NCBI GenBank assembly: GCA_030710605.1
Contig: CP092874.1
Coordinates: 75,110,133-75,174,132 of the forward strand
Direction: 5' to 3'
Source of the DNA: Cordylochernes scorpioides
Lineage: Eukaryota > Arthropoda > Arachnida > Pseudoscorpiones > Chernetidae
DNA: 64,000 nt
Part shown: positions 1-64,000 of the stretch, one piece after another
Layout of the letters: each line of letters opens with the position of its first letter
Position numbering within the stretch: the stretch's first letter is position 1
The notes under the pieces: model-generated
The model's database searches: none
What the model saw: the letters and a program-made list of their open reading frames with translations, nothing else
Told to the model about the DNA's origin: nothing
Program-made: the position numbers and the translations under genes

Positions 1-180
1 TCCAACAGACTAAAGTGTCCCAAATAGAGTTGACCAAGGTGCACAATGGTGAAAATACTGTTACAGAAATGCCGCATTTATCTTTTTATTTGGTGTTGGT
101 ACAATTTGGTTTATTGATTGAAAACACAATCCAAATGTATAGTGTGTGACGTTTCGGTACCAACACTGTTCATTTTATTT

Positions 181-553
181 CTTCTTCTTTCTTATCTCCA
201 CTCAATCATATTAGGGTATCAAGCTTGTAAAGCTTGAGACTTTTGATGGTGTCTGCTTTGACAACTATCATGACTGGGTGAAGTAGAATGCCTTTTTGTC
301 ATTAAGACTGAGCACTACTCAGTGGCAGGCCGACTTAGCTCCAAAAGAAATGGCCGCCTCTGGCATGAGGAACAGATGCCATGTGCAGCCGCTCCTAACA
401 TGGAGTACAAACGCTGCTCATCCTGTATCCCCGGTTTAGGAACCCTTACAGGGTACTATCAGCCGGGCCAGCTGAGCCCAGGTTTTTTAGTGAGCTTGTT
501 ACTGCTCCCCCTCTTCCTTTTTCATCCGGGCTTGGGACCGGCAAAGGCGGAGT
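181..553 (-). mobile_element. Repeat A retroposon, copy 1
   Basis: A 373 bp unit flanked by a perfect 12-bp target-site duplication, TTCATTTTATTT, at 169-180 and 554-565. Read on the minus strand it starts ACTCCGCCTTTGCCGGTCCC and ends in a GAA-rich tail (AGATAAGAAAGAAGAAG). Its last ~100 bp match LINE-like 3' fragments at 13856-14006 and 38857-39085. The 81-codon open frame inside it is chance. Positions 145-168 hold a decayed hammerhead-arm fragment (GACGTTTCGGTA). Confidence 0.8.
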
Positions 554-565
554 TTCATTTTATTT

Positions 566-875
566 GATGTTATTAATCCCATGAATTTCATCTATCAGTC
601 AATTGGTGCTTATCAATAGTACAGATAACTAGAATCATACTTAGAGACTGTAAGCCCATCACTAGTTTGCAAATCAAAAGACATTTAACCTTAGTGCTTA
701 TAAGATGTCAAAAGTCCCCCATTTGGGTATTTACACTTATCTGTAAGTTGGGCAATCAGAGTATGTGAGCAATTCTATTTTTAATAAAACCCTGCTTCAA
801 TGTTGATTTGACCCTAGGACCTAGAAGTTAAAATCAGCAACTAAGCCAACTTTAAATTCCTTTCTAAAAAACATA
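566..875. other. Intron or upstream sequence, nothing recognised
   Basis: AT-rich, without coding signal or any repeat that I recognise from elsewhere in the window. Confidence 0.5.
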
Positions 876-1914
876 CAGTATAACCTCGTTAATTCGACAC
901 ATGCAAATTCAACACTACTTTAATTAGACCATATTCTGATGTCCCGACCCCCGGCCTATCAAATAACAAACCGTAATTCGACAGTATCGATAATACGACG
1001 GTTCCAATAGTTCGACCATTTTAAAATTCTAATTTCTACAGATGAATGTTTTTTTTACATGCAACTTTACCGCTAAAAAGGTATTATGGGGGCGGAGCGT
1101 GGCGATGATCGGCGGGCGCCAATAGGATCACTCCTGCGCACTTTTGGTTTCTGTTAGTTTATGTTTTACTTTGCAGTGCTGTTGCGCAATGTCGTGAGTG
1201 ATATTTTAAAAAAATATTTTTTTTTTTGTGGTAATTTAGGCATCGTGCGCTAATAAATAATATTTTCTTTTTAATTTTCAGCATTGAAATATTTTAGTTA
1301 TTTTAAAATTTACAAATAATTTCCTTTTAAATAAATAAATCTTCATAAAATGTAGCCACAATGATTATGATAACATTATATTTCATTATTACATTTCCAT
1401 GTTATAAAAGTTTAAACACAAAATCAATAACACCTGCAGCAACAGTAGATGCCTTTAATACAATAAAAACACTTTGTTATTTAAAACACATTCCAGAGGA
1501 AGAAAGGCATGCATGTTTTTTTAAATAGACCATCTGGAATACATCCTGAATAGGATTTCAGCGCAAAAACAGACATCTATAAAGGAATTTTTAAATTTTC
1601 TTTTTATTTTCCTTATTTATTTCCTTTCAACTGCTATATACTTCAAATAGAACAAAATATTATTTGTAATTATTTATGTTTCAAAAATATGTATTATTGC
1701 CATTTTGTCCCTGATACTAAAAGTTAATCATGAAAATTTCAAAAAAAAAAATAAAAAAAGCTCACACACAATGGTTTCAATTAATATAATTAATTTATAT
1801 TACAAAGCAATTTTTAAAAAATATTATTTTAATGAATTATCTTAATTCAACACTTCCTTTAATTCAACCGAAAGCTCTGATCCCTTGGGGTGTTGAATTA
1901 AAGAGGTTCGACTG
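876..1914. mobile_element. P1: pogo/Tigger-like non-autonomous transposon
   Basis: 1039 bp flanked by TA dinucleotides (874-875, 1915-1916). Imperfect terminal inverted repeats begin CAGTATAACCTCGTTAATTC on the left and CAGTCGAACCTCTTTAATTC on the right. The interior is AT-rich with no transposase. A second, truncated copy of the interior is at 59788-60303. Confidence 0.8.
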
Positions 1915-1933
1915 TATTTGTTGGTTCTAAATA

Positions 1934-2108
1934 CAGTAGAACCTCCCTTAAGCAGACACCCTGCTAGTGGACACCACTCCACAAAGGACAGTTTTCATTT
2001 GCAAAATTACCATTTTTACTATTTATCAACTCTCCGGTAAGAAAACACCTCTCCTTAAAGGACAGTTTGGCTTTGCAATTAGTTGTCCTTTACAGGGAGG
2101 TTCTACTG
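1934..2108. mobile_element. P2 MITE (CAGTAGAACCTCC ends)
   Basis: 175 bp, TA-flanked, with inverted ends CAGTAGAACCTCC / GGAGGTTCTACTG. The interior repeats AGGACAGTTTTCATT and AACTCTCCGGTAAGA blocks shared with many copies elsewhere in the window. Confidence 0.82.
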
Positions 2109-2185
2109 TACTTTGATTTTTATTATCTAATTTTTTATTCCTCGTGGGAAACTCATTGCATTTTTTTTTTTCAAGAAAGGATTTT

Positions 2186-2484
2186 TTTTGCTGCATATCC
2201 CTAGTACACATAGTACAAGCCATGGTAATCATGGTGGGTAGAAGTAGGCGACTGCTTTTACTGTAAGTGCACCACACGTCTACACATGTGAAAAAGCAGT
2301 TCGACTTTCCACTTACAAATTTTCCAAAACCCCGTTTGGTTACTTGCACTCACTGGTGGGGTTGGACTTTTGCAAGAATTGGGGGCCATTGGAGCTTTTT
2401 TTTTTTTTTATCAGAAAAAAAAGTGCCCAATGCGGGAATCGAATCAGGGTCGTAGCGGTTTAGACCATCCTTCCACCGACCCCC
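2186..2484 (-). mobile_element. SINE B, tRNA-derived, minus strand
   Basis: On the minus strand it starts GGGGGTCGGTGGAAGG, carries a pol III B-box-like stretch (degenerate here; GGTTCGATTCC in better copies), has a central domain with CACATGTGTAGACATGTG-type sequence and a poly-A tail after GGGATAAGC-like sequence. Confidence 0.8.
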
Positions 2485-3204
2485 AAGGATATATATATTG
2501 TCCAAATTCTAGAAGAGATGTGCCACAATTCAATAGCACTAAACATGACTAAGCAGTCTCCCCTAAGGTTTATTGGCCCTTAGATAACAATCAAGGATTA
2601 CTAATAACACCTTGATAAGCATTTATTTGTGACATTGTAAAAAAATCAAGGTCATTTCTAGAGTACAAGTAGAATCTCTTCAATTAAACCCTCTATAGTT
2701 CAACCATAATTTTAAGAAATAGTTTCTTGACCCTACTGGAGGGGAGATACACCTTCAAGAATGAAAGAGAACCATCAAGTCAGAAATGGTCCGCTACCTA
2801 ATAGAATGGTCAGAATTAGAAGATAATGAAGAGAACTATACAGAAGAGAAATATTTTGACAAACATTTTTTAGAATTTGATATTCTCTTCAACATTTTCA
2901 GAATATTTTTTTTACTGAAATTGGTAGTAACCAGACCAAGTTATCTTGTAATCTTTTGGTAGCAGGTCTTTCTCAACCATAATTCCTCCTGATGATAACA
3001 CTAATGAAGTTTAATATCGTTTATATATCGTTGAAGTTTTAATTATGTTTTTAGTCCAGTTATTGAATTGTATATAGGTTACAAAAATTTATTTAGGCGC
3101 AAGTATCCCGAGCTGGGATATCGCGTCCGATATGTCAAATAAAATAAAATGAAGTAAAATAATTCCAATTTTGCCTAGCTCTCAGTCCTGTGTCCAGTTG
3201 TCAG
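2485..3204. other. Non-coding stretch before first visible exon
   Basis: No gene or complete repeat recognised. A short stretch near 2680-2710 (TTCAATTAAACCCTCTATAGTTC) resembles a decayed pogo-like end. Confidence 0.4.
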
Positions 3205-3311
3205 CTGTACCATCTCAGCCAAAGAGGTGCGGGAACACATTGAGCTGGGGAACAGACTCCTGGCCCATGGGCAGTATGCAGATGCCTTGTCTCACTTCCA
3301 CACTGCTATTG
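3205..3311 (+). CDS. DNAJC3: DNAJC3 exon (first visible), TPR 1
   Basis: Encodes SAKEVREHIELGNRLLAHGQ and the rest of the first TPR helix pair, ending ...FHTAI. The acceptor TTGTCAG precedes 3205 and the donor is GTAAGT at 3312. Nearby alternative AGs (3217-3218) make the exact start slightly uncertain. It starts in phase 1, so a coding exon must lie upstream. Confidence 0.85.
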
Positions 3312-6300
3312 GTAAGTTCTGAGGTCCAACATTTTATTATTGTCTGCACACAGTTTCTATTTTGTCCTTGTTATGTGTATGGATCCTACGGAGCACTAGT
3401 TCTTTTATTCAAAAAGTAAGTTGTTATCAAGACTGCTAGGTATTTCATTAAATGATGTTAGGAAGTTTGGACCTACCCTTCATTGAAACTACAGCTAAGA
3501 AATGTTCAACCTAAAAGTTGAATTTGTATATGAGTCATCAAGTTCTGTCAGCCACAGAAGTCCCTGTGGTGTTGCATAGCCTCAAGTGCTGAAGAAATCA
3601 TTTAAATGGTCTATAGTAGAAAAAAAATTGCCTCCAAGTACTCTTTGATATACCAAATTTCTCTTCTTCTTCTTTCTTATCTCCACTCAATCATAATACG
3701 GTATCAAGCTTGTAAAGTTGACAACCATTATGATTGGGTGAAGTAGAATGTGTCTGCCTTTGTCATTAAGACTGGGAGCACTACTCAGTGGCAGCCCAAC
3801 TTAGCTCCAAAATAAATGGCCGCCTCTGACATGAGGAACAGACGCCATGTGCAGCCACTCCTAACATGGAGTACAAACGCTGCTCATCCTGTATCCCTGG
3901 ATTAAGAGCCCTTACAGGGTACTATCAGCCGGGCCAGCTGAGCCCAGGTTTTTTAGCAAGCATGTTATTGCTCCACCTCCTCCTTTTTCAATTAGGTTTG
4001 GGACCGGCAAAGGCGGAGTTACCAGATTTCTGAAGCCTGCACATATGTGCTAGGAGTATATAAGAGGCTTTACAGCTCTAGTAGTACCAAGGCTACTTAC
4101 TATGGTGGGATACAAGTCAATAAGTAATGAATAGATAGATGAATTTATATTAACAAAAATATCTCCCTCTGTTAGAGCAAAGTCCTTCTCTTTTTAAAAA
4201 AACTTGATTGAAAAATGCCATAAGAAAATAGCAATCTCCAAAAATTTGACAAAGGAGATGATAAATAATTTTGTTTGGAGCTACAAGACTCTTCTTGAGT
4301 TACCTCAATGTCAAATATGATAAACCTTCCATTCTTAATGTTGAACACCTGTTTGGGGTGAGTCACCTCCTTCCTTTGCACCATTCATTGGTTTATGCAA
4401 AAACCTTGCACAGCTGTAAATATCACACATCATAATTTGACTTACATCTTACTTTCAAATAGCCTCAATTCAATGCACAGTTGCTAATGTCCCTTAGTGT
4501 TCCCCAGTAATTTAAAGACCCTCTATATCATCATGTAGTGCCATCTCTAATATGGAAATCAGCTATTAAGGCATGCCATTTCAAGTCAAGACTTGGGAGC
4601 TGGTACTATATAATTCATCAGGAACCACCTTTACCTTGAATGTTGAAATGTATGTGGTAAAACCATGGGAGGGATTGAAGATGATGTATCTGCTCTCACA
4701 GAGGGAGATCCTGAGAACTACATGACCCACTTCAAGAGAGCCACAGTCTACCTAGCTCTGGGAAGGGCCAAGCCAGCTACAGATGACCTGGACCGGGTGA
4801 TCCAACTGAAGCCGGACTTTGCTGCAGCCAGGTACCAGCGAGGCACTCTTCTACTAAAGCAAGGCCGGCTAGATGAAGCCCATATTGACTTGGAGTGGGT
4901 GGTGAGTTCCTGACCTTTGTCACAGTTATTTGTATGTTCCATACATTTAGAGAAACCTCCAATAATTCTGTGAGTGCATAGAAACAACCCTTTGTAAAAC
5001 TATTTATAATTTCTCTTGTTCCTTAGTGTTTTGATACGTATACTTTTTGGGTCTTATTATACATTTTCCTCAATCCATGCATAGACAAACTCTATTGTTC
5101 TTTTGACAATAGAAACTCTCTGGTAAGAGGACTACACCCCTGCTGTCCTTTACAAGGAATCTGTTCCAACTGTAGTTTCATTAAGATATGGGGAAATGGT
5201 CAAGATGACTTAAAACCTCTGGAACACTGAGACTTGGAAATGTAACATATCAGGAGGAGGTTTCAGCCGAGGCTGTGTACAGCTGAGGCTGCAGCCAGAC
5301 AGCCAGGAGGCCCTCTCAGCCTACTCTGCTGTCGAGCCAATCCGCCAAGACATTCACATGGCTCACAAGTTTGTCCACGACCGGATGTACGACCATGCCC
5401 TCAGTCTTCTCTCCAAGATCATCCAGGTAACTCCCAGGCCACCATTGCTTGTATGGGAAAGGTAGAGTTTTGTTCCCCATCTTTTTTTAAACTAAGAGTC
5501 TCCATTTTATTGTTTTCAGACTAACTCTTCTTCTTTCTTATCTCCACTCAATCATATTAGGGTGTCAAGCTTGTAAAGCTCGAGACTTTTGATGGTGTCT
5601 GTCGGGGATGAGTAGAGCACATCAATGGATGAGTCAATACAGTGGGAGATTTGACAACCATCATGATTGGATGAAGTAGAATGCGTCTGCCTTTGTCATT
5701 AAGACTGGGGGCATTACTCTGTGGCAGGCCGACTTAGCTCCAAAAGAAATGGCCGCCTCTGACATGAGGAACAACCGCCATGTGCAGCCGCTCCTAACAT
5801 GGAGTACAAACGCTGCTCATCCTGTATCCCTGGATTAGGAGCACTTGCAGGGTACTATCAGTCCGGCCAGCTGAGCCCAGGTTTTTTTAGTGAGCTTGTT
5901 ACTGCTCTCCACCCCCCTCCTTTTTCATCCGGGCTTGGGACCAGTAAAGGCAGAGTTTCAGATTAGCTTAGTCTCATTGGAAGTTGATTCCAATAAAATA
6001 GCATTCTCTGGATGCTGTCAAATCTGTAGAGTTGGCACCTGGGAATTCTATACTTGGTTGATAAATGACTTTTTTTTTCACTCACACAAAAATGCAACAT
6101 ATAGTTTTAATTGTTAATTGTTTATATGCTGTATATTTATATATGTACTTAAAAATAAATATAAGATAATTCAACAAAAAATAAAGATCAAATATGCGAA
6201 ATAAATTTAAAATTACAAAAACTATAAATGCATCCAGATGACACAAGAACCTATAGGACATGCAACAACTGTCCTGGTGTGGAACTAACACCTACCCACA

Positions 6301-9300
6301 TATTCTCATGCCCAGCAATGGCGGCAGCCTTGCAGAAAATTGACATGGACCCACCCAAGATAGAGGACATTGTGACTGCTGTGATAGAGATGCACAGGGA
6401 CATCTGAGGCTCTTCATTGGACACGACAACAACATAAGAAATATAATTACCTGGAGCCAATTAATAAAATTTACTATTCTTTGTTTATATGTGAAAAGGG
6501 GAAATTCTCCAATTTAAAAATGTATTGAAACAAATGCATTTTTAAAAATTTCTCTCAACAAGATTCTACACAGATCAACTAATGTATCAGGACCTAAGAT
6601 CAACCCTATCACTTAAGCAACTAAAATACCTTTTGGCAATTTCAACCATGACAGTAGGCCCCCCACTGTACTGATGAGCTATAGCATAGATTGTTGGCTC
6701 TTCATCAGAATTTTCCAAAGTTAGGTTAGTATATTTATTGGCTTGAATTGGCACTGGTTTCTCAAAGATCAATAAAATACATGGTCTTGATGCATTTTTA
6801 AATGTTAGAATTGCCTTTTTCACATCCACACATTCACATGAATATATTCCTCCTTCAAATTACAAACTACAGGGAACCTTGCAGTAATATCAAAATTCAA
6901 AAGTTCCAAAATCTAAATTTCCTATTGTTTTAATTATTGTTATAGTAAAAAAATTGTTCCAACAGCAGTTCCAAGTGGGGTTGAATTAAAGATTTTTGAC
7001 TGTTTATGGCTTAGAGTTTCAGAGATGGTTATTATCTCTTTTTGAATCAAGATAAGTGTTTCCTCACAAACTTGTTTTCCTTCCACCCACATTTCTCTAA
7101 TGTATTGCGCAGGATGTACCATGGGACTACAACCTGAGAGAAGTGAGAGCCAAGTGTTTTGAAGCCATAGGAGACAAGCAGTCAGCCATCAATGATCTAC
7201 GGGCAGCCACCAAACTGCATAAAGACAACACAGAGGGTTACCTGAAACTGAGCAAGCTGAGTTATGATCTGGCTGACCTGGACGATGCTCTCAAGTAAGT
7301 TCTTTTAGGGGGGTCAGTGGAAGGCTGGTATAACTGTTGTTTTTCGACCGCTACGACCCGAGTTCGATTCCCGCATTGGGCACTTTTTTCCAATTTAAAA
7401 AAAAAAAAAAATGCTCCAATGTCCCCCTATTCTTGCAAAAGTCCAACCCCACCAGCAAGTGCAAGTAACCAAACGGGGCTCTGGCATATTTATTTGTAAG
7501 TGCAAAGTCGAGCTGCTTTTCACATGTGTAGACATGTGGTGCACTTACAGTAAAATTGATAGGCAATCCCATAATATTATGTACAAATCAATAAGCTTGA
7601 GGGATAAGTCTCTTTCAAATACATTTATTTCAAGCTTTCGGGCTCAACCGCCCTTCGACAGGAAATCCTGTCGAAGGGCGGTTGAGCCCGAAAGCTTGAA
7701 ATAAATGTATTTGAAAGAGACTTATCCCTCAAGCTTATTGATTTGTACACTTACAGTAAAAGCAGTCGCCTTCTACCCACCATGATTATCTTTTTTTTTT
7801 TTTTTTTTTTCTTATCCCTAGTACACGTGGCACAGGCCATGATAATCATGGTGGGTAGTTAGCGACTGCTTTTTACTGTAAGCGCACCACATGTCTACAC
7901 ATGTGAAAAGCAGTTCGACTTTGCACTTACAAATGCCAGAGCCCCGTTTGGTTACTTGCACTCGCTGGTGGGGTTGGACTTTTGCAAGAATCGGGGGTCA
8001 TTGGAGCATTTTTTTTTTAAACAGAAAAAAGTGTCCAATGCGGGAATCGAACCCGGGTCCTAGTGGTCGAAAACCAAACGGTTTAACCAGCCTTCCACCG
8101 ACCCCCCATGATTATCATGGCTTGTACCACGTGCACTAGGGATAAGCAAAAAAAAAAAGTTCTTTTAACATCTTCAACATTGAGGCTGACAATTTCTGGA
8201 AATATCTTTCAACGAATCCCAAATGCTCTAGCTTCTTTCTTTTGCCCTCTTCTTGTATACAGTAGAACCTCTCTGTAAAGGTCATCTAGTTGCAGAGACA
8301 AAGTTTTCTCTTAGTGGGGAGCAGCTAAATAGTAAAAATAATCTTCTTCTTTCTTATCTCCACTCAATCATATTAGTGTATCAAGTTGTGTCCCTTAATG
8401 ATGTCTGTTTGACAACCATCATGACTGGGTGAAGTAGAATGCCTTTGTCATTAAGACTGGGAGCACTACTCAGAGGCAGGCCGACTTAGCTCCAAAATAA
8501 ATAGCCGCCTCTGACATGAGGAACAGTCGCCATGTGCAGCGCCTCCTAACATGGAGTACAACTGCTGCTCATCCTGTATACCTGGATCAAGAGCCCTTAC
8601 AGGTTACTATCAGCCTGGCCAGCTGAGCCCAGGTTTTTTAGCTAGCTTGTTACTGCTCCTCCTCCCCTCTTTTTCATCCGAGCTTGGGACCGGCAAAGGT
8701 GGAGTTAGTAAAAAAAAAGTAAAAATGATAATTTTGGTGATAAAAACTGTCCATTTTAGAAAGATAATGAGTGTATCCTTTCATGGAGGTTCTACTGTAT
8801 ATCTAGGCTTGAGTGAGTGCAAGTAACCAAACGGGGATCTGGCACATTTGTAAGTGCAAAGTCGAGCTGCTTTTCACATGTGTAGACATGTGGTGCACTT
8901 ACAGTAAAAGCAGTCCCCTACTTCTACCCATGATTATCATTCTTGTACCACGTGTACTAGGGATAAGCAAAAAAAAAATCTTTGAAAAAAATTTGTATCT
9001 CTTTTATGAATCTCATGTACATCAACCCTAAAAAGAACAACTCAAGAACAAGACACACAATAAAAATATATTTTTAGGATGACAGGTGTTTGATAGGAAC
9101 AACAAAAAAGCTTTAGATAAAAATATAGGCAGAAAAACATGGAGATAATATATATATATCTCTTGTTTTCTATAAATGTGCTGTGAAAGAACTGGCTTTT
9201 GTCTCCATTCTAAACAACTATCAACCAATTATTTTATTTGGCATTATAGTAAATAATTGTTGGGGTAAGGTTTTAAAAAATGTTGAGTTTTAGTCTGGTT

Positions 9301-12300
9301 ATAATTCTATGTAGAAGAGAATATGTATGTTGTTAGGCCATTTCTTCAGTCTCTTCTTCTGGACTGCAGCACATACAACCTGCTCTTATAAATGTCTTTT
9401 TCATTATATACAGTTAAACCTGTCTATAGCGCCCGATTTTAAACATTTTACATTAAAAGTGACCTGTCTATAGCACCCTATTTTGGTGAGTCCCAAGACA
9501 GGTTTAACTGTACTTAATGCTAGATAGATTTGATCTCAATTACACCATATTTCTAGCCAATATGGAATGTCCTGTTGTTGTTGTTTATTATCCCCTTGTG
9601 TAAAGATTACACGAATTCCATGAGTTCATGCTCCTCGAGCTGTTTTATGATAAGCAGCGGCCTCTCCCAAAGGTCCTGTTTAGTGCATCTAATGCAAGCC
9701 AAAATTTGTTCTGGAGCTGCGGGTGCCAAGCTACATTTTGGGCAAGTGGGGTAGATTTTGTTATTATTTTCTATCTTCAATGGCTTGAGGTGGCCTGTTC
9801 TAAATCTTGTTAGTGTTGTTTGATGTTGTCTATTTCTGATGTTCAGAGCTCCTCCTGGGTCCGCTCCACTGTACCAACTGTGCTTAGGTGGGATCCTCCA
9901 GTTCTTGTTTATTTTTGTTTTGGCTACTGTTTCTATTTCTTTAAAAGTAAGATGGAATGTCCTTTAATCCTCTACTATACCTTTCCATGATGTGAATACT
10001 TTATAAGAGCCCCTAGAAACCTGTTTATGTGTAAGTTTCTCTAAACTAGAAAGCTTGTGTACGATAATGCCAACCATCCTTGAAATATTAATGTAGAGTT
10101 GGCCATTCTGGTTGACATGCCAGGGTTTTTTTTTTAACTATTCTACAACCTGACTGAGGTATATAGTAAGTTAAGAAAAAGGCGAGGTAGTGATTGATTA
10201 CTTCTTGATTTCTTTATTATAGACAATATCCATTAATTGGTACTGATAACTGAGAACAATTTTCAAATGTGTATTAAAAATACCCACTTGATTTCATAAC
10301 TTCTCATTTAAAAAACTTTCATCAATAGAAACTCCAGATAATTGAGACAACTACTTAACAAATAGTACAAATTGTTGAAACATTTAGGTTGTGTCATGTT
10401 AAAATCTTGTAAGCCAACAATGGTTGATGATGTCACAGTTCTGTGAGGGAGTGCCTGAAGGTGGACCCAGACCATAAGCCCTGCTTCTCTCACTACAAGT
10501 CCCTCAGGAAGGTGTCTAAGGATCTGGAGGCTGTCAAGAGGCTCTCCTCAGAGTCAGACTTTGCCGGCTGCATCAGCCGTGCCCAGGCTGCTCTGGAGAA
10601 TCCCCATCCAGACCTGGTCACCTTTGAGATCAAGTCCCGCCTCTGCTCCTGCCAGCTCAAGGTAGATTGCCTGGTGCCACCTATGTTTTGGTGATATCAA
10701 CACAGTGACTGATTCATCATCCTACAATGAAGGAGTGTGTTGTTTTTGAGTAATGTCTGTCACATTACTCCCACTGAACATATTTATATATTCTAATTTT
10801 GTTCAACCCTATAAGTATGTATGAGCAGATATTACCCTGATGGGGAGTTGCTAACCTGATTTGATTATAATAAAATGGATATAGGTCATTATTTATTTAG
10901 TTTTTTTTTTTTTAAGTCTTTCTTGAGCAGAATGTGTTATGGCACAAATTCACTCATCTCCTGCAAAAAAGAAGAAAGATGTAATAATGGTGTGCTTTCA
11001 TGTTAGAGTAATGTGTGTGTTGCACTGAGGAGTCATTACCTTCATTAGAGGAACTGGGGTCCTCCTTAGGTAGACTTGAGTTATCACAATTAGGAAGAAT
11101 CTCAAGGTAACAAGGCCAAATAAATTTCTATGTGTGACATTTCCATAGCTGCATTGAATAGTTGTCAACCCAGAGTCCATTTAGGACTGTTGGGGCAGTT
11201 AAGATTAAATATTTTCTTGCAAAATGTTTTCATTGTTGTTTTGGGTGGGAGGATATTTTGTTTTTAGTTCCTTGAAAGTTTGTCCATTACTTGATGTTAT
11301 CACTCCAGTGGGTTCCTAGTCTTTCCTGTTGTCTGGAGGTTAAACTGGTCCAAGACTTGATGGGTGTGAGATCTACCCTAGCCATTCAATTCTTGTAATA
11401 ATGGTATCCTCCAAGTATATTTTATTCCATACTTCTTAAATGGTGACTTGGACTACATAGAGAATTCTTCTGTAGCACTTCATCTCAGGAAGTCTGTTCT
11501 TGCAACTCCTCGGTTCCATACTTCAAAATGAAATTCCACAGAAATTCAATGAGTCTTAACCCTTACTGGTCTACAAGCCACTGGCAGTGTGTTAGGGTTA
11601 ACTAACCGGGCTGCAAGCTGCTATCAGTGGCTTCTATGTAAACATGGGGAGGCAAGCGCCAGTGTTGTGTTTCCTGAAAATCATGTGAGAATCTTTCTGA
11701 ATCATCTTCCATTCCCTTTTGCCTTATTTTGTTACTAATTTTCCTTGCATTTTTATTTCTTTTTCAACATGAATTCTAATTTGATAAAGCACAATTTGGA
11801 TTATAAACACAAGGTAATAAGAACAAATCCAAGTAAATAAATAGTGTGTGCCGTTTCGGTAACAACGTTGTTACCGAAACGGCACACACTATTTATTTAC
11901 TTGGATTTGGTCTTATTACCTTGTGTTTTTTTAATTCTAATTTGTTTGATCGCTCTGAACCTCCATTTTTGTATCATTTATCATCAACTGAAAGTGTTCT
12001 TATATTTAATTTGATATTAGAGTCAAGCTACTGAAATTTACTAATTTGATGAGTCAAGGGAACATTATGAAGAGCCAGACATTTGGTGTTTCCCAAAATG
12101 ATCAACAGATTCATCAGCCCCTATTTGCTGCCCCATCCTAGGTAGACCCAATTACATTGCAGTCACCAATATTTCAAGCTATTTTTTACCAGCCACTTCA
12201 TTAAAATGATTTGCTTGGAAACTAATAGATATGCAAAAGAAAAAATACCCTTAAAAACTTTTTTTTTTAAATCTCTAAGTGTTTAGACTGAGGTCACTGT

Positions 12301-15300
12301 GAATAAATTTCTAGCATTCCTTGGCTGCATTCTCAATATTGAAATTATACCTTTACCCTCAATAGATGACTACTGGTCCTCAAAGATTTTCTAAAAAGAT
12401 GTCAATTTTCTCAGCGATTAAAAAAAAAAAATCAAGCAAATTTATTCCTCACCTGGTAGAAGAACAGGTTTTTATTGTGAAACCTATAGCTCTTAATTCT
12501 TTATTGAAATATAAGTCAAAAAACCTTTTTTTTTTTTTTGTGATTTTTAAAAATGTTTTTATTCACTAATAATTATAATTCCATTTGTAAAACATGATGT
12601 TTTTTTTATTATATTTAATAATATGGGGATTTAAGAGGAGATGCACAAGTTGATTGTATTACATGCGTAGCAACCTCTATACTTACATTAACAAATGCAT
12701 GCACGGACCGAAAAGGGTTAATCTTTATTCTATAATATTTTTTGGTTTTGGAATACTGATATAGACTGAATAAGAAATCTTCCACAGCCTGTGTCATATA
12801 TAATTGTTATTAGATGAACAAATAGGGAAAGAAAAATATTGTACTGATATCAGTACTATAATTTTGTTTATCACTCAGTACTCAGGTTTTAAAGATGTGC
12901 TTTTACAAAGTAATATTTATCCATCAATTGAAAACAGGTGCATCTTGGATCTATAAAAAAATATTGAAATAAAAATAATTTTGTATATTAAATGCAGATG
13001 TTTTATTGAAAGTGCAGTTAAACCTGTCTATAGCGCCCCCTCTAAATAGCGCCTTCCTCTCTATAGCGCCCGATTTTAAATACGTAGTACGATGCAATTT
13101 ACATTAAAAGTGACCTGTCTATAGCACCCTATTTTGGTGAGTCCCAAGAGGGGGTGCTATAGACAGGTTTAACTGTATAATTTCTATGGATTGCAATATT
13201 TTTGGAAGAACATGGGATAGAAATGACTAGGATGAACCCACATCTCTCCAGTGATGGCTGTCATCAGATTGTCTGTGCTGCAGGGAGGAGAGGCAGAGGC
13301 TGCTGTGTCCACATGTTCTGATGCCATCAAGCTCAATCCTAATGCTCACACCTACTGTGATCGGGCTGACGCTCACATTGCTGCAGATAACTTCGAGGAA
13401 GGTAGGTGATGCTAACCTGTTTTACATTTTTTATTTTATATTAAGGGGGTCGGTGGACAAGTGGTCTAAACCGTTGGTTTTCGACCGCTACGACCCGGGT
13501 TCAATTCCCACATTGGGCAATTTTTCTGTTTAAAAAAAAAATGCTCCAATGGCCCCCATTTCTTGTGAAATTCCTACCCCACCAACGAGTGCAAGTAACC
13601 AAACGGAGTTCCGGCACTTTTGTAAGTGCAAAGTCAAACTGCTTTTCACATGTGTAGACATGTGGTGCACTTATAGTAAAAGAAATTGCCTACTTCTACC
13701 CACCGTGATTATCATGGCCTGTACCATGTGTACTCTAGGGATAAGCAAAAAATAAAACATTTTTTTATTTTCCCCCTTCTCTCACTCTTTCTTATTGGAA
13801 CTTTTATATTTAATATGACTTACCAGAATGTAGTTGCAAGGTTTTCCCATTATGTACCAAATGTAATTCTCAACCTGCAACTCCAAACCACATTATTGAC
13901 TATATTAGGTCATCCAATGATGAGCTCTACTCATCCCCAGCAGACACCATCTCAAGCTCTATAGACTTGTTACCCTAATATGATTGAGTGGAGATAAGAA
14001 AGATTAGTAGAACACAACCCCTGCCATGAGAGATTCACCCACATCGATGAAGCCTGGTTGATCTGTTAATGGAAGGTGTTTTGTGGATTTAATGTAGAAA
14101 GGTACAGGAAGTTGGTATTCATCTGCACACCTCTCCCTTTTAATAAATATATTAGTAGAAATACCTAAAACAATGTGTTTTAAAAATTTTCTTTGTGCAA
14201 AGCCTACAAATTCATTCATAAAGCTTATATACCAGTTTTGGAAAATTTTAACAAGAGTCCATTGGTACAGGAAGAGCTACGATAGTCCAAAACAATAGTA
14301 AACAGGTTGACTCTTGTTAAAATTTTCCAAAACTGGTATATAAGCTTTGTGAATGAATTTGTAGGCTTTGCACGTAGGCTTTGGCCTGTACCAATGAGAG
14401 TCAATTCTCATGGAATTCGTGTAATCTTTACACAAGGGGATAAGAAACAACAACAACAACATGAGAGTCCATTACTCAAAGCCATGTTATTCATTATTGG
14501 CTTTTGTTCAAATTTGTCAAAACTCTGGTGTTGTGGGCATATTTACTGATCGGAATTTACACACTCTGCCTAAAGAAGTTAAAGCAAATTCAGTAGAACC
14601 TCCATGAGAGGACACTTCTCTACAAAGGAAAGTTTTCATTGCCAAATTACCATTTTTAATATTTAGCAACTCTCCGGTAAGAGGACACTTCTTCCTAAAG
14701 AACACTTTGGCTCTGCAACTAGGTGTCCTTTAAGGAGAGGTTCTACTGTATATTATTTTGGTGTGTTTATAATAAATAATAATAATGCACAAATTAACAT
14801 TGACTTTAATTAAAGCTATACCTTTATTTTTTAGTTTGTTGCTTTCCTAATAAAATAATCCATTTTGATTATACAAAAATAAGTTAAGGCACCTCTCCTA
14901 GTCATCCCTCTAAATGTAGTAAATGCTGTAATTAGCTAGAATAGTACCAACAAATTATTGATATTGAAGTAGTTATTGGTCAAACTCTATGTTATTGCCA
15001 TCATCAAGCTCTCTGTTCTTCACATATAGGAAACACAAGGTAAATTAGATGCACTTAACAACACCTTTGGGAGAGGCTGCTGCTTATCATCAAACAGCTT
15101 GAGGAGCATGAATTCATGGAATTTGTGTAATCTTTACACAAGAGGATAAGATACAACAGACCAAATCCAAATAAATAAATAGTGACGTTTTGATAACAGT
15201 GTTGTTACCATCATCAGACAAGTATTGAATCAATTTATCAATACTGAATCTATTTATTTATTTGGGTCTGGTTTTATTGTCTTGTGTTTCTAATCTATAA

Positions 15301-17102
15301 CTCATATTGTGCCTTATCACATATAGGAAGTTTATGACCTCACTGATGATTTATCTCATTTTGTCTGGCTAGCTTTCTTTTCTTCCAGGGTCAATCTAGG
15401 GATTTGTCTAATTTGATGTGTCAATCCTCTTTTTGGTCTTTCTTTTCCCTCTTAATGGGGACATCAACGATGCCTTGAATAATGCAAGGTAATAAGACCA
15501 AATCCAAATAAATAAATAGTGTATGATCTTTCGGTAACAGCATTATTACCATATTCAGACAAAAATACTGATAGATAGTAACATGGTAATAACGCTGTTA
15601 CCGAAATATCACACACTATTTATTTATTTATTTGGATTTGGTCTTATTACCTTGTTTATAATCTATAATCCAAATTGTGCCTTATCGCCTTGAATAATGG
15701 TTTTCTTCAAGTATTCCCGTCCTCTTTGGTGATCTGGCCCTAGTAGCTGATGGTCAGAGCCAGTCCTTTCTGAATCTCTAACATAGTCCCCACTGTGGTG
15801 GTTCCAGCTCTGAGAGACTACCAGGAGGCAGCCAACCTGGAACCAGACCTGAACAGAGCCCAGTCCGGCATCCAGAAAACACAGAAACTTATCCGACAAG
15901 CCAAGAAGAGGGACTACTACAAAATCCTGGGAGTCAAGAGGTGAGTGTCCAAACATTGTATTTTCCACCCTATTTAACTTGTATTCATTGCCACCTGTAA
16001 GTAAATTACAATTGAAGACTTTGTGGTTTGGTGATCTAAGCTGCTGCTATGGGCAACCTGGATCTAGAACCTGTGTATTTAAAAATATATATTAATAGCT
16101 CAGTGAGCCTCAATTCTTTACTAGCCCAACCCCAGAGTACAAGCAACCACATACTTTGGTCTTAGATGATGACCTTAACAAGTCCATATCCAAATAGATA
16201 ACAGAGTTGTTATTGAAACATCATGAAATGACTATTTGTAGATATGGTCTTGTTATCCTATGTTTATAATCTATGATCCAAATTGTGCCTTATCATGGAG
16301 AATCAACTGTATTCTATACCTAATATATTTGGTGACAATGGTAACAAGTAGCAATTTTGTCTTTGACAATATTGATATATTGACACGTATAAAATTGGGA
16401 AAGACAAACTTCAAAATGATAAAGCAAGTTTTTTTGATACACAAAACAAAATTACAGTCAGAGATGCAATGAATGCAGTGTAGCAAAAAATATCTAAATA
16501 TAAGATCTGTTCATAATTTTTTCCTCTCTAGCTACTGACATGTTTCTGGCAAGGATTCCTTCAGTATCTTGGAAACTTGTCCCTAGTAACTTTGTATAAT
16601 TTTTCTTGTGGTGTGAAGATCAGCTTTGTCATTGTAGCATCCATTTGTCTACTTAAAGGGAAGTCTTGGCTATGACATGGTGATGAAATCCTGTTGTCAG
16701 TGTTGTCTAGTCCACAGCACCTATGGCCTCAAGATCTTCATTTTGTCTTCCTTATAATATAAATGATAACCTATGGTACCCTCTGTATTCAACCCCGTAG
16801 ACAGACCTAGAACTGAGTGTGTGTGGATCCCCAGGACTGCCAACAAGAAGGAGATCCTGCGAGCCTACCGCAAGCTGGCCCAGAAATGGCATCCTGACAA
16901 CTTCCGCGGGGATGAGAAGCAGTCAGCACAGAACAAGTTCATTGACATAGCAGCAGCCAAGGAAGTACTGTCAGACCCAGAGAAGAGGCAGAAGTTTGAC
17001 AACGGAGAGGATCCATTGGACCCTGAGGCTCAAGCTAATCAAGGCTTCCATCCATTTGGAGGCCAAGGATTCCAACACTTCACCTTCAAGTTCAACTGGT
17101 GA
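3205..17102 (+). CDS. DNAJC3: DNAJC3 / p58IPK ER co-chaperone, eight exons, 5' incomplete
   Basis: Spliced gene: exons 3205-3311, 4702-4901, 5283-5426, 7113-7294, 10439-10661, 13284-13401, 15808-15940 and 16835-17102. All introns have AG acceptors and GT donors, and phases join without a break to give about 457 codons. The family is about 500 residues, so only the N-terminal signal-peptide region is missing, presumably in an exon upstream of the window. The product has tandem TPR repeats (exons 1-7) and a C-terminal J domain containing the HPD motif (WHPDNF) and the family signature FIDIAAAKEVLSDPE. In known homologues the protein sits in the ER lumen, binds unfolded clients through the TPRs and stimulates BiP ATPase through HPD; it also restrains PERK/PKR-type kinases. 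Identification is strong from domain order and motif spelling. Confidence 0.95.
3663..4020 (-). mobile_element. Repeat A retroposon, copy 2
   Basis: Same unit as 181-553, with target-site duplication ACCAAATTTCT (from 3652) / ACCAGATTTCT (4021-4031), one mismatch. Lies in the intron between visible exons 1 and 2. Confidence 0.8.
4032..4701. other. Intron sequence, nothing recognised
   Basis: No coding signal or repeat recognised up to the acceptor at 4700-4701. Confidence 0.45.
4702..4901 (+). CDS. DNAJC3: DNAJC3 exon, TPR 2-3
   Basis: Acceptor TCACAG, donor GTGAGT. Joins the previous exon as ...AI-EGDPENYMTHFKRATVYLALG and continues with VIQLKPDFAAARYQRGTLLL, two canonical TPR units with their Ala/Gly positions. 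It ends in phase 0 after the EWV codons. Confidence 0.95.
5283..5426 (+). CDS. DNAJC3: DNAJC3 exon, linker and TPR 4
   Basis: The acceptor AG at 5281-5282 gives a phase-0 join (EWV-LRLQPDSQEALSAY) and the donor is GTAACT at 5427. Encodes the linker and the helix FVHDRMYDHALSLLSKIIQ. This is the most diverged exon compared with vertebrate homologues. Confidence 0.88.
5525..5956 (-). mobile_element. Repeat A retroposon, copy 3
   Basis: Longer version of repeat A with an extra ~60 bp (GGGGATGAGTAGAGCACATC...) also found in the LINE-like 3' fragments. Flanked by TTCAGACTAA (5515-5524) / TTCAGATTAG (5957-5966). Confidence 0.78.
6228..6407 (+). pseudogene. Non-LTR retrotransposon C-terminal fragment
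   Basis: Open frame of 59 codons whose peptide has a C-x2-C...H-x4-C cluster (CNNCPGVELTPTHIFSCP), followed by a short helix and stop. This matches the cysteine/histidine C-terminal domain that follows the reverse transcriptase in Jockey/LOA-type LINEs. No upstream RT is retained, so it is a 5'-truncated relic in the intron. Confidence 0.65.
6408..7112. other. Intron sequence, nothing recognised
   Basis: AT-rich; a pogo-like fragment (AATTAAAGATTTTTGACTGT) lies near 6980-7005. Otherwise unremarkable. Confidence 0.4.
7113..7294 (+). CDS. DNAJC3: DNAJC3 exon, TPR 5-6
   Basis: Acceptor TGCGCAG, donor GTAAGT. Encodes DVPWDYNLREVRAKCFEAIG followed by the DLRAATKLHKDNTEGYLKLS TPR. It ends in phase 2 and the split codon is completed by the first base of the next exon. 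A SINE cluster begins only 13 bp downstream of the donor. Confidence 0.93.
7556..7748. mobile_element. Hairpin retroposon with near-perfect 83-bp arms, nested in SINE B
   Basis: 83-bp inverted arms (7581-7748) around a 2-nt centre, plus a one-sided 25-nt tail at 7556-7580. Flanked by a 13-bp duplication ACTTACAGTAAAA (7543-7555, 7749-7761). The arm contains CTGTCGA, a GGGC/GCCC stem and GAAAGCTT, close to a hammerhead ribozyme core (one core base off). Confidence 0.8.
7791..8106 (-). mobile_element. SINE B, minus strand, inserted in an older SINE B
   Basis: Full-length copy from poly-T (tail) to GGGGGTCGGTGG head. Flanked by CATGATTATC duplications (7781-7790, 8107-8116) taken from the host SINE, so it is the younger copy. 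Confidence 0.85.
8260..8797. mobile_element. P2 transposon split by repeat A
   Basis: Ends CAGTAGAACCTCTCTG and GGAGGTTCTACTG, each next to TA. The internal AGTAAAAAT block is interrupted by a repeat A copy at 8341-8705. Confidence 0.78.
8341..8705 (-). mobile_element. Repeat A retroposon, copy 4, nested in P2
   Basis: Same structure as 181-553, with flanking TAGTAAAAATA (8330-8340) / TAGTAAAAAAA (8706-8716). Confidence 0.8.
8812..8979 (+). mobile_element. SINE B, 5'-truncated
   Basis: Lacks the tRNA-like head and starts at GAGTGCAAGTAACCAAACGG. It keeps the CACATGTGTAGACATGTGG block and the GGGATAAGC-poly-A tail. Confidence 0.75.
9411..9510. mobile_element. P3 MITE (CAGTTAAACCTGTCTATAG), short form
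   Basis: Ends CAGTTAAACCTGTCTATAGC / ...GACAGGTTTAACTG with TA on both sides. An internal deletion leaves 100 bp against ~160-177 bp for other copies. Confidence 0.8.
9590..9960 (-). pseudogene. Non-LTR retrotransposon 3' end (C-terminal domain)
   Basis: Minus-strand translation contains a region like QTTLTRFRTGHLKPL, then CPKCSLAPAAPEQILAC and a C-terminal LEEHELMEFV before a stop. This is the RNase-H-distal and Cys/His C-terminus typical of Jockey/I-clade LINEs. The same 3' end (…GTGTAAAGATTACAC…) recurs at 14395-14462, 15044-15157, 19009-19115 and 62290-62395, often ending in a (CAA)n tail. Confidence 0.7.
9961..10438. other. Intron sequence, nothing recognised
   Basis: No open frame, repeat or RNA gene that I can support. 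Confidence 0.4.
10439..10661 (+). CDS. DNAJC3: DNAJC3 exon, TPR 6-7
   Basis: Acceptor GTCACAG, donor GTAGAT. The phase-2 join gives LNSVRECLKVDPDHKPCFSH, the conserved ECLK-DPDHK motif of the family. It ends CSCQLK in phase 0. Confidence 0.93.
10662..11771. other. Intron sequence, nothing recognised
   Basis: About 1.1 kb between the donor at 10662 and the hairpin element at 11784 without recognisable features. Confidence 0.4.
11784..11932. mobile_element. Head-to-head hammerhead-arm hairpin retroposon
   Basis: 60-bp nearly perfect inverted arms (11807-11926) meeting at GGTAACAACGTTGTTACC, each arm ending in the GAAAC side of the hammerhead family. A one-sided tail (ATAAAGCACAATTTGGATTA) lies at 11784-11806. 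Flanked by a 12-bp duplication AATTCTAATTTG (11772-11783, 11933-11944). Confidence 0.8.
11945..13014. other. Intron sequence, nothing recognised
   Basis: About 1.07 kb of AT-rich sequence with several A/T homopolymers and no supported feature. Confidence 0.4.
13015..13175. mobile_element. P3 MITE
   Basis: 161 bp with inverted ends CAGTTAAACCTGTCTATAGC / GACAGGTTTAACTG. The interior repeats CTATAGCGCC and AAAAGTGACCTGTCTATAG; TA follows the right end. Confidence 0.85.
13284..13401 (+). CDS. DNAJC3: DNAJC3 exon, TPR 8
   Basis: Acceptor GCTGCAG, donor GTAGGT. Encodes a short TPR exon (CSDAIKLNPNAHTYCDRADA). It ends in phase 1. A SINE B copy lies 36 bp beyond the donor. Confidence 0.92.
13438..13756 (+). 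mobile_element. SINE B, full length
   Basis: Head GGGGGTCGGTGGACAAG with a near-B-box GGGTTCAATTCCC, central domain, and tail GGGATAAGC-poly-A. Flanked by ACAT(T)nATTTT repeats at 13424-13437 and 13757-13771, differing by one T. Confidence 0.85.
13856..14006 (+). mobile_element. LINE-like 3' fragment sharing its end with repeat A
   Basis: Ends ACCCTAATATGATTGAGTGGAGATAAGAAAGA, i.e. the same tail as repeat A, but the preceding ~100 bp (CTCAACCTGCAACTCC...) are found only in this class of copy (also 38857-39085 and 49324-49540). Confidence 0.6.
14202..14366. repeat. Hairpin with ~58-bp arms and ~48-bp loop
   Basis: 14202-14260 (GCCTACAAATTCATTCATAA...) is nearly perfectly complementary to 14309-14366. 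The loop is ACATT...GGTTGA-type unique sequence. The family was not seen elsewhere in the window. Confidence 0.75.
14395..14462 (+). mobile_element. Non-LTR 3' end with (CAA)n tail
   Basis: ATTCGTGTAATCTTTACAC then AAGGGGATAAGAAACAACAACAAC. Matches the 3' terminus of the LINE seen at 9590-9960. Confidence 0.65.
14591..14748. mobile_element. P2 MITE
   Basis: 158 bp, CAGTAGAACCTCCATGAG / GAGGTTCTACTG ends, with TA at the right end. Confidence 0.82.
15033..15317. mobile_element. Hammerhead-arm retroposon carrying a nested non-LTR fragment
   Basis: Arms ACACAAGGTAA... and ...TTGTCTTGTGT, plus a one-sided tail CTAATCTATAACTC...CCTTATC. Flanked by a perfect 12-bp duplication CACATATAGGAA (15021-15032, 15318-15329). 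Contains CTGATGATGGTAACAACA (minus strand) with the core G mutated (AAAAC instead of GAAAC). A plus-strand LINE 3' end (15044-15157; LEEHEFMEFV-stop) is nested in the left arm. Confidence 0.8.
15485..15686. mobile_element. Head-to-head hammerhead-arm retroposon
   Basis: 202 bp of inverted arms (CAAGGTAATAAGACC...) with a one-sided 32-nt tail ending CCAAATTGTGCCTTATC. Flanked by a perfect 13-bp duplication GCCTTGAATAATG (15472-15484, 15687-15699). Arms hold decayed hammerhead cores (GGTAATAACGCTGTTACC then GAAATATC). Confidence 0.85.
15808..15940 (+). CDS. DNAJC3: DNAJC3 exon, last TPR and start of J domain
   Basis: Acceptor GGTTCCAG, donor GTGAGT. Encodes ALRDYQEAANLEPDLNRAQS, a basic linker, then RDYYKILGVK, helix I of the J domain. 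The family places an intron at this same point within the J domain. Confidence 0.94.
16170..16303. mobile_element. Decayed hammerhead-arm hairpin element
   Basis: Arms ACAAGTCCATATCCAAATAG / TATGGTCTTGTTATCC with the characteristic tail TTTATAATCTATGATCC...CCTTATCA. Older copy, no intact core. Confidence 0.55.
16835..17102 (+). CDS. DNAJC3: DNAJC3 terminal exon, J domain with HPD
   Basis: Acceptor ATCCCCAG. Completes the J domain: helix II (KKEILRAYRKLAQKW), the catalytic HPD tripeptide, and helices III-IV. The tail GEDPLDPEAQ plus a Gly/Phe-rich end (FKFNW) precedes the TGA at 17100-17102. There is no KDEL-type ER retrieval signal, as in other family members. Confidence 0.96.
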
Positions 17103-18064
17103 TGACAGCAATAGTGCCACCCCTCCTCCTTCTCTGGTCATTTTACCCACACCTGGAGTGTGGCAGGCTATTTATTTTGTCAAGATCACACCATTCTCCC
17201 CTTTCTCTCTAAGACTACTTCTCTATACCACCCATTGTTACAATATTGTTTACTCTTTCCACCCAAAGAATTTACTGCCAGCTAACACAGGTTTAAGTTA
17301 TTCAAAAATAGCCTTGATATGTGCATATACCTACACATAATCTAGGCTTTTTTTTATTTGTCGTATTACATGTTGGTCAACTTGAATATGCTTTAATAAT
17401 TGCTTTATATATTGTGTTTTTCGTGGCTTCTTCAAATTTATTCCTAACAGTTTATTTTTTGGGTATTGTAGCTTATTTTTCTTCTCCTAATCTATTTATA
17501 TATGTGTAGTTTTTTTTTTTTTTTTATGGTATTATCATTGCTGGTGTTTCTTTTCTTTTTTCTCTCTTTCTTTTAAAAATAGCCTTAATATATATTTTAT
17601 GCAGGTTATAGAAGTTGTGGTCTCTTTGAATTATTTTAGTCCTATAAATTACAAAAGCAAAGTTTTGTAAATGTGTTAAATAAGCCTGTGTGAATACATA
17701 TTTATCCAAACTATATTCACACAATATTTGCTCTTGATAACCATTCCAATTTTTCTTCCTTTTAAATTTCATCATTTTACCTAAAATGAAACTGGCTACT
17801 TTCTCTCTCCACCCAAACTGTGAATATAAAGGTCATTTATTTATTGATTTTTTTGCTGCCAAAATTTGTTTTGTTATTGTTAGAAGAGGCTGGCTGTGAC
17901 AAGCCAGTCATACATACAGGCACTGTTCTTACCTCTTTATTGTACATAAACTTTATTATTTATTTTTGTTGGTTTCCTTCTCCCACTATAAATAGTGTAT
18001 ATAAAAAAAAGTTTTTAAGAGATGGATATTTTTTTTAAAATGAGCTGGAAATAGCTAGAATAAA
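17103..18064 (+). other. DNAJC3: DNAJC3 3' untranslated region (inferred)
   Basis: AT-rich, non-coding sequence following the stop codon. An AATAAA polyadenylation hexamer is at 18059-18064. From 17409 onward the sequence is repeated in reverse complement at the right end of the window, so the inverted duplication reaches into the gene. Confidence 0.6.
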
Positions 18065-18146
18065 TTTTGTTTTCTCCACTTCTATATTTTAATGGGAAAT
18101 GTTTATTTTTAACCTATACACACTTTTTAAACAAAGTTTTAGCAAT

Positions 18147-18529
18147 ATAAAATAAAAGGATTTAAAAGCGCGAATGTTTCTTTTATACATAAAACGAACT
18201 TCTACTGTCCTTACTGCGATGAAAAAATATATTGGGAGGGCTTGGCTCATCAGTGGTGAACCCTCCCAGCGGTTTCGCCAATTTAATCCACCAGACCGCT
18301 TCTCAGAGCTCTAATACTGTATTGGATCATTCTGCTTTTATATGCTACACTGAAGGATGGAATCTTAGAAATGGTTTTCAAGTAAACTATGGACATAAGC
18401 TTATAGGACAGTATATATTTTTTCATCGCAGTAAGGACAGTAGAAGTTCGTTTTATGTATAAAAGAAACATTCGCGCTTTTAAATCCTTTTATTTTATAT
18501 GTATAGATGGCACGTTATTGCTTTGTGTT
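18147..18529. mobile_element. Hairpin retroposon with 80-bp arms downstream of DNAJC3
   Basis: Inverted arms (from ATAAAATAAAAGGATTT... inward past AAAACGAACTTCTACTGTCC), a ~170-bp unique centre, and a one-sided tail GTATAGATGGCACGTTATTG. Flanked by a 14-bp duplication AAAGTTTTAGCAAT (18133-18146, 18530-18543). Present in both arms of the large duplication (right copy ~62870-63262). Confidence 0.75.
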
Positions 18530-18679
18530 AAAGTTTTAGCAATGTTGAGCAGGAATACCTTGGTGAACTGAAAAATGACCTGAACCTATCCTCTAATGAG
18601 AGAGCACCTCAAGAAGAGATAAGTGTTAGGTTATCAGTTTCTCCTGAGAGGCTTTACTTTGTGTGTTTGTCTTCTATTA

Positions 18680-18770
18680 CAGTAGATCCTCCATGAGAGG
18701 ACACCTCTACACAGGACAGTTTTTATAACCATAATTACCATTTTCTCCATTCACTGATCTGTTATGTGCA
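18680..18770 (+). mobile_element. P2 fragment
   Basis: CAGTAGATCCTCCATGAGAG and the ACAGGACAGTTTTTATAACC block; the 3' half is missing. Confidence 0.6.
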
Positions 18771-18824
18771 AAGTTTTTTTTAAAACAGGAAGGTGTTTTT
18801 CTCCGTATGTACAGCAACAGCCTT

Positions 18825-18990
18825 CAGATTCTCAGCTTGGCACTCTCCCCCAAGGTTCAGTACTATGTCCATTTCTGTGGAATGTCATCGACCTCGTCAT
18901 CCTCCATAAGAGAATTTACTAGTTGCCTATGCAGATGAGACTTCACCCTGTTGACTTAAGTTCGTCTGCTGATCAAAGCCATTAACAACT
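18825..18990 (+). pseudogene. Non-LTR reverse transcriptase fragment
   Basis: Encodes GTLPQGSVLCPFLWNVIDL, the conserved PQGSxLxP block of LINE reverse transcriptases. After a frameshift it continues with VAYADETS, where the catalytic YADD has become YADE. Followed by a (GTT)n stretch and the minus-strand LINE 3' end. The right-arm copy is at ~62417-62590. Confidence 0.65.
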
Positions 18991-19008
18991 TTCTATATGT
19001 TGTTGTTG

Positions 19009-19115
19009 TTGTTTCTTATCCCCTTGTGTAAAGATTACACAAAATCCATGAGTTCATGCTCCTCGAGCTGTTTTATGATAAGCAGCGTCCTCTCCCAAAG
19101 GTCCTGATGGAATGG
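19009..19115 (-). mobile_element. Non-LTR 3' end with (CAA)n tail
   Basis: GTTGTTGTTGTTTCTTATCC then CTTGTGTAAAGATTACAC and the LEEHELM-type C-terminal codons on the minus strand. Same family as 9590-9960. Confidence 0.65.
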
Positions 19116-19421
19116 GGTGTAGACTTTCTATACAAATTCGCTTTATGGAGCAATGAGAACGGACTCGATCTGATCCTCAGAGAGTCTGTATCTTCCAGTG
19201 CGGAGTACGCCCCGACCTTGGACTCAAAATTCTTAGTCAAATTATCGCTATCAGAAAGACTATAACCATCTTGGGGGATAGAATTCAACCAGACACGAGG
19301 ATTCATATCTTATTTATCTAAACTCATTCTTAAGTCATTGAGTTTCCACGATTAACTCAATCCATATGAAATTAGATATTTCCTAAGCTGCTGGAATTAA
19401 AGTGTACCTAAATATATATAT

Positions 19422-19540
19422 GAAAATTCGAAACTATTTTAGACGTGTAAGATTCTTTTTTGAAATTAAACAATTTCTACTGCCCTTTCAAAAAAGAATC
19501 TTACGCGTCTAAAATAGTTTTGAATTTTCATAACAGATGG
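19422..19540. mobile_element. Hairpin element with ~46-bp arms
   Basis: Arm ATGAAAATTCGAAACTATTT... inverted at AAATAGTTTTGAATTTTCAT, with a one-sided tail ACAGATGGCGCGCTAGTGC that resembles the tail of the 18147-18529 element (AGATGGCACGTTATTGC). Right-arm copy at ~61880-62000. Confidence 0.65.
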
Positions 19541-20268
19541 CGCGCTAGTGCATCATAATAAAAGTATATATAAACACCAAACGGATTTAAATTTTAAAAA
19601 TATATAAGGAATATTGGGAGAATTAAAAGTTTGTACACAAAAATGACTATGCCCGTGAGAAAAACACCCATCCAACCCACATACCTTTAATAATCATCAG
19701 GCAATGTCCATGATTGAAAAATATGGCTGCCGTGCTGCTCTCTCGCTGTTTTTCAACTCCTCTGCCCAAGCCTTTTTTTCTCTCTGATCTCCTCTAAAAA
19801 GAACCAAAATAATCCCGCTTTTAATTGCCCCAGCGTTGGCAAATTCACCCACAAAACTAACATCACCCCTCTCTATGGAAAAAAAGTTATTTCAAAAATA
19901 AAAATTTGAATTTTTTTTTTATGTATTAATAAAAATGATAAATAAAAATTTTTGATTCTTTAAAAAAGGAAACAAAGATAGACATGGTAGAACTTGGTGT
20001 TCTGCCTGAGATGATGTTATTAGCCACCATCAGTCTTGGCTTTCCCAGAGAAATGGAACATTTACGTATAGTCCATGCTGGAGTCTGGCTTGGTTTTGAT
20101 GGGGTCAAGTCAGTCACCATAAGTCATAAGGCTCGACCGCAGGGAAGGGGCCTTTGAGTCCATCTTAGGCTCTGGCTTGGTACTATCAAGGCTTCAGTCT
20201 CCATCTACCCCTTGCAGTCACCAGAGCTTTGCAGCTTTGGGGGATGGTTAGGTAGGGTTTTTGTTGAA

Positions 20269-20700
20269 TCATTGCACACTACTGTACAAGTGTAACAGCC
20301 AGTGTAGTCTCTTTAAACTCTCTTGTTCAATAAGCACCATGTCTCCCACCTTGAATGGTATGGTAGTCTTCAGGCGTCTCGTTTCTTGTCTCAGGAATCC
20401 AAAATATTCGATACGAAATCGTTCTCTAAGATCTTCTCGTACACGTTTGATATATTGATATTTGCGGGAGAGGGTCTGGTTATCAATCAAGTCCAGGTCT
20501 GGAACGCCAACCTCTCTGACCTCATGTAAGAACAACGAAGGTGTCAATGGAACGAGATCCTCACTTTCTTCAGTTAGGTAGGTCAGAGGGCGTGTGTTCA
20601 TCAAGCTTTCGACGTCACACATTACCGTGGACAGTTCTTCATATCCCAAGGAGGTTTGACCGAGAATCCTAAAGAGCAATTGTTTCATCATTCCAATCAA
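20269..20700 (-). pseudogene. BEL/Pao integrase C-terminal segment
   Basis: 143 codons: EELSTVMCDVESLMNTRPLT, then LTPSLFLHE and IPFKVGDMVLIEQES, the DUF5641-type C-terminus of BEL/Pao integrases. Truncated at the junction with arm-shared sequence near 20290. Confidence 0.8.
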
Positions 20701-21276
20701 ACGCTCCCACCATCCACCCCACCAAGGAGCACCAGGCGGTATGAATTTCCAGGTGATGTTTTTTCAATGTGGGATCACATTTTAATCTCGAAAAATCAAT
20801 CTTCTTTAATGTATTAGCCGTGCCTCGGAAATTAGTCCCGTTATCTGAATACACAATCAATGGTCGGCCTCTTCGAGCAATAAATCGGCGGAAAGCTTTG
20901 AGGAAGGCTTCCATAGACAAAGATGTCACAAGTTCCAGATGAACTCTATACACTGCGCATGTGAATATGACAATCCATGCTTTCTTCTTATAAGATGTCC
21001 AGTTAGATCAACTCCTACTATTTCGAAAACTGCAGCATCTCGTACTCTGTATTCTGGTAATGATGTTGATTAGATGGTAGCTGGTGTCACGGTGAATCGT
21101 TTACAGCGTAGGCATTGATTGATGATCTTCTTGACAGTTTTCCTGGATCTTAGTATCCAATAGTTTTCTCTCAGAATACCGAGGAGCGTTTGTAGACCGG
21201 CGTGCCCGTGGGTTTCATGGTTCCACCTGATGAGCAAAGAGACCAAGAAGTGATCTGAGGGCAATAAAATGGGCAT
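20669..21276 (-). pseudogene. BEL/Pao integrase zinc-binding and catalytic core
   Basis: HHCC motif (NHETHGHAG...CLRCKRF), then HLELVTSLSMEAFLKAFRRF and SDNGTNFRG with the second catalytic Asp. The frame breaks before the Glu region (positions ~20700). Confidence 0.78.
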
Positions 21277-21670
21277 TCTAACATTAGCGAAATCTTCTGA
21301 AAATTTTAGTTTTTATTCTCAAAATCCCTGAAGAGTCTACTAGCAACTTAAAGCCCTGTAGTTTCTTATCTTCATGCCCTAAAAACAATTCTCTCTGGAT
21401 AAGTCTCATCAGTATTATTTCTGACTTAGTGATTTCTTCTGTACTGAGATCTTCTGAAATTATCTTTCTTCTATCAATCTTGGCGTTGTTGAAGAATCTA
21501 TATCCAGGCGGTGATTTGTTCTATTCTCAAAAAATTGGAATAACGTTCAAATAAATTTTCATTTTCTCTTGTCATACACAAAGTGTTCAGGATGGTCTTG
21601 CGCCTTTCAGAATAAACAATCTCCAAATCAGGGATAATGGTTGATTTGGGCCACTCTTCTTGAGATACCT

Positions 21671-22039
21671 TTAACCATGCAGGTCCTTCCCACCATATTG
21701 TCTCCTTAAGTGTTTCTGCTGAACATCCCCGAGATGGGAGTCTCCCGGGTTTGCCGGTCGGCCTGGTATGTGGCGCCAAGATTCGGGGGAGCTAAGATTA
21801 TGAATTTCCTTAACATGGTTCATCACAAAGGTTGCCCAGTTGTCTTCCCTTTGGATCCAACAGAGAGCATTGGTCGAATCGGTCCAATAAAATCTTGGAA
21901 TTTCCTCAAATTCCAGATCTTGTATGACGATAGCTGCCAAACGAGCTCCAATCAGACAAGCCAAAAGCTCCAATCTTGGGATGGTGAGTTTCTTCAGTGG
22001 AGCTACTCGTGTTCGAGCCTGTATTAATTGGATGTCCAC
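21671..22039 (-). pseudogene. BEL/Pao RNase H segment
   Basis: IPRLELLACLIGARLA and FYWTDSTNALCWIQ with the catalytic Asp, then WRHIPGRPANPGD. A frameshift follows. Confidence 0.75.
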
Positions 22040-22123
22040 TCTATCTTCCTTTTCAATGTGGAGGAAGATACAGGTTGCATAGGCAAACTGACTGTGGTCG
22101 CAAAAGATGTGGAGAGTGGTTTT

Positions 22124-22417
22124 CTATACATAGGAGTCCTTAAAACGGAGCCATCTAGGAATTTCTATGTTAGGCAAGTGTTTCAGTTTGCTAAACCACT
22201 TCCAAAATCTTTGTACTAAACATCCAGGTAGGACTTCATCCCATGTCAACTTCTGTGTCCAAGTTTCCTGTAATATCAGCTTGGGAATTAAAGTCACAGG
22301 ACAAGCAACTCCTAATGGATCAAATATCTTGCTCACAATTGAAAGTACTTTTCTCTTGGTGGTTGGTCCAATTAATTCAAAATCTTCCAAACCAATTGTC
22401 AGTGTGTCTCTATTCAA
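22124..22417 (-). pseudogene. BEL/Pao RT-RNase H connection segment
   Basis: TKRKVLSIVSKIFDPLGVAC and LILQETWTQKLTWDEVLPGC are the conserved connection blocks. The RT palm with the catalytic Asp pair, which should precede it, is absent: the upstream RYEV block ends at ~22410 and joins this one directly. Confidence 0.75.
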
Positions 22418-22978
22418 AGGAAAGTAGAGCTACCTCATAGCGCCCCTCAATATCTCTCGTTGTGGTGTGGGCGAAATGTTCCTCCATTTCAGCTTGTAAT
22501 GACTGGGTCTTCTTCTCAACCTCCGCGTCAGAGACTCCAATTGCATCTAATTTCCACAAGTTTTCTAGATCCAAAGATAAAAGTGTGGTCACGCAAAGGG
22601 AGCTGGTGTCATCTCTCACCTCCATTGGAGGAATCTTTCCCATCACAGTCCATCCTAGTTTGGTAGGATTGGCACCAGTCCAGATGAGATTCTTCTCTGA
22701 TCATCAGTTAGCAATCTCCCGGCGATGTCCGCCCCTATAAGGACCTATAGGTCTCTCATCAAATCAGACATGTCGAGTTCTTCACTCCCTTCTAAAAATG
22801 ATCTTGGACACACCGGAGGTATGCTTCCACAGATAAGGGGTTGACCTAGTGCTTCAAACTCACAGTGATAGGAATTATTAATGTCAGATAAATGAATGGT
22901 ATAGACCTCATGTTCAACTACGTCGGTACTCGATCCTCCAAACAAGGAATGCAGGAAGAACTCTCTCCTAGATTGTTC

Positions 22979-23248
22979 TTATTCCATTTCCATTGCTGTG
23001 CTATGTAAAATATATGATCTTTGGGATCCTGTGTCTATTATAGCCTGTGCCGTCTTCTCCGTTCTGTTCCCTTTGAGGGTCACTCTCAAAGTAGGTAACA
23101 AGACGTCTGAGGAGGTTGAAAAGTTGGCGAGAGTTTCATCTTGCACCGTTGGAGCCTTAGAAGATCCACCGCGATCTAAAATCAGTTTTGTGCACATGAC
23201 ATCCAGGTGGGAAGACATGTTGCAGATCGAACAACGACATTTCTGCAA
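22979..23248 (-). pseudogene. BEL/Pao aspartic protease segment
   Basis: Contains a Cys knuckle-like start (CRCSICNMSSHLDVMC) and the protease active site IIDTGSQRSYI. Followed by frame breaks. Confidence 0.75.
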
Positions 23249-23611
23249 AATTTACTTAAATGAGAAGGCCGAAGACATTTTCGTTTAAACTCAAATTAGC
23301 GGCAAAGTCACACTTAGGGCTTCCATGATTGTCTTTACCACAAAATACACATTCACTCGATTGGTGAACTGAATTCAAAAGTTCTGAAGCTGTCGCAATT
23401 GGTTTTTACATTGTAGAATTTGGTCTTTGGATGTTTGTTCACTAAATTAGGTTTAGAAGTTGATTCATTCCAGGTACCGATTTCGTTTCTAAAACTCTTC
23501 TCCCGTGCAGTTAATTGTCTTTCTAGAAAGGTAATCAAGTCATTAATTACGTAACCTGTCGGGAGTTCTTTGTTCAACTCCAAATTAGGTCGGCAGGTAG
23601 AAGCTTTATTA

Positions 23612-24061
23612 TTATCGGACACAACAGTTGTCTGTAAACATCAATGACACGTTTAGTGACTCGAGACTTCTTATTTGAACAGAAAGGTTGTCAAAAAGTT
23701 CGCGGAAGGTTCTTACATCGCTTGACGTTTTGAGTGGTCTCATTGACAACAAATTGTTCATATGTAGGCTAATCAAAATGTCTTCTCGCCCAAATCTGTC
23801 TTTAAGCAATTTTATAGCTTTCTCATAATTGTCCGCAGATAAAGCGAAACCTTCGACTGTGTTTAGTGCAGTTCCGCCGAGATGTGACTTCAGATAGTTA
23901 AATTTATCGATCGGGTTCAGTAAGTTGTTCTGGTAAATTGCTGCATCAAAAGAATTCCAGAACGTCAGCCATTCACTAAAGTTTCCATAAAATTTCGATA
24001 TCATCAATTTCGGAAGCTTCACATGTGCAGGAAGGTACATAATGTCTCGTTTTGGATTCAT
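23612..24061 (-). pseudogene. BEL/Pao gag (DUF1759-like) segment
   Basis: 149 codons with the pattern LPKL-x5-F-x-G-x3-EW-x2-FW and NYLKSHLGG, the conserved capsid-like gag domain of BEL/Pao elements. A further upstream N-terminal segment (23976-24293) lies in another frame, showing a frameshift. Confidence 0.8.
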
Positions 24062-25638
24062 CTATTCGTGAGTTCGAATTCGTTATATTTTCGCCATGAA
24101 AATCTGATTGGCGAATCTTTTTATTTGCCCTAAATCTCCAAGTAATATATTTCTCTCGATATTCCTCTACCCCCTGTAATTCCCTCTCTAAATCGCCAGT
24201 TTCAAGAAGCGTTTCTATTTCGTGATCAACTAATTTAAGTTCATTAAATGATTCATTCAATTGTTCTAATAATTCTTCAAGTTCAATTCTCATTAGCGTG
24301 TCAAGTCCACTTTCAATTTTATTGCATGTTATCGTTAAATATGATCTGTTAATAGCACGCTTCTTCTTTAAACGTAGAATTAATTCTTCGCCATCATGTA
24401 AAAAAGTGGCAAGTAGGGTTAGCTAGCGAGTTCCAAAATGGTCAGCTCAAAGTGCTTTTTTTTTTCTTCTTCTAGAATTTACCTTCAACTCAAAAATATT
24501 GCGATTTCACCGCCACTCTGTGTTGTGACAACGATCTAAGTTCTATAGAGGGAGTCACTCACTTCTATTCTTGGTCTATTCACTGGTCCTGCCGCTGCAT
24601 CAGGCCTCTCATGGGGAGGCATTTACCATCATCGGGCGGCCCCCTGACCTGTAGGGCTGGGTCTTCGGGCATGGCCTAGACGATGACGCCCTGGCCATCC
24701 TGGCGTCTGCCAAGACGCGCATCTATAGGTACTTCCTCGGCGCCGAACTGAGGAGTGTACAAGAAGACCCCCTCCTTGTCTGGAGGAGGACTCTCTCAAT
24801 GTGGGGAAGCCTTCCTTGCTGAAAATATGTGTATATATGGTAATTTAAAACAACAACCTCATATTGTGTAGATAACTTATAACAAGATTGCCATGTTGTA
24901 TATAGAAACACATCTATAAATAATTATGCGCATGATTAATCTGTGTCTTTACATCACCCTATGTAATGTAATTTGTACAAAGTGGATGAATAAATAAAAT
25001 CTGTAATAGATTTAAGAGTTGAGCTAAAGCAGAGATCGAGCATAGTATTACCAAAACAACAGTCTAAAGATGGGAGTCATAAATCAGGTAGATTCACAGT
25101 TCCCACGACAGGCCACCCACACTGTCACATGTGGTGGAATGCAGAGACCCCTCTCACACCTGGACAGGTAAAGGCGCCCTTTCTCAAACGCCCCTGTCAC
25201 ATAAGGTCACCCCGTCTTTAACCTATAAATCATCACCTTACAGGGACTTGACAGTTCAGTCAGTTGAGTTTAGTTCACCCTTAGCGTCAGCTCACGTCGG
25301 TCGTACCTTATGTCGATCTCAACTATCATGTAGACGAGCAAGAAACTTCTATGTCTCCATCTTTCGCCCCTGGCTCAACTTTTATCTGTTTACGGAACTT
25401 TCTTAGTGCAACTGTGTCTTCGTTTTTTGTGTGGATATCCCCAGCTTTCCACTCTGCCTCGACCACGACTGCCTGTATTTTGTGAGAACTTTTAAAGGTC
25501 TTCCAAGGTGCAGAGAGGTACTGGAAAACTCTACATCCTGACTGTTCCTCTTGGTCAACACAGTACAACAAGAGCTACCAGGACTTCAACTTATTTCAGT
25601 AGTCGACAGGATCTCATCACAGATAAGTCGATAGCAAC

Positions 25639-25859
25639 TGTAGGCGCCATCCCGACCAGAGAGCCACAGATAAACAGATTATAAACGCACAGAATATAGA
25701 ATCCGAGCTCCCCAGTAGAAGGAATACCCGGAAGACGACGGTACTCTCTGTTATATGTGTTGTTCACTATTATGTTTTTGTTTTAATAAAGGCTACTAAA
25801 TTATTTCATTGGATCCTCTCTTTCTTTTTCCCAGTAAGAAACGCCTACGGAAGCCAACA
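25639..25859 (+). repeat. Gypsy 5' LTR
   Basis: 221 bp, TGTAGGCGCC...GAAGCCAACA, with an AATAAA at ~25790. A related but diverged LTR end lies inside the Helitron at 39702-39750. Confidence 0.95.
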
Positions 25860-26254
25860 GAAATTCAGAAGTGGGATAGTCCTGAAGAAAATTGAAGATT
25901 CACTGGAATAATTTGGAAACGAGAAGGACGTGGCGCGGTGACCAATCAACGTAAGAGGAGTTGCATGGTATGTACGAAATTTAATTACCTATTCCTAAAA
26001 GTATTATTGCAAGTCATCTCGATAAAAGTATTATCGCAAAGTATCGCGGTAAAAGTATTATTGCAAATCATCTCGATAAAAAGTATTATCGCAAAGTATC
26101 GCGGTAAAAAGAAAAAAAAAAGTATTGTCTCAAAATTACAAAGAAAAGTTGATTTCGTTTAAAGAAATAATTGAAACAGTACGTATCTGGTTTAGTCAGT
26201 TTTATTTGTTTATTTTAAAATTTTTTGCTTTGTTTATTTTTCCTTTTGAAAAAC

Positions 26255-29200
26255 ATGACTTATTTAGCGAAAGTAAGGAAATGCGATTTGAGCAAGTTGG
26301 CGTATGAACTCGGCGAGGTAGTACCGCCAGAGAGCAGGATCGTCGACTTAAAACACCTTATTTTGAATAGCCAATCTTACGAAGAAGAATTCGCAAAGCA
26401 ACTGTTGGAGACTCTGATCGAGGATCGGGAACGAATCGAGGAGCGGGAACGAATCGAGGATCGGAAACGAATCGAAGATCGGGAACGAATCGAACGGAAA
26501 CGAAAAGAACAAATGGTAATGGAATTCGAGCTTGAGAAGCTGCGCATCCAGACTACACGCGGAAACAACGATACGTCTCGAAGTACCAGCAATGACGCAC
26601 ATTACGAGATACGTAAACTGATGCCCAAGTACGAGTCGACGGACAATGATTTGAGTTTTTACCTAATTCTTTTCGAAAGACAGGCAAAGCGACTAGGATT
26701 GGATGAAGACCAATGGGCGTTCAGCCTCCTAGGATTGCTACCTTACGAAATGACTCAATTAATCGCTCGGGAGACAGAAGAACAAATCGGCGATTATAGG
26801 TTCGTGAAAATGTTGCTCCTAAAACGGTACAAGTTGAGCCCCGAACAATTCAGACAAAAATTCGAGAAGCACGAGAGATCTCAAAAGGGTTCCTGGAGAG
26901 ACTTCGCTTTCGAATTGCGAGGATATTTCAACGAATGGATCGAAGGAATGAACGTGGAAAATTTCGACGCCCTAAAGGATTTGTCCGTCACTAACCAGCT
27001 AAAGAAAAAAGTTCCAAATGTGCTGCGTAATCATCTCATTGACGATTGGACCAAGTTAAACAACCCAGATGAGTTGGCGGATAAACTGGACGAGTACGAA
27101 AATGTTCGCACCGAGATGGGACCTCCGCATTGGAATGCGAAACACCTCATACCACCGTCGTTTCAGCAGAAATCTGCGAGATTCCCCAACCAAAGCGAAG
27201 TTAAAGAGACTAAACAAGGAACGAATGTTTCGGGTCAAGACGCTGCAAGGAACGAAATCAGTGAAACGTACCCTAACACCTTGAGGAGAATGGTCAACCG
27301 TACGATCAGAAACGACAAGGGAGAACCGAAGTGCTTCAACTGCAATCAGTTTGGACACATTGCCAGAGACTGCCCTTCACCCAGGACTACGTTGACATGC
27401 CGAGGATGCGGTCAAACGGGACACAAGAAAAGGAATTGCACAAGACCCAAAGAAGGACTAAAAGTAGCCAACCTGGAAGTCGAAGGACTGGAGACTGTCC
27501 CGCCAGATGTATATTTGAAGGATGTCAAGATCGACAACAAGGAAACCGTGAAGGCAATGATAGACACCGGGAGCAGCAGTTGTCTAATGAGAGAATCGGT
27601 CGCAAGGAGGATCAGCGTCGACATCGAACCAGACTCGACTAGTCTGTACGGCATCGGTAACCAGACTGCACCAGCTGCCAGGACCGTTGGGAAGACGACA
27701 GTCGACCTGGAGATTGATGGCATCGTCGGAAGGGAAATCACTGTATTCATTGTCAACGATGATGCCCAACCCTATGACCTATTAATTGGAAGAACATGGA
27801 CAGATCTGCCCTACGTATCCTTCGCCAGAATTGGTAAAAACTCGCATATTGGCTATTCATCCGAATTTCCGTTTGCTAATCTGCAAGAAGAAATCAAGTC
27901 GCGTCGCATCGAACTGAGAGCAACCGAAACTGTTCAGTTGGAGAGCGACTCCATTAACTTTACAAGTGCAATCACAGACGAGGTAAAGGACGGATATGTA
28001 TTGTTCACAGGAGTAGATGACGCCTGTGTCGATTCCCTATTGGAAGTGGTCGATGGAAAGACGACCGTACCCATCATCTCAGCTGGCAAGGGCAAGTTGA
28101 GAGTAAGGAAGAACCAATGTGTAGGGCGAGTTGAACTACTGAACCTTGATGATATTGTTGTTAACCTGGACGTCGCAGAGGATTCGTTTCAGACTAAAAA
28201 TGAAGAGAAGAGGGAAGGACAATACCAAATGAAACGTAAGCGCCCCATACTGCCTGAGGACATCAACGTCAATCATTCTCTGACTTCGAAAGAGAGACAA
28301 GAAATCCTAGATGTAGTAAACGAGTATAGAGACTGTTTCGCTCTTGGCATGGAGGAATTAGGGTGCACCGATGTCACCAAGATGGACATTAAGGAGGTTG
28401 ATGGAAGCAAGCCAGTCTGTCTGAGACCGTATAAGACGACTGCAAGTGAACGCGAAGCAATCAGGGAGATTGTCAGAGAGTGGAAGGACAATGGAATAGT
28501 CACGGAAACTAGATCACCCTACGCTAGTCCCGTCCTACTTGTGAGGAAGAAAACTGGAGATCATCGTCTGGTGCTAGATTATAGGAGACTCAACATTCAA
28601 ACAGTTAAGGACAAGTTCCCATTACCAAGGATAGACGACCTTCTGGAAGGCCTAAGGAATGCGAAATTCTTCACCACTCTGGATCTGGCGCATAGATATC
28701 TGCAGATACCACTGACCGATAAGGCAAAATTAAAGACAGCATTCATCACCCCAGATGATACAGGTCAATTCGAAAGGATGATTTTTGGACTCGCCAACGC
28801 ACCAGCTGAATTCCAAAGACTGATGCACACTGTCCTAGGTCCGCTGCTGAACAAGAAGGCATTCTGCTATCTCGACGACGTGATTATCCCGGCAAAGGAT
28901 TGGCGGGAGATGATCGAAAGGTTGAGGGAAGTCCTCGAAAGAATAAGATCAGCGAAGTTGACACTGAAACCCTCCAAATGTGAGTTAGGAAGGAGGGAAG
29001 TTGAGTTCTTAGGGTATGTCATCAGTACAGGCGGACTTAAGCCAGGCCCAAGAAAGATCAAGGCGATAGAAGAATTTCCAGAACCCAAGAATGTCCACGA
29101 CATACGACGCTTTCTGGGACTGACGAACTTCTTCAGACGATTTGTAAAGGACTTCGCGAGGAAAGCAGAACCGCTAAGCAGACTTACGAAGAAAGGTTCA

Positions 29201-29578
29201 CAATTTGAATGGAAGGAAGAACAGCGAAGGTCATTTGGAGGACTACGAAAGGATCTGGTCGAATATCCGGTACTAGCTCATTACAACCCTGAACTCAAGA
29301 CAGAAGTACATTGCGATGCGAGTGCTGAGGGATTAGCAGGAATGGTGCTACAGATGGACGAAGACGGCAAATGGCGCTTGGTCTACTGTGTGAGCAAGAA
29401 GACAACAGAGGCCGAGAAGATGTACCACTCAAGCAAATTGGAGCTGATGGCGATAGTGTGGACCTTGGATCGACTACGTCAGTTCCTCGTAGGAATCAAG
29501 TTTACAGTGGTTACAGATTGCCAAGCACTGGTCTACATGAACGCGAAGAAGATTACAAATCCTCAGATAGCGCGATAG
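26255..29578 (+). CDS. Gypsy gag-protease-RT-RNase H (ends at in-frame TAG)
   Basis: First ATG at 26255 (the frame is open slightly upstream, without ATG). About 1107 residues. An N-terminal segment with a charged (ER[IK]E[DE]R)n repeat at ~50-85 leads into a SCAN-like gag/capsid. Two CCHC zinc knuckles lie at ~359-395 (CFNCNQFGHIARDC, CRGCGQTGHKKRNC). The protease active site DTGSS is at ~436. Reverse transcriptase has LDLAHRYLQIPL and the catalytic YLDD at ~871. RNase H starts at VHCDAS, ~1018. The frame stops at TAG after NPQIAR, where the family has a conserved Trp, then continues in the same frame, suggesting a single nonsense change. Confidence 0.93.
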   Translation: MTYLAKVRKCDLSKLAYELGEVVPPESRIVDLKHLILNSQSYEEEFAKQLLETLIEDRERIEERERIEDRKRIEDRERIERKRKEQMVMEFELEKLRIQTTRGNNDTSRSTSNDAHYEIRKLMPKYESTDNDLSFYLILFERQAKRLGLDEDQWAFSLLGLLPYEMTQLIARETEEQIGDYRFVKMLLLKRYKLSPEQFRQKFEKHERSQKGSWRDFAFELRGYFNEWIEGMNVENFDALKDLSVTNQLKKKVPNVLRNHLIDDWTKLNNPDELADKLDEYENVRTEMGPPHWNAKHLIPPSFQQKSARFPNQSEVKETKQGTNVSGQDAARNEISETYPNTLRRMVNRTIRNDKGEPKCFNCNQFGHIARDCPSPRTTLTCRGCGQTGHKKRNCTRPKEGLKVANLEVEGLETVPPDVYLKDVKIDNKETVKAMIDTGSSSCLMRESVARRISVDIEPDSTSLYGIGNQTAPAARTVGKTTVDLEIDGIVGREITVFIVNDDAQPYDLLIGRTWTDLPYVSFARIGKNSHIGYSSEFPFANLQEEIKSRRIELRATETVQLESDSINFTSAITDEVKDGYVLFTGVDDACVDSLLEVVDGKTTVPIISAGKGKLRVRKNQCVGRVELLNLDDIVVNLDVAEDSFQTKNEEKREGQYQMKRKRPILPEDINVNHSLTSKERQEILDVVNEYRDCFALGMEELGCTDVTKMDIKEVDGSKPVCLRPYKTTASEREAIREIVREWKDNGIVTETRSPYASPVLLVRKKTGDHRLVLDYRRLNIQTVKDKFPLPRIDDLLEGLRNAKFFTTLDLAHRYLQIPLTDKAKLKTAFITPDDTGQFERMIFGLANAPAEFQRLMHTVLGPLLNKKAFCYLDDVIIPAKDWREMIERLREVLERIRSAKLTLKPSKCELGRREVEFLGYVISTGGLKPGPRKIKAIEEFPEPKNVHDIRRFLGLTNFFRRFVKDFARKAEPLSRLTKKGSQFEWKEEQRRSFGGLRKDLVEYPVLAHYNPELKTEVHCDASAEGLAGMVLQMDEDGKWRLVYCVSKKTTEAEKMYHSSKLELMAIVWTLDRLRQFLVGIKFTVVTDCQALVYMNAKKITNPQIAR

Positions 29579-31159
29579 TACAATCTGATTCAGGAATACG
29601 ATTTCGAAATTCGACATAAACCAGGGGAGAAGATGGCCCACGTAGACGGAATGAGTAGAGCTCCAGTCGACGACCCTAGAGACACGATGGAGGAAATCGT
29701 GGAGAAAAACCTTGAAGTGTGCCTCACAATCACACTGGAAGAACAAATCTTGATGATTCAGCATTCCGACCCTGAATTGAGAGACCTGATCCAGATCTTT
29801 CGAAAGGACCCGTGTGATAGGACAGTAGGAGAACAAAATAGAATTAACGACTACAGCTACAAAGGAGGCAGACTTTTCCGCATGGTGAAAAATGGAGAAG
29901 AGGAACGAGCCCTGTATGTTATACCCAAAAGTATGAGGAAAAGCTTAGTTGTCAAATTCCATGATCTAATGGGACATTTTGCGACTGATAGGACTGTCAA
30001 CAAAATTAAGGAATTGTACTGGTTTCCTTCAATGAAGAGGTACGTTCGACGCCATGTGGCTATGTGTCTCGAGTGTCTATTTAACAAAGTTCCCGGTGGA
30101 AAACAACAAGGCTTCCTACATCCCATTAAGTCAGGCAAGAGACCGTTTTCCATCGTACACATGGACCACGTAGGCCCCTTCGTGAGAAGTACAAAAGGTA
30201 ACCAGGAACTTTTAGTGATTGTCGATAATCTGACAAGATTTGTCCGATTAAGCCCTGTAAGGAATACATCGACGCTGAACGTCCTGAAGGTAATGAAAAG
30301 TTTTGTGAATGATTTCGGACTACCCGACAAGATCATCAGCGACAGAGGGTCATGTTTTACCTCAAGGCAATTTGAAGAATTCTGTCGAGGAAATGGAATA
30401 CATCATACTCTGAACTCTACGAAACATCCGCAAGGGAACGGGATGGTCGAAAGAGTGAACCGAACAGTATTGTCCACTATAGCAACCAGTATCGAGGATC
30501 CGCGACGGAAGGATTGGGACCTGATTATCAAGGAGGTAGGGCGAGACCTGAACAATGCGGTGAACAAGACGACGAATAAAACACCGTTCGAAACACTCCA
30601 CGGCTATTCCCCTCGATTCCACGATGGGATACTTAGAAGATTAGCCGACGAAGACGTGGACCCATGGACCGAGCCGGATAGAATTCAAGAGAGTGTGAGA
30701 ACCCAAATTGAGAATAAACAAGAAATTATGAAGACATACTACGATAAGAAGAAGTGCCGTACAATCCAATTCGAAGTAGGAGAAATTGTAGTGATGAGGC
30801 ATGTACCCAAAACGACGGGTGAACCAACCAAGGCACAACCCAAATATCGAGGACCTTTGATAATTACCGAGGTTCTGCCAAGCGACACGTATAGAGTGAC
30901 TCAGTTAAGCGAAAGAACCAGTGGACGGTTCTACACGACAACGGCCCATATCAGCCAACTGAAGTCTTGGCACAGTGAAGAAGATGATTCAGCTACAGAA
31001 GAAAGTCCGGACGAGGAGCCAGAAGTAGAAGATACCCCCCCCCCGACGCAACCCACGACGTTCCTGCAACGCAAGGCTCAATCGAGGACGATTGAAATCC
31101 AGGAATGGCCGAATGTAGGCGCCATCCCGACCAGAGAGCCACAGATAAACAGATTATAA
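29579..31159 (+). CDS. Gypsy integrase part of pol, after the TAG
   Basis: Same frame as the upstream part; the first ATG is at 29633 (508 codons). Domains: end of RNase H (HKPGEKMAHVDGMSRA), integrase HHCC zinc finger (HDLMGH...CLECL, ~29960-30080), then a DDE core with Asp at ~30165 (HMDHVGPF), Asp in ISDRGS at ~30340 and Glu in GMVERVN, 35 residues apart (D35E). A GPF/Y-like module follows (KYRGPLIITEVLPSDTYRV), then an acidic tail. All catalytic residues are intact. It would need readthrough of the TAG, or is a pseudogene part. Confidence 0.9.
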   Translation, partial: YNLIQEYDFEIRHKPGEKMAHVDGMSRAPVDDPRDTMEEIVEKNLEVCLTITLEEQILMIQHSDPELRDLIQIFRKDPCDRTVGEQNRINDYSYKGGRLFRMVKNGEEERALYVIPKSMRKSLVVKFHDLMGHFATDRTVNKIKELYWFPSMKRYVRRHVAMCLECLFNKVPGGKQQGFLHPIKSGKRPFSIVHMDHVGPFVRSTKGNQELLVIVDNLTRFVRLSPVRNTSTLNVLKVMKSFVNDFGLPDKIISDRGSCFTSRQFEEFCRGNGIHHTLNSTKHPQGNGMVERVNRTVLSTIATSIEDPRRKDWDLIIKEVGRDLNNAVNKTTNKTPFETLHGYSPRFHDGILRRLADEDVDPWTEPDRIQESVRTQIENKQEIMKTYYDKKKCRTIQFEVGEIVVMRHVPKTTGEPTKAQPKYRGPLIITEVLPSDTYRVTQLSERTSGRFYTTTAHISQLKSWHSEEDDSATEESPDEEPEVEDTPPPTQPTTFLQRKAQSRTIEIQEWPNVGAIPTREPQINRL

Positions 31160-31334
31160 ACGCACAGAATATAGAATCCGAGCTCCCCAGTAGAAGGAAT
31201 ACCCGGAAGACGACGGTACTCTCTGTTATATGTGTTGTTCACTATTATGTTTTTGTTTTAATAAAGGCTACTAAATTATTTCATTGGATCCTCTCTTTCT
31301 TTTTCCCAGTAAGAAACGCCTACGGAAGCCAACA
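31114..31334 (+). repeat. Gypsy 3' LTR
   Basis: Identical by eye to the 5' LTR. The pol reading frame runs 45 nt into it and stops at 31157-31159, so about 15 C-terminal residues are LTR-encoded. Confidence 0.95.
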
Positions 31335-31464
31335 CAACTCATCATCACATTTATATATACCCCTACACTTTATATGCCCTTTTACTCTTTTATTTTTCTC
31401 CTTTGTAAAATTTGATTAAAAGAATCAATAAAATCGTTTAAATTGTCATTGTCTTTTCTTGGTC

Positions 31465-32470
31465 GTCGGGGTTGAAGGTTCAGAATTGTGGTGTCGCTGT
31501 TTATAACACTTTTAAAATGTAGACGAAAACAGGAGGGAAAATTATATTTATTATAAATTAAGAAAATAAGTAAAGTATTATTTAATTGATTATATATTTA
31601 AATGTCTACACTAAAAGAATCGGGATCAGGGCAAATTCTCGCGTTCCAAAGTTGTTTTCAAGTTCTTCTTTCCTTGTTCCTCATTTCAGCCGCTGCATCC
31701 CCGTAGCCCCCTCCGTCGGCTTCCCATTGGCTGCTTCGAACTCCTTCTTTTCCAACATATGCAAACACAAGATAAGCGTGTGAAGGTATTAGACATGCTT
31801 CGCCATTCTATTGCCAAAATGTCAAAAGAAGGGAAATGGGCGCGCATGAGTTGACTGAAAGATAGAAAATAAAAGAGCCACTTCTGAAATTTTCACTTTT
31901 CGGCATGAAAGAGATAGTTTCAATCTAAAGACGTGTCATTTTTTCGCCTCAGTATTTATATATTGCCAGAAAGATGGGATATTGTGTAGCTAGCCAGGTA
32001 GGATACTTTTATTGAAGCTCTATTTTGTATTTTTCATAAAATATTCCAATTTTCATTGTTACGAAAACAGAAGTTCAGTTGCATCCCAATCGATACTCTC
32101 TTTAGAAGGCTCAATCCCTTATACCCTTTTTAAAAATGCCCTAACCTTGTCTAAAATTCGACGATCAACCACTAAAATTGATTCACAAAGCTAAAAGTTT
32201 CATTACAAATATTTCTCAATTTCGATCAGGTTTAGTTACGATTTTATTATTAAAACAAAAACAGAATATAAAAAATATTTATAACATTATTTTTCTTTGA
32301 TAGATGTTTTGGAGCACCCATTTTTAAAGGAATACGTAAATATTTTCAATTCATAACTTTTAAAAATAATTAATCGCTTGGCTTTAAGCGTCTTGTTTTA
32401 TCTAATTAAGCTTTTTACAATATACTGATTTTCAATATATTATTTAATTATTTTTTACACACTCTTAAAT
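31465..32470. other. Upstream flank of the Tigger-like transposase
   Basis: AT-rich sequence shared by both arms. No gene recognised. A GC-richer stretch at ~31680-31790 could be a promoter or an unrelated fragment. I could not locate terminal inverted repeats for the transposase in this flank. Confidence 0.35.
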
Positions 32471-34111
32471 ATGGCAACTCAAAGAAAACATCTAGATATG
32501 AAGCAAAAACTAGAAGTTATCAAATTAAACGAAAGCGGCCGTAGCGCAAGGAGCATTGCCAAACAATTTGGAGTAGGTAAAACGCAAATCCAATATATAA
32601 TTAAAAATGCGAGCACTATTAAAAAAATGATAAATGAAAATATACCAATGAAAAGAAAATACGGAATTATAAAAACAGAAAATGAAGAAATAAACAACCT
32701 TGTATGGAAATGGTATAATGAAATGCGATCTAGAAATATTCCCGTTAACGGACCCATTATACAAAGTCAAGCCCTTGTATTTGCAAAAGAATTAAATAAG
32801 AATAATTTTAAAGCATCAACTGGATGGCTAAGATCATTTTTAAACCGCCATAATCTTCGCTCTGACATTTTTAGTGGTGAGAATGATGAAGCAAATCAGG
32901 GACATTGTATTGAATGGAAAACTGAAATTCCAGAAATATGTAGCAACATCTATCAACCAGAAGTTGTTTATAATATGGGTGAAACAGACCAAAGTACCTG
33001 TCCAGACATTATCATTAGTGATACCGGTGGAATAAATCAAGAAAGTTTTGAAGATTGGAAAACTGGATTACCAGAAATTTGCAGTAAATACCAACCAGAA
33101 GATATTTACAACTTGGGTGAAACATGCTTGTATTATAAAATTATCACTAAAAGGACTTTTTTAAGACCAGATGTAATTGGAACAAAACAAATCAAAGAAA
33201 GATTAACCCTTGTTTTGATAACAAGTTTAAAAGGTGAAAAGGAGCCACTAATTGTCATAGGTAAATCTCTTAAGCCTAAATGCTTTGATAAAATTGATAT
33301 CAATACCTTAGGTGTGAATTATTTTGCTAATAAAAAAGCATTGATGACTTCCCACATATTTGAAGATCTAATTACAAAACTAGATAATAAATTAGAGTTC
33401 CAAAATAGACAAATTTTATTAATTTTGGACCATGCAACCTCACATTCAAACATTCCAAATGTAAAAAATATTAAACTTTTATTTATACCTCCAAATATGG
33501 CATCATTGGCACAACCATTAGATTGTGGAATCATCCAAACTTTTAAATTATTTTTTAGAAAAAGACAATATTTACATATGTTAGGTGAACTAACAAGGGA
33601 TTCACAACTTACAGGACACGATGTTATGAAAACTCTTACAATATTGGATGCAATTGGATGGGCTAGACATTCCTGGCTTGAAGTGACTTCAAGTATAATA
33701 GAAAAATGTTTTGTTAAATGTGGATTATCATTAAATGAAGTCAAACTATCAGAATCAGACGATGAAAGCCATTTACAGGAAGTTGAAGCAATATGCCAGC
33801 AGATGTTTGGCTGCCCATCTTTTGCCATAGAGCAAATGGAACAAGAAAAAGATCTTCATGAAGAACCTGTTGATTGGGATGTTCTTGCTGGTCAAATTGT
33901 ACCGGAAGGAAAATACACAGCAGATTCAGATAGTAACGCCAGCAGCAGTGATTCAGAAGAACCTGCACCTGTTTCCATACAAGAAGCTAAATCCTGTGCA
34001 CAAACTTTGAAGACATTTTTCCTTCAATTAGGTTGGAGTGAATCCTTCAACAAAATACTGAATGTCGAAGAGGATTTATTTAAATTGTCAGAAAAAGCAA
34101 ATTTCCCTTGA
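32471..34111 (+). CDS. Pogo/Tigger-like (CENP-B/Jerky-type) transposase, intact ORF lacking first catalytic Asp
   Basis: 546 codons from a clear ATG. Domains: psq/CENP-B N-terminal HTH (~5-55, LDMKQKLEVIKLNESGRSAR), CENP-B-type second HTH (~70-130, VNGPIIQSQALVFAKEL... ending GWLRSFLNRHNL), DDE_1 catalytic domain (~190-370), acidic Ser-rich tail (~480-500). The second Asp (LLILDHATSH) and third Asp (NMASLAQPLDCG) are present. The first, normally in an N-x-DET-G block, reads NLGETC, so Asp is Gly. A ~47-residue tandem duplication repeats WKT-x2-PEIC...YQPE...YN-x-GET (start ~32912 and ~33053); both copies carry Gly. It is probably a catalytically dead or repurposed transposase. The family is certain; domestication is only a possibility. 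Confidence 0.9.
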   Translation: MATQRKHLDMKQKLEVIKLNESGRSARSIAKQFGVGKTQIQYIIKNASTIKKMINENIPMKRKYGIIKTENEEINNLVWKWYNEMRSRNIPVNGPIIQSQALVFAKELNKNNFKASTGWLRSFLNRHNLRSDIFSGENDEANQGHCIEWKTEIPEICSNIYQPEVVYNMGETDQSTCPDIIISDTGGINQESFEDWKTGLPEICSKYQPEDIYNLGETCLYYKIITKRTFLRPDVIGTKQIKERLTLVLITSLKGEKEPLIVIGKSLKPKCFDKIDINTLGVNYFANKKALMTSHIFEDLITKLDNKLEFQNRQILLILDHATSHSNIPNVKNIKLLFIPPNMASLAQPLDCGIIQTFKLFFRKRQYLHMLGELTRDSQLTGHDVMKTLTILDAIGWARHSWLEVTSSIIEKCFVKCGLSLNEVKLSESDDESHLQEVEAICQQMFGCPSFAIEQMEQEKDLHEEPVDWDVLAGQIVPEGKYTADSDSNASSSDSEEPAPVSIQEAKSCAQTLKTFFLQLGWSESFNKILNVEEDLFKLSEKANFP

Positions 34112-34570
34112 AGATTCATTTAAAAAAAATGAAATTCTAAGGAATGTAATAAGTAAGTGATTTTTGGGGTATTAATTTTGTTATCTTATAAAAACAAAAC
34201 ATTATAGTTGTGATGCTGGCAAAGAATGAAAAAATTATTTGGGTAGAAATTGATGTTCTCAAGATAGAGAAGGAAGAAAGATGATAATAGAAGATGGGCA
34301 ATGTCATACCCTCTTACAAGATGGGAGAGAGGGGAGGACTATTCCAGGGTAAAGCCATCAAAGAAGACATTTGACCAACAGCTAGAGGAGTCTGTGCAGA
34401 AAGGATGGTTGATAACACTGTCAACCAGCCAAAGGGCTACACTCATCAAGTCTTGAAAGTATTTTTTAAAACTCCATAATAACAAGGCATTGATTTTACA
34501 TTTTTATTTTACACGGAAGAAAATTATCAGAAGTATTATGAATTTTTGTCTTTAACAAGATCTATGTGAT
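34112..34570. other. Downstream flank of the transposase
   Basis: AT-rich 3' flank shared by both arms; no polyadenylation signal or inverted terminal repeat could be assigned with confidence. Confidence 0.35.
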
Positions 34571-35633
34571 CTGTACCAAAAGTATGTAACCTTTGGTCAG
34601 CAGAAATTCATTTATTGATTTGGATTTACAAAGGAAATGTGTCTTTTGGAATGATGCTCAGTAGGGCCATTGGTCTTCTCTTGACCCCAAATGGGTTCCT
34701 TTCAGTGACAGCTCAGGAAATAGGCAAAAGTCACAGAGAGCAATGTCAGGGAAATAGAGAGCCACACAGGAATGTTTTCTCTGACAGATGTGTTATCATG
34801 ATGGAACTTTCAAGTTTTGCCGCAACAAAGAACCTCCTGGTAGTATTCCTTTGTGATGTTTTGGCCTTGTGTGTGTATTCCTGATGGAAGTTAAAGAAAA
34901 TGGTCAACTTGACATTGATGCAGACCTGCTGTTTTTAAATCCAGTGATATCGGATATTTTAACTGTGACGACTGTATCTTGGTTTTTGGGACCTAACCCC
35001 AACACCAGTAATCTTGGTTTTCAAAAAGTTGAGTTTGCTGTTTGCATTGTTCAGCATGTCCTGTGAGACTTCTAGATGTTGTTGCTTCTGCTTTATTGCT
35101 AGTAGTTTTGGTACAAGTTTTGCTGACAGTATCCTCATGCCTAAATCCTCTATCAAAATTGAATGTACCGTTCTAATGCTTACCCTATTTGCAAGCTCTT
35201 GGACTCTGATACGACAGTCCTTCATGACCTAAATATGCATTTGTTCAATGACATTCTTATTTTGGCTGGGTCTATCTGAACATGGATGGTTTGCTGTCTA
35301 CTGATGTGTGACCATCTTTGATTCAGTGGTAACACTTTTTTATCTGCAAGTGTCTCACAGCATTGTCCTCAAAAGCCTGTTTAATCTTGCAAGTAGCTTT
35401 CAATTGAGTATTGCCAAGCATTTGAACAAATTTAAAGCAATATTGCGGCTGTCATTTTATAATTTACTGGAATTTGATGCACACTCTCTGTACACATCCA
35501 TAGGACAAATGCCAGTGACTCTTTCTGTGAGCGGAAAAAAATTTACATCTTTAACCATTAATAATGTCCCCTCTCTCCACAATAGAAGCCTCCCACACTT
35601 CATGATTTCCACAGGAAAGAAGAACACCCCTCG
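34571..35633 (-). pseudogene. Degenerate mariner-type transposase relic
   Basis: The minus strand starts at a mariner-like end CGAGGGGTGTTCTTCTTTCC (35633 downward). Translation shows HTH pieces (KIKQAFEDNAVRHLQIKKCY, VQELANRVSIRTVHSILIED LGM), then QGQNITKEYYQEVL, KFHHDN (second-Asp block) and a CDFCLFPEL-like third-Asp block, separated by stops and frameshifts. A right-arm copy runs from 52822 to ~53870 on the plus strand. Confidence 0.75.
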
Positions 35634-36208
35634 TACATATTCCAGAATATTTATTCGCATACAACAAAAAAAAAAAAACTTGAAGCTACCCCTAACCAAA
35701 TTGATAAATTTTCTTGAAGTCCCTTCATTTCAAACTTCTCAAAATGAACCTTCTGAAGAAAAAAAGAAATGGCAGAAGTCAATGAGACTGTTGTTCCTTT
35801 GTACCAAAAATAAACTGTCCCCACCTAACCAGAGGAACACTGACCTATAAACTGGTATAATACAGCAATGTATATATATTGTATGGGTGTGATGATCTCT
35901 ATTTATAAACCACGGAGTCTAAATAGCAGACTTGAGTAGATTCCAATCATTGCTATCATTTTCCACATACGGGTAACTGAGATTTTACCAATAAACAACT
36001 TCTAAATTATAATGTCTAACATCCTGTTCACACTTTAGATATCATGTGACTTTACATGTGAAAGCCAGATGGGTTGTGGATATAGTACCAAGATATCTCC
36101 ATCCTGTATAACTGGTGCATGCTATATGTTGTTTAGCAATGGTAACAAGAGAGCCTCCCTGGAAACAACAAATTTAGAGATATGCAACAGGGATCCATTA
36201 GCAACTCT

Positions 36209-36704
36209 GGTATATTAGAACCTCTATGAGAGGACACTACTCACACTAGAGGACACCTATCTCTACAAAGAACAGTTTTCATCACCAAGATTACCATATT
36301 AGAGACCCCCCAGAAAGAGGACTCCAGGAGGTTGGTGGAAGAATGGTCTAAACTGTTGGTTTTCGACTGCTACGACCTGGGTTCTATTCCCGCATTGGGC
36401 AAAAATTATTTTAAAAAAAAATGCTCCAATGGTCCCTGATTCTTGCAAAAGTCCAACCCTACCAGTGAGTGCAAGTAACCAAACGGGGCTCTGGCATATT
36501 TGTAAGTACAAAGTTGAACTGCTTTTCACATGTGTAGACATGTGGTGCACTTACAGTAAAAGCAGTCGTCAACCTCTACCCACCATGATTATCATGGCCT
36601 GTACCATGTGTACTGTGGATAAGCAAAAAAAAAGAAAGGACACTTCTTCCTAATGGATACTTTGGCTCTGTAACTAGGTCTCTTTTTCAAAGAAGTTCTA
36701 TTCT
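36209..36704. mobile_element. P2 transposon split by SINE B
   Basis: AGAACCTCTATGAGAGGACA start and ...AGAAGTTCTATTCTATA end. The halves are separated by a SINE B copy (about 36323-36633). Confidence 0.7.
36323..36633 (+). mobile_element. SINE B nested in P2
   Basis: Head GGTTGGTGGAAGAATGGTC, B-box-like GGGTTCTATTCCC, poly-A tail after TGGATAAGC. The right-arm counterpart is 51813-52127 on the minus strand. Confidence 0.8.
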
Positions 36705-36923
36705 ATAACAAACGTAACAGTGTTTAGAAAAGTATTTGGTTAATTCTGGAATAATCAACGATATTTATTCAGACAGATGGAACAATTCATCAACTTTTAT
36801 TTGCACAACCATGAGCTGTCTTTTCCATTCCACTTGATCCTAGTAAAAATTCACAATTCAAAAAGGTTGGTAGAACTTCAATTAGAACTCAAGGTAATAA
36901 GACCAAATAAATAAATAGTGTGT

Positions 36924-36957
36924 GACGTTTCGGTAACAGTGTTGTTACCATCTTCAG
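36924..36957 (-). ncRNA. Hammerhead ribozyme motif (family 1), full consensus
   Basis: On the minus strand: CTGAAGA, T, stem II GGTAACA-(4 nt)-TGTTACC with 7 perfect pairs, then GAAAC and GTC. All hammerhead core bases (CUGANGA, GAAA, UH) are present. Stem III would be the self-complementary ACGT with no loop, as in hammerheads that act as dimers. Stem I is short (TGT/ACA adjoining). Confidence 0.8.
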
Positions 36958-37036
36958 ACAAAAGTACTGAATGAGAAATTTTACCACAGCATAATACAAG
37001 AAAATAAGACCTAATCCAAATAATATAATAGTGTGT

Positions 37037-37070
37037 GACGTTTCGGCAACAGCATTGTCAACATCATCAG
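37037..37070 (-). ncRNA. Hammerhead ribozyme motif (family 1b)
   Basis: CTGATGA, stem II TTGACA-ATGC-TGTTGC with GT pairs and one outer mismatch, GAAACGTC. Core intact. Confidence 0.7.
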
Positions 37071-37137
37071 ACAAAAGAATAAAAAAAAAAACTTTTTTAT
37101 TTATTATTATACACTTTATTTTTAAAAATTCTTTTGT

Positions 37138-37171
37138 CTGATGATGATGACAATGCTGTTGCCGAAACATC
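37138..37171 (+). ncRNA. Hammerhead-like motif, cleavage triplet variant
   Basis: CTGATGA, stem II around GACAATGCTGTTGC, GAAAC followed by ATC instead of GTC. It still satisfies the NUH rule but loses the second stem III pair. Confidence 0.6.
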
Positions 37172-37634
37172 ACATACTATTAAATTATTTGGATTAGGTC
37201 TTATTTTCTTGTATTATAATCTATAATCCAAATTGTGCTTTATCATTTACCACAGCATGTTTTAAATAGTAACTGTTATCAAGTGGGTAAACAAGATAGC
37301 AGATAAGAAGAAGAAAGTTTTCTGAGAAACACAGAATATTATTCTTAGAATTAAGAGTGGAAAAAACCTACTTTTTTTTTTTTCATTCTCATTTCATTTT
37401 CATTCATTCAGTACTTTTGCCTGAAGATGGTAACAACGCAGTAACTGAAATGTCACACACTATTTATTTATTTGGATTTGGTCTTATTACCTTGTGTTTA
37501 TAATCTCTAATCCAAATTGTGTTTTATCATCTTCAATTAGAACGGTATGCATGTTGTACTTATACAATGTTTAGGTACCATATTTGGATTATAGATTAGA
37601 AACATTATTTATATTCACATTTTTATTTATTATA

Positions 37635-37811
37635 CAGTTAAACCTGTCTATAGCGCCCCCTCTTCAGACTCGCCAAAATAGGGTGCTATAGAGAGGGGGT
37701 GCTATAGACAGGTCACTTTTAATGTAAATCACATCGTACTACTTATTTAAAATCGGGTGCTATAGAGAGGGAGGTGCTATTCAGAGGGGGCGCTATAGAC
37801 AGGTTTAACTG
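37635..37811. mobile_element. P3 MITE
   Basis: 177 bp, CAGTTAAACCTGTCTATAGC / GACAGGTTTAACTG, TA on both sides. The interior has the inverted CTATAGAGAGGGGGTGCTAT motif. Right-arm copy at 50646-50822. Confidence 0.88.
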
Positions 37812-37835
37812 TATTTATATAAACACATATGTATT

Positions 37836-38320
37836 TATTTGGTCATAGTGTGTGACGTTTCGGTAACAGCAATATTACCACCATCAGACAAAAGAATACT
37901 CTGCCTTTGCCAGTCCCAAGCCCGGATGAAAAAGGAGGAGGGGGAGCAGTAACAAGCTCACTAAAAAACCTGGGCTCAGCTGGCCCGGCTGATAGTACCC
38001 TGTAAGGATTCCTAATTCAGGGATACAAAATGAGCAGCGTCTGTACTCCATGTTAGGAGCAGCTGTACATGGCATCTGTTCCTCATATCAGAGGCAGTCA
38101 TTTTTTTTTGGAGCTAAGTCGGCCTGCCACTGAGTAGTGCTCCCAGTCTTAATGACAAAGAAAGATGCATTCTACTTCACCCAGTGTGGAGATAAGAAAG
38201 ATGAAGAAGACAATAAAATGTCTGATGATGCTGTTACTGAAACGTCCCACAATATTAAATTATTTGGATTAGGTCTTATTTTCTTATATCTATAATACAA
38301 ATTGTGCTTTATCATTTTTA
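37836..38320. mobile_element. Hammerhead-arm element interrupted by repeat A
   Basis: Left arm ...GTGTGTGACGTTTCGGTAAC (core near 37860-37893, CTGATGG variant), then repeat A (37905-38205, plus-strand view starting GCCTTTGCCAGTCCC). Right side is a shortened core CTGATGATGCTGTTACTGAAAC and the CTATAATACAAATTGTGCTT tail. Confidence 0.7.
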
Positions 38321-38396
38321 AATTAGTTTGGATTACGGTACAAAGAGTTAAAATATTTTTATTCAACTTGTTATTTTGATAATGCAAAATTTGGAT

Positions 38397-38640
38397 TATA
38401 GATTATAAACACAAGGTAATAAGACCAAATAAATAAATAGTGAAAATAGTGAATAGTGAAAATTTCAATTTGTTTTAAAAATAATGAGTTCTAAACACAA
38501 GGTAATAACACCAAATCCAAATAAATAAATAGTGTGTGACCTTTCGGTAACAATGCTGTCACACACTATTTATTTATTTGAATTTGGTCTTATTACCTTG
38601 TGTTTAGAACTCATTATTTTTAAAACAAATTGAAATTTTC
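38397..38640. mobile_element. Hammerhead-arm hairpin elements
   Basis: ACACAAGGTAATAAGACC half-arm at 38410-38440 and a compact hairpin around 38495-38610 whose arms meet within TTTCGGTAACAATGCTGTCAC; a 22-bp outer repeat (GAGTTCTAAACACAAGGTAA) is also inverted. The right-arm counterpart is 49795-49940. Confidence 0.65.
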
Positions 38641-38856
38641 AATGATCTTTTTGAAAGGTAGCTAATTACTTGTGAACTTATTGTTGAGTGTGGAATGTCA
38701 CCGAGATTACTGTGTTAAAGTCTATTTCTCTACCACAAAAATTAATTGTAAATTATCACAATGACAAGACCAAAAAAGTGTTCTTTGTGTGGAGTTTCAG
38801 TAGCTGCCTTGTAACCATATCCTCGCACATTGCTGTTACCAAAATGTCACATTTAC

Positions 38857-39085
38857 CTATTTGGATCATGTAATGCCATCCATTCCTGAAACAAAAGATC
38901 ATGGAACAACATCAAGTAAGTCAACTTTCCATATTGCAATTCTCAACCTGCAGCCCCGAACTACATTAATGACTCTATTGGCTCATCTATTGATGAGCTC
39001 TACTCATTTCCAGCAGCACCATCAAAAGTCTCAAGCTCTGCATGCTTGATACCCTAATATGATTGAGTGGAGATAAGAAAGAAGA
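38857..39085 (+). mobile_element. LINE-like 3' fragment sharing its end with repeat A
   Basis: CTCAACCTGCAGCCCCGAAC... to ATATGATTGAGTGGAGATAA-GAAAGAAGAA. Right-arm copy at 49320-49540. Confidence 0.6.
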
Positions 39086-39112
39086 AGATTTTCCATGATG
39101 TGACTTGATGAG

Positions 39113-39274
39113 GCCTTTTAAGGACATCTAATTGCAGAGCCAAAGTTTCCTTTAGAGAGAGCTGTCCTCTTACAGGAGAGTTGCTAAATAGTAAAAAATG
39201 TAATTTAGAAAATGAAAACTGTCCTTTGTAGAGAGGTGTCCTCTAGTGCAGGTTTCATCTCATGGAGGTTTTAA
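39113..39274. mobile_element. P2 fragment
   Basis: AAGGACATCTAATTGCAGAG ... CTCATGGAGGTTTTAATGTA; ends eroded. Right-arm copy at 49137-49300. Confidence 0.7.
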
Positions 39275-39478
39275 TGTATTTGTTAACAGGAATTCTAAAC
39301 TTGAAAAATTCTTTCATACCATATTTAATAGAAACAAGTAATGAGGTACTATTTGAATTATAGATGTGAGATTTACAAGACCAAACACATTTCAATACAA
39401 AAGGCATATATTGGATTTTTAAACATGATACTTTTAATACAAGAAATAAGACCTATGATGAGGCACAATTTGGATTAT

Positions 39479-39942
39479 TCTATATACAGTTACGAGCGTC
39501 TTTCCTAATCAGTCGTCTCTCTCTGTCACCATTTGCTTTTTTTTTTTAAATGTCGCCCTCCTATTGGTTGGCTACGGTAACGCCACCTTTGCCCCCCCCC
39601 CCCCCCATCATGCCTCTCCCACTCGCTCTTTCGTTTTTGTAACTATTGTTTTGGAGCGGGTCGCTCTTTAAATAAATGCATATATTAGTTAATAACTAAA
39701 TGGAATCCTCTCTTTCCTTTCCCAGTATGAGACGCCTACAGAAGCCAACAGTACATAGACAGATAAAGCACATAGGCTATAGTTATTAACTAATATATGC
39801 ATTTATTTAAGGCGCCAATTTATAATTGTAACAAATAGTATTTGAATAAAAACATTCAATCGGGTAAAACACGGGCGTTAATGATCCAACAGGTCCACGT
39901 GTCTAAATTAAAACACGGGCGTTGCCCGGGTCATTCGGCTAG
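39479..39942 (+). mobile_element. Non-autonomous Helitron carrying an LTR fragment
   Basis: Begins TC (39479) and ends with a hairpin CGGGC-GTT-GCCCG, then 8 nt and CTAG followed by T, the canonical Helitron 3' end. Inserted in the tail of a hammerhead element (GGATTA | TAGATTATAAACAC). Inside are a poly-C tract (~39594-39606), a gypsy-like LTR 3' end (39702-39750, ...AGACGCCTACAGAAGCCAAC) and a 28-bp inverted pair around it (39671-39699, 39778-39807). The right copy is 48502-48927 and lacks a ~50 bp insertion near the 3' end. Confidence 0.8.
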
Positions 39943-40045
39943 TAGATTATAAACACAAGGTAATAAGACCTAATCCAAATAATTTAATAGTGTGTGATGT
40001 TTCGGCAACAGCATTGTCACCATCATCAGACAAAATAATAAAAAA
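39943..40045. mobile_element. Hammerhead-arm half element
   Basis: ACACAAGGTAATAAGACCTA... with a core at 39996-40029 on the minus strand (CTGATGA, GGTGACA/TGTTGCC, GAAACATC). Confidence 0.7.
39996..40029 (-). ncRNA. Hammerhead-like motif (family 1b, ATC variant)
   Basis: CTGATGA, 7-bp stem II with two GT pairs, GAAAC, then ATC. The right-arm counterpart at 48415-48448 has the same variant. Confidence 0.62.
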
Positions 40046-40319
40046 TTGTGCTTTACCATACTTGATACTTTATTATATTTCAACAAGTAGTTCAGTTGTG
40101 GAAGTATAATAAAATACTAAGTGCAAAAAAAAAAGCTAATACATTCCTCCTGTATTGAAAGTATAAGTCCTTGGATTACAATATCTTCAAAAGGATATCA
40201 ATACATATAAAATACTTTGTCTCTAAAGAAGGACCATTAGTTCAAAACCTTTGGGTTAGTGTTATAAGCTAGAATAAGAAAAAAAACTTTGCTGCATGTG
40301 ATCTCTGCCTTTAACAATA

Positions 40320-40477
40320 CAGTTAAACCTGTCTATAGCTCCCCCTCTAGGGACTCACCAAAATAGAGTGCTATAGAGAGGGTGCTATAGACAGGTCACT
40401 TTTAATGTAAATCGCATCATACTACGTATTTAAAATCGGGTGCTATTTAGAGGGGGTGCCATAGACAGGTTTAACTG
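40320..40477. mobile_element. P3 MITE
   Basis: CAGTTAAACCTGTCTATAGC / GACAGGTTTAACTG, 158 bp. Right-arm copy 47967-48124. Confidence 0.85.
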
Positions 40478-40489
40478 TACCTTGCTGAA

Positions 40490-40625
40490 CAGCGATTTTT
40501 ATTAAAACCTCTATGAAAGAACACCTCTCTACAAAGGACAGTTTCCATTGCCAAAATTATCATTCTTACTAATTAACAACTCTCTGGAAAGAGGACACTT
40601 CTCCCTAAAGGACACTTTGGCTGTT
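40490..40625 (+). mobile_element. P2 fragment
   Basis: AAAACCTCTATGAAAGAACA ... AAGGACACTTTGGCTG; 3' end missing. Confidence 0.6.
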
Positions 40626-41046
40626 TTTTTTTTTTTAACTGACAATTCCTAAAAGAAACAAAAGTAGGTATACCCCATTTATAATGTTTTATATATAATG
40701 AATATATTGAAAATATATAAAAACTGAATTGAAAACAAAAATATATTAATGGGAAAACAAGGCCAAAAGTTTTTAAGCAAATCTTTGGATTAAAAATGTG
40801 TAATCAGTACCACTTCCTCCTATCTTATCTTTCAGCTTCAAGAAGTCATTGTTATATTCCTCTTTTTGACAATTCTGTTACCTACTCTACTACAATATTG
40901 CCACATGGAAAAATTAGGAAAGACAAACCTCGGGATGAGACAACAATTTATTTCAGGCAAGAACAAACTATGAGTGATAAACAAAAGATAAGCAAAAGAG
41001 GGAAGTGTACAGAGTATAACAAAATATAAAAATAATACTCTGCTAA
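40626..41046. other. Unannotated AT-rich stretch
   Basis: Shared by both arms, ends at the Helitron insertion point. No feature recognised. Confidence 0.4.
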
Positions 41047-41405
41047 TCTACTTATATAATTGCCTTATTCTGTCTGTGTGAAGTTCACGGATAGATTTTG
41101 GTCAGAATGGATAAAATAAAAAAAGTGTCAAGGGATGGGAATCGAACCCACGACCTTCCGCTTACCGGGCAGATGCCATGACCACTAGGCTACCCTGGAC
41201 ATATTTTTCCGTTCATAAAGTTAATATATGAATATTATTTTAATTAAAACATTTTTAAAACACACAGTTTGGAAAGGGACGTTTCACAAGAGTGACATCC
41301 ATGGCGCCAATTTATAATTGTAACGAATAGTATTTGAATTAAAACGTTTTTAAAATATATACGCACTCGGGTAAAACCCGGGCGTTGCCCGGGCCATTCA
41401 TCTAG
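41047..41405 (+). mobile_element. Non-autonomous Helitron, present only in left arm
   Basis: 359 bp from TC (41047) to CTAG (41402-41405), inserted between A and T. 3' hairpin CCCGGGC-GTT-GCCCGGG at 41377-41393, 8 nt before CTAG. The right arm shows the uninterrupted target (ACTCTGC-TAATAAATACTTTG on its minus strand, near 47325-47345). The 3' ~110 bp match the Helitron at 39479-39942. It encloses a tRNA-like sequence (41128-41199). Confidence 0.88.
41128..41199 (-). tRNA. tRNA-like sequence (Thr-GGT-like) inside the Helitron; probable pseudogene
   Basis: The minus strand folds as a 72-nt cloverleaf. The acceptor TCCAGGG/CCCTTGA has 6 of 7 pairs, with a D arm, anticodon stem TCTGC/GCGGA and T arm GTGGG-TTCGATT-CCCAT. 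The loop CCGGTAA gives anticodon GGT, but position 33 is C instead of the invariant T, and the B box is intact (GGTTCGATTCC). It lies in a mobile element, so it is more likely a tRNA-derived cargo or SINE-like head than a working tRNA gene. Confidence 0.55.
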
Positions 41406-41713
41406 TAAAATAATAAATACTTTGTTACAATATGAATTATTGTAAAAGTTTCAATTATCCAGCTCTCTCTAAAGGACACTTCAACTCTGCAATTAGATGT
41501 CCTTTACAGGGAGGTTCCAATGTATTACCAACCACTACGTGAGTTGACCATAATTTGGGACATAGGTGCCTGTGCTATTCTTAGTGTTGATTGGCAGGTA
41601 ATTAATTCTGTCGGTAGGTTCTGTTGGCTGATACAGCAAGTCTGCCTCTGTAGCTCACTAAGATATAGGAATTATAGTCTACCAGATGATAGCAGTACAA
41701 TAAAACCTACAGG

Positions 41714-41858
41714 GTTTGGCATACTTGAAAGTGCAAAGTCGAACTGCTTTTCACATGTGTATACATGTGGTGCACTTACAGTAAAAGCAGTCGTCAACCT
41801 CTACCCACCATGATTATCATGGCATGTACCACGTGTACTAGGGATAAGCAAAAAAAAA
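41714..41858 (+). mobile_element. SINE B, 5'-truncated
   Basis: GTGCAAAGTCGAACTGCTTT to GGGATAAGC-poly-A. Right-arm copy at ~46886-47032. Confidence 0.75.
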
Positions 41859-41944
41859 ACCAATAAAACCTCCATGAGAGGACACTCACGCTAGAGGACA
41901 CCTCTACAGGACAGTTTCCATTTACTAAAATTACCATTTTTACT

Positions 41945-42055
41945 AACACAAGGTAATAAGACCAAATCCAAATAAATAGTGTGTGACGTTTCGGTAAAAG
42001 CGTTGTTACCATCTTCAGACAAAAGTATTGAATGAGAAATTTTACCACAGCATGT
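41945..42055. mobile_element. Hammerhead-arm half element inside a P2 fragment
   Basis: ACACAAGGTAATAAGACC... with core at 41985-42018 (minus strand): CTGAAGA, GGTAACA/TTTTACC (one mismatch), GAAACGTC. The flanking ~41866-41944 is a P2 fragment. Right-arm counterpart 46733-46766. Confidence 0.72.
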
Positions 42056-42180
42056 TTTAAATAGTTACTGTTATCAAGTGTGTAAATAAGATGGCAGATA
42101 AGAAGAAGATAGTTTTCTGAGAAACACAGAATATTATTCTTAGAATTAAAAGTGGAAAAAACCCACTTTTTTTTTTTTTA

Positions 42181-43337
42181 CGAAGGCCATCCAATAAATA
42201 AGAGTTTCCCTATTTTTTTAACAAATAAACAACATTATTTACAATTATGCAGTTATTTTATTTTCATTATACAACTCATAGACTACTTCTCTACATAAAC
42301 CATTTCTGTCCAAACATTTTTGGAACCGTTGTAGCAATTTTTTGATGCCACTGTTGTACCAAGCCGTGTCCTGTCTTCGTAGCCAGTGGTTCGCCTCCGC
42401 CTGCACTTCGTCATCATTCGCAAAGAGCTTGTCGCTAAGGTGCAACTTGAGGGCTGGAAAAAGCTGGAAGTCGCTTGGGGCAAGATCCGGAGAATAAGGT
42501 GGATGTGTGAAAATTTCCCATTTGAAGTTTTCCAGCAACGTTTGGGTTGTTCGAGCTGCGTGAGGGCGAGCATTGTCATGGACGAGTAACACTTTCCAAG
42601 ACAAAAGTCCAGGACGTTTCCGTTTTATTGCAGCTCTGAGTTTAGTGAGGACTTCGCAGTACCTCGCAGCATTAACCATATTGTTTGGGGGCAGGTAGTC
42701 AACCAATAAAACACCCTTACAGTCCCAAAAGATGATAGCCATAACTTTGCCTGCAGAGATTGTGACCTTCGCCTTTTTTGGTGCACTTTCCTCAGGCTTC
42801 TTCCACACCGTGCTTTGTCGTTTTGTTTCTGGAGTTGAATGATGCACCCAGATTTCATCTCCAGTGACAATACGGGAAAACAGTTGATCTCCGTCTCTTC
42901 AATGCATTTCCAGGAAAGCTCGGGCTGCCTCCATCCGTTGTTGCTTGTGATTTTCCGAGAGCAAACGCGGGAACCATATTGCGCAGACTTTGCGAAAATT
43001 CAAAACATCTGACATGATTGTTCCAATCGAAGAGCGTCCAATTTCGATTCCAGGAGGCAGTCGAATCATTATTTCGTCAATGGTGATGCGGAGATCTGCT
43101 TTCACCACATTCCGAACAGCAGCAACGGCTGCATTGTCCGTAGCAGTAATGGGCCTGCCGCTTCGCTCGTCCTCAAGCACGTTTTGCCGTCCTTCCTAGA
43201 ACCATTTGGATGCTCATACATTCTTCACCATTCACTGACACTAAATTGCGATGAATATTGGCCGCAGTTTCATTTTTCGCCGTGAAAAAACGAATTACAG
43301 AATGGAGTTTGCAAGTGGACGCGTTCACCAGTGAACT
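42181..43337 (-). pseudogene. Mariner transposon, 5'-truncated (left arm)
   Basis: The 3' end CGAAGGCCATCCAATAAATA is intact next to TA. The 5' terminal repeat is lost: the sequence breaks at ~43335 and joins 36 bp of Helitron 5'-end sequence. The transposase reads on the minus strand (43180-42245) with an in-frame TGA after LEMH and an intact D-D34-D triad in its second half (VHDNARPH ... SPDLAPSDF). The partner is the full-length right copy. Confidence 0.88.
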
Positions 43338-43372
43338 TCACACAGACAGAATAAGGCAATTATATATTTCTT
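43338..43372 (-). mobile_element. Helitron 5'-end fragment at mariner breakpoint
   Basis: AACTTCACACAGACAGAATA-AGGCAATTATATA is the reverse complement of the first ~40 nt of the Helitron at 41047. The right arm has mariner sequence here instead. Confidence 0.7.
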
Positions 43373-43391
43373 ATAAATAGATACTTTTCTC

Positions 43392-43424
43392 AATGTTTCA
43401 ACAAAGATCTTTTGTCTTCGTCAG
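43392..43424 (-). ncRNA. Hammerhead-like motif, family 2
   Basis: Minus strand CTGACGA, stem II ACAAA/TTTGT, GAAACATT. The same element on the right arm (44866-44898) reads GAAACGTT. Confidence 0.65.
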
Positions 43425-43479
43425 GAAAAATATAAGAAAATAAGACCTAATTCAAATAATTTAATAATGTGTGACGTTT

Positions 43480-44170
43480 TGGCAACAGCATTGTCACCAT
43501 CATCAGCCAAAAGAATAAAATTTCATCAGGACAAATAAAGCATTTGGCAAGACGTTAAAAATTATATAAAATATTGTAGAGAATAATTTTTAATGCCTTG
43601 CCAAAAGATTTATTTTTATTTCTCTTGATGAAGACAAAATAGTTTTGTTGAAATGTTGAGAAACTAAAACTTTAACTGGCTGTCATTTTAAAGAAATATG
43701 AGCGCCGGCCAGACAACCGCAATCTTCAAGTTAACCAATTGAATAAATCGTGTGTTGAGTTTTGTTGTTGCCATCACCAGACAAGGAAAAAAGAACACTA
43801 GATTATGAAAAAAAGGACTACAAGAGACAATTCAAAGAAGCCTTTTTTATTCAAAAGACATGTTTAAATTAATAGAATGGAAGAAAGAGGAAATATAAAT
43901 GATATTTACAGATATGCCTTTAATTATATTTAAAAAATCCACTTTTAATTCAAAGAAGAATATTTCAAGTTGTCTTAAAAAACTATTTTTCCCTATCTGT
44001 TATCTTGTTTAAACACTTGATAGCAGTACTATTTAAGAACTTTCTGTGGTATTTTTTCTCATTTATTCTTTTGTTTGATGATGGTGACAATGCTGTTGCT
44101 GAAACGTCACACACTATTAAATTATTTGTATTAGATCCTTTTTTCTTGTATCTATAATCCAAATTGTGCT
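43480..44170. other. Hammerhead-related repeats up to the gap
   Basis: Contains a family 1b core with G-to-A change (GACGTTTTGGCAACAG, ~43476), a decayed family 2 motif (TTGATGAAGAC...GAAATGTT, ~43625-43660) and a plus-strand family 1b motif with TTGATGA (~44085-44112). 43737-44170 has no right-arm partner because the gap intervenes. Confidence 0.55.
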
Positions 44171-44270
44171 NNNNNNNNNNNNNNNNNNNNNNNNNNNNNN
44201 NNNNNNNNNNNNNNNNNNNNNNNNNNNNNNNNNNNNNNNNNNNNNNNNNNNNNNNNNNNNNNNNNNNNNN
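44171..44270. other. Assembly gap (100 N)
   Basis: Exactly 100 N, a conventional scaffold gap of unknown size, located at the axis of the inverted duplication. Confidence 0.99.
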
Positions 44271-44499
44271 TTAACTTGAAGATTGCAGTTGTCTGTAGTT
44301 TCTCAACATTTCAACAAAACTATTTTGTCTTCATCAAGAGAAATAAAAATAAATCTTTTGGCAAGGCATTAAAAATTATTCTCTACAATATTTTATATAA
44401 TTTTTAACGTCTTGCCAAATGTTTTATTTGTCCTGATGAAATTTTATTCTTTTGGCTGATGATGGTGACAATGCTGTTGCCAAAACGTCACACATTATT

Positions 44500-44815
44500 T
44501 TTTTAATTTTTTTTTTTTAACTTATCCCTAGTACACGTGGTATAGGCCATGATAATCATGGTGGGTAGTTAGCGACTGCTTTTTACTGTAAGCGCACCAC
44601 ATGTCTACACATGTGAAAAGTAGTTCGACTTTGTACTTACAAATGTGCCAGAGCCCGTTTGGTTACTTGCACTCGCTGGTGGGGTTGGACTTTTGCAAGA
44701 ATCGGGGGCCATTGGAGCATTTTTTTTAAACAGAAAAAAGTGTCCAATGCGGGAATCGAACCCGGGTTGTAGTGGTCGAAAACCAAACGGTTTAACCAGC
44801 CTTCCACCGACCCCC
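44500..44815 (-). mobile_element. SINE B, full length, right arm only
   Basis: Poly-T tail side at 44500, head GGGGGTCGGTGG at 44815; B box GGGTTCGATTCCCGC. Inserted in a hammerhead element (CACATTATT / CACATATTATT around it). The left arm lacks it at the matching place. Confidence 0.85.
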
Positions 44816-44865
44816 TCACATATTATTAAATTATTTGAATTAGGTCTTATTTTCTTGTATTTTTC

Positions 44866-44898
44866 CTGACGAAGACAAAAGATCTTTGTTGAAACGTT
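44866..44898 (+). ncRNA. Hammerhead ribozyme motif, family 2, full consensus core
   Basis: CTGACGA, stem II ACAAA-(AGATC)-TTTGT extended by a GT pair, GAAAC, GTT. Stem III again ACGT. Followed by TGAGAAAATAAAACTTTAAC. Confidence 0.72.
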
Positions 44899-45246
44899 GA
44901 GAAAATAAAACTTTAACTGGCCAAAGTATCTATTTATAAGAAATATTTAATCAGTCTTATTACCTTGTGTTTCTCTAATAGGGTATATAAACACAATGAG
45001 AGTACTCCAATCTGTATAGGGCAAAACTACAGTAGAACCTCCCTGTAAAAGACACCTAATTGCAGAGCCAAAGTGTCCTTTAGGGAGAGGTGTCCTATTA
45101 CCAGAGAGTTAGATTATGAGAAAAATTATTTTGAGAGACAATATAAAGAAGCCTTTTTCATTCAAAAGAAATATGCTACAATTAACAGAATGGAAGAAAG
45201 AGGAAATATCAATGATATCTTTTAGATATGCTTTTAATTATATCTA

Positions 45247-46570
45247 CGAGGGCTATTCAATAAATAAGTTTCCCTATTTTTTTTTCTGCGAACGAAACGT
45301 TGTAAAAATTAGTTAGTAGTGTAAGAAATGGTCACTAGGATGCGTTGGAAGCGTGTGACCTTCAAAATCACGCTACTCGTACGCGCAAGTCTGTAGCACT
45401 TCAGTTTCCATGGAGCTACCACTGGTGAACGCGTCCACTTGCAAACTCCATTCTGTAATTCATTTTTCACGGCGAAAAATGAAACTGCGGCCAATATTCA
45501 TCGCAATTTAGTGTGAGTGAATGGTGAAGAATGTATGAGCATCCAAATGGTTCTAGGAAGGACGGCAAAACGTGCATGAGGACGAGCGAAGCGGCAGGCC
45601 CATTACTGCTACGGACAATGCAGCCATTGCTGCTGTTCGGAATGTGGTGAAAGCAGATCTCCGCGTCACCATTGACGAAATGATGATTCGACTGCCTCCT
45701 GGAATCGAAATTGGACGCTCTTCGATTGGAACAATCATGTCAGATGTTTTGAATTTTCGCAAAGTCTGCGCAAGATGGGTCCTGCGTTTGCTCTCGGAAA
45801 ATCACAAGCAACAACAGATGGAGGCAGCCCGAGCTTTCCTGGAAATGCATTGAAGTGATGGAGATCAACTGTTTTCCCGTATTGTCACTGGAGATGAAAT
45901 CTGGGTGCATCATTCAACTCCAGAAACAAAACGACAAAGCATGGTGTGGAAGAAGTCTGAGGAAAGTGCACCAAAAAAGGCGAAGGTCACAATCTCTGCA
46001 GGCAAAGTTATGGCTATCGTCTTTTGGGACTGTAAGGGTGTTTTATTGGTTGACTACCTGCCCCCAAACACTATGGTTAATGCTGTGAGTTACTGCGAAG
46101 TCCTCACTAAACTCAGAGCTGCAATAAAACGGAAACGTCCTGGACTTTTGTCTCGGAAAGTGTTACTCGTCCATGACAATGCTCACCCCCACGCAGCTCG
46201 AACAACCCAAACGTTGCTGGAAAACTTCAAATGGGAAATTTTCACACATCCACCTTATTCTCCGGATCTTGCCCCAAGCGACTTCCATCTTTTTCCAGCC
46301 CTCAAGTTGCACCTTGGAGGCAAGCACTTTGCGAATGATGACAAAGTGCAGGCGGAAGCGAACCACTGGCTACGAAGACAGGACACGGCTTGGTACAACA
46401 GTGGTATCAAAAAATTGCTACAACAGTTCCAAAAATGTTTGGACAGAAAAGGTGATTATGTAGAGAAGTAGTCTATGAGTTGTATAATGAAAATAAAATA
46501 ACTGCATAATTGTAAATAATGTTGTTTATTTGTTAAAAAATAGAGAAACTTATTTATTGGATGGCCTTCG
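45247..46570 (+). mobile_element. Full-length mariner transposon (right arm)
   Basis: 1324 bp with inverted ends CGAGGGCTATTCAATAAATA / CGAAGGCCATCCAATAAATA (reverse complement of the right end), flanked by TA. Carries a transposase pseudogene. Confidence 0.9.
45572..46471 (+). pseudogene. Mariner transposase (D-D34-D) with one in-frame stop
   Basis: One frame from the DERSGRPITATDN hinge through the HTH (GIEIGRSSIGTIMSDVL). A TGA at ~45851-45853 follows LEMH, then GDEIWVHH (first Asp), VHDNAHPH (second Asp) and SPDLAPSDFHLFP (third Asp); 34 residues separate the last two. The N-terminus before 45572 has another stop. The same TGA is in the left-arm copy, so it predates the duplication or haplotype split. 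Confidence 0.88.
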
Positions 46571-46732
46571 TAAAAAAAAAAAGTGCGTTTTTTCCACTTT
46601 TAATTCTAAGAATAATATTCTGCATTTTTCTCAGAAAACTATCTTCTTCTTATCTGCTATCTTATTTACACACTTGATAACAGTAACTATTTAAAACATG
46701 CTGTGGTAAAATTTCTCATTCAATACTTTTGT

Positions 46733-46766
46733 CTGAAGATGGTAACAATGCTTTTACCGAAACATC
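46733..46766 (+). ncRNA. Hammerhead-like motif, family 1 (ATC variant)
   Basis: CTGAAGA, GGTAACA/TTTTACC, GAAACATC. Counterpart of 41985-42018, which keeps GTC. Confidence 0.6.
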
Positions 46767-46885
46767 ACACACTATTTATTTGGTCTTATTACCTTGTGTT
46801 AGTAAAAATGGTAATTTTAGTAAATGGAAACTGTCCTGTAGAGGTGTCCTCTAGCGTGAGTGTCCTCTCATGGAGGTTTTATTGT

Positions 46886-47032
46886 TTTTTTTTGCTTATC
46901 CCTTGTACACGTGGTACATGCCATGATAATCATGGTGGATAGAGGTTGACGACTGCTTTTACTGTAAGTGCACCACATGTCTACACGTGTGAAAAGCAGT
47001 TCGATTTTGCACTTTCAAGTATGCCAGAGCCC
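46886..47032 (-). mobile_element. SINE B, truncated
   Basis: Poly-T then GCTTATCCCTTGTACACG through AAAGCAGTTCG; mirrors 41714-41858. Confidence 0.72.
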
Positions 47033-47966
47033 TGTAGGTTTTATTGTACTGCTATCATCTGGTAGACTATAATTCCTACATCTTAGTGAGCTACAGAGGC
47101 AGACTTGCTGTATCAGCCAACAGAACCTACCGACAGAATTAATTACCTGCCAATCAACACTAAGAATAGCACAGGCACCTATGTGCCTCCGCCCAAATTA
47201 TGGTCAACACACGTAGTGGTGGGTAATACAGTGGAACCTCCCTGTAAAGGACATCTAATTGCAGAGTCGAAGTGTCCTTTAGAGAGAGCTGGATAATTGA
47301 AACTATTTACAATAATTCATATTGTAACAAAGTATTTATTAGCAGAGTATTATTATTATATTTTGTTATACTCTGTACACTTCCCTCTTTTGCTTATCTT
47401 TTGTTTATCACTCATAGTTTGTTCTTGCCTGAAATAAATTGTTGTCTCATCCCGAGGTTTGTCTTTCCTAATTTTCCATGTGGCAATATTGTAGTAGAGT
47501 AGGTAACAGAATTGTCAAAAAGAGGAATATAACAATGACTTCTTGAAGCTGAAAGATAAGATAGGAGGAAGTGATACTGATTACACATTTTTAATCCAAA
47601 GATTTGCTTAAAAACTTTTGGCCTTGTTTTCCCATTATTATATTTTAGTTTTCAATTCAGTTTTATATATTTTCAATATATTCATTATATATAAAGATTA
47701 TAAATGGGGTATACCTACTTTTGTTTCTTTTAGGAATTGTCAGTTAAAAAGGCCAAAAATAATATTCTTGATTTATAAAGAATACAGCAGAAACTTTTTG
47801 TAAAGGACAACACCTAGTTGCAGAGCCAAAGTGTCCTTTAGGGAGAAGTGTCCTCTTTCCAGAGAGTTGTTAATTAGTAAGAATGATAATTTTGGCAATG
47901 GAAACTGTCCTTTGTAGAGGTGTTCTTTCATAGAGGTTTTAATAAAAATCGCTGTTCAGCAAGGTA

Positions 47967-48124
47967 CAGTTAAACCTGTCTATGGCACTCCCTCTAAATA
48001 GCACCCGATTTTAAATACATAGTATGATGCGATTTATATTAAAAGTGACCTGTCTATAGCACCCTCTCTATAGCACTCTATTTTGGTGAGTCCCTAGAGG
48101 GGGCGCTATAGACAGGTTTAACTG
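47967..48124. mobile_element. P3 MITE
   Basis: CAGTTAAACCTGTCTATGGC / GACAGGTTTAACTG; mirror of 40320-40477. Confidence 0.83.
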
Positions 48125-48414
48125 TATTGTTAAAGGCAGAGATCACATGCAGCAAAGTTTTTTTTTTCTTATTCTAGCTTATAACACTAACCCAAAGGTT
48201 TTGAACTAATGGTCCGTCTTCAGAGACAAAGTATTTTATATGTATTGATATCCTTTTGAAGATATTGTAATCCAAGGACTTATACTTTCAATACAGGAGG
48301 AATATATTAGCTTTTTTTTGCACTTAGTATTTTATTATACTTCCACAACTGAACTACTTGTTGAAATATAATAAAGTATCAAGTATGGTAAAGCACAATT
48401 TTTTATTCTTTTGT

Positions 48415-48448
48415 CTGATGATGGTGACAATGCTGTTGCCGAAACATC
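48415..48448 (+). ncRNA. Hammerhead-like motif, family 1b (ATC variant)
   Basis: CTGATGA, GGTGACA/TGTTGCC, GAAACATC; mirror of 39996-40029. Confidence 0.62.
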
Positions 48449-48501
48449 ACACACTATTAAATTATTTGGATTAGGTCTTATTACCTTGTGTTTATAATCT
48501 A

Positions 48502-48927
48502 CTAGTCGAATGACCCGGGTAACACCCGTGTTTTACCCGATTGAATGTTTTGATTCAAATACTATTTGTTACAATTATAAATTGGCGCCTTATATAAATG
48601 CATATGTTAGTTAATAACTATAGCCTATGTGCTTTATCTGTCTATGTACTGTTGGCTTCCGTAGGCGTCTCTTACTGGGAAAAAGAAAGAGAGGATTCCA
48701 TTTGGTTATTAACTAATATATGCATTTATTTAAGGAGCGACCCGCTCCAACACAATGGTTACAAAAACGAAAAAGCGAGTGGGGGGGGGGGGGGGGGGCA
48801 TGATGGGGGGGCAAAGGTGGCGTGATCGTAGCCAACCAATAGGAGGGCGCCATTCCAAAAAAAAAGCAAACGGTGACAGAGATGACTGATTAAGAGATGA
48901 AGAATGATGCTCATAACTGTATAGAGA
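48502..48927 (-). mobile_element. Non-autonomous Helitron (right copy)
   Basis: Mirror of 39479-39942. The 3' end on the minus strand reads ...CACGGGTGTTACCCGGGTCA then CTAG. Has a long poly-G run at ~48780-48798 and the gypsy-like LTR end (~48652-48700). Confidence 0.78.
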
Positions 48928-49319
48928 ATAATCCAAATTGTGCCTCATCATAGGTCTTATTTCTTGTATTAAAAGTATCAAGTTTAAAAATCCAATATAT
49001 GTGTGCCTTTTGTATTGAAATGTGTTTGGTCTTGTAAATCTCACATCTATAATTCAAATAGTACCTCATTACTTGTTTCTATTAAATATGGTATGAAAGA
49101 ATTTTTTAAGTTTAGAATTCCTGTTAACATATACACTAAAACCTCCATGAGATGAAACCTGCACTAGAAGACACCTCTCTACAAAGGACAGTTTTCATTT
49201 TCTAAATTACATTTTTTACTATTTAGCAACTCTCCGGTAAGAGGACAGCTCTCCCTAAAGGAAACTTTGGCTCTGCAATTAGATGTCCTTAAAAGGCCTC
49301 ATCAAGTCACATAATGGAA

Positions 49320-49540
49320 AATCTTCTTTCTTATCTCCACTCAATCATATTAGGGTATCAAGCATGCAGAGCTTGAGACTTTTGATGGAGTCTGCAGGAA
49401 ATGAGTAGAGCTCATCAATAGATGAGCCAATAGTCATTAATGTAGTTTGGGGCAGCAGGTTGAGAATTGCAATATGGAAAGTTGACTTACTTGATGATGT
49501 TCCAAGATCCTTTGTTTCAGGAATGGATGGCATTACATGA
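49320..49540 (-). mobile_element. LINE-like 3' fragment (right copy)
   Basis: Mirror of 38857-39085; begins TCTTCTTTCTTATCTCCACT on the plus strand. Confidence 0.6.
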
Positions 49541-49794
49541 TCCAAATAGGTAAATGTGACATTTTGGTAACAGCAATGTGCGAGGATATGGTTACAAGGC
49601 AGCTACTGAAACTCCACACAGAGAACACTTTTTTGGTCTTGTCATTGTGATAATTTACAATTAATTTTTGTGGTAGAGAAATAGACTTTAACACAGTAAT
49701 CTTGGTGACATTCCACACTCAACAATAAGTTCACATTACAAGTAATTAGCTACCTTTCAAAAAGATCATTGAAAATTTCAATTTGTTTTAAAAA

Positions 49795-49945
49795 TAATGA
49801 GTTCTAAAAACAAGGTAATAAGACCAAATCCAAATAAATAAATAGTGTGTGACGTTTCGGTAACAGCATTGTTACCGAAAGGTCACCCACTATTTATTTA
49901 TTTGGATTTGGTCTTATTACCTTGTGTTTATAATCTATAATCCAA
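49795..49945. mobile_element. Compact hammerhead-arm hairpin
   Basis: Arms AACAAGGTAATAAGACC... joined through GTGTGTGACGTTTCGGTAAC / GTTACCGAAAGGTCACCC, followed by the tail TTTATAATCTATAATCC. Mirror of 38495-38640. Confidence 0.7.
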
Positions 49946-50129
49946 ATTTTGCATTATCAAAATAACGAGTTGAATAAAAATATTTTAACTCTTTGTACCA
50001 TAATCCAAACTAAATTAAAATGATAAAGCACAATTTGTATTATAGATATAAGAAAATAAGACCTAATACAAATAATTTAATATTGTGGGACGTTTCAGTA
50101 ACAGCATCATCAGACATCTTATTGTCTTC

Positions 50130-50437
50130 TTCATCTTTCTTATCTCCACACTGGGTGAAGTAGAATGCATCTTTCTTTGTCATTAAGACTGGGAGCACTA
50201 CTCAGTGGCAGGCGGACTTAGCTCCAAAAGAAATGACTGCCTCTGATATGAGGAACAGACGCCATGTACAGCCGCTCCTAACATGGAGTACAGACGCTGC
50301 TCATTTTGTATCCCTGGATTAGGAATCCTTACAGGGTACTATCAGCCGGGCCAGCTGAGCCCAGGTTTTTTAGTGAGCTTGTTACTGCTCCCCCTCCTCC
50401 TTTTTCATCCGGGCTTGGGACTTGCAAAGGCAAAGTA
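50130..50437 (-). mobile_element. Repeat A (right copy), nested in hammerhead element
   Basis: Mirror of 37905-38205: ...GGCAGGCGGACTTAGCTCC to TTGGGACTTGCAAAGGC. Confidence 0.75.
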
Positions 50438-50446
50438 TTCTTTTGT

Positions 50447-50480
50447 CTGATGATGGTAATAATGCTGTTACCGAAACGTC
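50447..50480 (+). ncRNA. Hammerhead ribozyme motif (family 1), full consensus
   Basis: CTGATGA, T, stem II GGTAATA-(ATGC)... pairing with TGTTACC, GAAACGTC. The left-arm counterpart (37860-37893) carries CTGATGG, a core-breaking change. Confidence 0.78.
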
Positions 50481-50509
50481 ACACACTATGACCAAATAAA
50501 TACATATGT

Positions 50510-50621
50510 AGAACGAAGTTTGACAATTATACCGCAAATGTTTTGTTTAAAAGAAACATTTGTGGTATAATTGTCAAACTTCGTTCTACAATCATATAAG
50601 CCGCATTATATTGTATTATGA
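50510..50621. mobile_element. Hairpin retroposon present only in the right arm
   Basis: 112 bp: ~33-bp arms (AGAACGAAGTTTGACAATTA...) meeting near GTTTTGTTTAAAAGAAAC, then a one-sided tail ACAATCATATAAGCCGCATT... Flanked by AATACATATGT (50499-50509) / AATACATACGT (50622-50632). The left arm has a single uninterrupted copy of the target near 37825-37840. Confidence 0.82.
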
Positions 50622-50645
50622 AATACATACGTGTTTATATAAATA

Positions 50646-50822
50646 CAGTTAAACCTGTCTATAGCGCCCCCTCTGAATAGCACCTCCCTCTCTATAGCAC
50701 CCGATTTTAAATAAGTAGTACGATGTGATTTACATTAAAAGTGACCTGGCTATAGCACCCCCTCTCTATAGCACCCTATTTTGGCGAGTCTCAAGAGGGG
50801 GCGCTATAGACAGGTTTAACTG
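50646..50822. mobile_element. P3 MITE
   Basis: Mirror of 37635-37811, same ends. Confidence 0.87.
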
Positions 50823-51379
50823 TATAATAAATAAAAATGCGAATATAAATAATGTTTCTAATCTATAATCCAAATGGTACCTAAACATTGTATAAGTACA
50901 ACATACATACAGTTCTAATTGAAGATGATAAGGCACAATTTGGATTAGAGATTATAAACACAAAGTAATAAGACCAAATCCAAATAAATAAATAGTGTGT
51001 GACATTTCAGTAACCGCGTTGTTACCATCTTCAGGCAAAAGTACTGAATGAATGAAAATGAAATGAGAATGAAAAAAAAAAGTAGGTTTTTTCCACTCTT
51101 AATTCTAAGAATAATATTCTGTGTTTTTCAGAAAACTTTCTTCTTCTTATCTGCTATCTTGTTTACCCACTTGATAACAGTAACTATTTAAAACATGCTG
51201 TGGTAAATTATAAAGCACAATTTGGATTATAGATTATAATACAAGAAAATAAGACCTAATCCAAATAATTTAATAGTGTGTGATGTTTCGGCAACAGCAT
51301 TGTCACCATTATCAGACAAAAGAATTTTTAAAAATAAATTATAATAATAAATAAAAAAGTTTTTTTTTTATTCTTTTGT

Positions 51380-51413
51380 CTGATGATGTTGACAATGCTG
51401 TTGCTGAAACGTC
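51380..51413 (+). ncRNA. Hammerhead-like motif (family 1b)
   Basis: CTGATGA, weak stem II (GTTGACA / TGTTGCT with mismatch), GAAACGTC. Mirror of 37037-37070. Confidence 0.6.
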
Positions 51414-51492
51414 ACACACTATTAAATTATTTGGATTAGGTCTTATTTTCTTGTATTATGCTGTGGTAAAATTTCTCATTCAGTACTTTTGT

Positions 51493-51526
51493 CTGAAGAT
51501 GGTAACAACACTGTTACCGAAACGTC
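51493..51526 (+). ncRNA. Hammerhead ribozyme motif (family 1), full consensus
   Basis: CTGAAGA, T, GGTAACA-ACAC-TGTTACC, GAAACGTC; identical core to its mirror at 36924-36957. Confidence 0.8.
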
Positions 51527-51812
51527 ACACACTATTTATTTATTTGGTCTTATTACCTTGAGTTCTAATTGAAGTTCTACCAACCTTTTTGAATTGTGAA
51601 TTTTTACTAGGATCAAGTGGAATGGAAAAGACATCTCATGGTTGTGCAAATAAAAGTTGATGAATTGCTCCATCTGTCTGAATAAATATCGTTGATTATT
51701 CCAGAATTAACCAAATACTTTTCTAAACACTGTTATGTTTGTTATAGAATAGAACTTCTTTGACAAAGAGACCTAGTTACAGAGCCAAAGTATCCATTAG
51801 GAAGAAGTGTCC

Positions 51813-52127
51813 CTTTTTTTTTTTTGCTTATCCCTAGTACACGTGGTACATGCCATGATAATCATGGTGGGTAGAGGTTGACGACTGCTTTTACTGTAAG
51901 TGCACCACATGTCTACACATGTGAAAAGAAGCAGTTCAACTTTGTACTTACAAATATGCCAGAGCCCCGTTTGGTTACTTGCACTCACTGGTAGGGTTGG
52001 ACTTTTGCAAGAATCAGGGACCATTGGAGCATTTTTTTTTTAAATAATTTTTTGCCCAATGCGGGAATAGAACCCAGGTCGTAGCGGTCGAAAACCAACA
52101 GTTTAGACCATTCTTCCACCAACCCCC
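51813..52127 (-). mobile_element. SINE B (right copy) in a P2 element
   Basis: Mirror of 36323-36633, flanked by P2 halves (51757-51812 and 52128-52235). Confidence 0.8.
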
Positions 52128-52821
52128 TGGAGTCCTCTTTCTGGGGGTCTCTAATATGGTAATCTGGTGATGAAAACTGTTCTTTGTAGAGATAGGTGTC
52201 CTCTAGTATGAGTAGTGTCCTCTCATAGAGGTTCTAATATACCAGAGTTGCTCATGGACCCTGTTGCATATCTCTAAATTTGTTGTTTCCAGAGGGACTC
52301 TCTTGTTACCATTGCTAAACAACATATAGCATGCACCAGTTATATAGGATGGAGATATCTTGGTACTATATCCACAACCCATCTGGCTTTCACATGTAAA
52401 GTCACATGATATCTAAAGTGTGAACAGGATGTTAGACATTATAATTTAGAAGTTGTTTATTGGTAAAATCTCAGTTACCCGTATATGGAAAATGATAGCA
52501 ATGATTGGAATCTACTCAAGTCTGCTATTTAGACTCCATGGTTTATAAATACAGATCATCACACCCATACAATATATATATATACATTGCTGTATTATAC
52601 CAGTTTATAGGTCAGTGTTCCTCTGGTTAGGTGGGGACAGTTTATTTTTGGTACAAAGGGATAACAGTCTCATTGACTTCTGCCATTTCTTTTTTTCTTC
52701 AGAAGGTTCATTTTGAGAAGTTTGAAATGAAGGGACTTCAAGAAAATTTATCAATTTGGTTAGGGGTAGCTTCAAGTTATTTTTTTTTTGTTGTATGCAA
52801 ATAAATATTCTGGAATATGTA

Positions 52822-53870
52822 CGAGGGGTGTTCTTCTTTCCTGTGGAAATCATGAAGTGAGGGAGGGCTTCTATTGTGGAGAGAGGGGACATTATTAATG
52901 GTTAAAGATATAATTTTTTTTCCGCTCACAGAAAGAGTCGCTGGCATTTGTCCTATGGATGTGTACAGAGAGTGTGCATCAGATTCCAGTAAATTATAAA
53001 ATGACAGCCGCAATATTGCATTAAATTTGTTCAAATGCTTGGCAATACTCAATTGAAAGCTACTTGCAAGATTAAACAGGCTTTTGAGGACAATGCTGTG
53101 AGACACTTGCAGATAAAAAAGTGTTACCACCGAATCAAAGATGGTCACACATCAGTAGACGGCAAACCATCCATGTTCAGATAGACCCAGCCAAAATAAG
53201 AATGTCATTGAACAAATGCATATTTAGGTCATGAAGGACTGTCGTATCAGAGTCCAAGAGCTTGCAAATAGGGTAAGCATTAGAACGGTACATTCAATTT
53301 TGATAGAGGATTTAGGCATGAGGATACTGTCAGCAAAACTTGTACCAAAACTACTAGCAATAAAGCAAAAGCAACAACATCTAGAGGTCTCACAGGACAT
53401 GCTGAACAATGCAAATAGCAAACTCAACTTTTTGAAAACCAAGATTACTGGTGTTGGGGTTAGGTCCCAAAAACCAAGATACAGTCGTCACAGTTAAAAT
53501 ATCCGATATCACTGGATTTAAAAACAACAGGTCTGCATCAATGTCAAGTTGACCATTTTCTTTAACTTCCATCAGGAATACACACACAAGGCCAAAACAT
53601 CACAAAGGAATACTACCAGGAGGTTCTTTGTTGCGGCAAAACTTGAAAGTTCCATCATGATAACACATCTGCCAGAGACAACATTCCTGTGTGTGTGTGG
53701 CTCTCTATTTCCCTGACATTGCTCTCTGTGACTTTTGCCTATTTCCTGAGCTGTCACTGAAAGGAACCCATTTGGGGTCAAGAGAAGACCAATGGCCCTA
53801 CTGAGCATCATTCCAAAAGACACATTTCCTTTGTAAATCCAAATCAATAAATGAATTTCTGCTGACCAAA
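52822..53870 (+). pseudogene. Degenerate mariner-type relic (right copy)
   Basis: Starts CGAGGGGTGTTCTTCTTTCC next to TA; peptide VQELANRVSIRTVHSILIED at ~53250-53310. Mirror of 34571-35633 with the same lesions. Confidence 0.75.
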
Positions 53871-54352
53871 GGTTACATACTTTTGGTACAGACCACATAG
53901 ATCTTATTAAAGACAAAAATTCATAATACTTCTGATAATTTTCTTCCGTGTAAAGTAAAAATGTAAAATCAATGCCTTGTTATTATGGAGTTTTAAAAAA
54001 TACTTTCAAGACTTGATGAGTGTAGCCCTTTGGCTGGTTGACAGTGTTGATCAACCATCCTTTCTGCACAGACTTCTCTAGCTGTTGGTCAAATGTCTTC
54101 TTTGATGGCTTTACCCTGGAATAGTCCTCCCCTCTCTCCCATCTTGTAAGAGGGTATGACATTGCCCATCTTCTATTATCATCTTTCTTCCTTCTCTATC
54201 TTGAGAACATCAATTTCTACCCAAATAATCTTTTTCATTCTTTGCCAGCATCACAACTATAATGTTTTGTTTTTATAAGATAACAAAATTAATACCCCAA
54301 AAATCACTTACTTATTACATTCCTTAGATTTTCATTTTTTTTAAATGAATCT

Positions 54353-55992
54353 TCAAGGGAAATTTGCTTTTTCGGACAATTTAAATAAATCCTCTTCAAC
54401 ATTCAGTATTTTGTTGAAGGATTCACTCCAACCTAATTGAAGGAAAAATGTCTTCAAAGTTTGTGCACAGGATTTAGCTTCTTGTATGGAAACAGGTGCA
54501 GGTTCTTCTGAATCACTGCTGCTGGCGTTACTATCTGAATCTGCTGTGTATTTTCCTTCCGGTACAATTTGACCAGCAAGAACATCCCAATCAACAGGTT
54601 CTTCATGAAGATCTTTTTCTTGTTCCATTTGCTCTATGGCAAAAGATGGGCAGCCAAACATCTGCTGGCATATTGCTTCAACTTCCTGTAAATGGCTTTC
54701 ATCGTCCGATTCTGATAGTTTGACTTCATTTAATGATAATCCGCATTTAACAAAACATTTTTCTATTATACTTGAAGTCACTTCAAGCCAGGAATGTCTA
54801 GCCCATCCAATTGCATCCAATATTGTAAGAGTTTTCATAACATCGTGTCCTGTAAGTTGTGAATCCCTTGTTAGTTCACCTAACATATGTAAATATTGTC
54901 TTTTTCTAAAAAATAATTTAAAAGTTTGGATGATTCCACAATCTAATGGTTGTGCCAATGATGCCATATTTGGAGGTATAAATAAAAGTTTAATATTTTT
55001 TACATTTGGAATGTTTGAATGTGAGGTTGCATGGTCCAAAATTAATAAAATTTGTCTATTTTGGAACTCTAATTTATTATCTAGTTTTGTAATTAGATCT
55101 TCAAATATGTGGGAAGTCATCAATGCTTTTTTATTAGCAAAATAATTCACACCTAAGGTATTGATATCAATTTTATCAAAGCATTTAGGTTTAAGAGATT
55201 TACCTATGACAATTAGTGGCTCCTTTTCACCTTTTAAACTTGTTATCAAAACAAGGGTTAATCTTTCTTTGATTTGTTTTGTTCCAATTACATCTGGTCT
55301 TAAAAAAGTCCTTTTAGTGATAATTTTATAATACAAGCATGTTTCACCCAAGTTGTAAATATCTTCTGGTTGGTATTTACTGCAAATTTCTGGTAATCCA
55401 GTTTTCCAATCTTCAAACTTTCTTGATTTATTCCACCGGTATCACTAATGATAATGTCTGGACAGGTACTTTGGTCTGTTTCACCCATATTATAAACAAC
55501 TTCTGGTTGATAGATGTTGCTACATATTTCTGGAATTTCAGTTTTCCATTCAATACAATGTCCCTGATTTGCTTCATCATTCTCACCACTAAAAATGTCA
55601 GAGCGAAGATTATGGCGGTTTAAAAATGATCTTAGCCATCCAGTTGATGCTTTAAAATTATTCTTATTTAATTCTTTTGCAAATACAAGGGCTTGACTTT
55701 GTATAATGGGTCCGTTAACGGGAATATTTCTAGATCGCATTTCATTATACCATTTCCATACAAGGTTGTTTATTTCTTCATTTTCTGTTTTTATGATTCC
55801 GTATTTTCTTTTCATTGGTATATTTTCATTTATCATTTTTTTAATAGTGCTCGCATTTTTAATTATATATTGGATTTGCGTTTTACCTACTCCAAATTGT
55901 TTGGCAATGCTCCTTGCGCTACGGCCGCTTTCGTTTAATTTAATAACTTCTAGTTTTTGCTTCATATCTAGATGTTTTCTTTGAGTTGCCAT
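54353..55992 (-). pseudogene. Pogo/Tigger-like transposase, frameshifted right-arm copy
   Basis: Near-identical to 32471-34111, but a T-run in the codons after INQES is one base shorter (around 55413-55421), splitting the frame into 230 and 332 codons. It shares the NLGETC change at the first catalytic site and the internal duplication, so those predate the two arms. Confidence 0.92.
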
Positions 55993-57083
55993 ATTTAAGA
56001 GTGTGTAAAAAAATAATTAAATAATATGTTGAAAAATCAGTATATTGCAAAAAGCTTAATTAGATTAAAACAAGACGCTTAAACCCAAACGATTAATTAT
56101 TTTTAAAAGTTATGAATTGAAAATATTTACGTATTCCTTTAAAAATGGGTGCTCCAAAACATCTATCAAAGAAAAATAATGTTATAAATATTTTTTATAT
56201 TCTGTTTTTGTTTTAATAATAAAATCGTAACTAAACCTGATCGAAATTGAGAAATCTTTGTAATGAAACTTTTAGCTTTGTGAATCAATTTTAGTGGTTG
56301 ATCGTCGAATTTTAGACAAGGTTAGGGCATTTTTAAAAAGGGTATAAGGGATTGAGCCTTCTAAAGAGAGTATCGATTGGTACGCAACTGAACTTCTGTT
56401 TTCGTAGCAATGAAAATTGGACCATTTTATGAGAAATACAAAATAAAGTTTCAATAAAAGTATCCTACCTGGCTAGCTACACAATATCCCATCTTTCTGG
56501 CAATATATAAATACTGAGGCGAAAAAATGACACGTCTTTAGATTGAAACTATCTCTTTCATGCCGAAAAGTGAAAATTTCAGAAGTGGCTCTTTTATTTT
56601 CTATCTTTCAGTCAACTCATGCGCGCCCATTTCCCTTCTTTTGACATTTTGGCAATAGAATGGCGAAGCATGTCTAATACCTTCGCACGCTTATCTTGTG
56701 TTTGCATATGTTGGAAAAGAAGGAGTTCGAAGCAGCCAATGGGAGGCCGACGGAGGGGGCTACGGGATGCAGCGGCTGAAATGAGGAACAAGGAAAGAAG
56801 AACTTGAAAACAACTTTGGAACGCGAGAATTTGCCCTGATCCCCGATTCTTTTAGTGTAAATATTTAAATATATAATCAATTAAATAATGCTTTACTTAT
56901 TTTCTTAATTTATAATAAATATAAATTTCCCTCCTGTTTTCGTCGTACATTTAAAAAATGTTATAAACAGCGACACCACAATTTTGAACCTTCAACCCCG
57001 CCGACCAAGAATAGAGGTGAGTGACTCCCTCTATAGAACTTAGATCGTCGTCACAACACAGAGTGGCGGTGAAATCGCAATAG

Positions 57084-58372
57084 CGTTAATTTCCAGGACT
57101 GCTTTGTATCTTTGAAAAATAAAACAAATAAAAAAACTAATTTAATATTTTTCAAAATATGCCCCTCCTGCCTCAATATACCTGTTACATCTTTTTTTCC
57201 AATTGTCGAAGCAGGAGGTAAAATCACTTTTTGAGAGGTTCCTCAAGGTTGCTTTCGATTCAGCTTGTATCATATCAACGTTGTCAAATTTCCTTCTTTT
57301 TAACTTCATTTTCAATTTAGGATAGAGGAAAAAGTCATTGGGGGCTAAGTCTGGGGAATAGGGTGGATGAGGGATCTGTATGGTTGAATGCTTGGCCAAG
57401 AACTGCAAAACAATATGGGCTGTGTGTGGCCGCGCATTATCGACGTGAAGTATCCAGTCATTGTTTTGCCATCTTTCAGGTCTTTTAAGGCGCACTGCCT
57501 CCCTTCAGCGCCTCATTATCCCCAAATAAACCTCTTGATTAATTGTACGCCCGAAAGGAATAAATTCATGGTGAACCAAACCATTAATATAAAAAAATGT
57601 AACAAGCAATGTCTCGACTTTGGATTTTGTAAATTTTGCCTTTTTGGGTTTCGGTTCTCCTCTTTCAATCCATTGGCTGGATTGTCGGTCATACTGATAC
57701 AACCATGTCTCATCCCTGGTAATGATTTTTTGCATCCATTCTGGATCGGGTCCGAGTCATTTCAACCATGTTTTTGCAGACATCCATTCTAACCTCCTTT
57801 TGTTCCTCTGTTAGAATCAGGGAACAAATTTTGAAGACGTCTGATCATGTCCAAATCTTTTGTTACTATTTGATGACACAGTCCTACAGATAGACCAGTC
57901 TCTGAAGATAAGTCTTTAATAGAAATTCTTCTGTTAGATTTAATTAATTCCTTTATTTTGAGCTTGTTTTCCTGCAACATGATGATCTTGGACGCCCAGT
58001 ATGCTGATCATCGTTTACCTTTTCCTGACCTTTTTGGAAGCGTGAAAACCATTCAAAAGTTCTTGAACGGACAAAGCTGCATCGCCAAAAGCTTCTTTAA
58101 TCAATTCATACGTCTCAGTAGCACTTTTTTCAATTAAATGCAGATTCTCTGCTCTTCGAAAATGGCCATTTTAAAATTAGAAATGCGAATCTTACAAGGA
58201 AGTTGTTTTGTTCTATTTTTAGATCGGCGCGGGCCCCAAGAACGAGACTTGTGCTTTCAGTCAGGTGTGGTCGAATGTCCAATATTTAACTCTGTATAAA
58301 AATTTTTTTCTTTAGCTTTTTTTATTTATTTTATTTTTTAACCAGTCCTGGAAATTAACGAACGCACCTTGT
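57084..58372 (-). mobile_element. Mariner transposon, right arm only
   Basis: Inverted ends CGTTAATTTCCAGGACTG (57084) and its complement (58343-58360); the right side extends ~12 nt to a TA. The transposase reads on the minus strand. The left arm lacks it; the junction of arm homology is at 57081. Confidence 0.88.
57142..58169 (-). pseudogene. Mariner transposase pseudogene (D-D34-D)
   Basis: Pieces in order on the minus strand: an N-terminal EEQR...KSATETYELIKEAF HTH (58169-58040, frameshifted), second HTH (57980-57789, IKDLSSETGLSVGLCHQIVT), first Asp ITRDETWLYQYD (57735-57505), then HVDNARPH and YSPDLAPNDFFLYPKLK (57495-57142) with 34 residues between the last two Asp. At least three frame breaks. 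Confidence 0.88.
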
Positions 58373-58880
58373 ATACCATCTTCATCTAATGACGCTTAAG
58401 ATTGGCGTCCTCAATTATTTTTGGCCTTCCGAGCGCTCCTTGTCCTTTTTAACAGTAGCTGGCACACCTACACTTTATCATAATTAATTATTTAAAAAAA
58501 ATTGTTAATTGCTAAATAATTATTAATCAGTGAGAATGTTATTATCACTGATACTACTCTGAGGAGTTGCAGATTGTTTTTGGTAAAAATGGACGTTAAC
58601 TTATAACCAAGTGTAATATGTTGTGTGTGTCTGGTATATAAATAGATACATTTTTCTTTTAAACTTCCCAATTACCACTTGCTGATTAATAAACAAAACA
58701 CAAGAACCTTACACCTTAGGTTACCACACTTCAGAAAAAATTAAAACCAATCTTCACAGGTAGTTTTCAATGGTGAATGTTCTATGTAAGCCTCTTCAAG
58801 TAAATCATGTGTTTCAGCCGCATTTTTTTTTCAAGTTAAAGCAAATAGCGAAGCTTCCCGTATATGCTCTTCATTTGGTA
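58373..58880. other. Right-arm-specific sequence, nothing recognised
   Basis: AT-rich, non-coding, lies between the mariner and the minisatellite-bearing repeat. Confidence 0.35.
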
Positions 58881-59570
58881 TTGTTAGGACACCTCGTGAC
58901 CACAGTATGCCAAATTCACCTAGAACCCCACCTAACCTAACCATGTCCCACCTTTCCTCATCCAAACTTCTACTGACTGGACTCAGACGCCCCTTCCCTG
59001 TGGTGGATGACCTGACCCACCAGCACCAAGCAAGAATCCAAGATGGAGTCAGACACCCCTTCCCTATGGTCAAGGCACCTGACCTGTGGTGGATGACCTG
59101 ACCCACCAGCACCAAGCAAGAGTCCAAGATGGACTCAGACACCCCTTCCCTATGGTCAAATCACCTGACCTGTGGTGGATGACCTGACCCACCAGCACCA
59201 AGCAAGAGTCCAAGATGGACTCAGACACCCCTTCCCTATGGTCAAGGCACCTGACCTGTGGTGGATGACCTGACCCACCAGCACCAAGCAAGAGTCCAAG
59301 ATGGACTCAGACACCCCTTCCCTATGGTCAAATCACCTGACCTGTGGTGAATGACCTGACCCACCAGCACCAAGCAAGAGTCTAAGATGGACTCGGAAAC
59401 CTCTTCCCTATGGTCAAGTCACCTGACCTGTAGTGGATGACCTGACCCCACCAGCACTAAGCCAGTCTCCAGCATGCCTATCACTATGGGTAAGCCACAG
59501 ACTCATGGTGGATGAAATCACCATCTTAAGGCAGAACACCAGCTCCAAACCTTCCCCAAGCTGACCCCAA
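58881..59570 (+). repeat. Dispersed repeat with expanded 86-bp minisatellite
   Basis: 86-bp unit (…GATGGACTCAGACACC…GACCTGACCCACCAGCACC…). The GATGG landmark recurs at 59042, 59128, 59214, 59300 and 59386, i.e. exactly 86 bp apart. About 5-6 units in 58957-59495. Its flanks (GTTAGGACACC start, AGGCAGAACACC end) match the single-unit repeat at 61065-61400, so the array arose by expansion within a dispersed repeat. Small open frames here only reflect the periodicity. Confidence 0.88.
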
Positions 59571-59787
59571 GTTCATTGTATTTTAAAAATTATTTTAATA
59601 CTTTTTAAGTCTTATTTATTTTTTTGCAAATTTTCTTTTTATTATTTTAAATTTATTTCATTATTTTTTTAAAAAAATATATTTTATTATTTTTTCACAG
59701 AGAGAGAAGGGTGATGATAAACACTGGGGCAAGGAAGCAGGATGTGGACATTAGTTGGATTTTTTTTCCCTGTATTATTATAAAAGA

Positions 59788-60303
59788 TTTAATAAATCAC
59801 ACCTGCAGCAGTAGTGGATGCCTTTAATACAATAAAAATACTTTGTTATTTAAAAGACATTTCAGAGGAAGAAAGACATGCATGTCTTTTAAAAATAGAC
59901 CATCTGGAATATATCCTGAATAGGATTTCAGTGCAAAAACACATATATAAAGGAATGTTTTAAAAGATCTTCAGGATTCTTTTAAAATAATATTTTTAAA
60001 TTTTCTTTTTATTATCCATATTTATTTCCTTTGAACTACTATATTCTTCAATTAGAATAAAATATTATTTGTAATTATTTATGTTTTGAAAATATGTATT
60101 AATGCTATTTTGTCCCTTATACTAAAAGTTAATTATGAAAAAAATAAAAATAAAATAAATACAAAAAGTACATGCACAATGGTGTCAATTAATATCATTA
60201 ATTTATGTTAAAAAGCTATTTTTAAAAAATATTATTTTGGCGAGTCAGATGATTAGCTAATCATCTAACTTTAATTCAACTGAAAGCTCTGATCCCTTGG
60301 GGT
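59788..60303 (+). mobile_element. P1 fragment
   Basis: CACACCTGCAGCAGTAGTGG... to AACTGAAAGCTCTGATCCCT, homologous to 1430-1895 of the P1 element; both terminal repeats are missing. Confidence 0.75.
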
Positions 60304-61060
60304 GTTAACAGCAACGAAAAAATTATAAATCATCACAATTTTATCAGTATAAAACTGGACATTTTTGTTAGAAAAAGTTTTTATTTGTAATATGTGTTGG
60401 TTTTGACATTTTTATACTCTCTCCCATATAAGGAGAGCAAAAGAGAATATTTAAAACCTATTTATAATATTATATGAAAATAATTATAGCTATATATATA
60501 CTTTATATACCATATAACCATGTAAATTGAATTTATTTCTCGCTCTTTTCCAACTCCATTTCTATATATCTCTCAGGATAATCTGTGTACAAGACTAGAA
60601 GTATTAATAAAGGCGTTGATTATATTGTGATTGGTTATTGTTGACAAGTATTCAATCTGTAAAAAAACAATGTTTGACATGAATGTTGACTACCTGTGTC
60701 GCTAGTGCCATCTATGTGTGAAACCCTGAAGCCTATAAGCGCACTGTATCAGCACTCTCAATTAATATACATTAAATATGGCCAAAACTGATTTTGACTG
60801 CTTGGCGACAGCAAAATGACAGCTATTCAGCTCTAATGAACTCATGTGCCTATGGAACTAGTTCCAAGACAAACTGTTTATTGAAGGCATCAGGACAGTA
60901 GTCTTTAGGCAAGAAGACCACTATGGTATGTACTTATTTCACTCCTTTTACAAAAAGCCCACATTAACAGGTGCCATATTTATTATACTTGGACCCAGGA
61001 TCAAAGGTCCATGTTATTTTCTATAAGTAATCAAGACATTGATTTTCAATGAGTGCTTAA
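60304..61060. other. Right-arm-specific sequence, nothing recognised
   Basis: Mixed AT-rich sequence. GTGCCATCTATGTGTG (~60709) resembles the tail of the hairpin elements at 18.1-19.5 kb, and an AATAAA is near 60606. No gene seen. Confidence 0.35.
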
Positions 61061-61064
61061 CAGT

Positions 61065-61560
61065 GTTAGGACACCTTCGTGACCTTTGTACAGTAGTGTG
61101 CAACGATTCAACAAAAACCCTACCTAACATGTCCCAACCATCCCCCAAAGCTGCAAAGCTCTGGTGACTGCGAGGGGTAGATGGAGACTGAAGCCTTGAT
61201 AGTACCAAGCCAGAGCCTAGGATGGACTCAAAGGCCCCTTCCCTGCGGTTGAGCCTTATGACTTATGGTGACTGACTTGACCCCATCAAAACCAAGCCAG
61301 ACTCCAGCATGGACTATACGTAAATGTTCCATTTCTCTGGGAAAGCCAAGACTCATGGTGGCTGATAACATCATCATCTCAGGCAGAACACCAAGTTCTA
61401 CCATGTCTATCTTTGTTTGCTTTTTTAAAGAATCAAAAATTTTTATTTATCATTTTTATTAATACATTAAAAAAAATTATTCATATTTTAATTTTTGAAA
61501 TAACTTTTTTTTTCCATAGAGAGGGGTGATGTTAGTTTTGTGGGTGAATTTGTCAACACT
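61065..61560 (+). repeat. Dispersed repeat (single-unit form)
   Basis: Homologue of 58881-59570 without the tandem expansion; also present in the left arm at ~19900-20289 in reverse complement. Confidence 0.75.
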
Positions 61561-61879
61561 GGGGCAATTAAAAGCTGGATTATTTTGGTTATTTTTAGAG
61601 GAGATGGAGGATTTTTGATTTTGAGATCAAAGAGAAAAAAAAGGCTTGAGCAGAGGAGTTGAAAAACAGCGAGAGAGTAGCACGGCAGTCATATTTTTCA
61701 ATCATGGACATTGCCTGATGATTATTAAAGGTATGTGGGTTGGATGGGTGTTTTTTTTCATGGGCATAGTCATTTTTGTGTAAACTTTTAATTCTCCCAA
61801 TATTCCTTATATATTTTTAAAATTTAAATCCGTTTGGTGTTTATATATACTTTTATTATGATGCACTAGCGCGCCATCT

Positions 61880-62000
61880 GTTATGAAAATTCGAAACTAT
61901 TTTAGACGCGTAAGATTCTTTTTTGAAAGGGCAGTAGAAATTGTTTAATTTCAAAAAAAAGAATCTTACGCGTCTAAAATAGTTTTGAATTTTCATATAT
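61880..62000. mobile_element. Hairpin element (right copy of 19422-19540)
   Basis: ATGAAAATTCGAAACTATTT arms inverted around AAATTGTTTAATTTC; tail GATGCACTAGCGCGCCATCT on the left side here. Confidence 0.65.
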
Positions 62001-62289
62001 ATATTTAGGTACACTTTAATTCCAGCAGCTTAGGAAATATCTAATTTTCATATGGATTGAGTTAATCGTGGAAACTCGATGACTTAAGAATGAGTTTAGA
62101 TAAATGAGAGATGAATCCTCGTGTCTGGTTGAATTCTATCCCCCAAGATGGTTATAGTCTTTCTGATAGCGATAATTTGACTAAGAATTTTGAGGTCCAA
62201 GGTCGGGGCGTACTCCGCACTGGGAAGATACAGACTCTCTGAGGATCAGATCGAGTCCGTTCTCATTTGTATAGAAAGTCTACACCCCA

Positions 62290-62395
62290 TTCCATCAGGA
62301 CCTTTGGGAGAGGACGCTGCTTATCATAACAACAGCTCGAGGAGCATGAACTCATGGATTTTTTGTAATCTTTACACAAGGGGATAAGAAACAAC
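62290..62395 (+). mobile_element. Non-LTR 3' end (right copy)
   Basis: Mirror of 19009-19115: CACAAGGGGATAAGAAACAA-CAA. Confidence 0.62.
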
Positions 62396-62416
62396 AACCA
62401 ACAACATATAGAAAGT

Positions 62417-62590
62417 TGTTAATGGCCTTTGATCAGCAGACGAACTTAAGTCAACAGGGTGAAGTCTCATCTGCATAGGCAACTAGTAAATTCTCTTATG
62501 GAGGATGACGAGGTCGATGACATTCCACAGAAATGGACATAGTACTGAACCTTGGGGGAGAGTGCCAAGCTGAGAATGTGAAGGCTGTTG
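62417..62590 (-). pseudogene. Non-LTR RT fragment (right copy)
   Basis: Mirror of 18825-18990; the minus strand encodes the LPQGSVL block. Confidence 0.6.
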
Positions 62591-62869
62591 CTGTACATAC
62601 GGAGAAAAACACCTTCTGTTTAAAAAAAAACTTTGCACATAACAGATCAGTGAATGGAGAAAATGGTAATTATGGTTATAAAAACTGTCCTGTGTAGAGG
62701 TGTCCTCTCATGGAGGATCTACTGTAATAGAAGACAAAACACCAAGTAAAGCCTCTCAGGAGAAACTGATAACCTAACACTTATCTCTTCTTGAGGTGCT
62801 CTTCATTAGAGGATAGGTTCAGGTCATTTAGTTCACCAAGGTATTCCTGCTCAACATTGCTAAAACTTT

Positions 62870-63262
62870 AACACAAAGCAATAACGTTGCCATCTATTAC
62901 ATATAAAATAAAAGGATTTAAAAGCGCGAATGTTTCTTTTATACATAAAACGAACTTCTACTGTCCCTTACTGCGATGAAAAAATATATACTGTCCTATA
63001 AGCTTATGTCCATAGTTTACTAGAAACCATTTCTATGATTCCATCCTTTAGTGTAGCATATAAAGCAGAATGATCCCAATACAGTATTAGAGCTCTGAGA
63101 AGCGGTCTGGTGGATATTAAATTGGCGAAACCGCTGGGAGGGTTCACCACTGATGAGCCAAGCCCTCCCAATATATTTTTTTCATCGCTAGTAAGGACAG
63201 TAGAAGTTCGTTTTGTGTATAAAAGAAACATTCGCGTTTTTAAATCCTTTTATTTTATATTG
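62870..63262. mobile_element. Hairpin retroposon (right copy of 18147-18529)
   Basis: Arms ATAAAATAAAAGGATTTAAA and complement around the CCTCCCAGCGGTTTCGCC-type centre. Flanked by ATTGCTAAAACTTT duplications. Confidence 0.72.
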
Positions 63263-63264
63263 CT

Positions 63265-64000
63265 AAAACTTTGTTTAAAAAGTGTGTATAGGTTAAAAAT
63301 GAACATTTCCCATTAAAAATATAGAAGTGGAGAAACAAAATTTATTCTAGCTATTTCCAGCTCATTTTTAAAAAAAATATCCATCTCTTAAAAACTTTTT
63401 TTTTATGTACACTATTTATAGTGGGAGAAGGAAACCAACAAAAATAAATAATAAAGTTTATGTACAATAAAGAGGTAAGAACAGTGCCTGTATGTATGAC
63501 TGGCTTGTCACAGCCAGCCTTTTCTAACAATAACAAAACAAATTTTGGCAGCAAAAAAATCAATAAATAAATGACCTTTATATTCACAGTTTGGGTGGAG
63601 AGAAAAAGTAGCCAGTTTCATTTTAGGTAAAATGATGAAATTTAAAAGGAAGAAAAAATTGGAATGGTTATCAAGAGCAAATATTGTGTGAATATAGTTT
63701 GGATAAATATGTATTCACACAGGCTTATTTAACACATTTACCAAAACTTTGCTTTTGTAATTTATAGGACTAAAATAATTCAAAGAGACCACAACTTCTA
63801 TAATCCGCATAAAATATATATTAAGGCTATTTTTAAAAGAAAGAGAGAGAAAAAAGAAAAGAAACACCAGCAATGATAATACCATATAAAAAAAAAAACT
63901 ACACATATATAAATAGATTAGGAGAAGAAAAATAAGCTACAATACCCAAAAAATAAACTGTTAGGAATAAATTTGAAAAAGCCACGAAAAAACACAATAT
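63265..64000 (-). other. DNAJC3: Inverted copy of the DNAJC3 3' UTR
   Basis: Reverse complement of 17409-18146 with minor differences. It predicts that an inverted second copy of DNAJC3 exons continues past the end of the window. Confidence 0.85.

What the first reader, a model, noticed from the sequence alone, without database searches (positions are those of the whole stretch)
7543..50632. Hairpin retroposons: inverted arms + one-sided tail + 11-14 bp target duplications
Eight insertions share one design although their sequences fall in several families: 7556-7748 (13-bp duplication), 11784-11932 (12), 15033-15317 (12), 15485-15686 (13), 18147-18529 (14), 36889-37530 (13), 36993-37245 (13), 50510-50621 (11). 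Each has head-to-head arms and a 20-35 nt extension at one end only. Duplication length points to target-primed reverse transcription, not cut-and-paste. Penelope-like elements are known for inverted LTR-like repeats and a short one-sided extension. These minimal, coding-free hairpins look like their derivatives, with hammerhead sequence in the arms of several.
Basis: partly seen in the sequence, partly recalled or inferred. Interest (0 to 1): 0.88.

Follow-up and report, generated by a model that had tools for sequence, protein, structure and literature searches.

The report
Hairpin jumping-gene scars from two-sided copying
This pseudoscorpion DNA holds many short hairpin insertions that look like what is left when a Penelope-type jumping gene copies its RNA from both cut DNA ends at once; that class of element is known, but these scars make its poorly understood insertion step unusually easy to read.

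Summary
All eight hairpins exist; seven have exact target duplications of 12-14 bp, the eighth 12 bp with one mismatch, and each has a tail at one end. For 50510 the empty site survives in the other arm of a large inverted duplication. The genome is probably Cordylochernes scorpioides. Of 38 fetched copies of one family, 27 show a duplication (mode 14; chance 13 of 1103) and none a left-end tail motif. The Penelope reading is right in kind: two RT/GIY-YIG elements read here are head-to-head twins with 14-bp duplications and a one-sided tail, and a mini-hairpin from a genome sample matches their ends. No master was found for the window's own families. Two results go further. Arms are shared between copies but centres are not (741 of 741 against 18 of 741 pairs), so the hairpin is made anew. 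In three insertions examined each arm holds sequence the other lacks, so neither copies the other. Best explanation: both target strands prime reverse transcription from two start sites about 30 nt apart, and the cDNAs are joined. New variant of a known kind.

The parts
7542..7761 (-). Family B hairpin 7556-7748 with tail on the left and 13-14-bp duplications (7542-7555, 7748-7761); CTGTCGA hammerhead-like variant in both arms
11772..11944 (-). Family A hairpin 11784-11932, tail on the left, 12-bp duplications (11772-11783, 11933-11944); arms meet in the stem-II palindrome GGTAACAACGTTGTTACC
15020..15329 (+). Family A hairpin 15033-15317, tail on the right, 12-13-bp duplications; interrupted at about 15044-15158 by sequence of another repeat
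15472..15699 (+). Family A hairpin 15485-15686, tail on the right, 13-bp duplications (15472-15484, 15687-15699)
18133..18543 (+). Family C hairpin 18147-18529, arms 88 nt 100% complementary, tail on the right, 14-bp duplications; twin at 62870-63258 in the right half
36876..37543 (+). Family A hairpin 36889-37530, tail on the right, 13-bp duplications; non-tail arm longer than tail arm; host of 36993; twin about 50920-51561
36980..37258 (+). Family A' hairpin 36993-37245 nested in 36889, tail on the right, 13-bp duplications; hammerhead-like cores from 37138 (+) and 37070 (-); twin 51208-51457
37825..37836 (.). Empty site: single copy of the 12-mer that is duplicated around the 50510 hairpin in the other arm of the inverted duplication
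49791..49971 (+). Further family A hairpin (arms about 49805-49930) with tail on the right and 13-bp duplication with one mismatch
50498..50632 (+). Family D hairpin 50510-50620, tail on the right, 12-bp duplications with one mismatch; absent from the left arm of the inverted duplication
51195..51470 (-). Twin of 36993 by the inverted duplication: hairpin 51208-51457 with 13-bp duplications
62856..63272 (-). Twin of 18147 by the inverted duplication: hairpin 62870-63258 with 14-bp duplications

Best explanation
The hairpins are coding-free insertions made by Penelope-like machinery through two-sided target-primed reverse transcription. A GIY-YIG/RT complex cuts both strands of an AT-rich site about 13 bp apart. 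Each free 3' end primes cDNA synthesis inside a PLE-type RNA, at one of two start sites about 30 nt apart, so that one arm begins with the tail and the other does not. Both cDNAs run towards the RNA's 5' end and meet head to head; their ends are joined with short AT-rich filler or overlap, and the staggered target is filled in to give the duplication. If the RNA ends soon after the start site the product is a mini-hairpin; if it holds an ORF upstream the product is a twin RT/GIY-YIG element. Shown here: duplications, head-to-head arms, one-sided tail, unique centres, arms that are not copies of each other, and the match of one mini-hairpin family to PLE ends. Inferred: the RNA intermediate, priming on both strands, the joining step, the fixed RNA 5' end, and a PLE source for the window's own families.
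For: Duplications in the window, an empty site and 27 of 38 fetched copies against 13 of 1103 mispaired flanks. In a 200-kb sample 12 of 79 inverted pairs had a duplication and 12 of these 12 a tail of 23-37 nt on one side. Eleven of eleven GIY-YIG pairs closer than 10 kb are minus-then-plus. L066 and L067: head-to-head RT/GIY-YIG twins, perfect 14-bp duplications, one-sided tail. L044_1186 matches PLE ends over arm and tail. Centres unique, inner ends pile up at one place, arms mutually incomplete in three of three examined. In vitro a PLE protein cleaves and extends both strands and its tail is the stretch between two start sites (PMC11167929, main-text section read).
Against: No PLE with family A-D arms among 42 ends. 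Duplication not found in 11 of 38 copies. Some arm differences are side-specific (columns 43 and 51), which independent cDNAs from one RNA pool do not predict and inheritance of the hairpin as a unit would. Arms of one element agree more than chance at columns 24, 48 and 79. The in vitro work saw no strand difference in start sites, whereas here the tail is on one end only. In the sample scan about 5.8 duplications of 79 are expected by chance.
Confidence: 0.72

Rival explanations
1. Snap-back: one target-primed cDNA folds on itself at a palindrome near its end, primes its own second strand and so makes the hairpin (self-priming, as proposed for bdelloid Penelope elements in PMC3846280).
For: Arms are nearly perfect in some copies (18147 88 nt 100%, 7556 84 nt 100%); in 11784 the arms meet in a self-complementary stem; differences between arms of L066 and L067 are mostly private to one arm.
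Against: In L066, L067 and 36889 the tail-bearing arm is the shorter one and the arm without a tail reaches further upstream, so neither can have been copied from the other. In A' 32 of 39 pairs are even, so most mini-hairpins do not decide.
Confidence: 0.15
2. The hairpin is propagated as a unit: a hairpin RNA (or DNA) is copied whole, and the centre is merely unstable.
For: Side-specific variants at columns 43 (T in 0 of 38 left, 9 of 38 right arms) and 51 (T in 11 of 37 left, 1 of 37 right); agreement of arms at columns 24, 48 and 79. Seven copies share central sequence.
Against: Only 18 of 741 centre pairs are alike and 28 of 39 centres match no other; by eye the seven that share sequence have longer arms and different joints.
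Confidence: 0.1
3. Foldback or MITE-type DNA transposons moved by a transposase acting on terminal inverted repeats.
For: Inverted repeats, target duplications and high copy number; mariner-type and CENP-B/Tc5-type transposases lie in the window.
Against: The ends are not symmetrical (one-sided tail), interiors are not conserved, and the coding partner found for one hairpin family is RT/GIY-YIG. I did not compare transposon ends with the arms directly.
Confidence: 0.03

Closest known systems
Penelope elements of the bdelloid rotifer Adineta vaga (PMC3846280; passages and Discussion read)
   Same: Head-to-head inverted pLTRs, a 31-bp tail on one of them, 8-10-bp target duplications, palindromes at the joint, pLTR-flanked inserts without the ORF
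   Different: There inverted pLTRs flank an ORF or captured DNA and copy number is low; here the usual small product has no interior beyond filler, duplications are 12-14 bp and copies are many; the authors infer self-priming, which the unequal arms here argue against
Poseidon PAc of Anolis carolinensis, in vitro (PMC11167929; main-text section read)
   Same: Both target strands cleaved and extended, internal start of reverse transcription, tail = stretch between two start sites, minimal hammerhead
   Different: No full insertion was reconstituted and no strand bias of start sites was seen; here the genome copies read have the tail at one end only
Animal retrozymes (PMC7229834; abstract and Discussion read)
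   Same: Small, non-coding, hammerhead-bearing, suggested to be moved by PLEs
   Different: Those are direct tandem repeats with circular RNA; these are inverted, single hairpins whose core lacks helix III
L1 twin priming (recalled; only search listings seen)
   Same: Two target ends prime on element RNA and the cDNAs are joined
   Different: There the two cDNAs cover different parts of the RNA; here both cover the same part, giving overlapping inverted arms

Membership tests
Penelope-like elements (derivatives of) | Autonomous partner with RT and GIY-YIG whose ends match the arms | tested here: met
   For L044_1186 only: matches L066/L067 ends over arm and tail and 24 of 42 PLE ends, mostly one clade; RVT_1 in L067, GIY-YIG in L066 and L067. 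L044_1186 itself has a 12-bp duplication with one mismatch
Penelope-like elements (derivatives of) | The same partner for the window's own families A-D | tested here: inconclusive
   0 of 42 PLE ends match their arms, but those ends come from the best 146 of 17,015 candidates; the direct search did not complete (last try)
Penelope-like elements (derivatives of) | Head-to-head inverted terminal repeats with a short tail on one end | tested here: met
   Window, 200-kb sample (12 of 12), L066 and L067. In A' the strict tail motif is at the right end in 24 of 38 and at the left in 0 of 38
Penelope-like elements (derivatives of) | Target site duplication | tested here: met
   empty site
Penelope-like elements (derivatives of) | Minimal hammerhead core without helix III | tested here: inconclusive
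   Plain in A/A' (47 distinct cores) and in L066/L067; variant in B; not seen in C or D; stem shuffle control gave no extra support; cleavage not testable here
Retrozymes | Direct tandem repeats with a full type I hammerhead | tested here: not met
   Arms are inverted; Rfam reports no hammerhead at E<=1 in the window
MITE / foldback DNA transposon | Conserved interior between symmetrical terminal inverted repeats | tested here: not met
   18 of 741 centre pairs alike; tail on one end only
MITE / foldback DNA transposon | Transposase gene with the same ends | not tested
   Transposases were named in the window, but their ends were not compared with the arms

The most novel reading that the evidence does not exclude
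Penelope-like elements insert by an asymmetric two-sided reaction: a paired complex in which one RT starts at an inner site and its partner at an outer site about 30 nt away, as a rule, each copying a PLE RNA from one of the two cut strands. Hairpins, with or without the ORF, are then the normal product of this third class of retroelement rather than an accident, and each genome copy records the stagger, both start sites, the RNA 5' end and the joining event.
Probability: 0.5. Interest if true: 0.8.

Novelty: new variant of a known kind. Interest (0 to 1): 0.66.

Why it matters
How Penelope-like elements integrate is still open (PMC11167929, section read, says that further steps are yet to be validated). 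Mini-hairpins are short, numerous and complete, so one genome could give thousands of end-to-end records of the reaction: stagger, start sites, RNA 5' end and joint. They argue against self-priming in the three cases examined and fit the in vitro priming on both strands. They also account for a hairpin repeat class that could easily be filed as MITEs or microRNA precursors (the Rfam names).

Tried and rejected
Rfam scans: microRNA and small-RNA names on the hairpins are all below gathering score; hairpin shape alone can explain them. Arm-independence test: mixed. Arms of one element differ at 119 of 451 common-variant cells, against 0.356 expected if independent; columns 24, 48 and 79 agree, CpG columns do not, columns 43 and 51 are side-specific. 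I therefore base the two-cDNA claim on unequal arms, not on this. Arm differences in L066 and L067 are mostly private and do not decide. Stem covariation: shuffling partners between copies changed pairing little, so no support is claimed. Open frame through arm and tail: by my own reading not conserved between A and A'. An RT in head-to-head arms in L047/L064 shows the same layout but matches no hairpin family and gave no duplication; I call it naiad-like from memory. L065 carries GIY-YIG in head-to-head arms that run off the stretch. Short matches of other hairpins near PLE ends (L056_4569 to L077; L058_8898 to L094, L095, L098 and L066; 36993 to L084 and L101) lie in interiors, not in arm plus tail, and were not followed. 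Paper searches listed no paper whose title or abstract start describes coding-free PLE hairpins; the library holds open-licence papers only, so I do not claim absence from print. PMC12910113 passages did not bear on it.
Full report
What is there. Seven have exact duplications of 12-14 bp and the eighth has 12 bp with one mismatch. A blind scan of the window found 38 inverted-repeat pairs, 10 with a strong duplication, against 3 of 114 random placements.

An empty site. The window is itself a large inverted duplication: 17409-20289 and 31452-43333 are repeated in reverse at 64000-61086 and 57015-45420, 96-98% identical. The hairpin at 50510 is present in the right arm only. In the left arm the site holds one copy of the 12-mer, and the difference is 123 nt, the element plus one duplication. 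This shows insertion directly for that element. It also means that 18147, 36889 and 36993 have twins that are not separate events.

Species. Proteins of Cordylochernes scorpioides match the window's retrotransposon, on contigs whose lengths equal those of five contigs of the held genome (C2, C5, C7, C12, C15); a sixth is 130 bases off C21. G000 has 2.62 Gb in 24 contigs. I take the genome to be that species; this is an inference.

Genome copies. Family A' (36993) had 2366 first-look candidates, of which 40 were scored; two of these are in the window and I fetched the other 38. A duplication of score 9 or more was found in 27 of 38, 18 of the 27 at 12-14 bp (mode 14), against 13 of 1103 mispaired flanks; 11 of 38 had none. 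At least three of the 27 (L017, L023, L039) consist of sequence like the element's own tail and may not be true duplications. The strict tail motif is at the right end in 24 of 38 and at the left end in 0 of 38; measured from the best arm match, the right extension is 24-32 nt in 38 of 38, but in 8 of them the element end was extrapolated. These copies are best matches to a tail-bearing query and so lean towards tails. A 200-kb sample not chosen by sequence does not have that bias: of 79 inverted pairs, 12 had a duplication of 10 or more (5.8 expected from the 7.3% null), and 12 of the 12 had a tail of 23-37 nt on one side. By geometry alone chance would put about 43% in the 20-38-nt one-sided class and 21% in the no-tail class. 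Family A sequence (query 15485) occurs at 19 merged places in those 200 kb.

Hammerhead core. Family A/A' arms carry CTGA[T/A]GA, a 7-bp stem, GAAAC and [A/G]TC, in 47 distinct cores, 9 of them in the window. This is the form without helix III reported for PLEs (PMC6155905, passages read). Family B has a CTGTCGA variant; none was seen in C or D. The stem shuffle control gave no extra support. Rfam reports no hammerhead in L066 and L067 either.

The Penelope link. GIY-YIG gave 146 matches among 150 scored of 17,015 candidates. Eleven pairs lie within 10 kb of each other, and eleven of eleven are minus-then-plus, head to head. Two such pairs were read in full. L066 and L067 have inverted arms 98.7% identical; Pfam finds GIY-YIG in both and RVT_1 in L067, and an RT frame is plain by eye in L066. 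Each has a perfect 14-bp duplication and a tail at one end only, with the core CTGACGA-GGACAAAAGCTTTTTGTC-GAAACGTC near the ends. The mini-hairpin L044_1186, from the 200-kb sample (duplication 12 bp with one mismatch), matches these ends over arm and tail at 81-85% and matches 11 of 22 ends and 13 of 20. Those ends are mostly one clade, so they are not independent witnesses. None of the 42 ends matched the arms of the window's families; two short AT-rich matches of 36993 (L084, L101) lie in its spacer and look like chance.

Made anew each time. The 39 A' elements (38 copies and 36993) share their arms (741 of 741 pairs above threshold) but hardly their centres (18 of 741); 28 of 39 centres match no other, and the centres are 15% G+C. 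One cluster of seven shares upstream sequence because the arms run further, and by eye its joints differ. L021 and L032 have the same duplication and similar centres and are probably one duplicated insertion. The inner arm ends pile up at one place: 4-10 nt beyond TTTTGTCTGATGA in 27 of 39 left arms and 31 of 39 right arms, exactly 7 in 14 and 16 (the method hardly detects less than 4), as if the template RNA ended there.

Two cDNAs, not one. In L066 the left arm (no tail) reaches from 530 to 2055 and the right arm (with the tail) starts at 2052, about 240 nt later in the element. In L067 the tail arm covers about 464-1685, and the other arm runs from 1787 or before (its RT frame is open from 1671) to 3332 and so reaches further upstream. 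In 36889 the non-tail arm covers 233 nt and the tail arm matches only the last 95 nt of that stretch. So in these three each arm holds sequence that the other lacks, and neither can be the template of the other. In A' the non-tail arm is longer by more than 8 nt in 6 elements, the tail arm in 1, and 32 are even.

Mechanism. In vitro, an Anolis PLE protein cleaves and extends both target strands, starts reverse transcription inside the RNA, and its tail is the stretch between two start sites (PMC11167929, main-text section read). The genome pattern here is what that reaction would leave if both cDNAs were joined. Head-to-head repeats, a 31-bp tail and 8-10-bp duplications were described in a bdelloid rotifer and ascribed to self-priming (PMC3846280, passages and Discussion read). 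The unequal arms argue against self-priming in the cases read here. Not explained: why the tail is on one arm and not the other as a rule, when the in vitro work saw no strand difference, and why columns 43 and 51 of the arms differ by side (T in 0 left and 9 right of 38; T in 11 left and 1 right of 37).

Verdict. The class is known; the coding-free hairpin form with unique centres and mutually incomplete arms is, to my knowledge, a new variant, and it makes the insertion step testable by sequence. The weakest point is that no master was found for the window's own families.

Noticed in passing
17409-43333 against 45420-64000: A large inverted duplication, arms 96-98% identical with about 2 kb between them and an 11-kb stretch (Pao-type and gypsy-type retrotransposons) in the left arm only; it may be real or a haplotype misjoin.
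   Followed up: partly
505-559, 3971-4025, 5911-5962, 8653-8711 (-); 37898-37942 (+): Five matches to the type-P1 twister ribozyme, all below gathering score (25.5-38.9 against 67.2 bits), at the end of a dispersed repeat of about 285 nt; the conserved twister letters are kept in the one aligned. Two more weak ones in L045.
   Followed up: partly
41044-41410: A 367-nt insertion in the left arm of the inverted duplication only; its ends look Helitron-like from memory.
   Followed up: no
L047:8384-9742 and L064: An RT fragment of Penelope kin (RVT_1) in head-to-head arms of 1.8 kb; naiad-like by recall, no duplication found.
   Followed up: partly
A' family arms, columns 43 and 51: Variants that recur on one side of the hairpin only (T in 0 left and 9 right of 38; T in 11 left and 1 right of 37); unexplained by the favoured model.
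   Followed up: partly
32429-34111 and 54353-56016: A CENP-B/Tc5-type transposase gene in one open frame in the left arm and split over two frames in the right arm of the inverted duplication.
   Followed up: no
58997-59462: Tandem array of an 86-nt unit, 5.4 copies, 95% matches.
   Followed up: no
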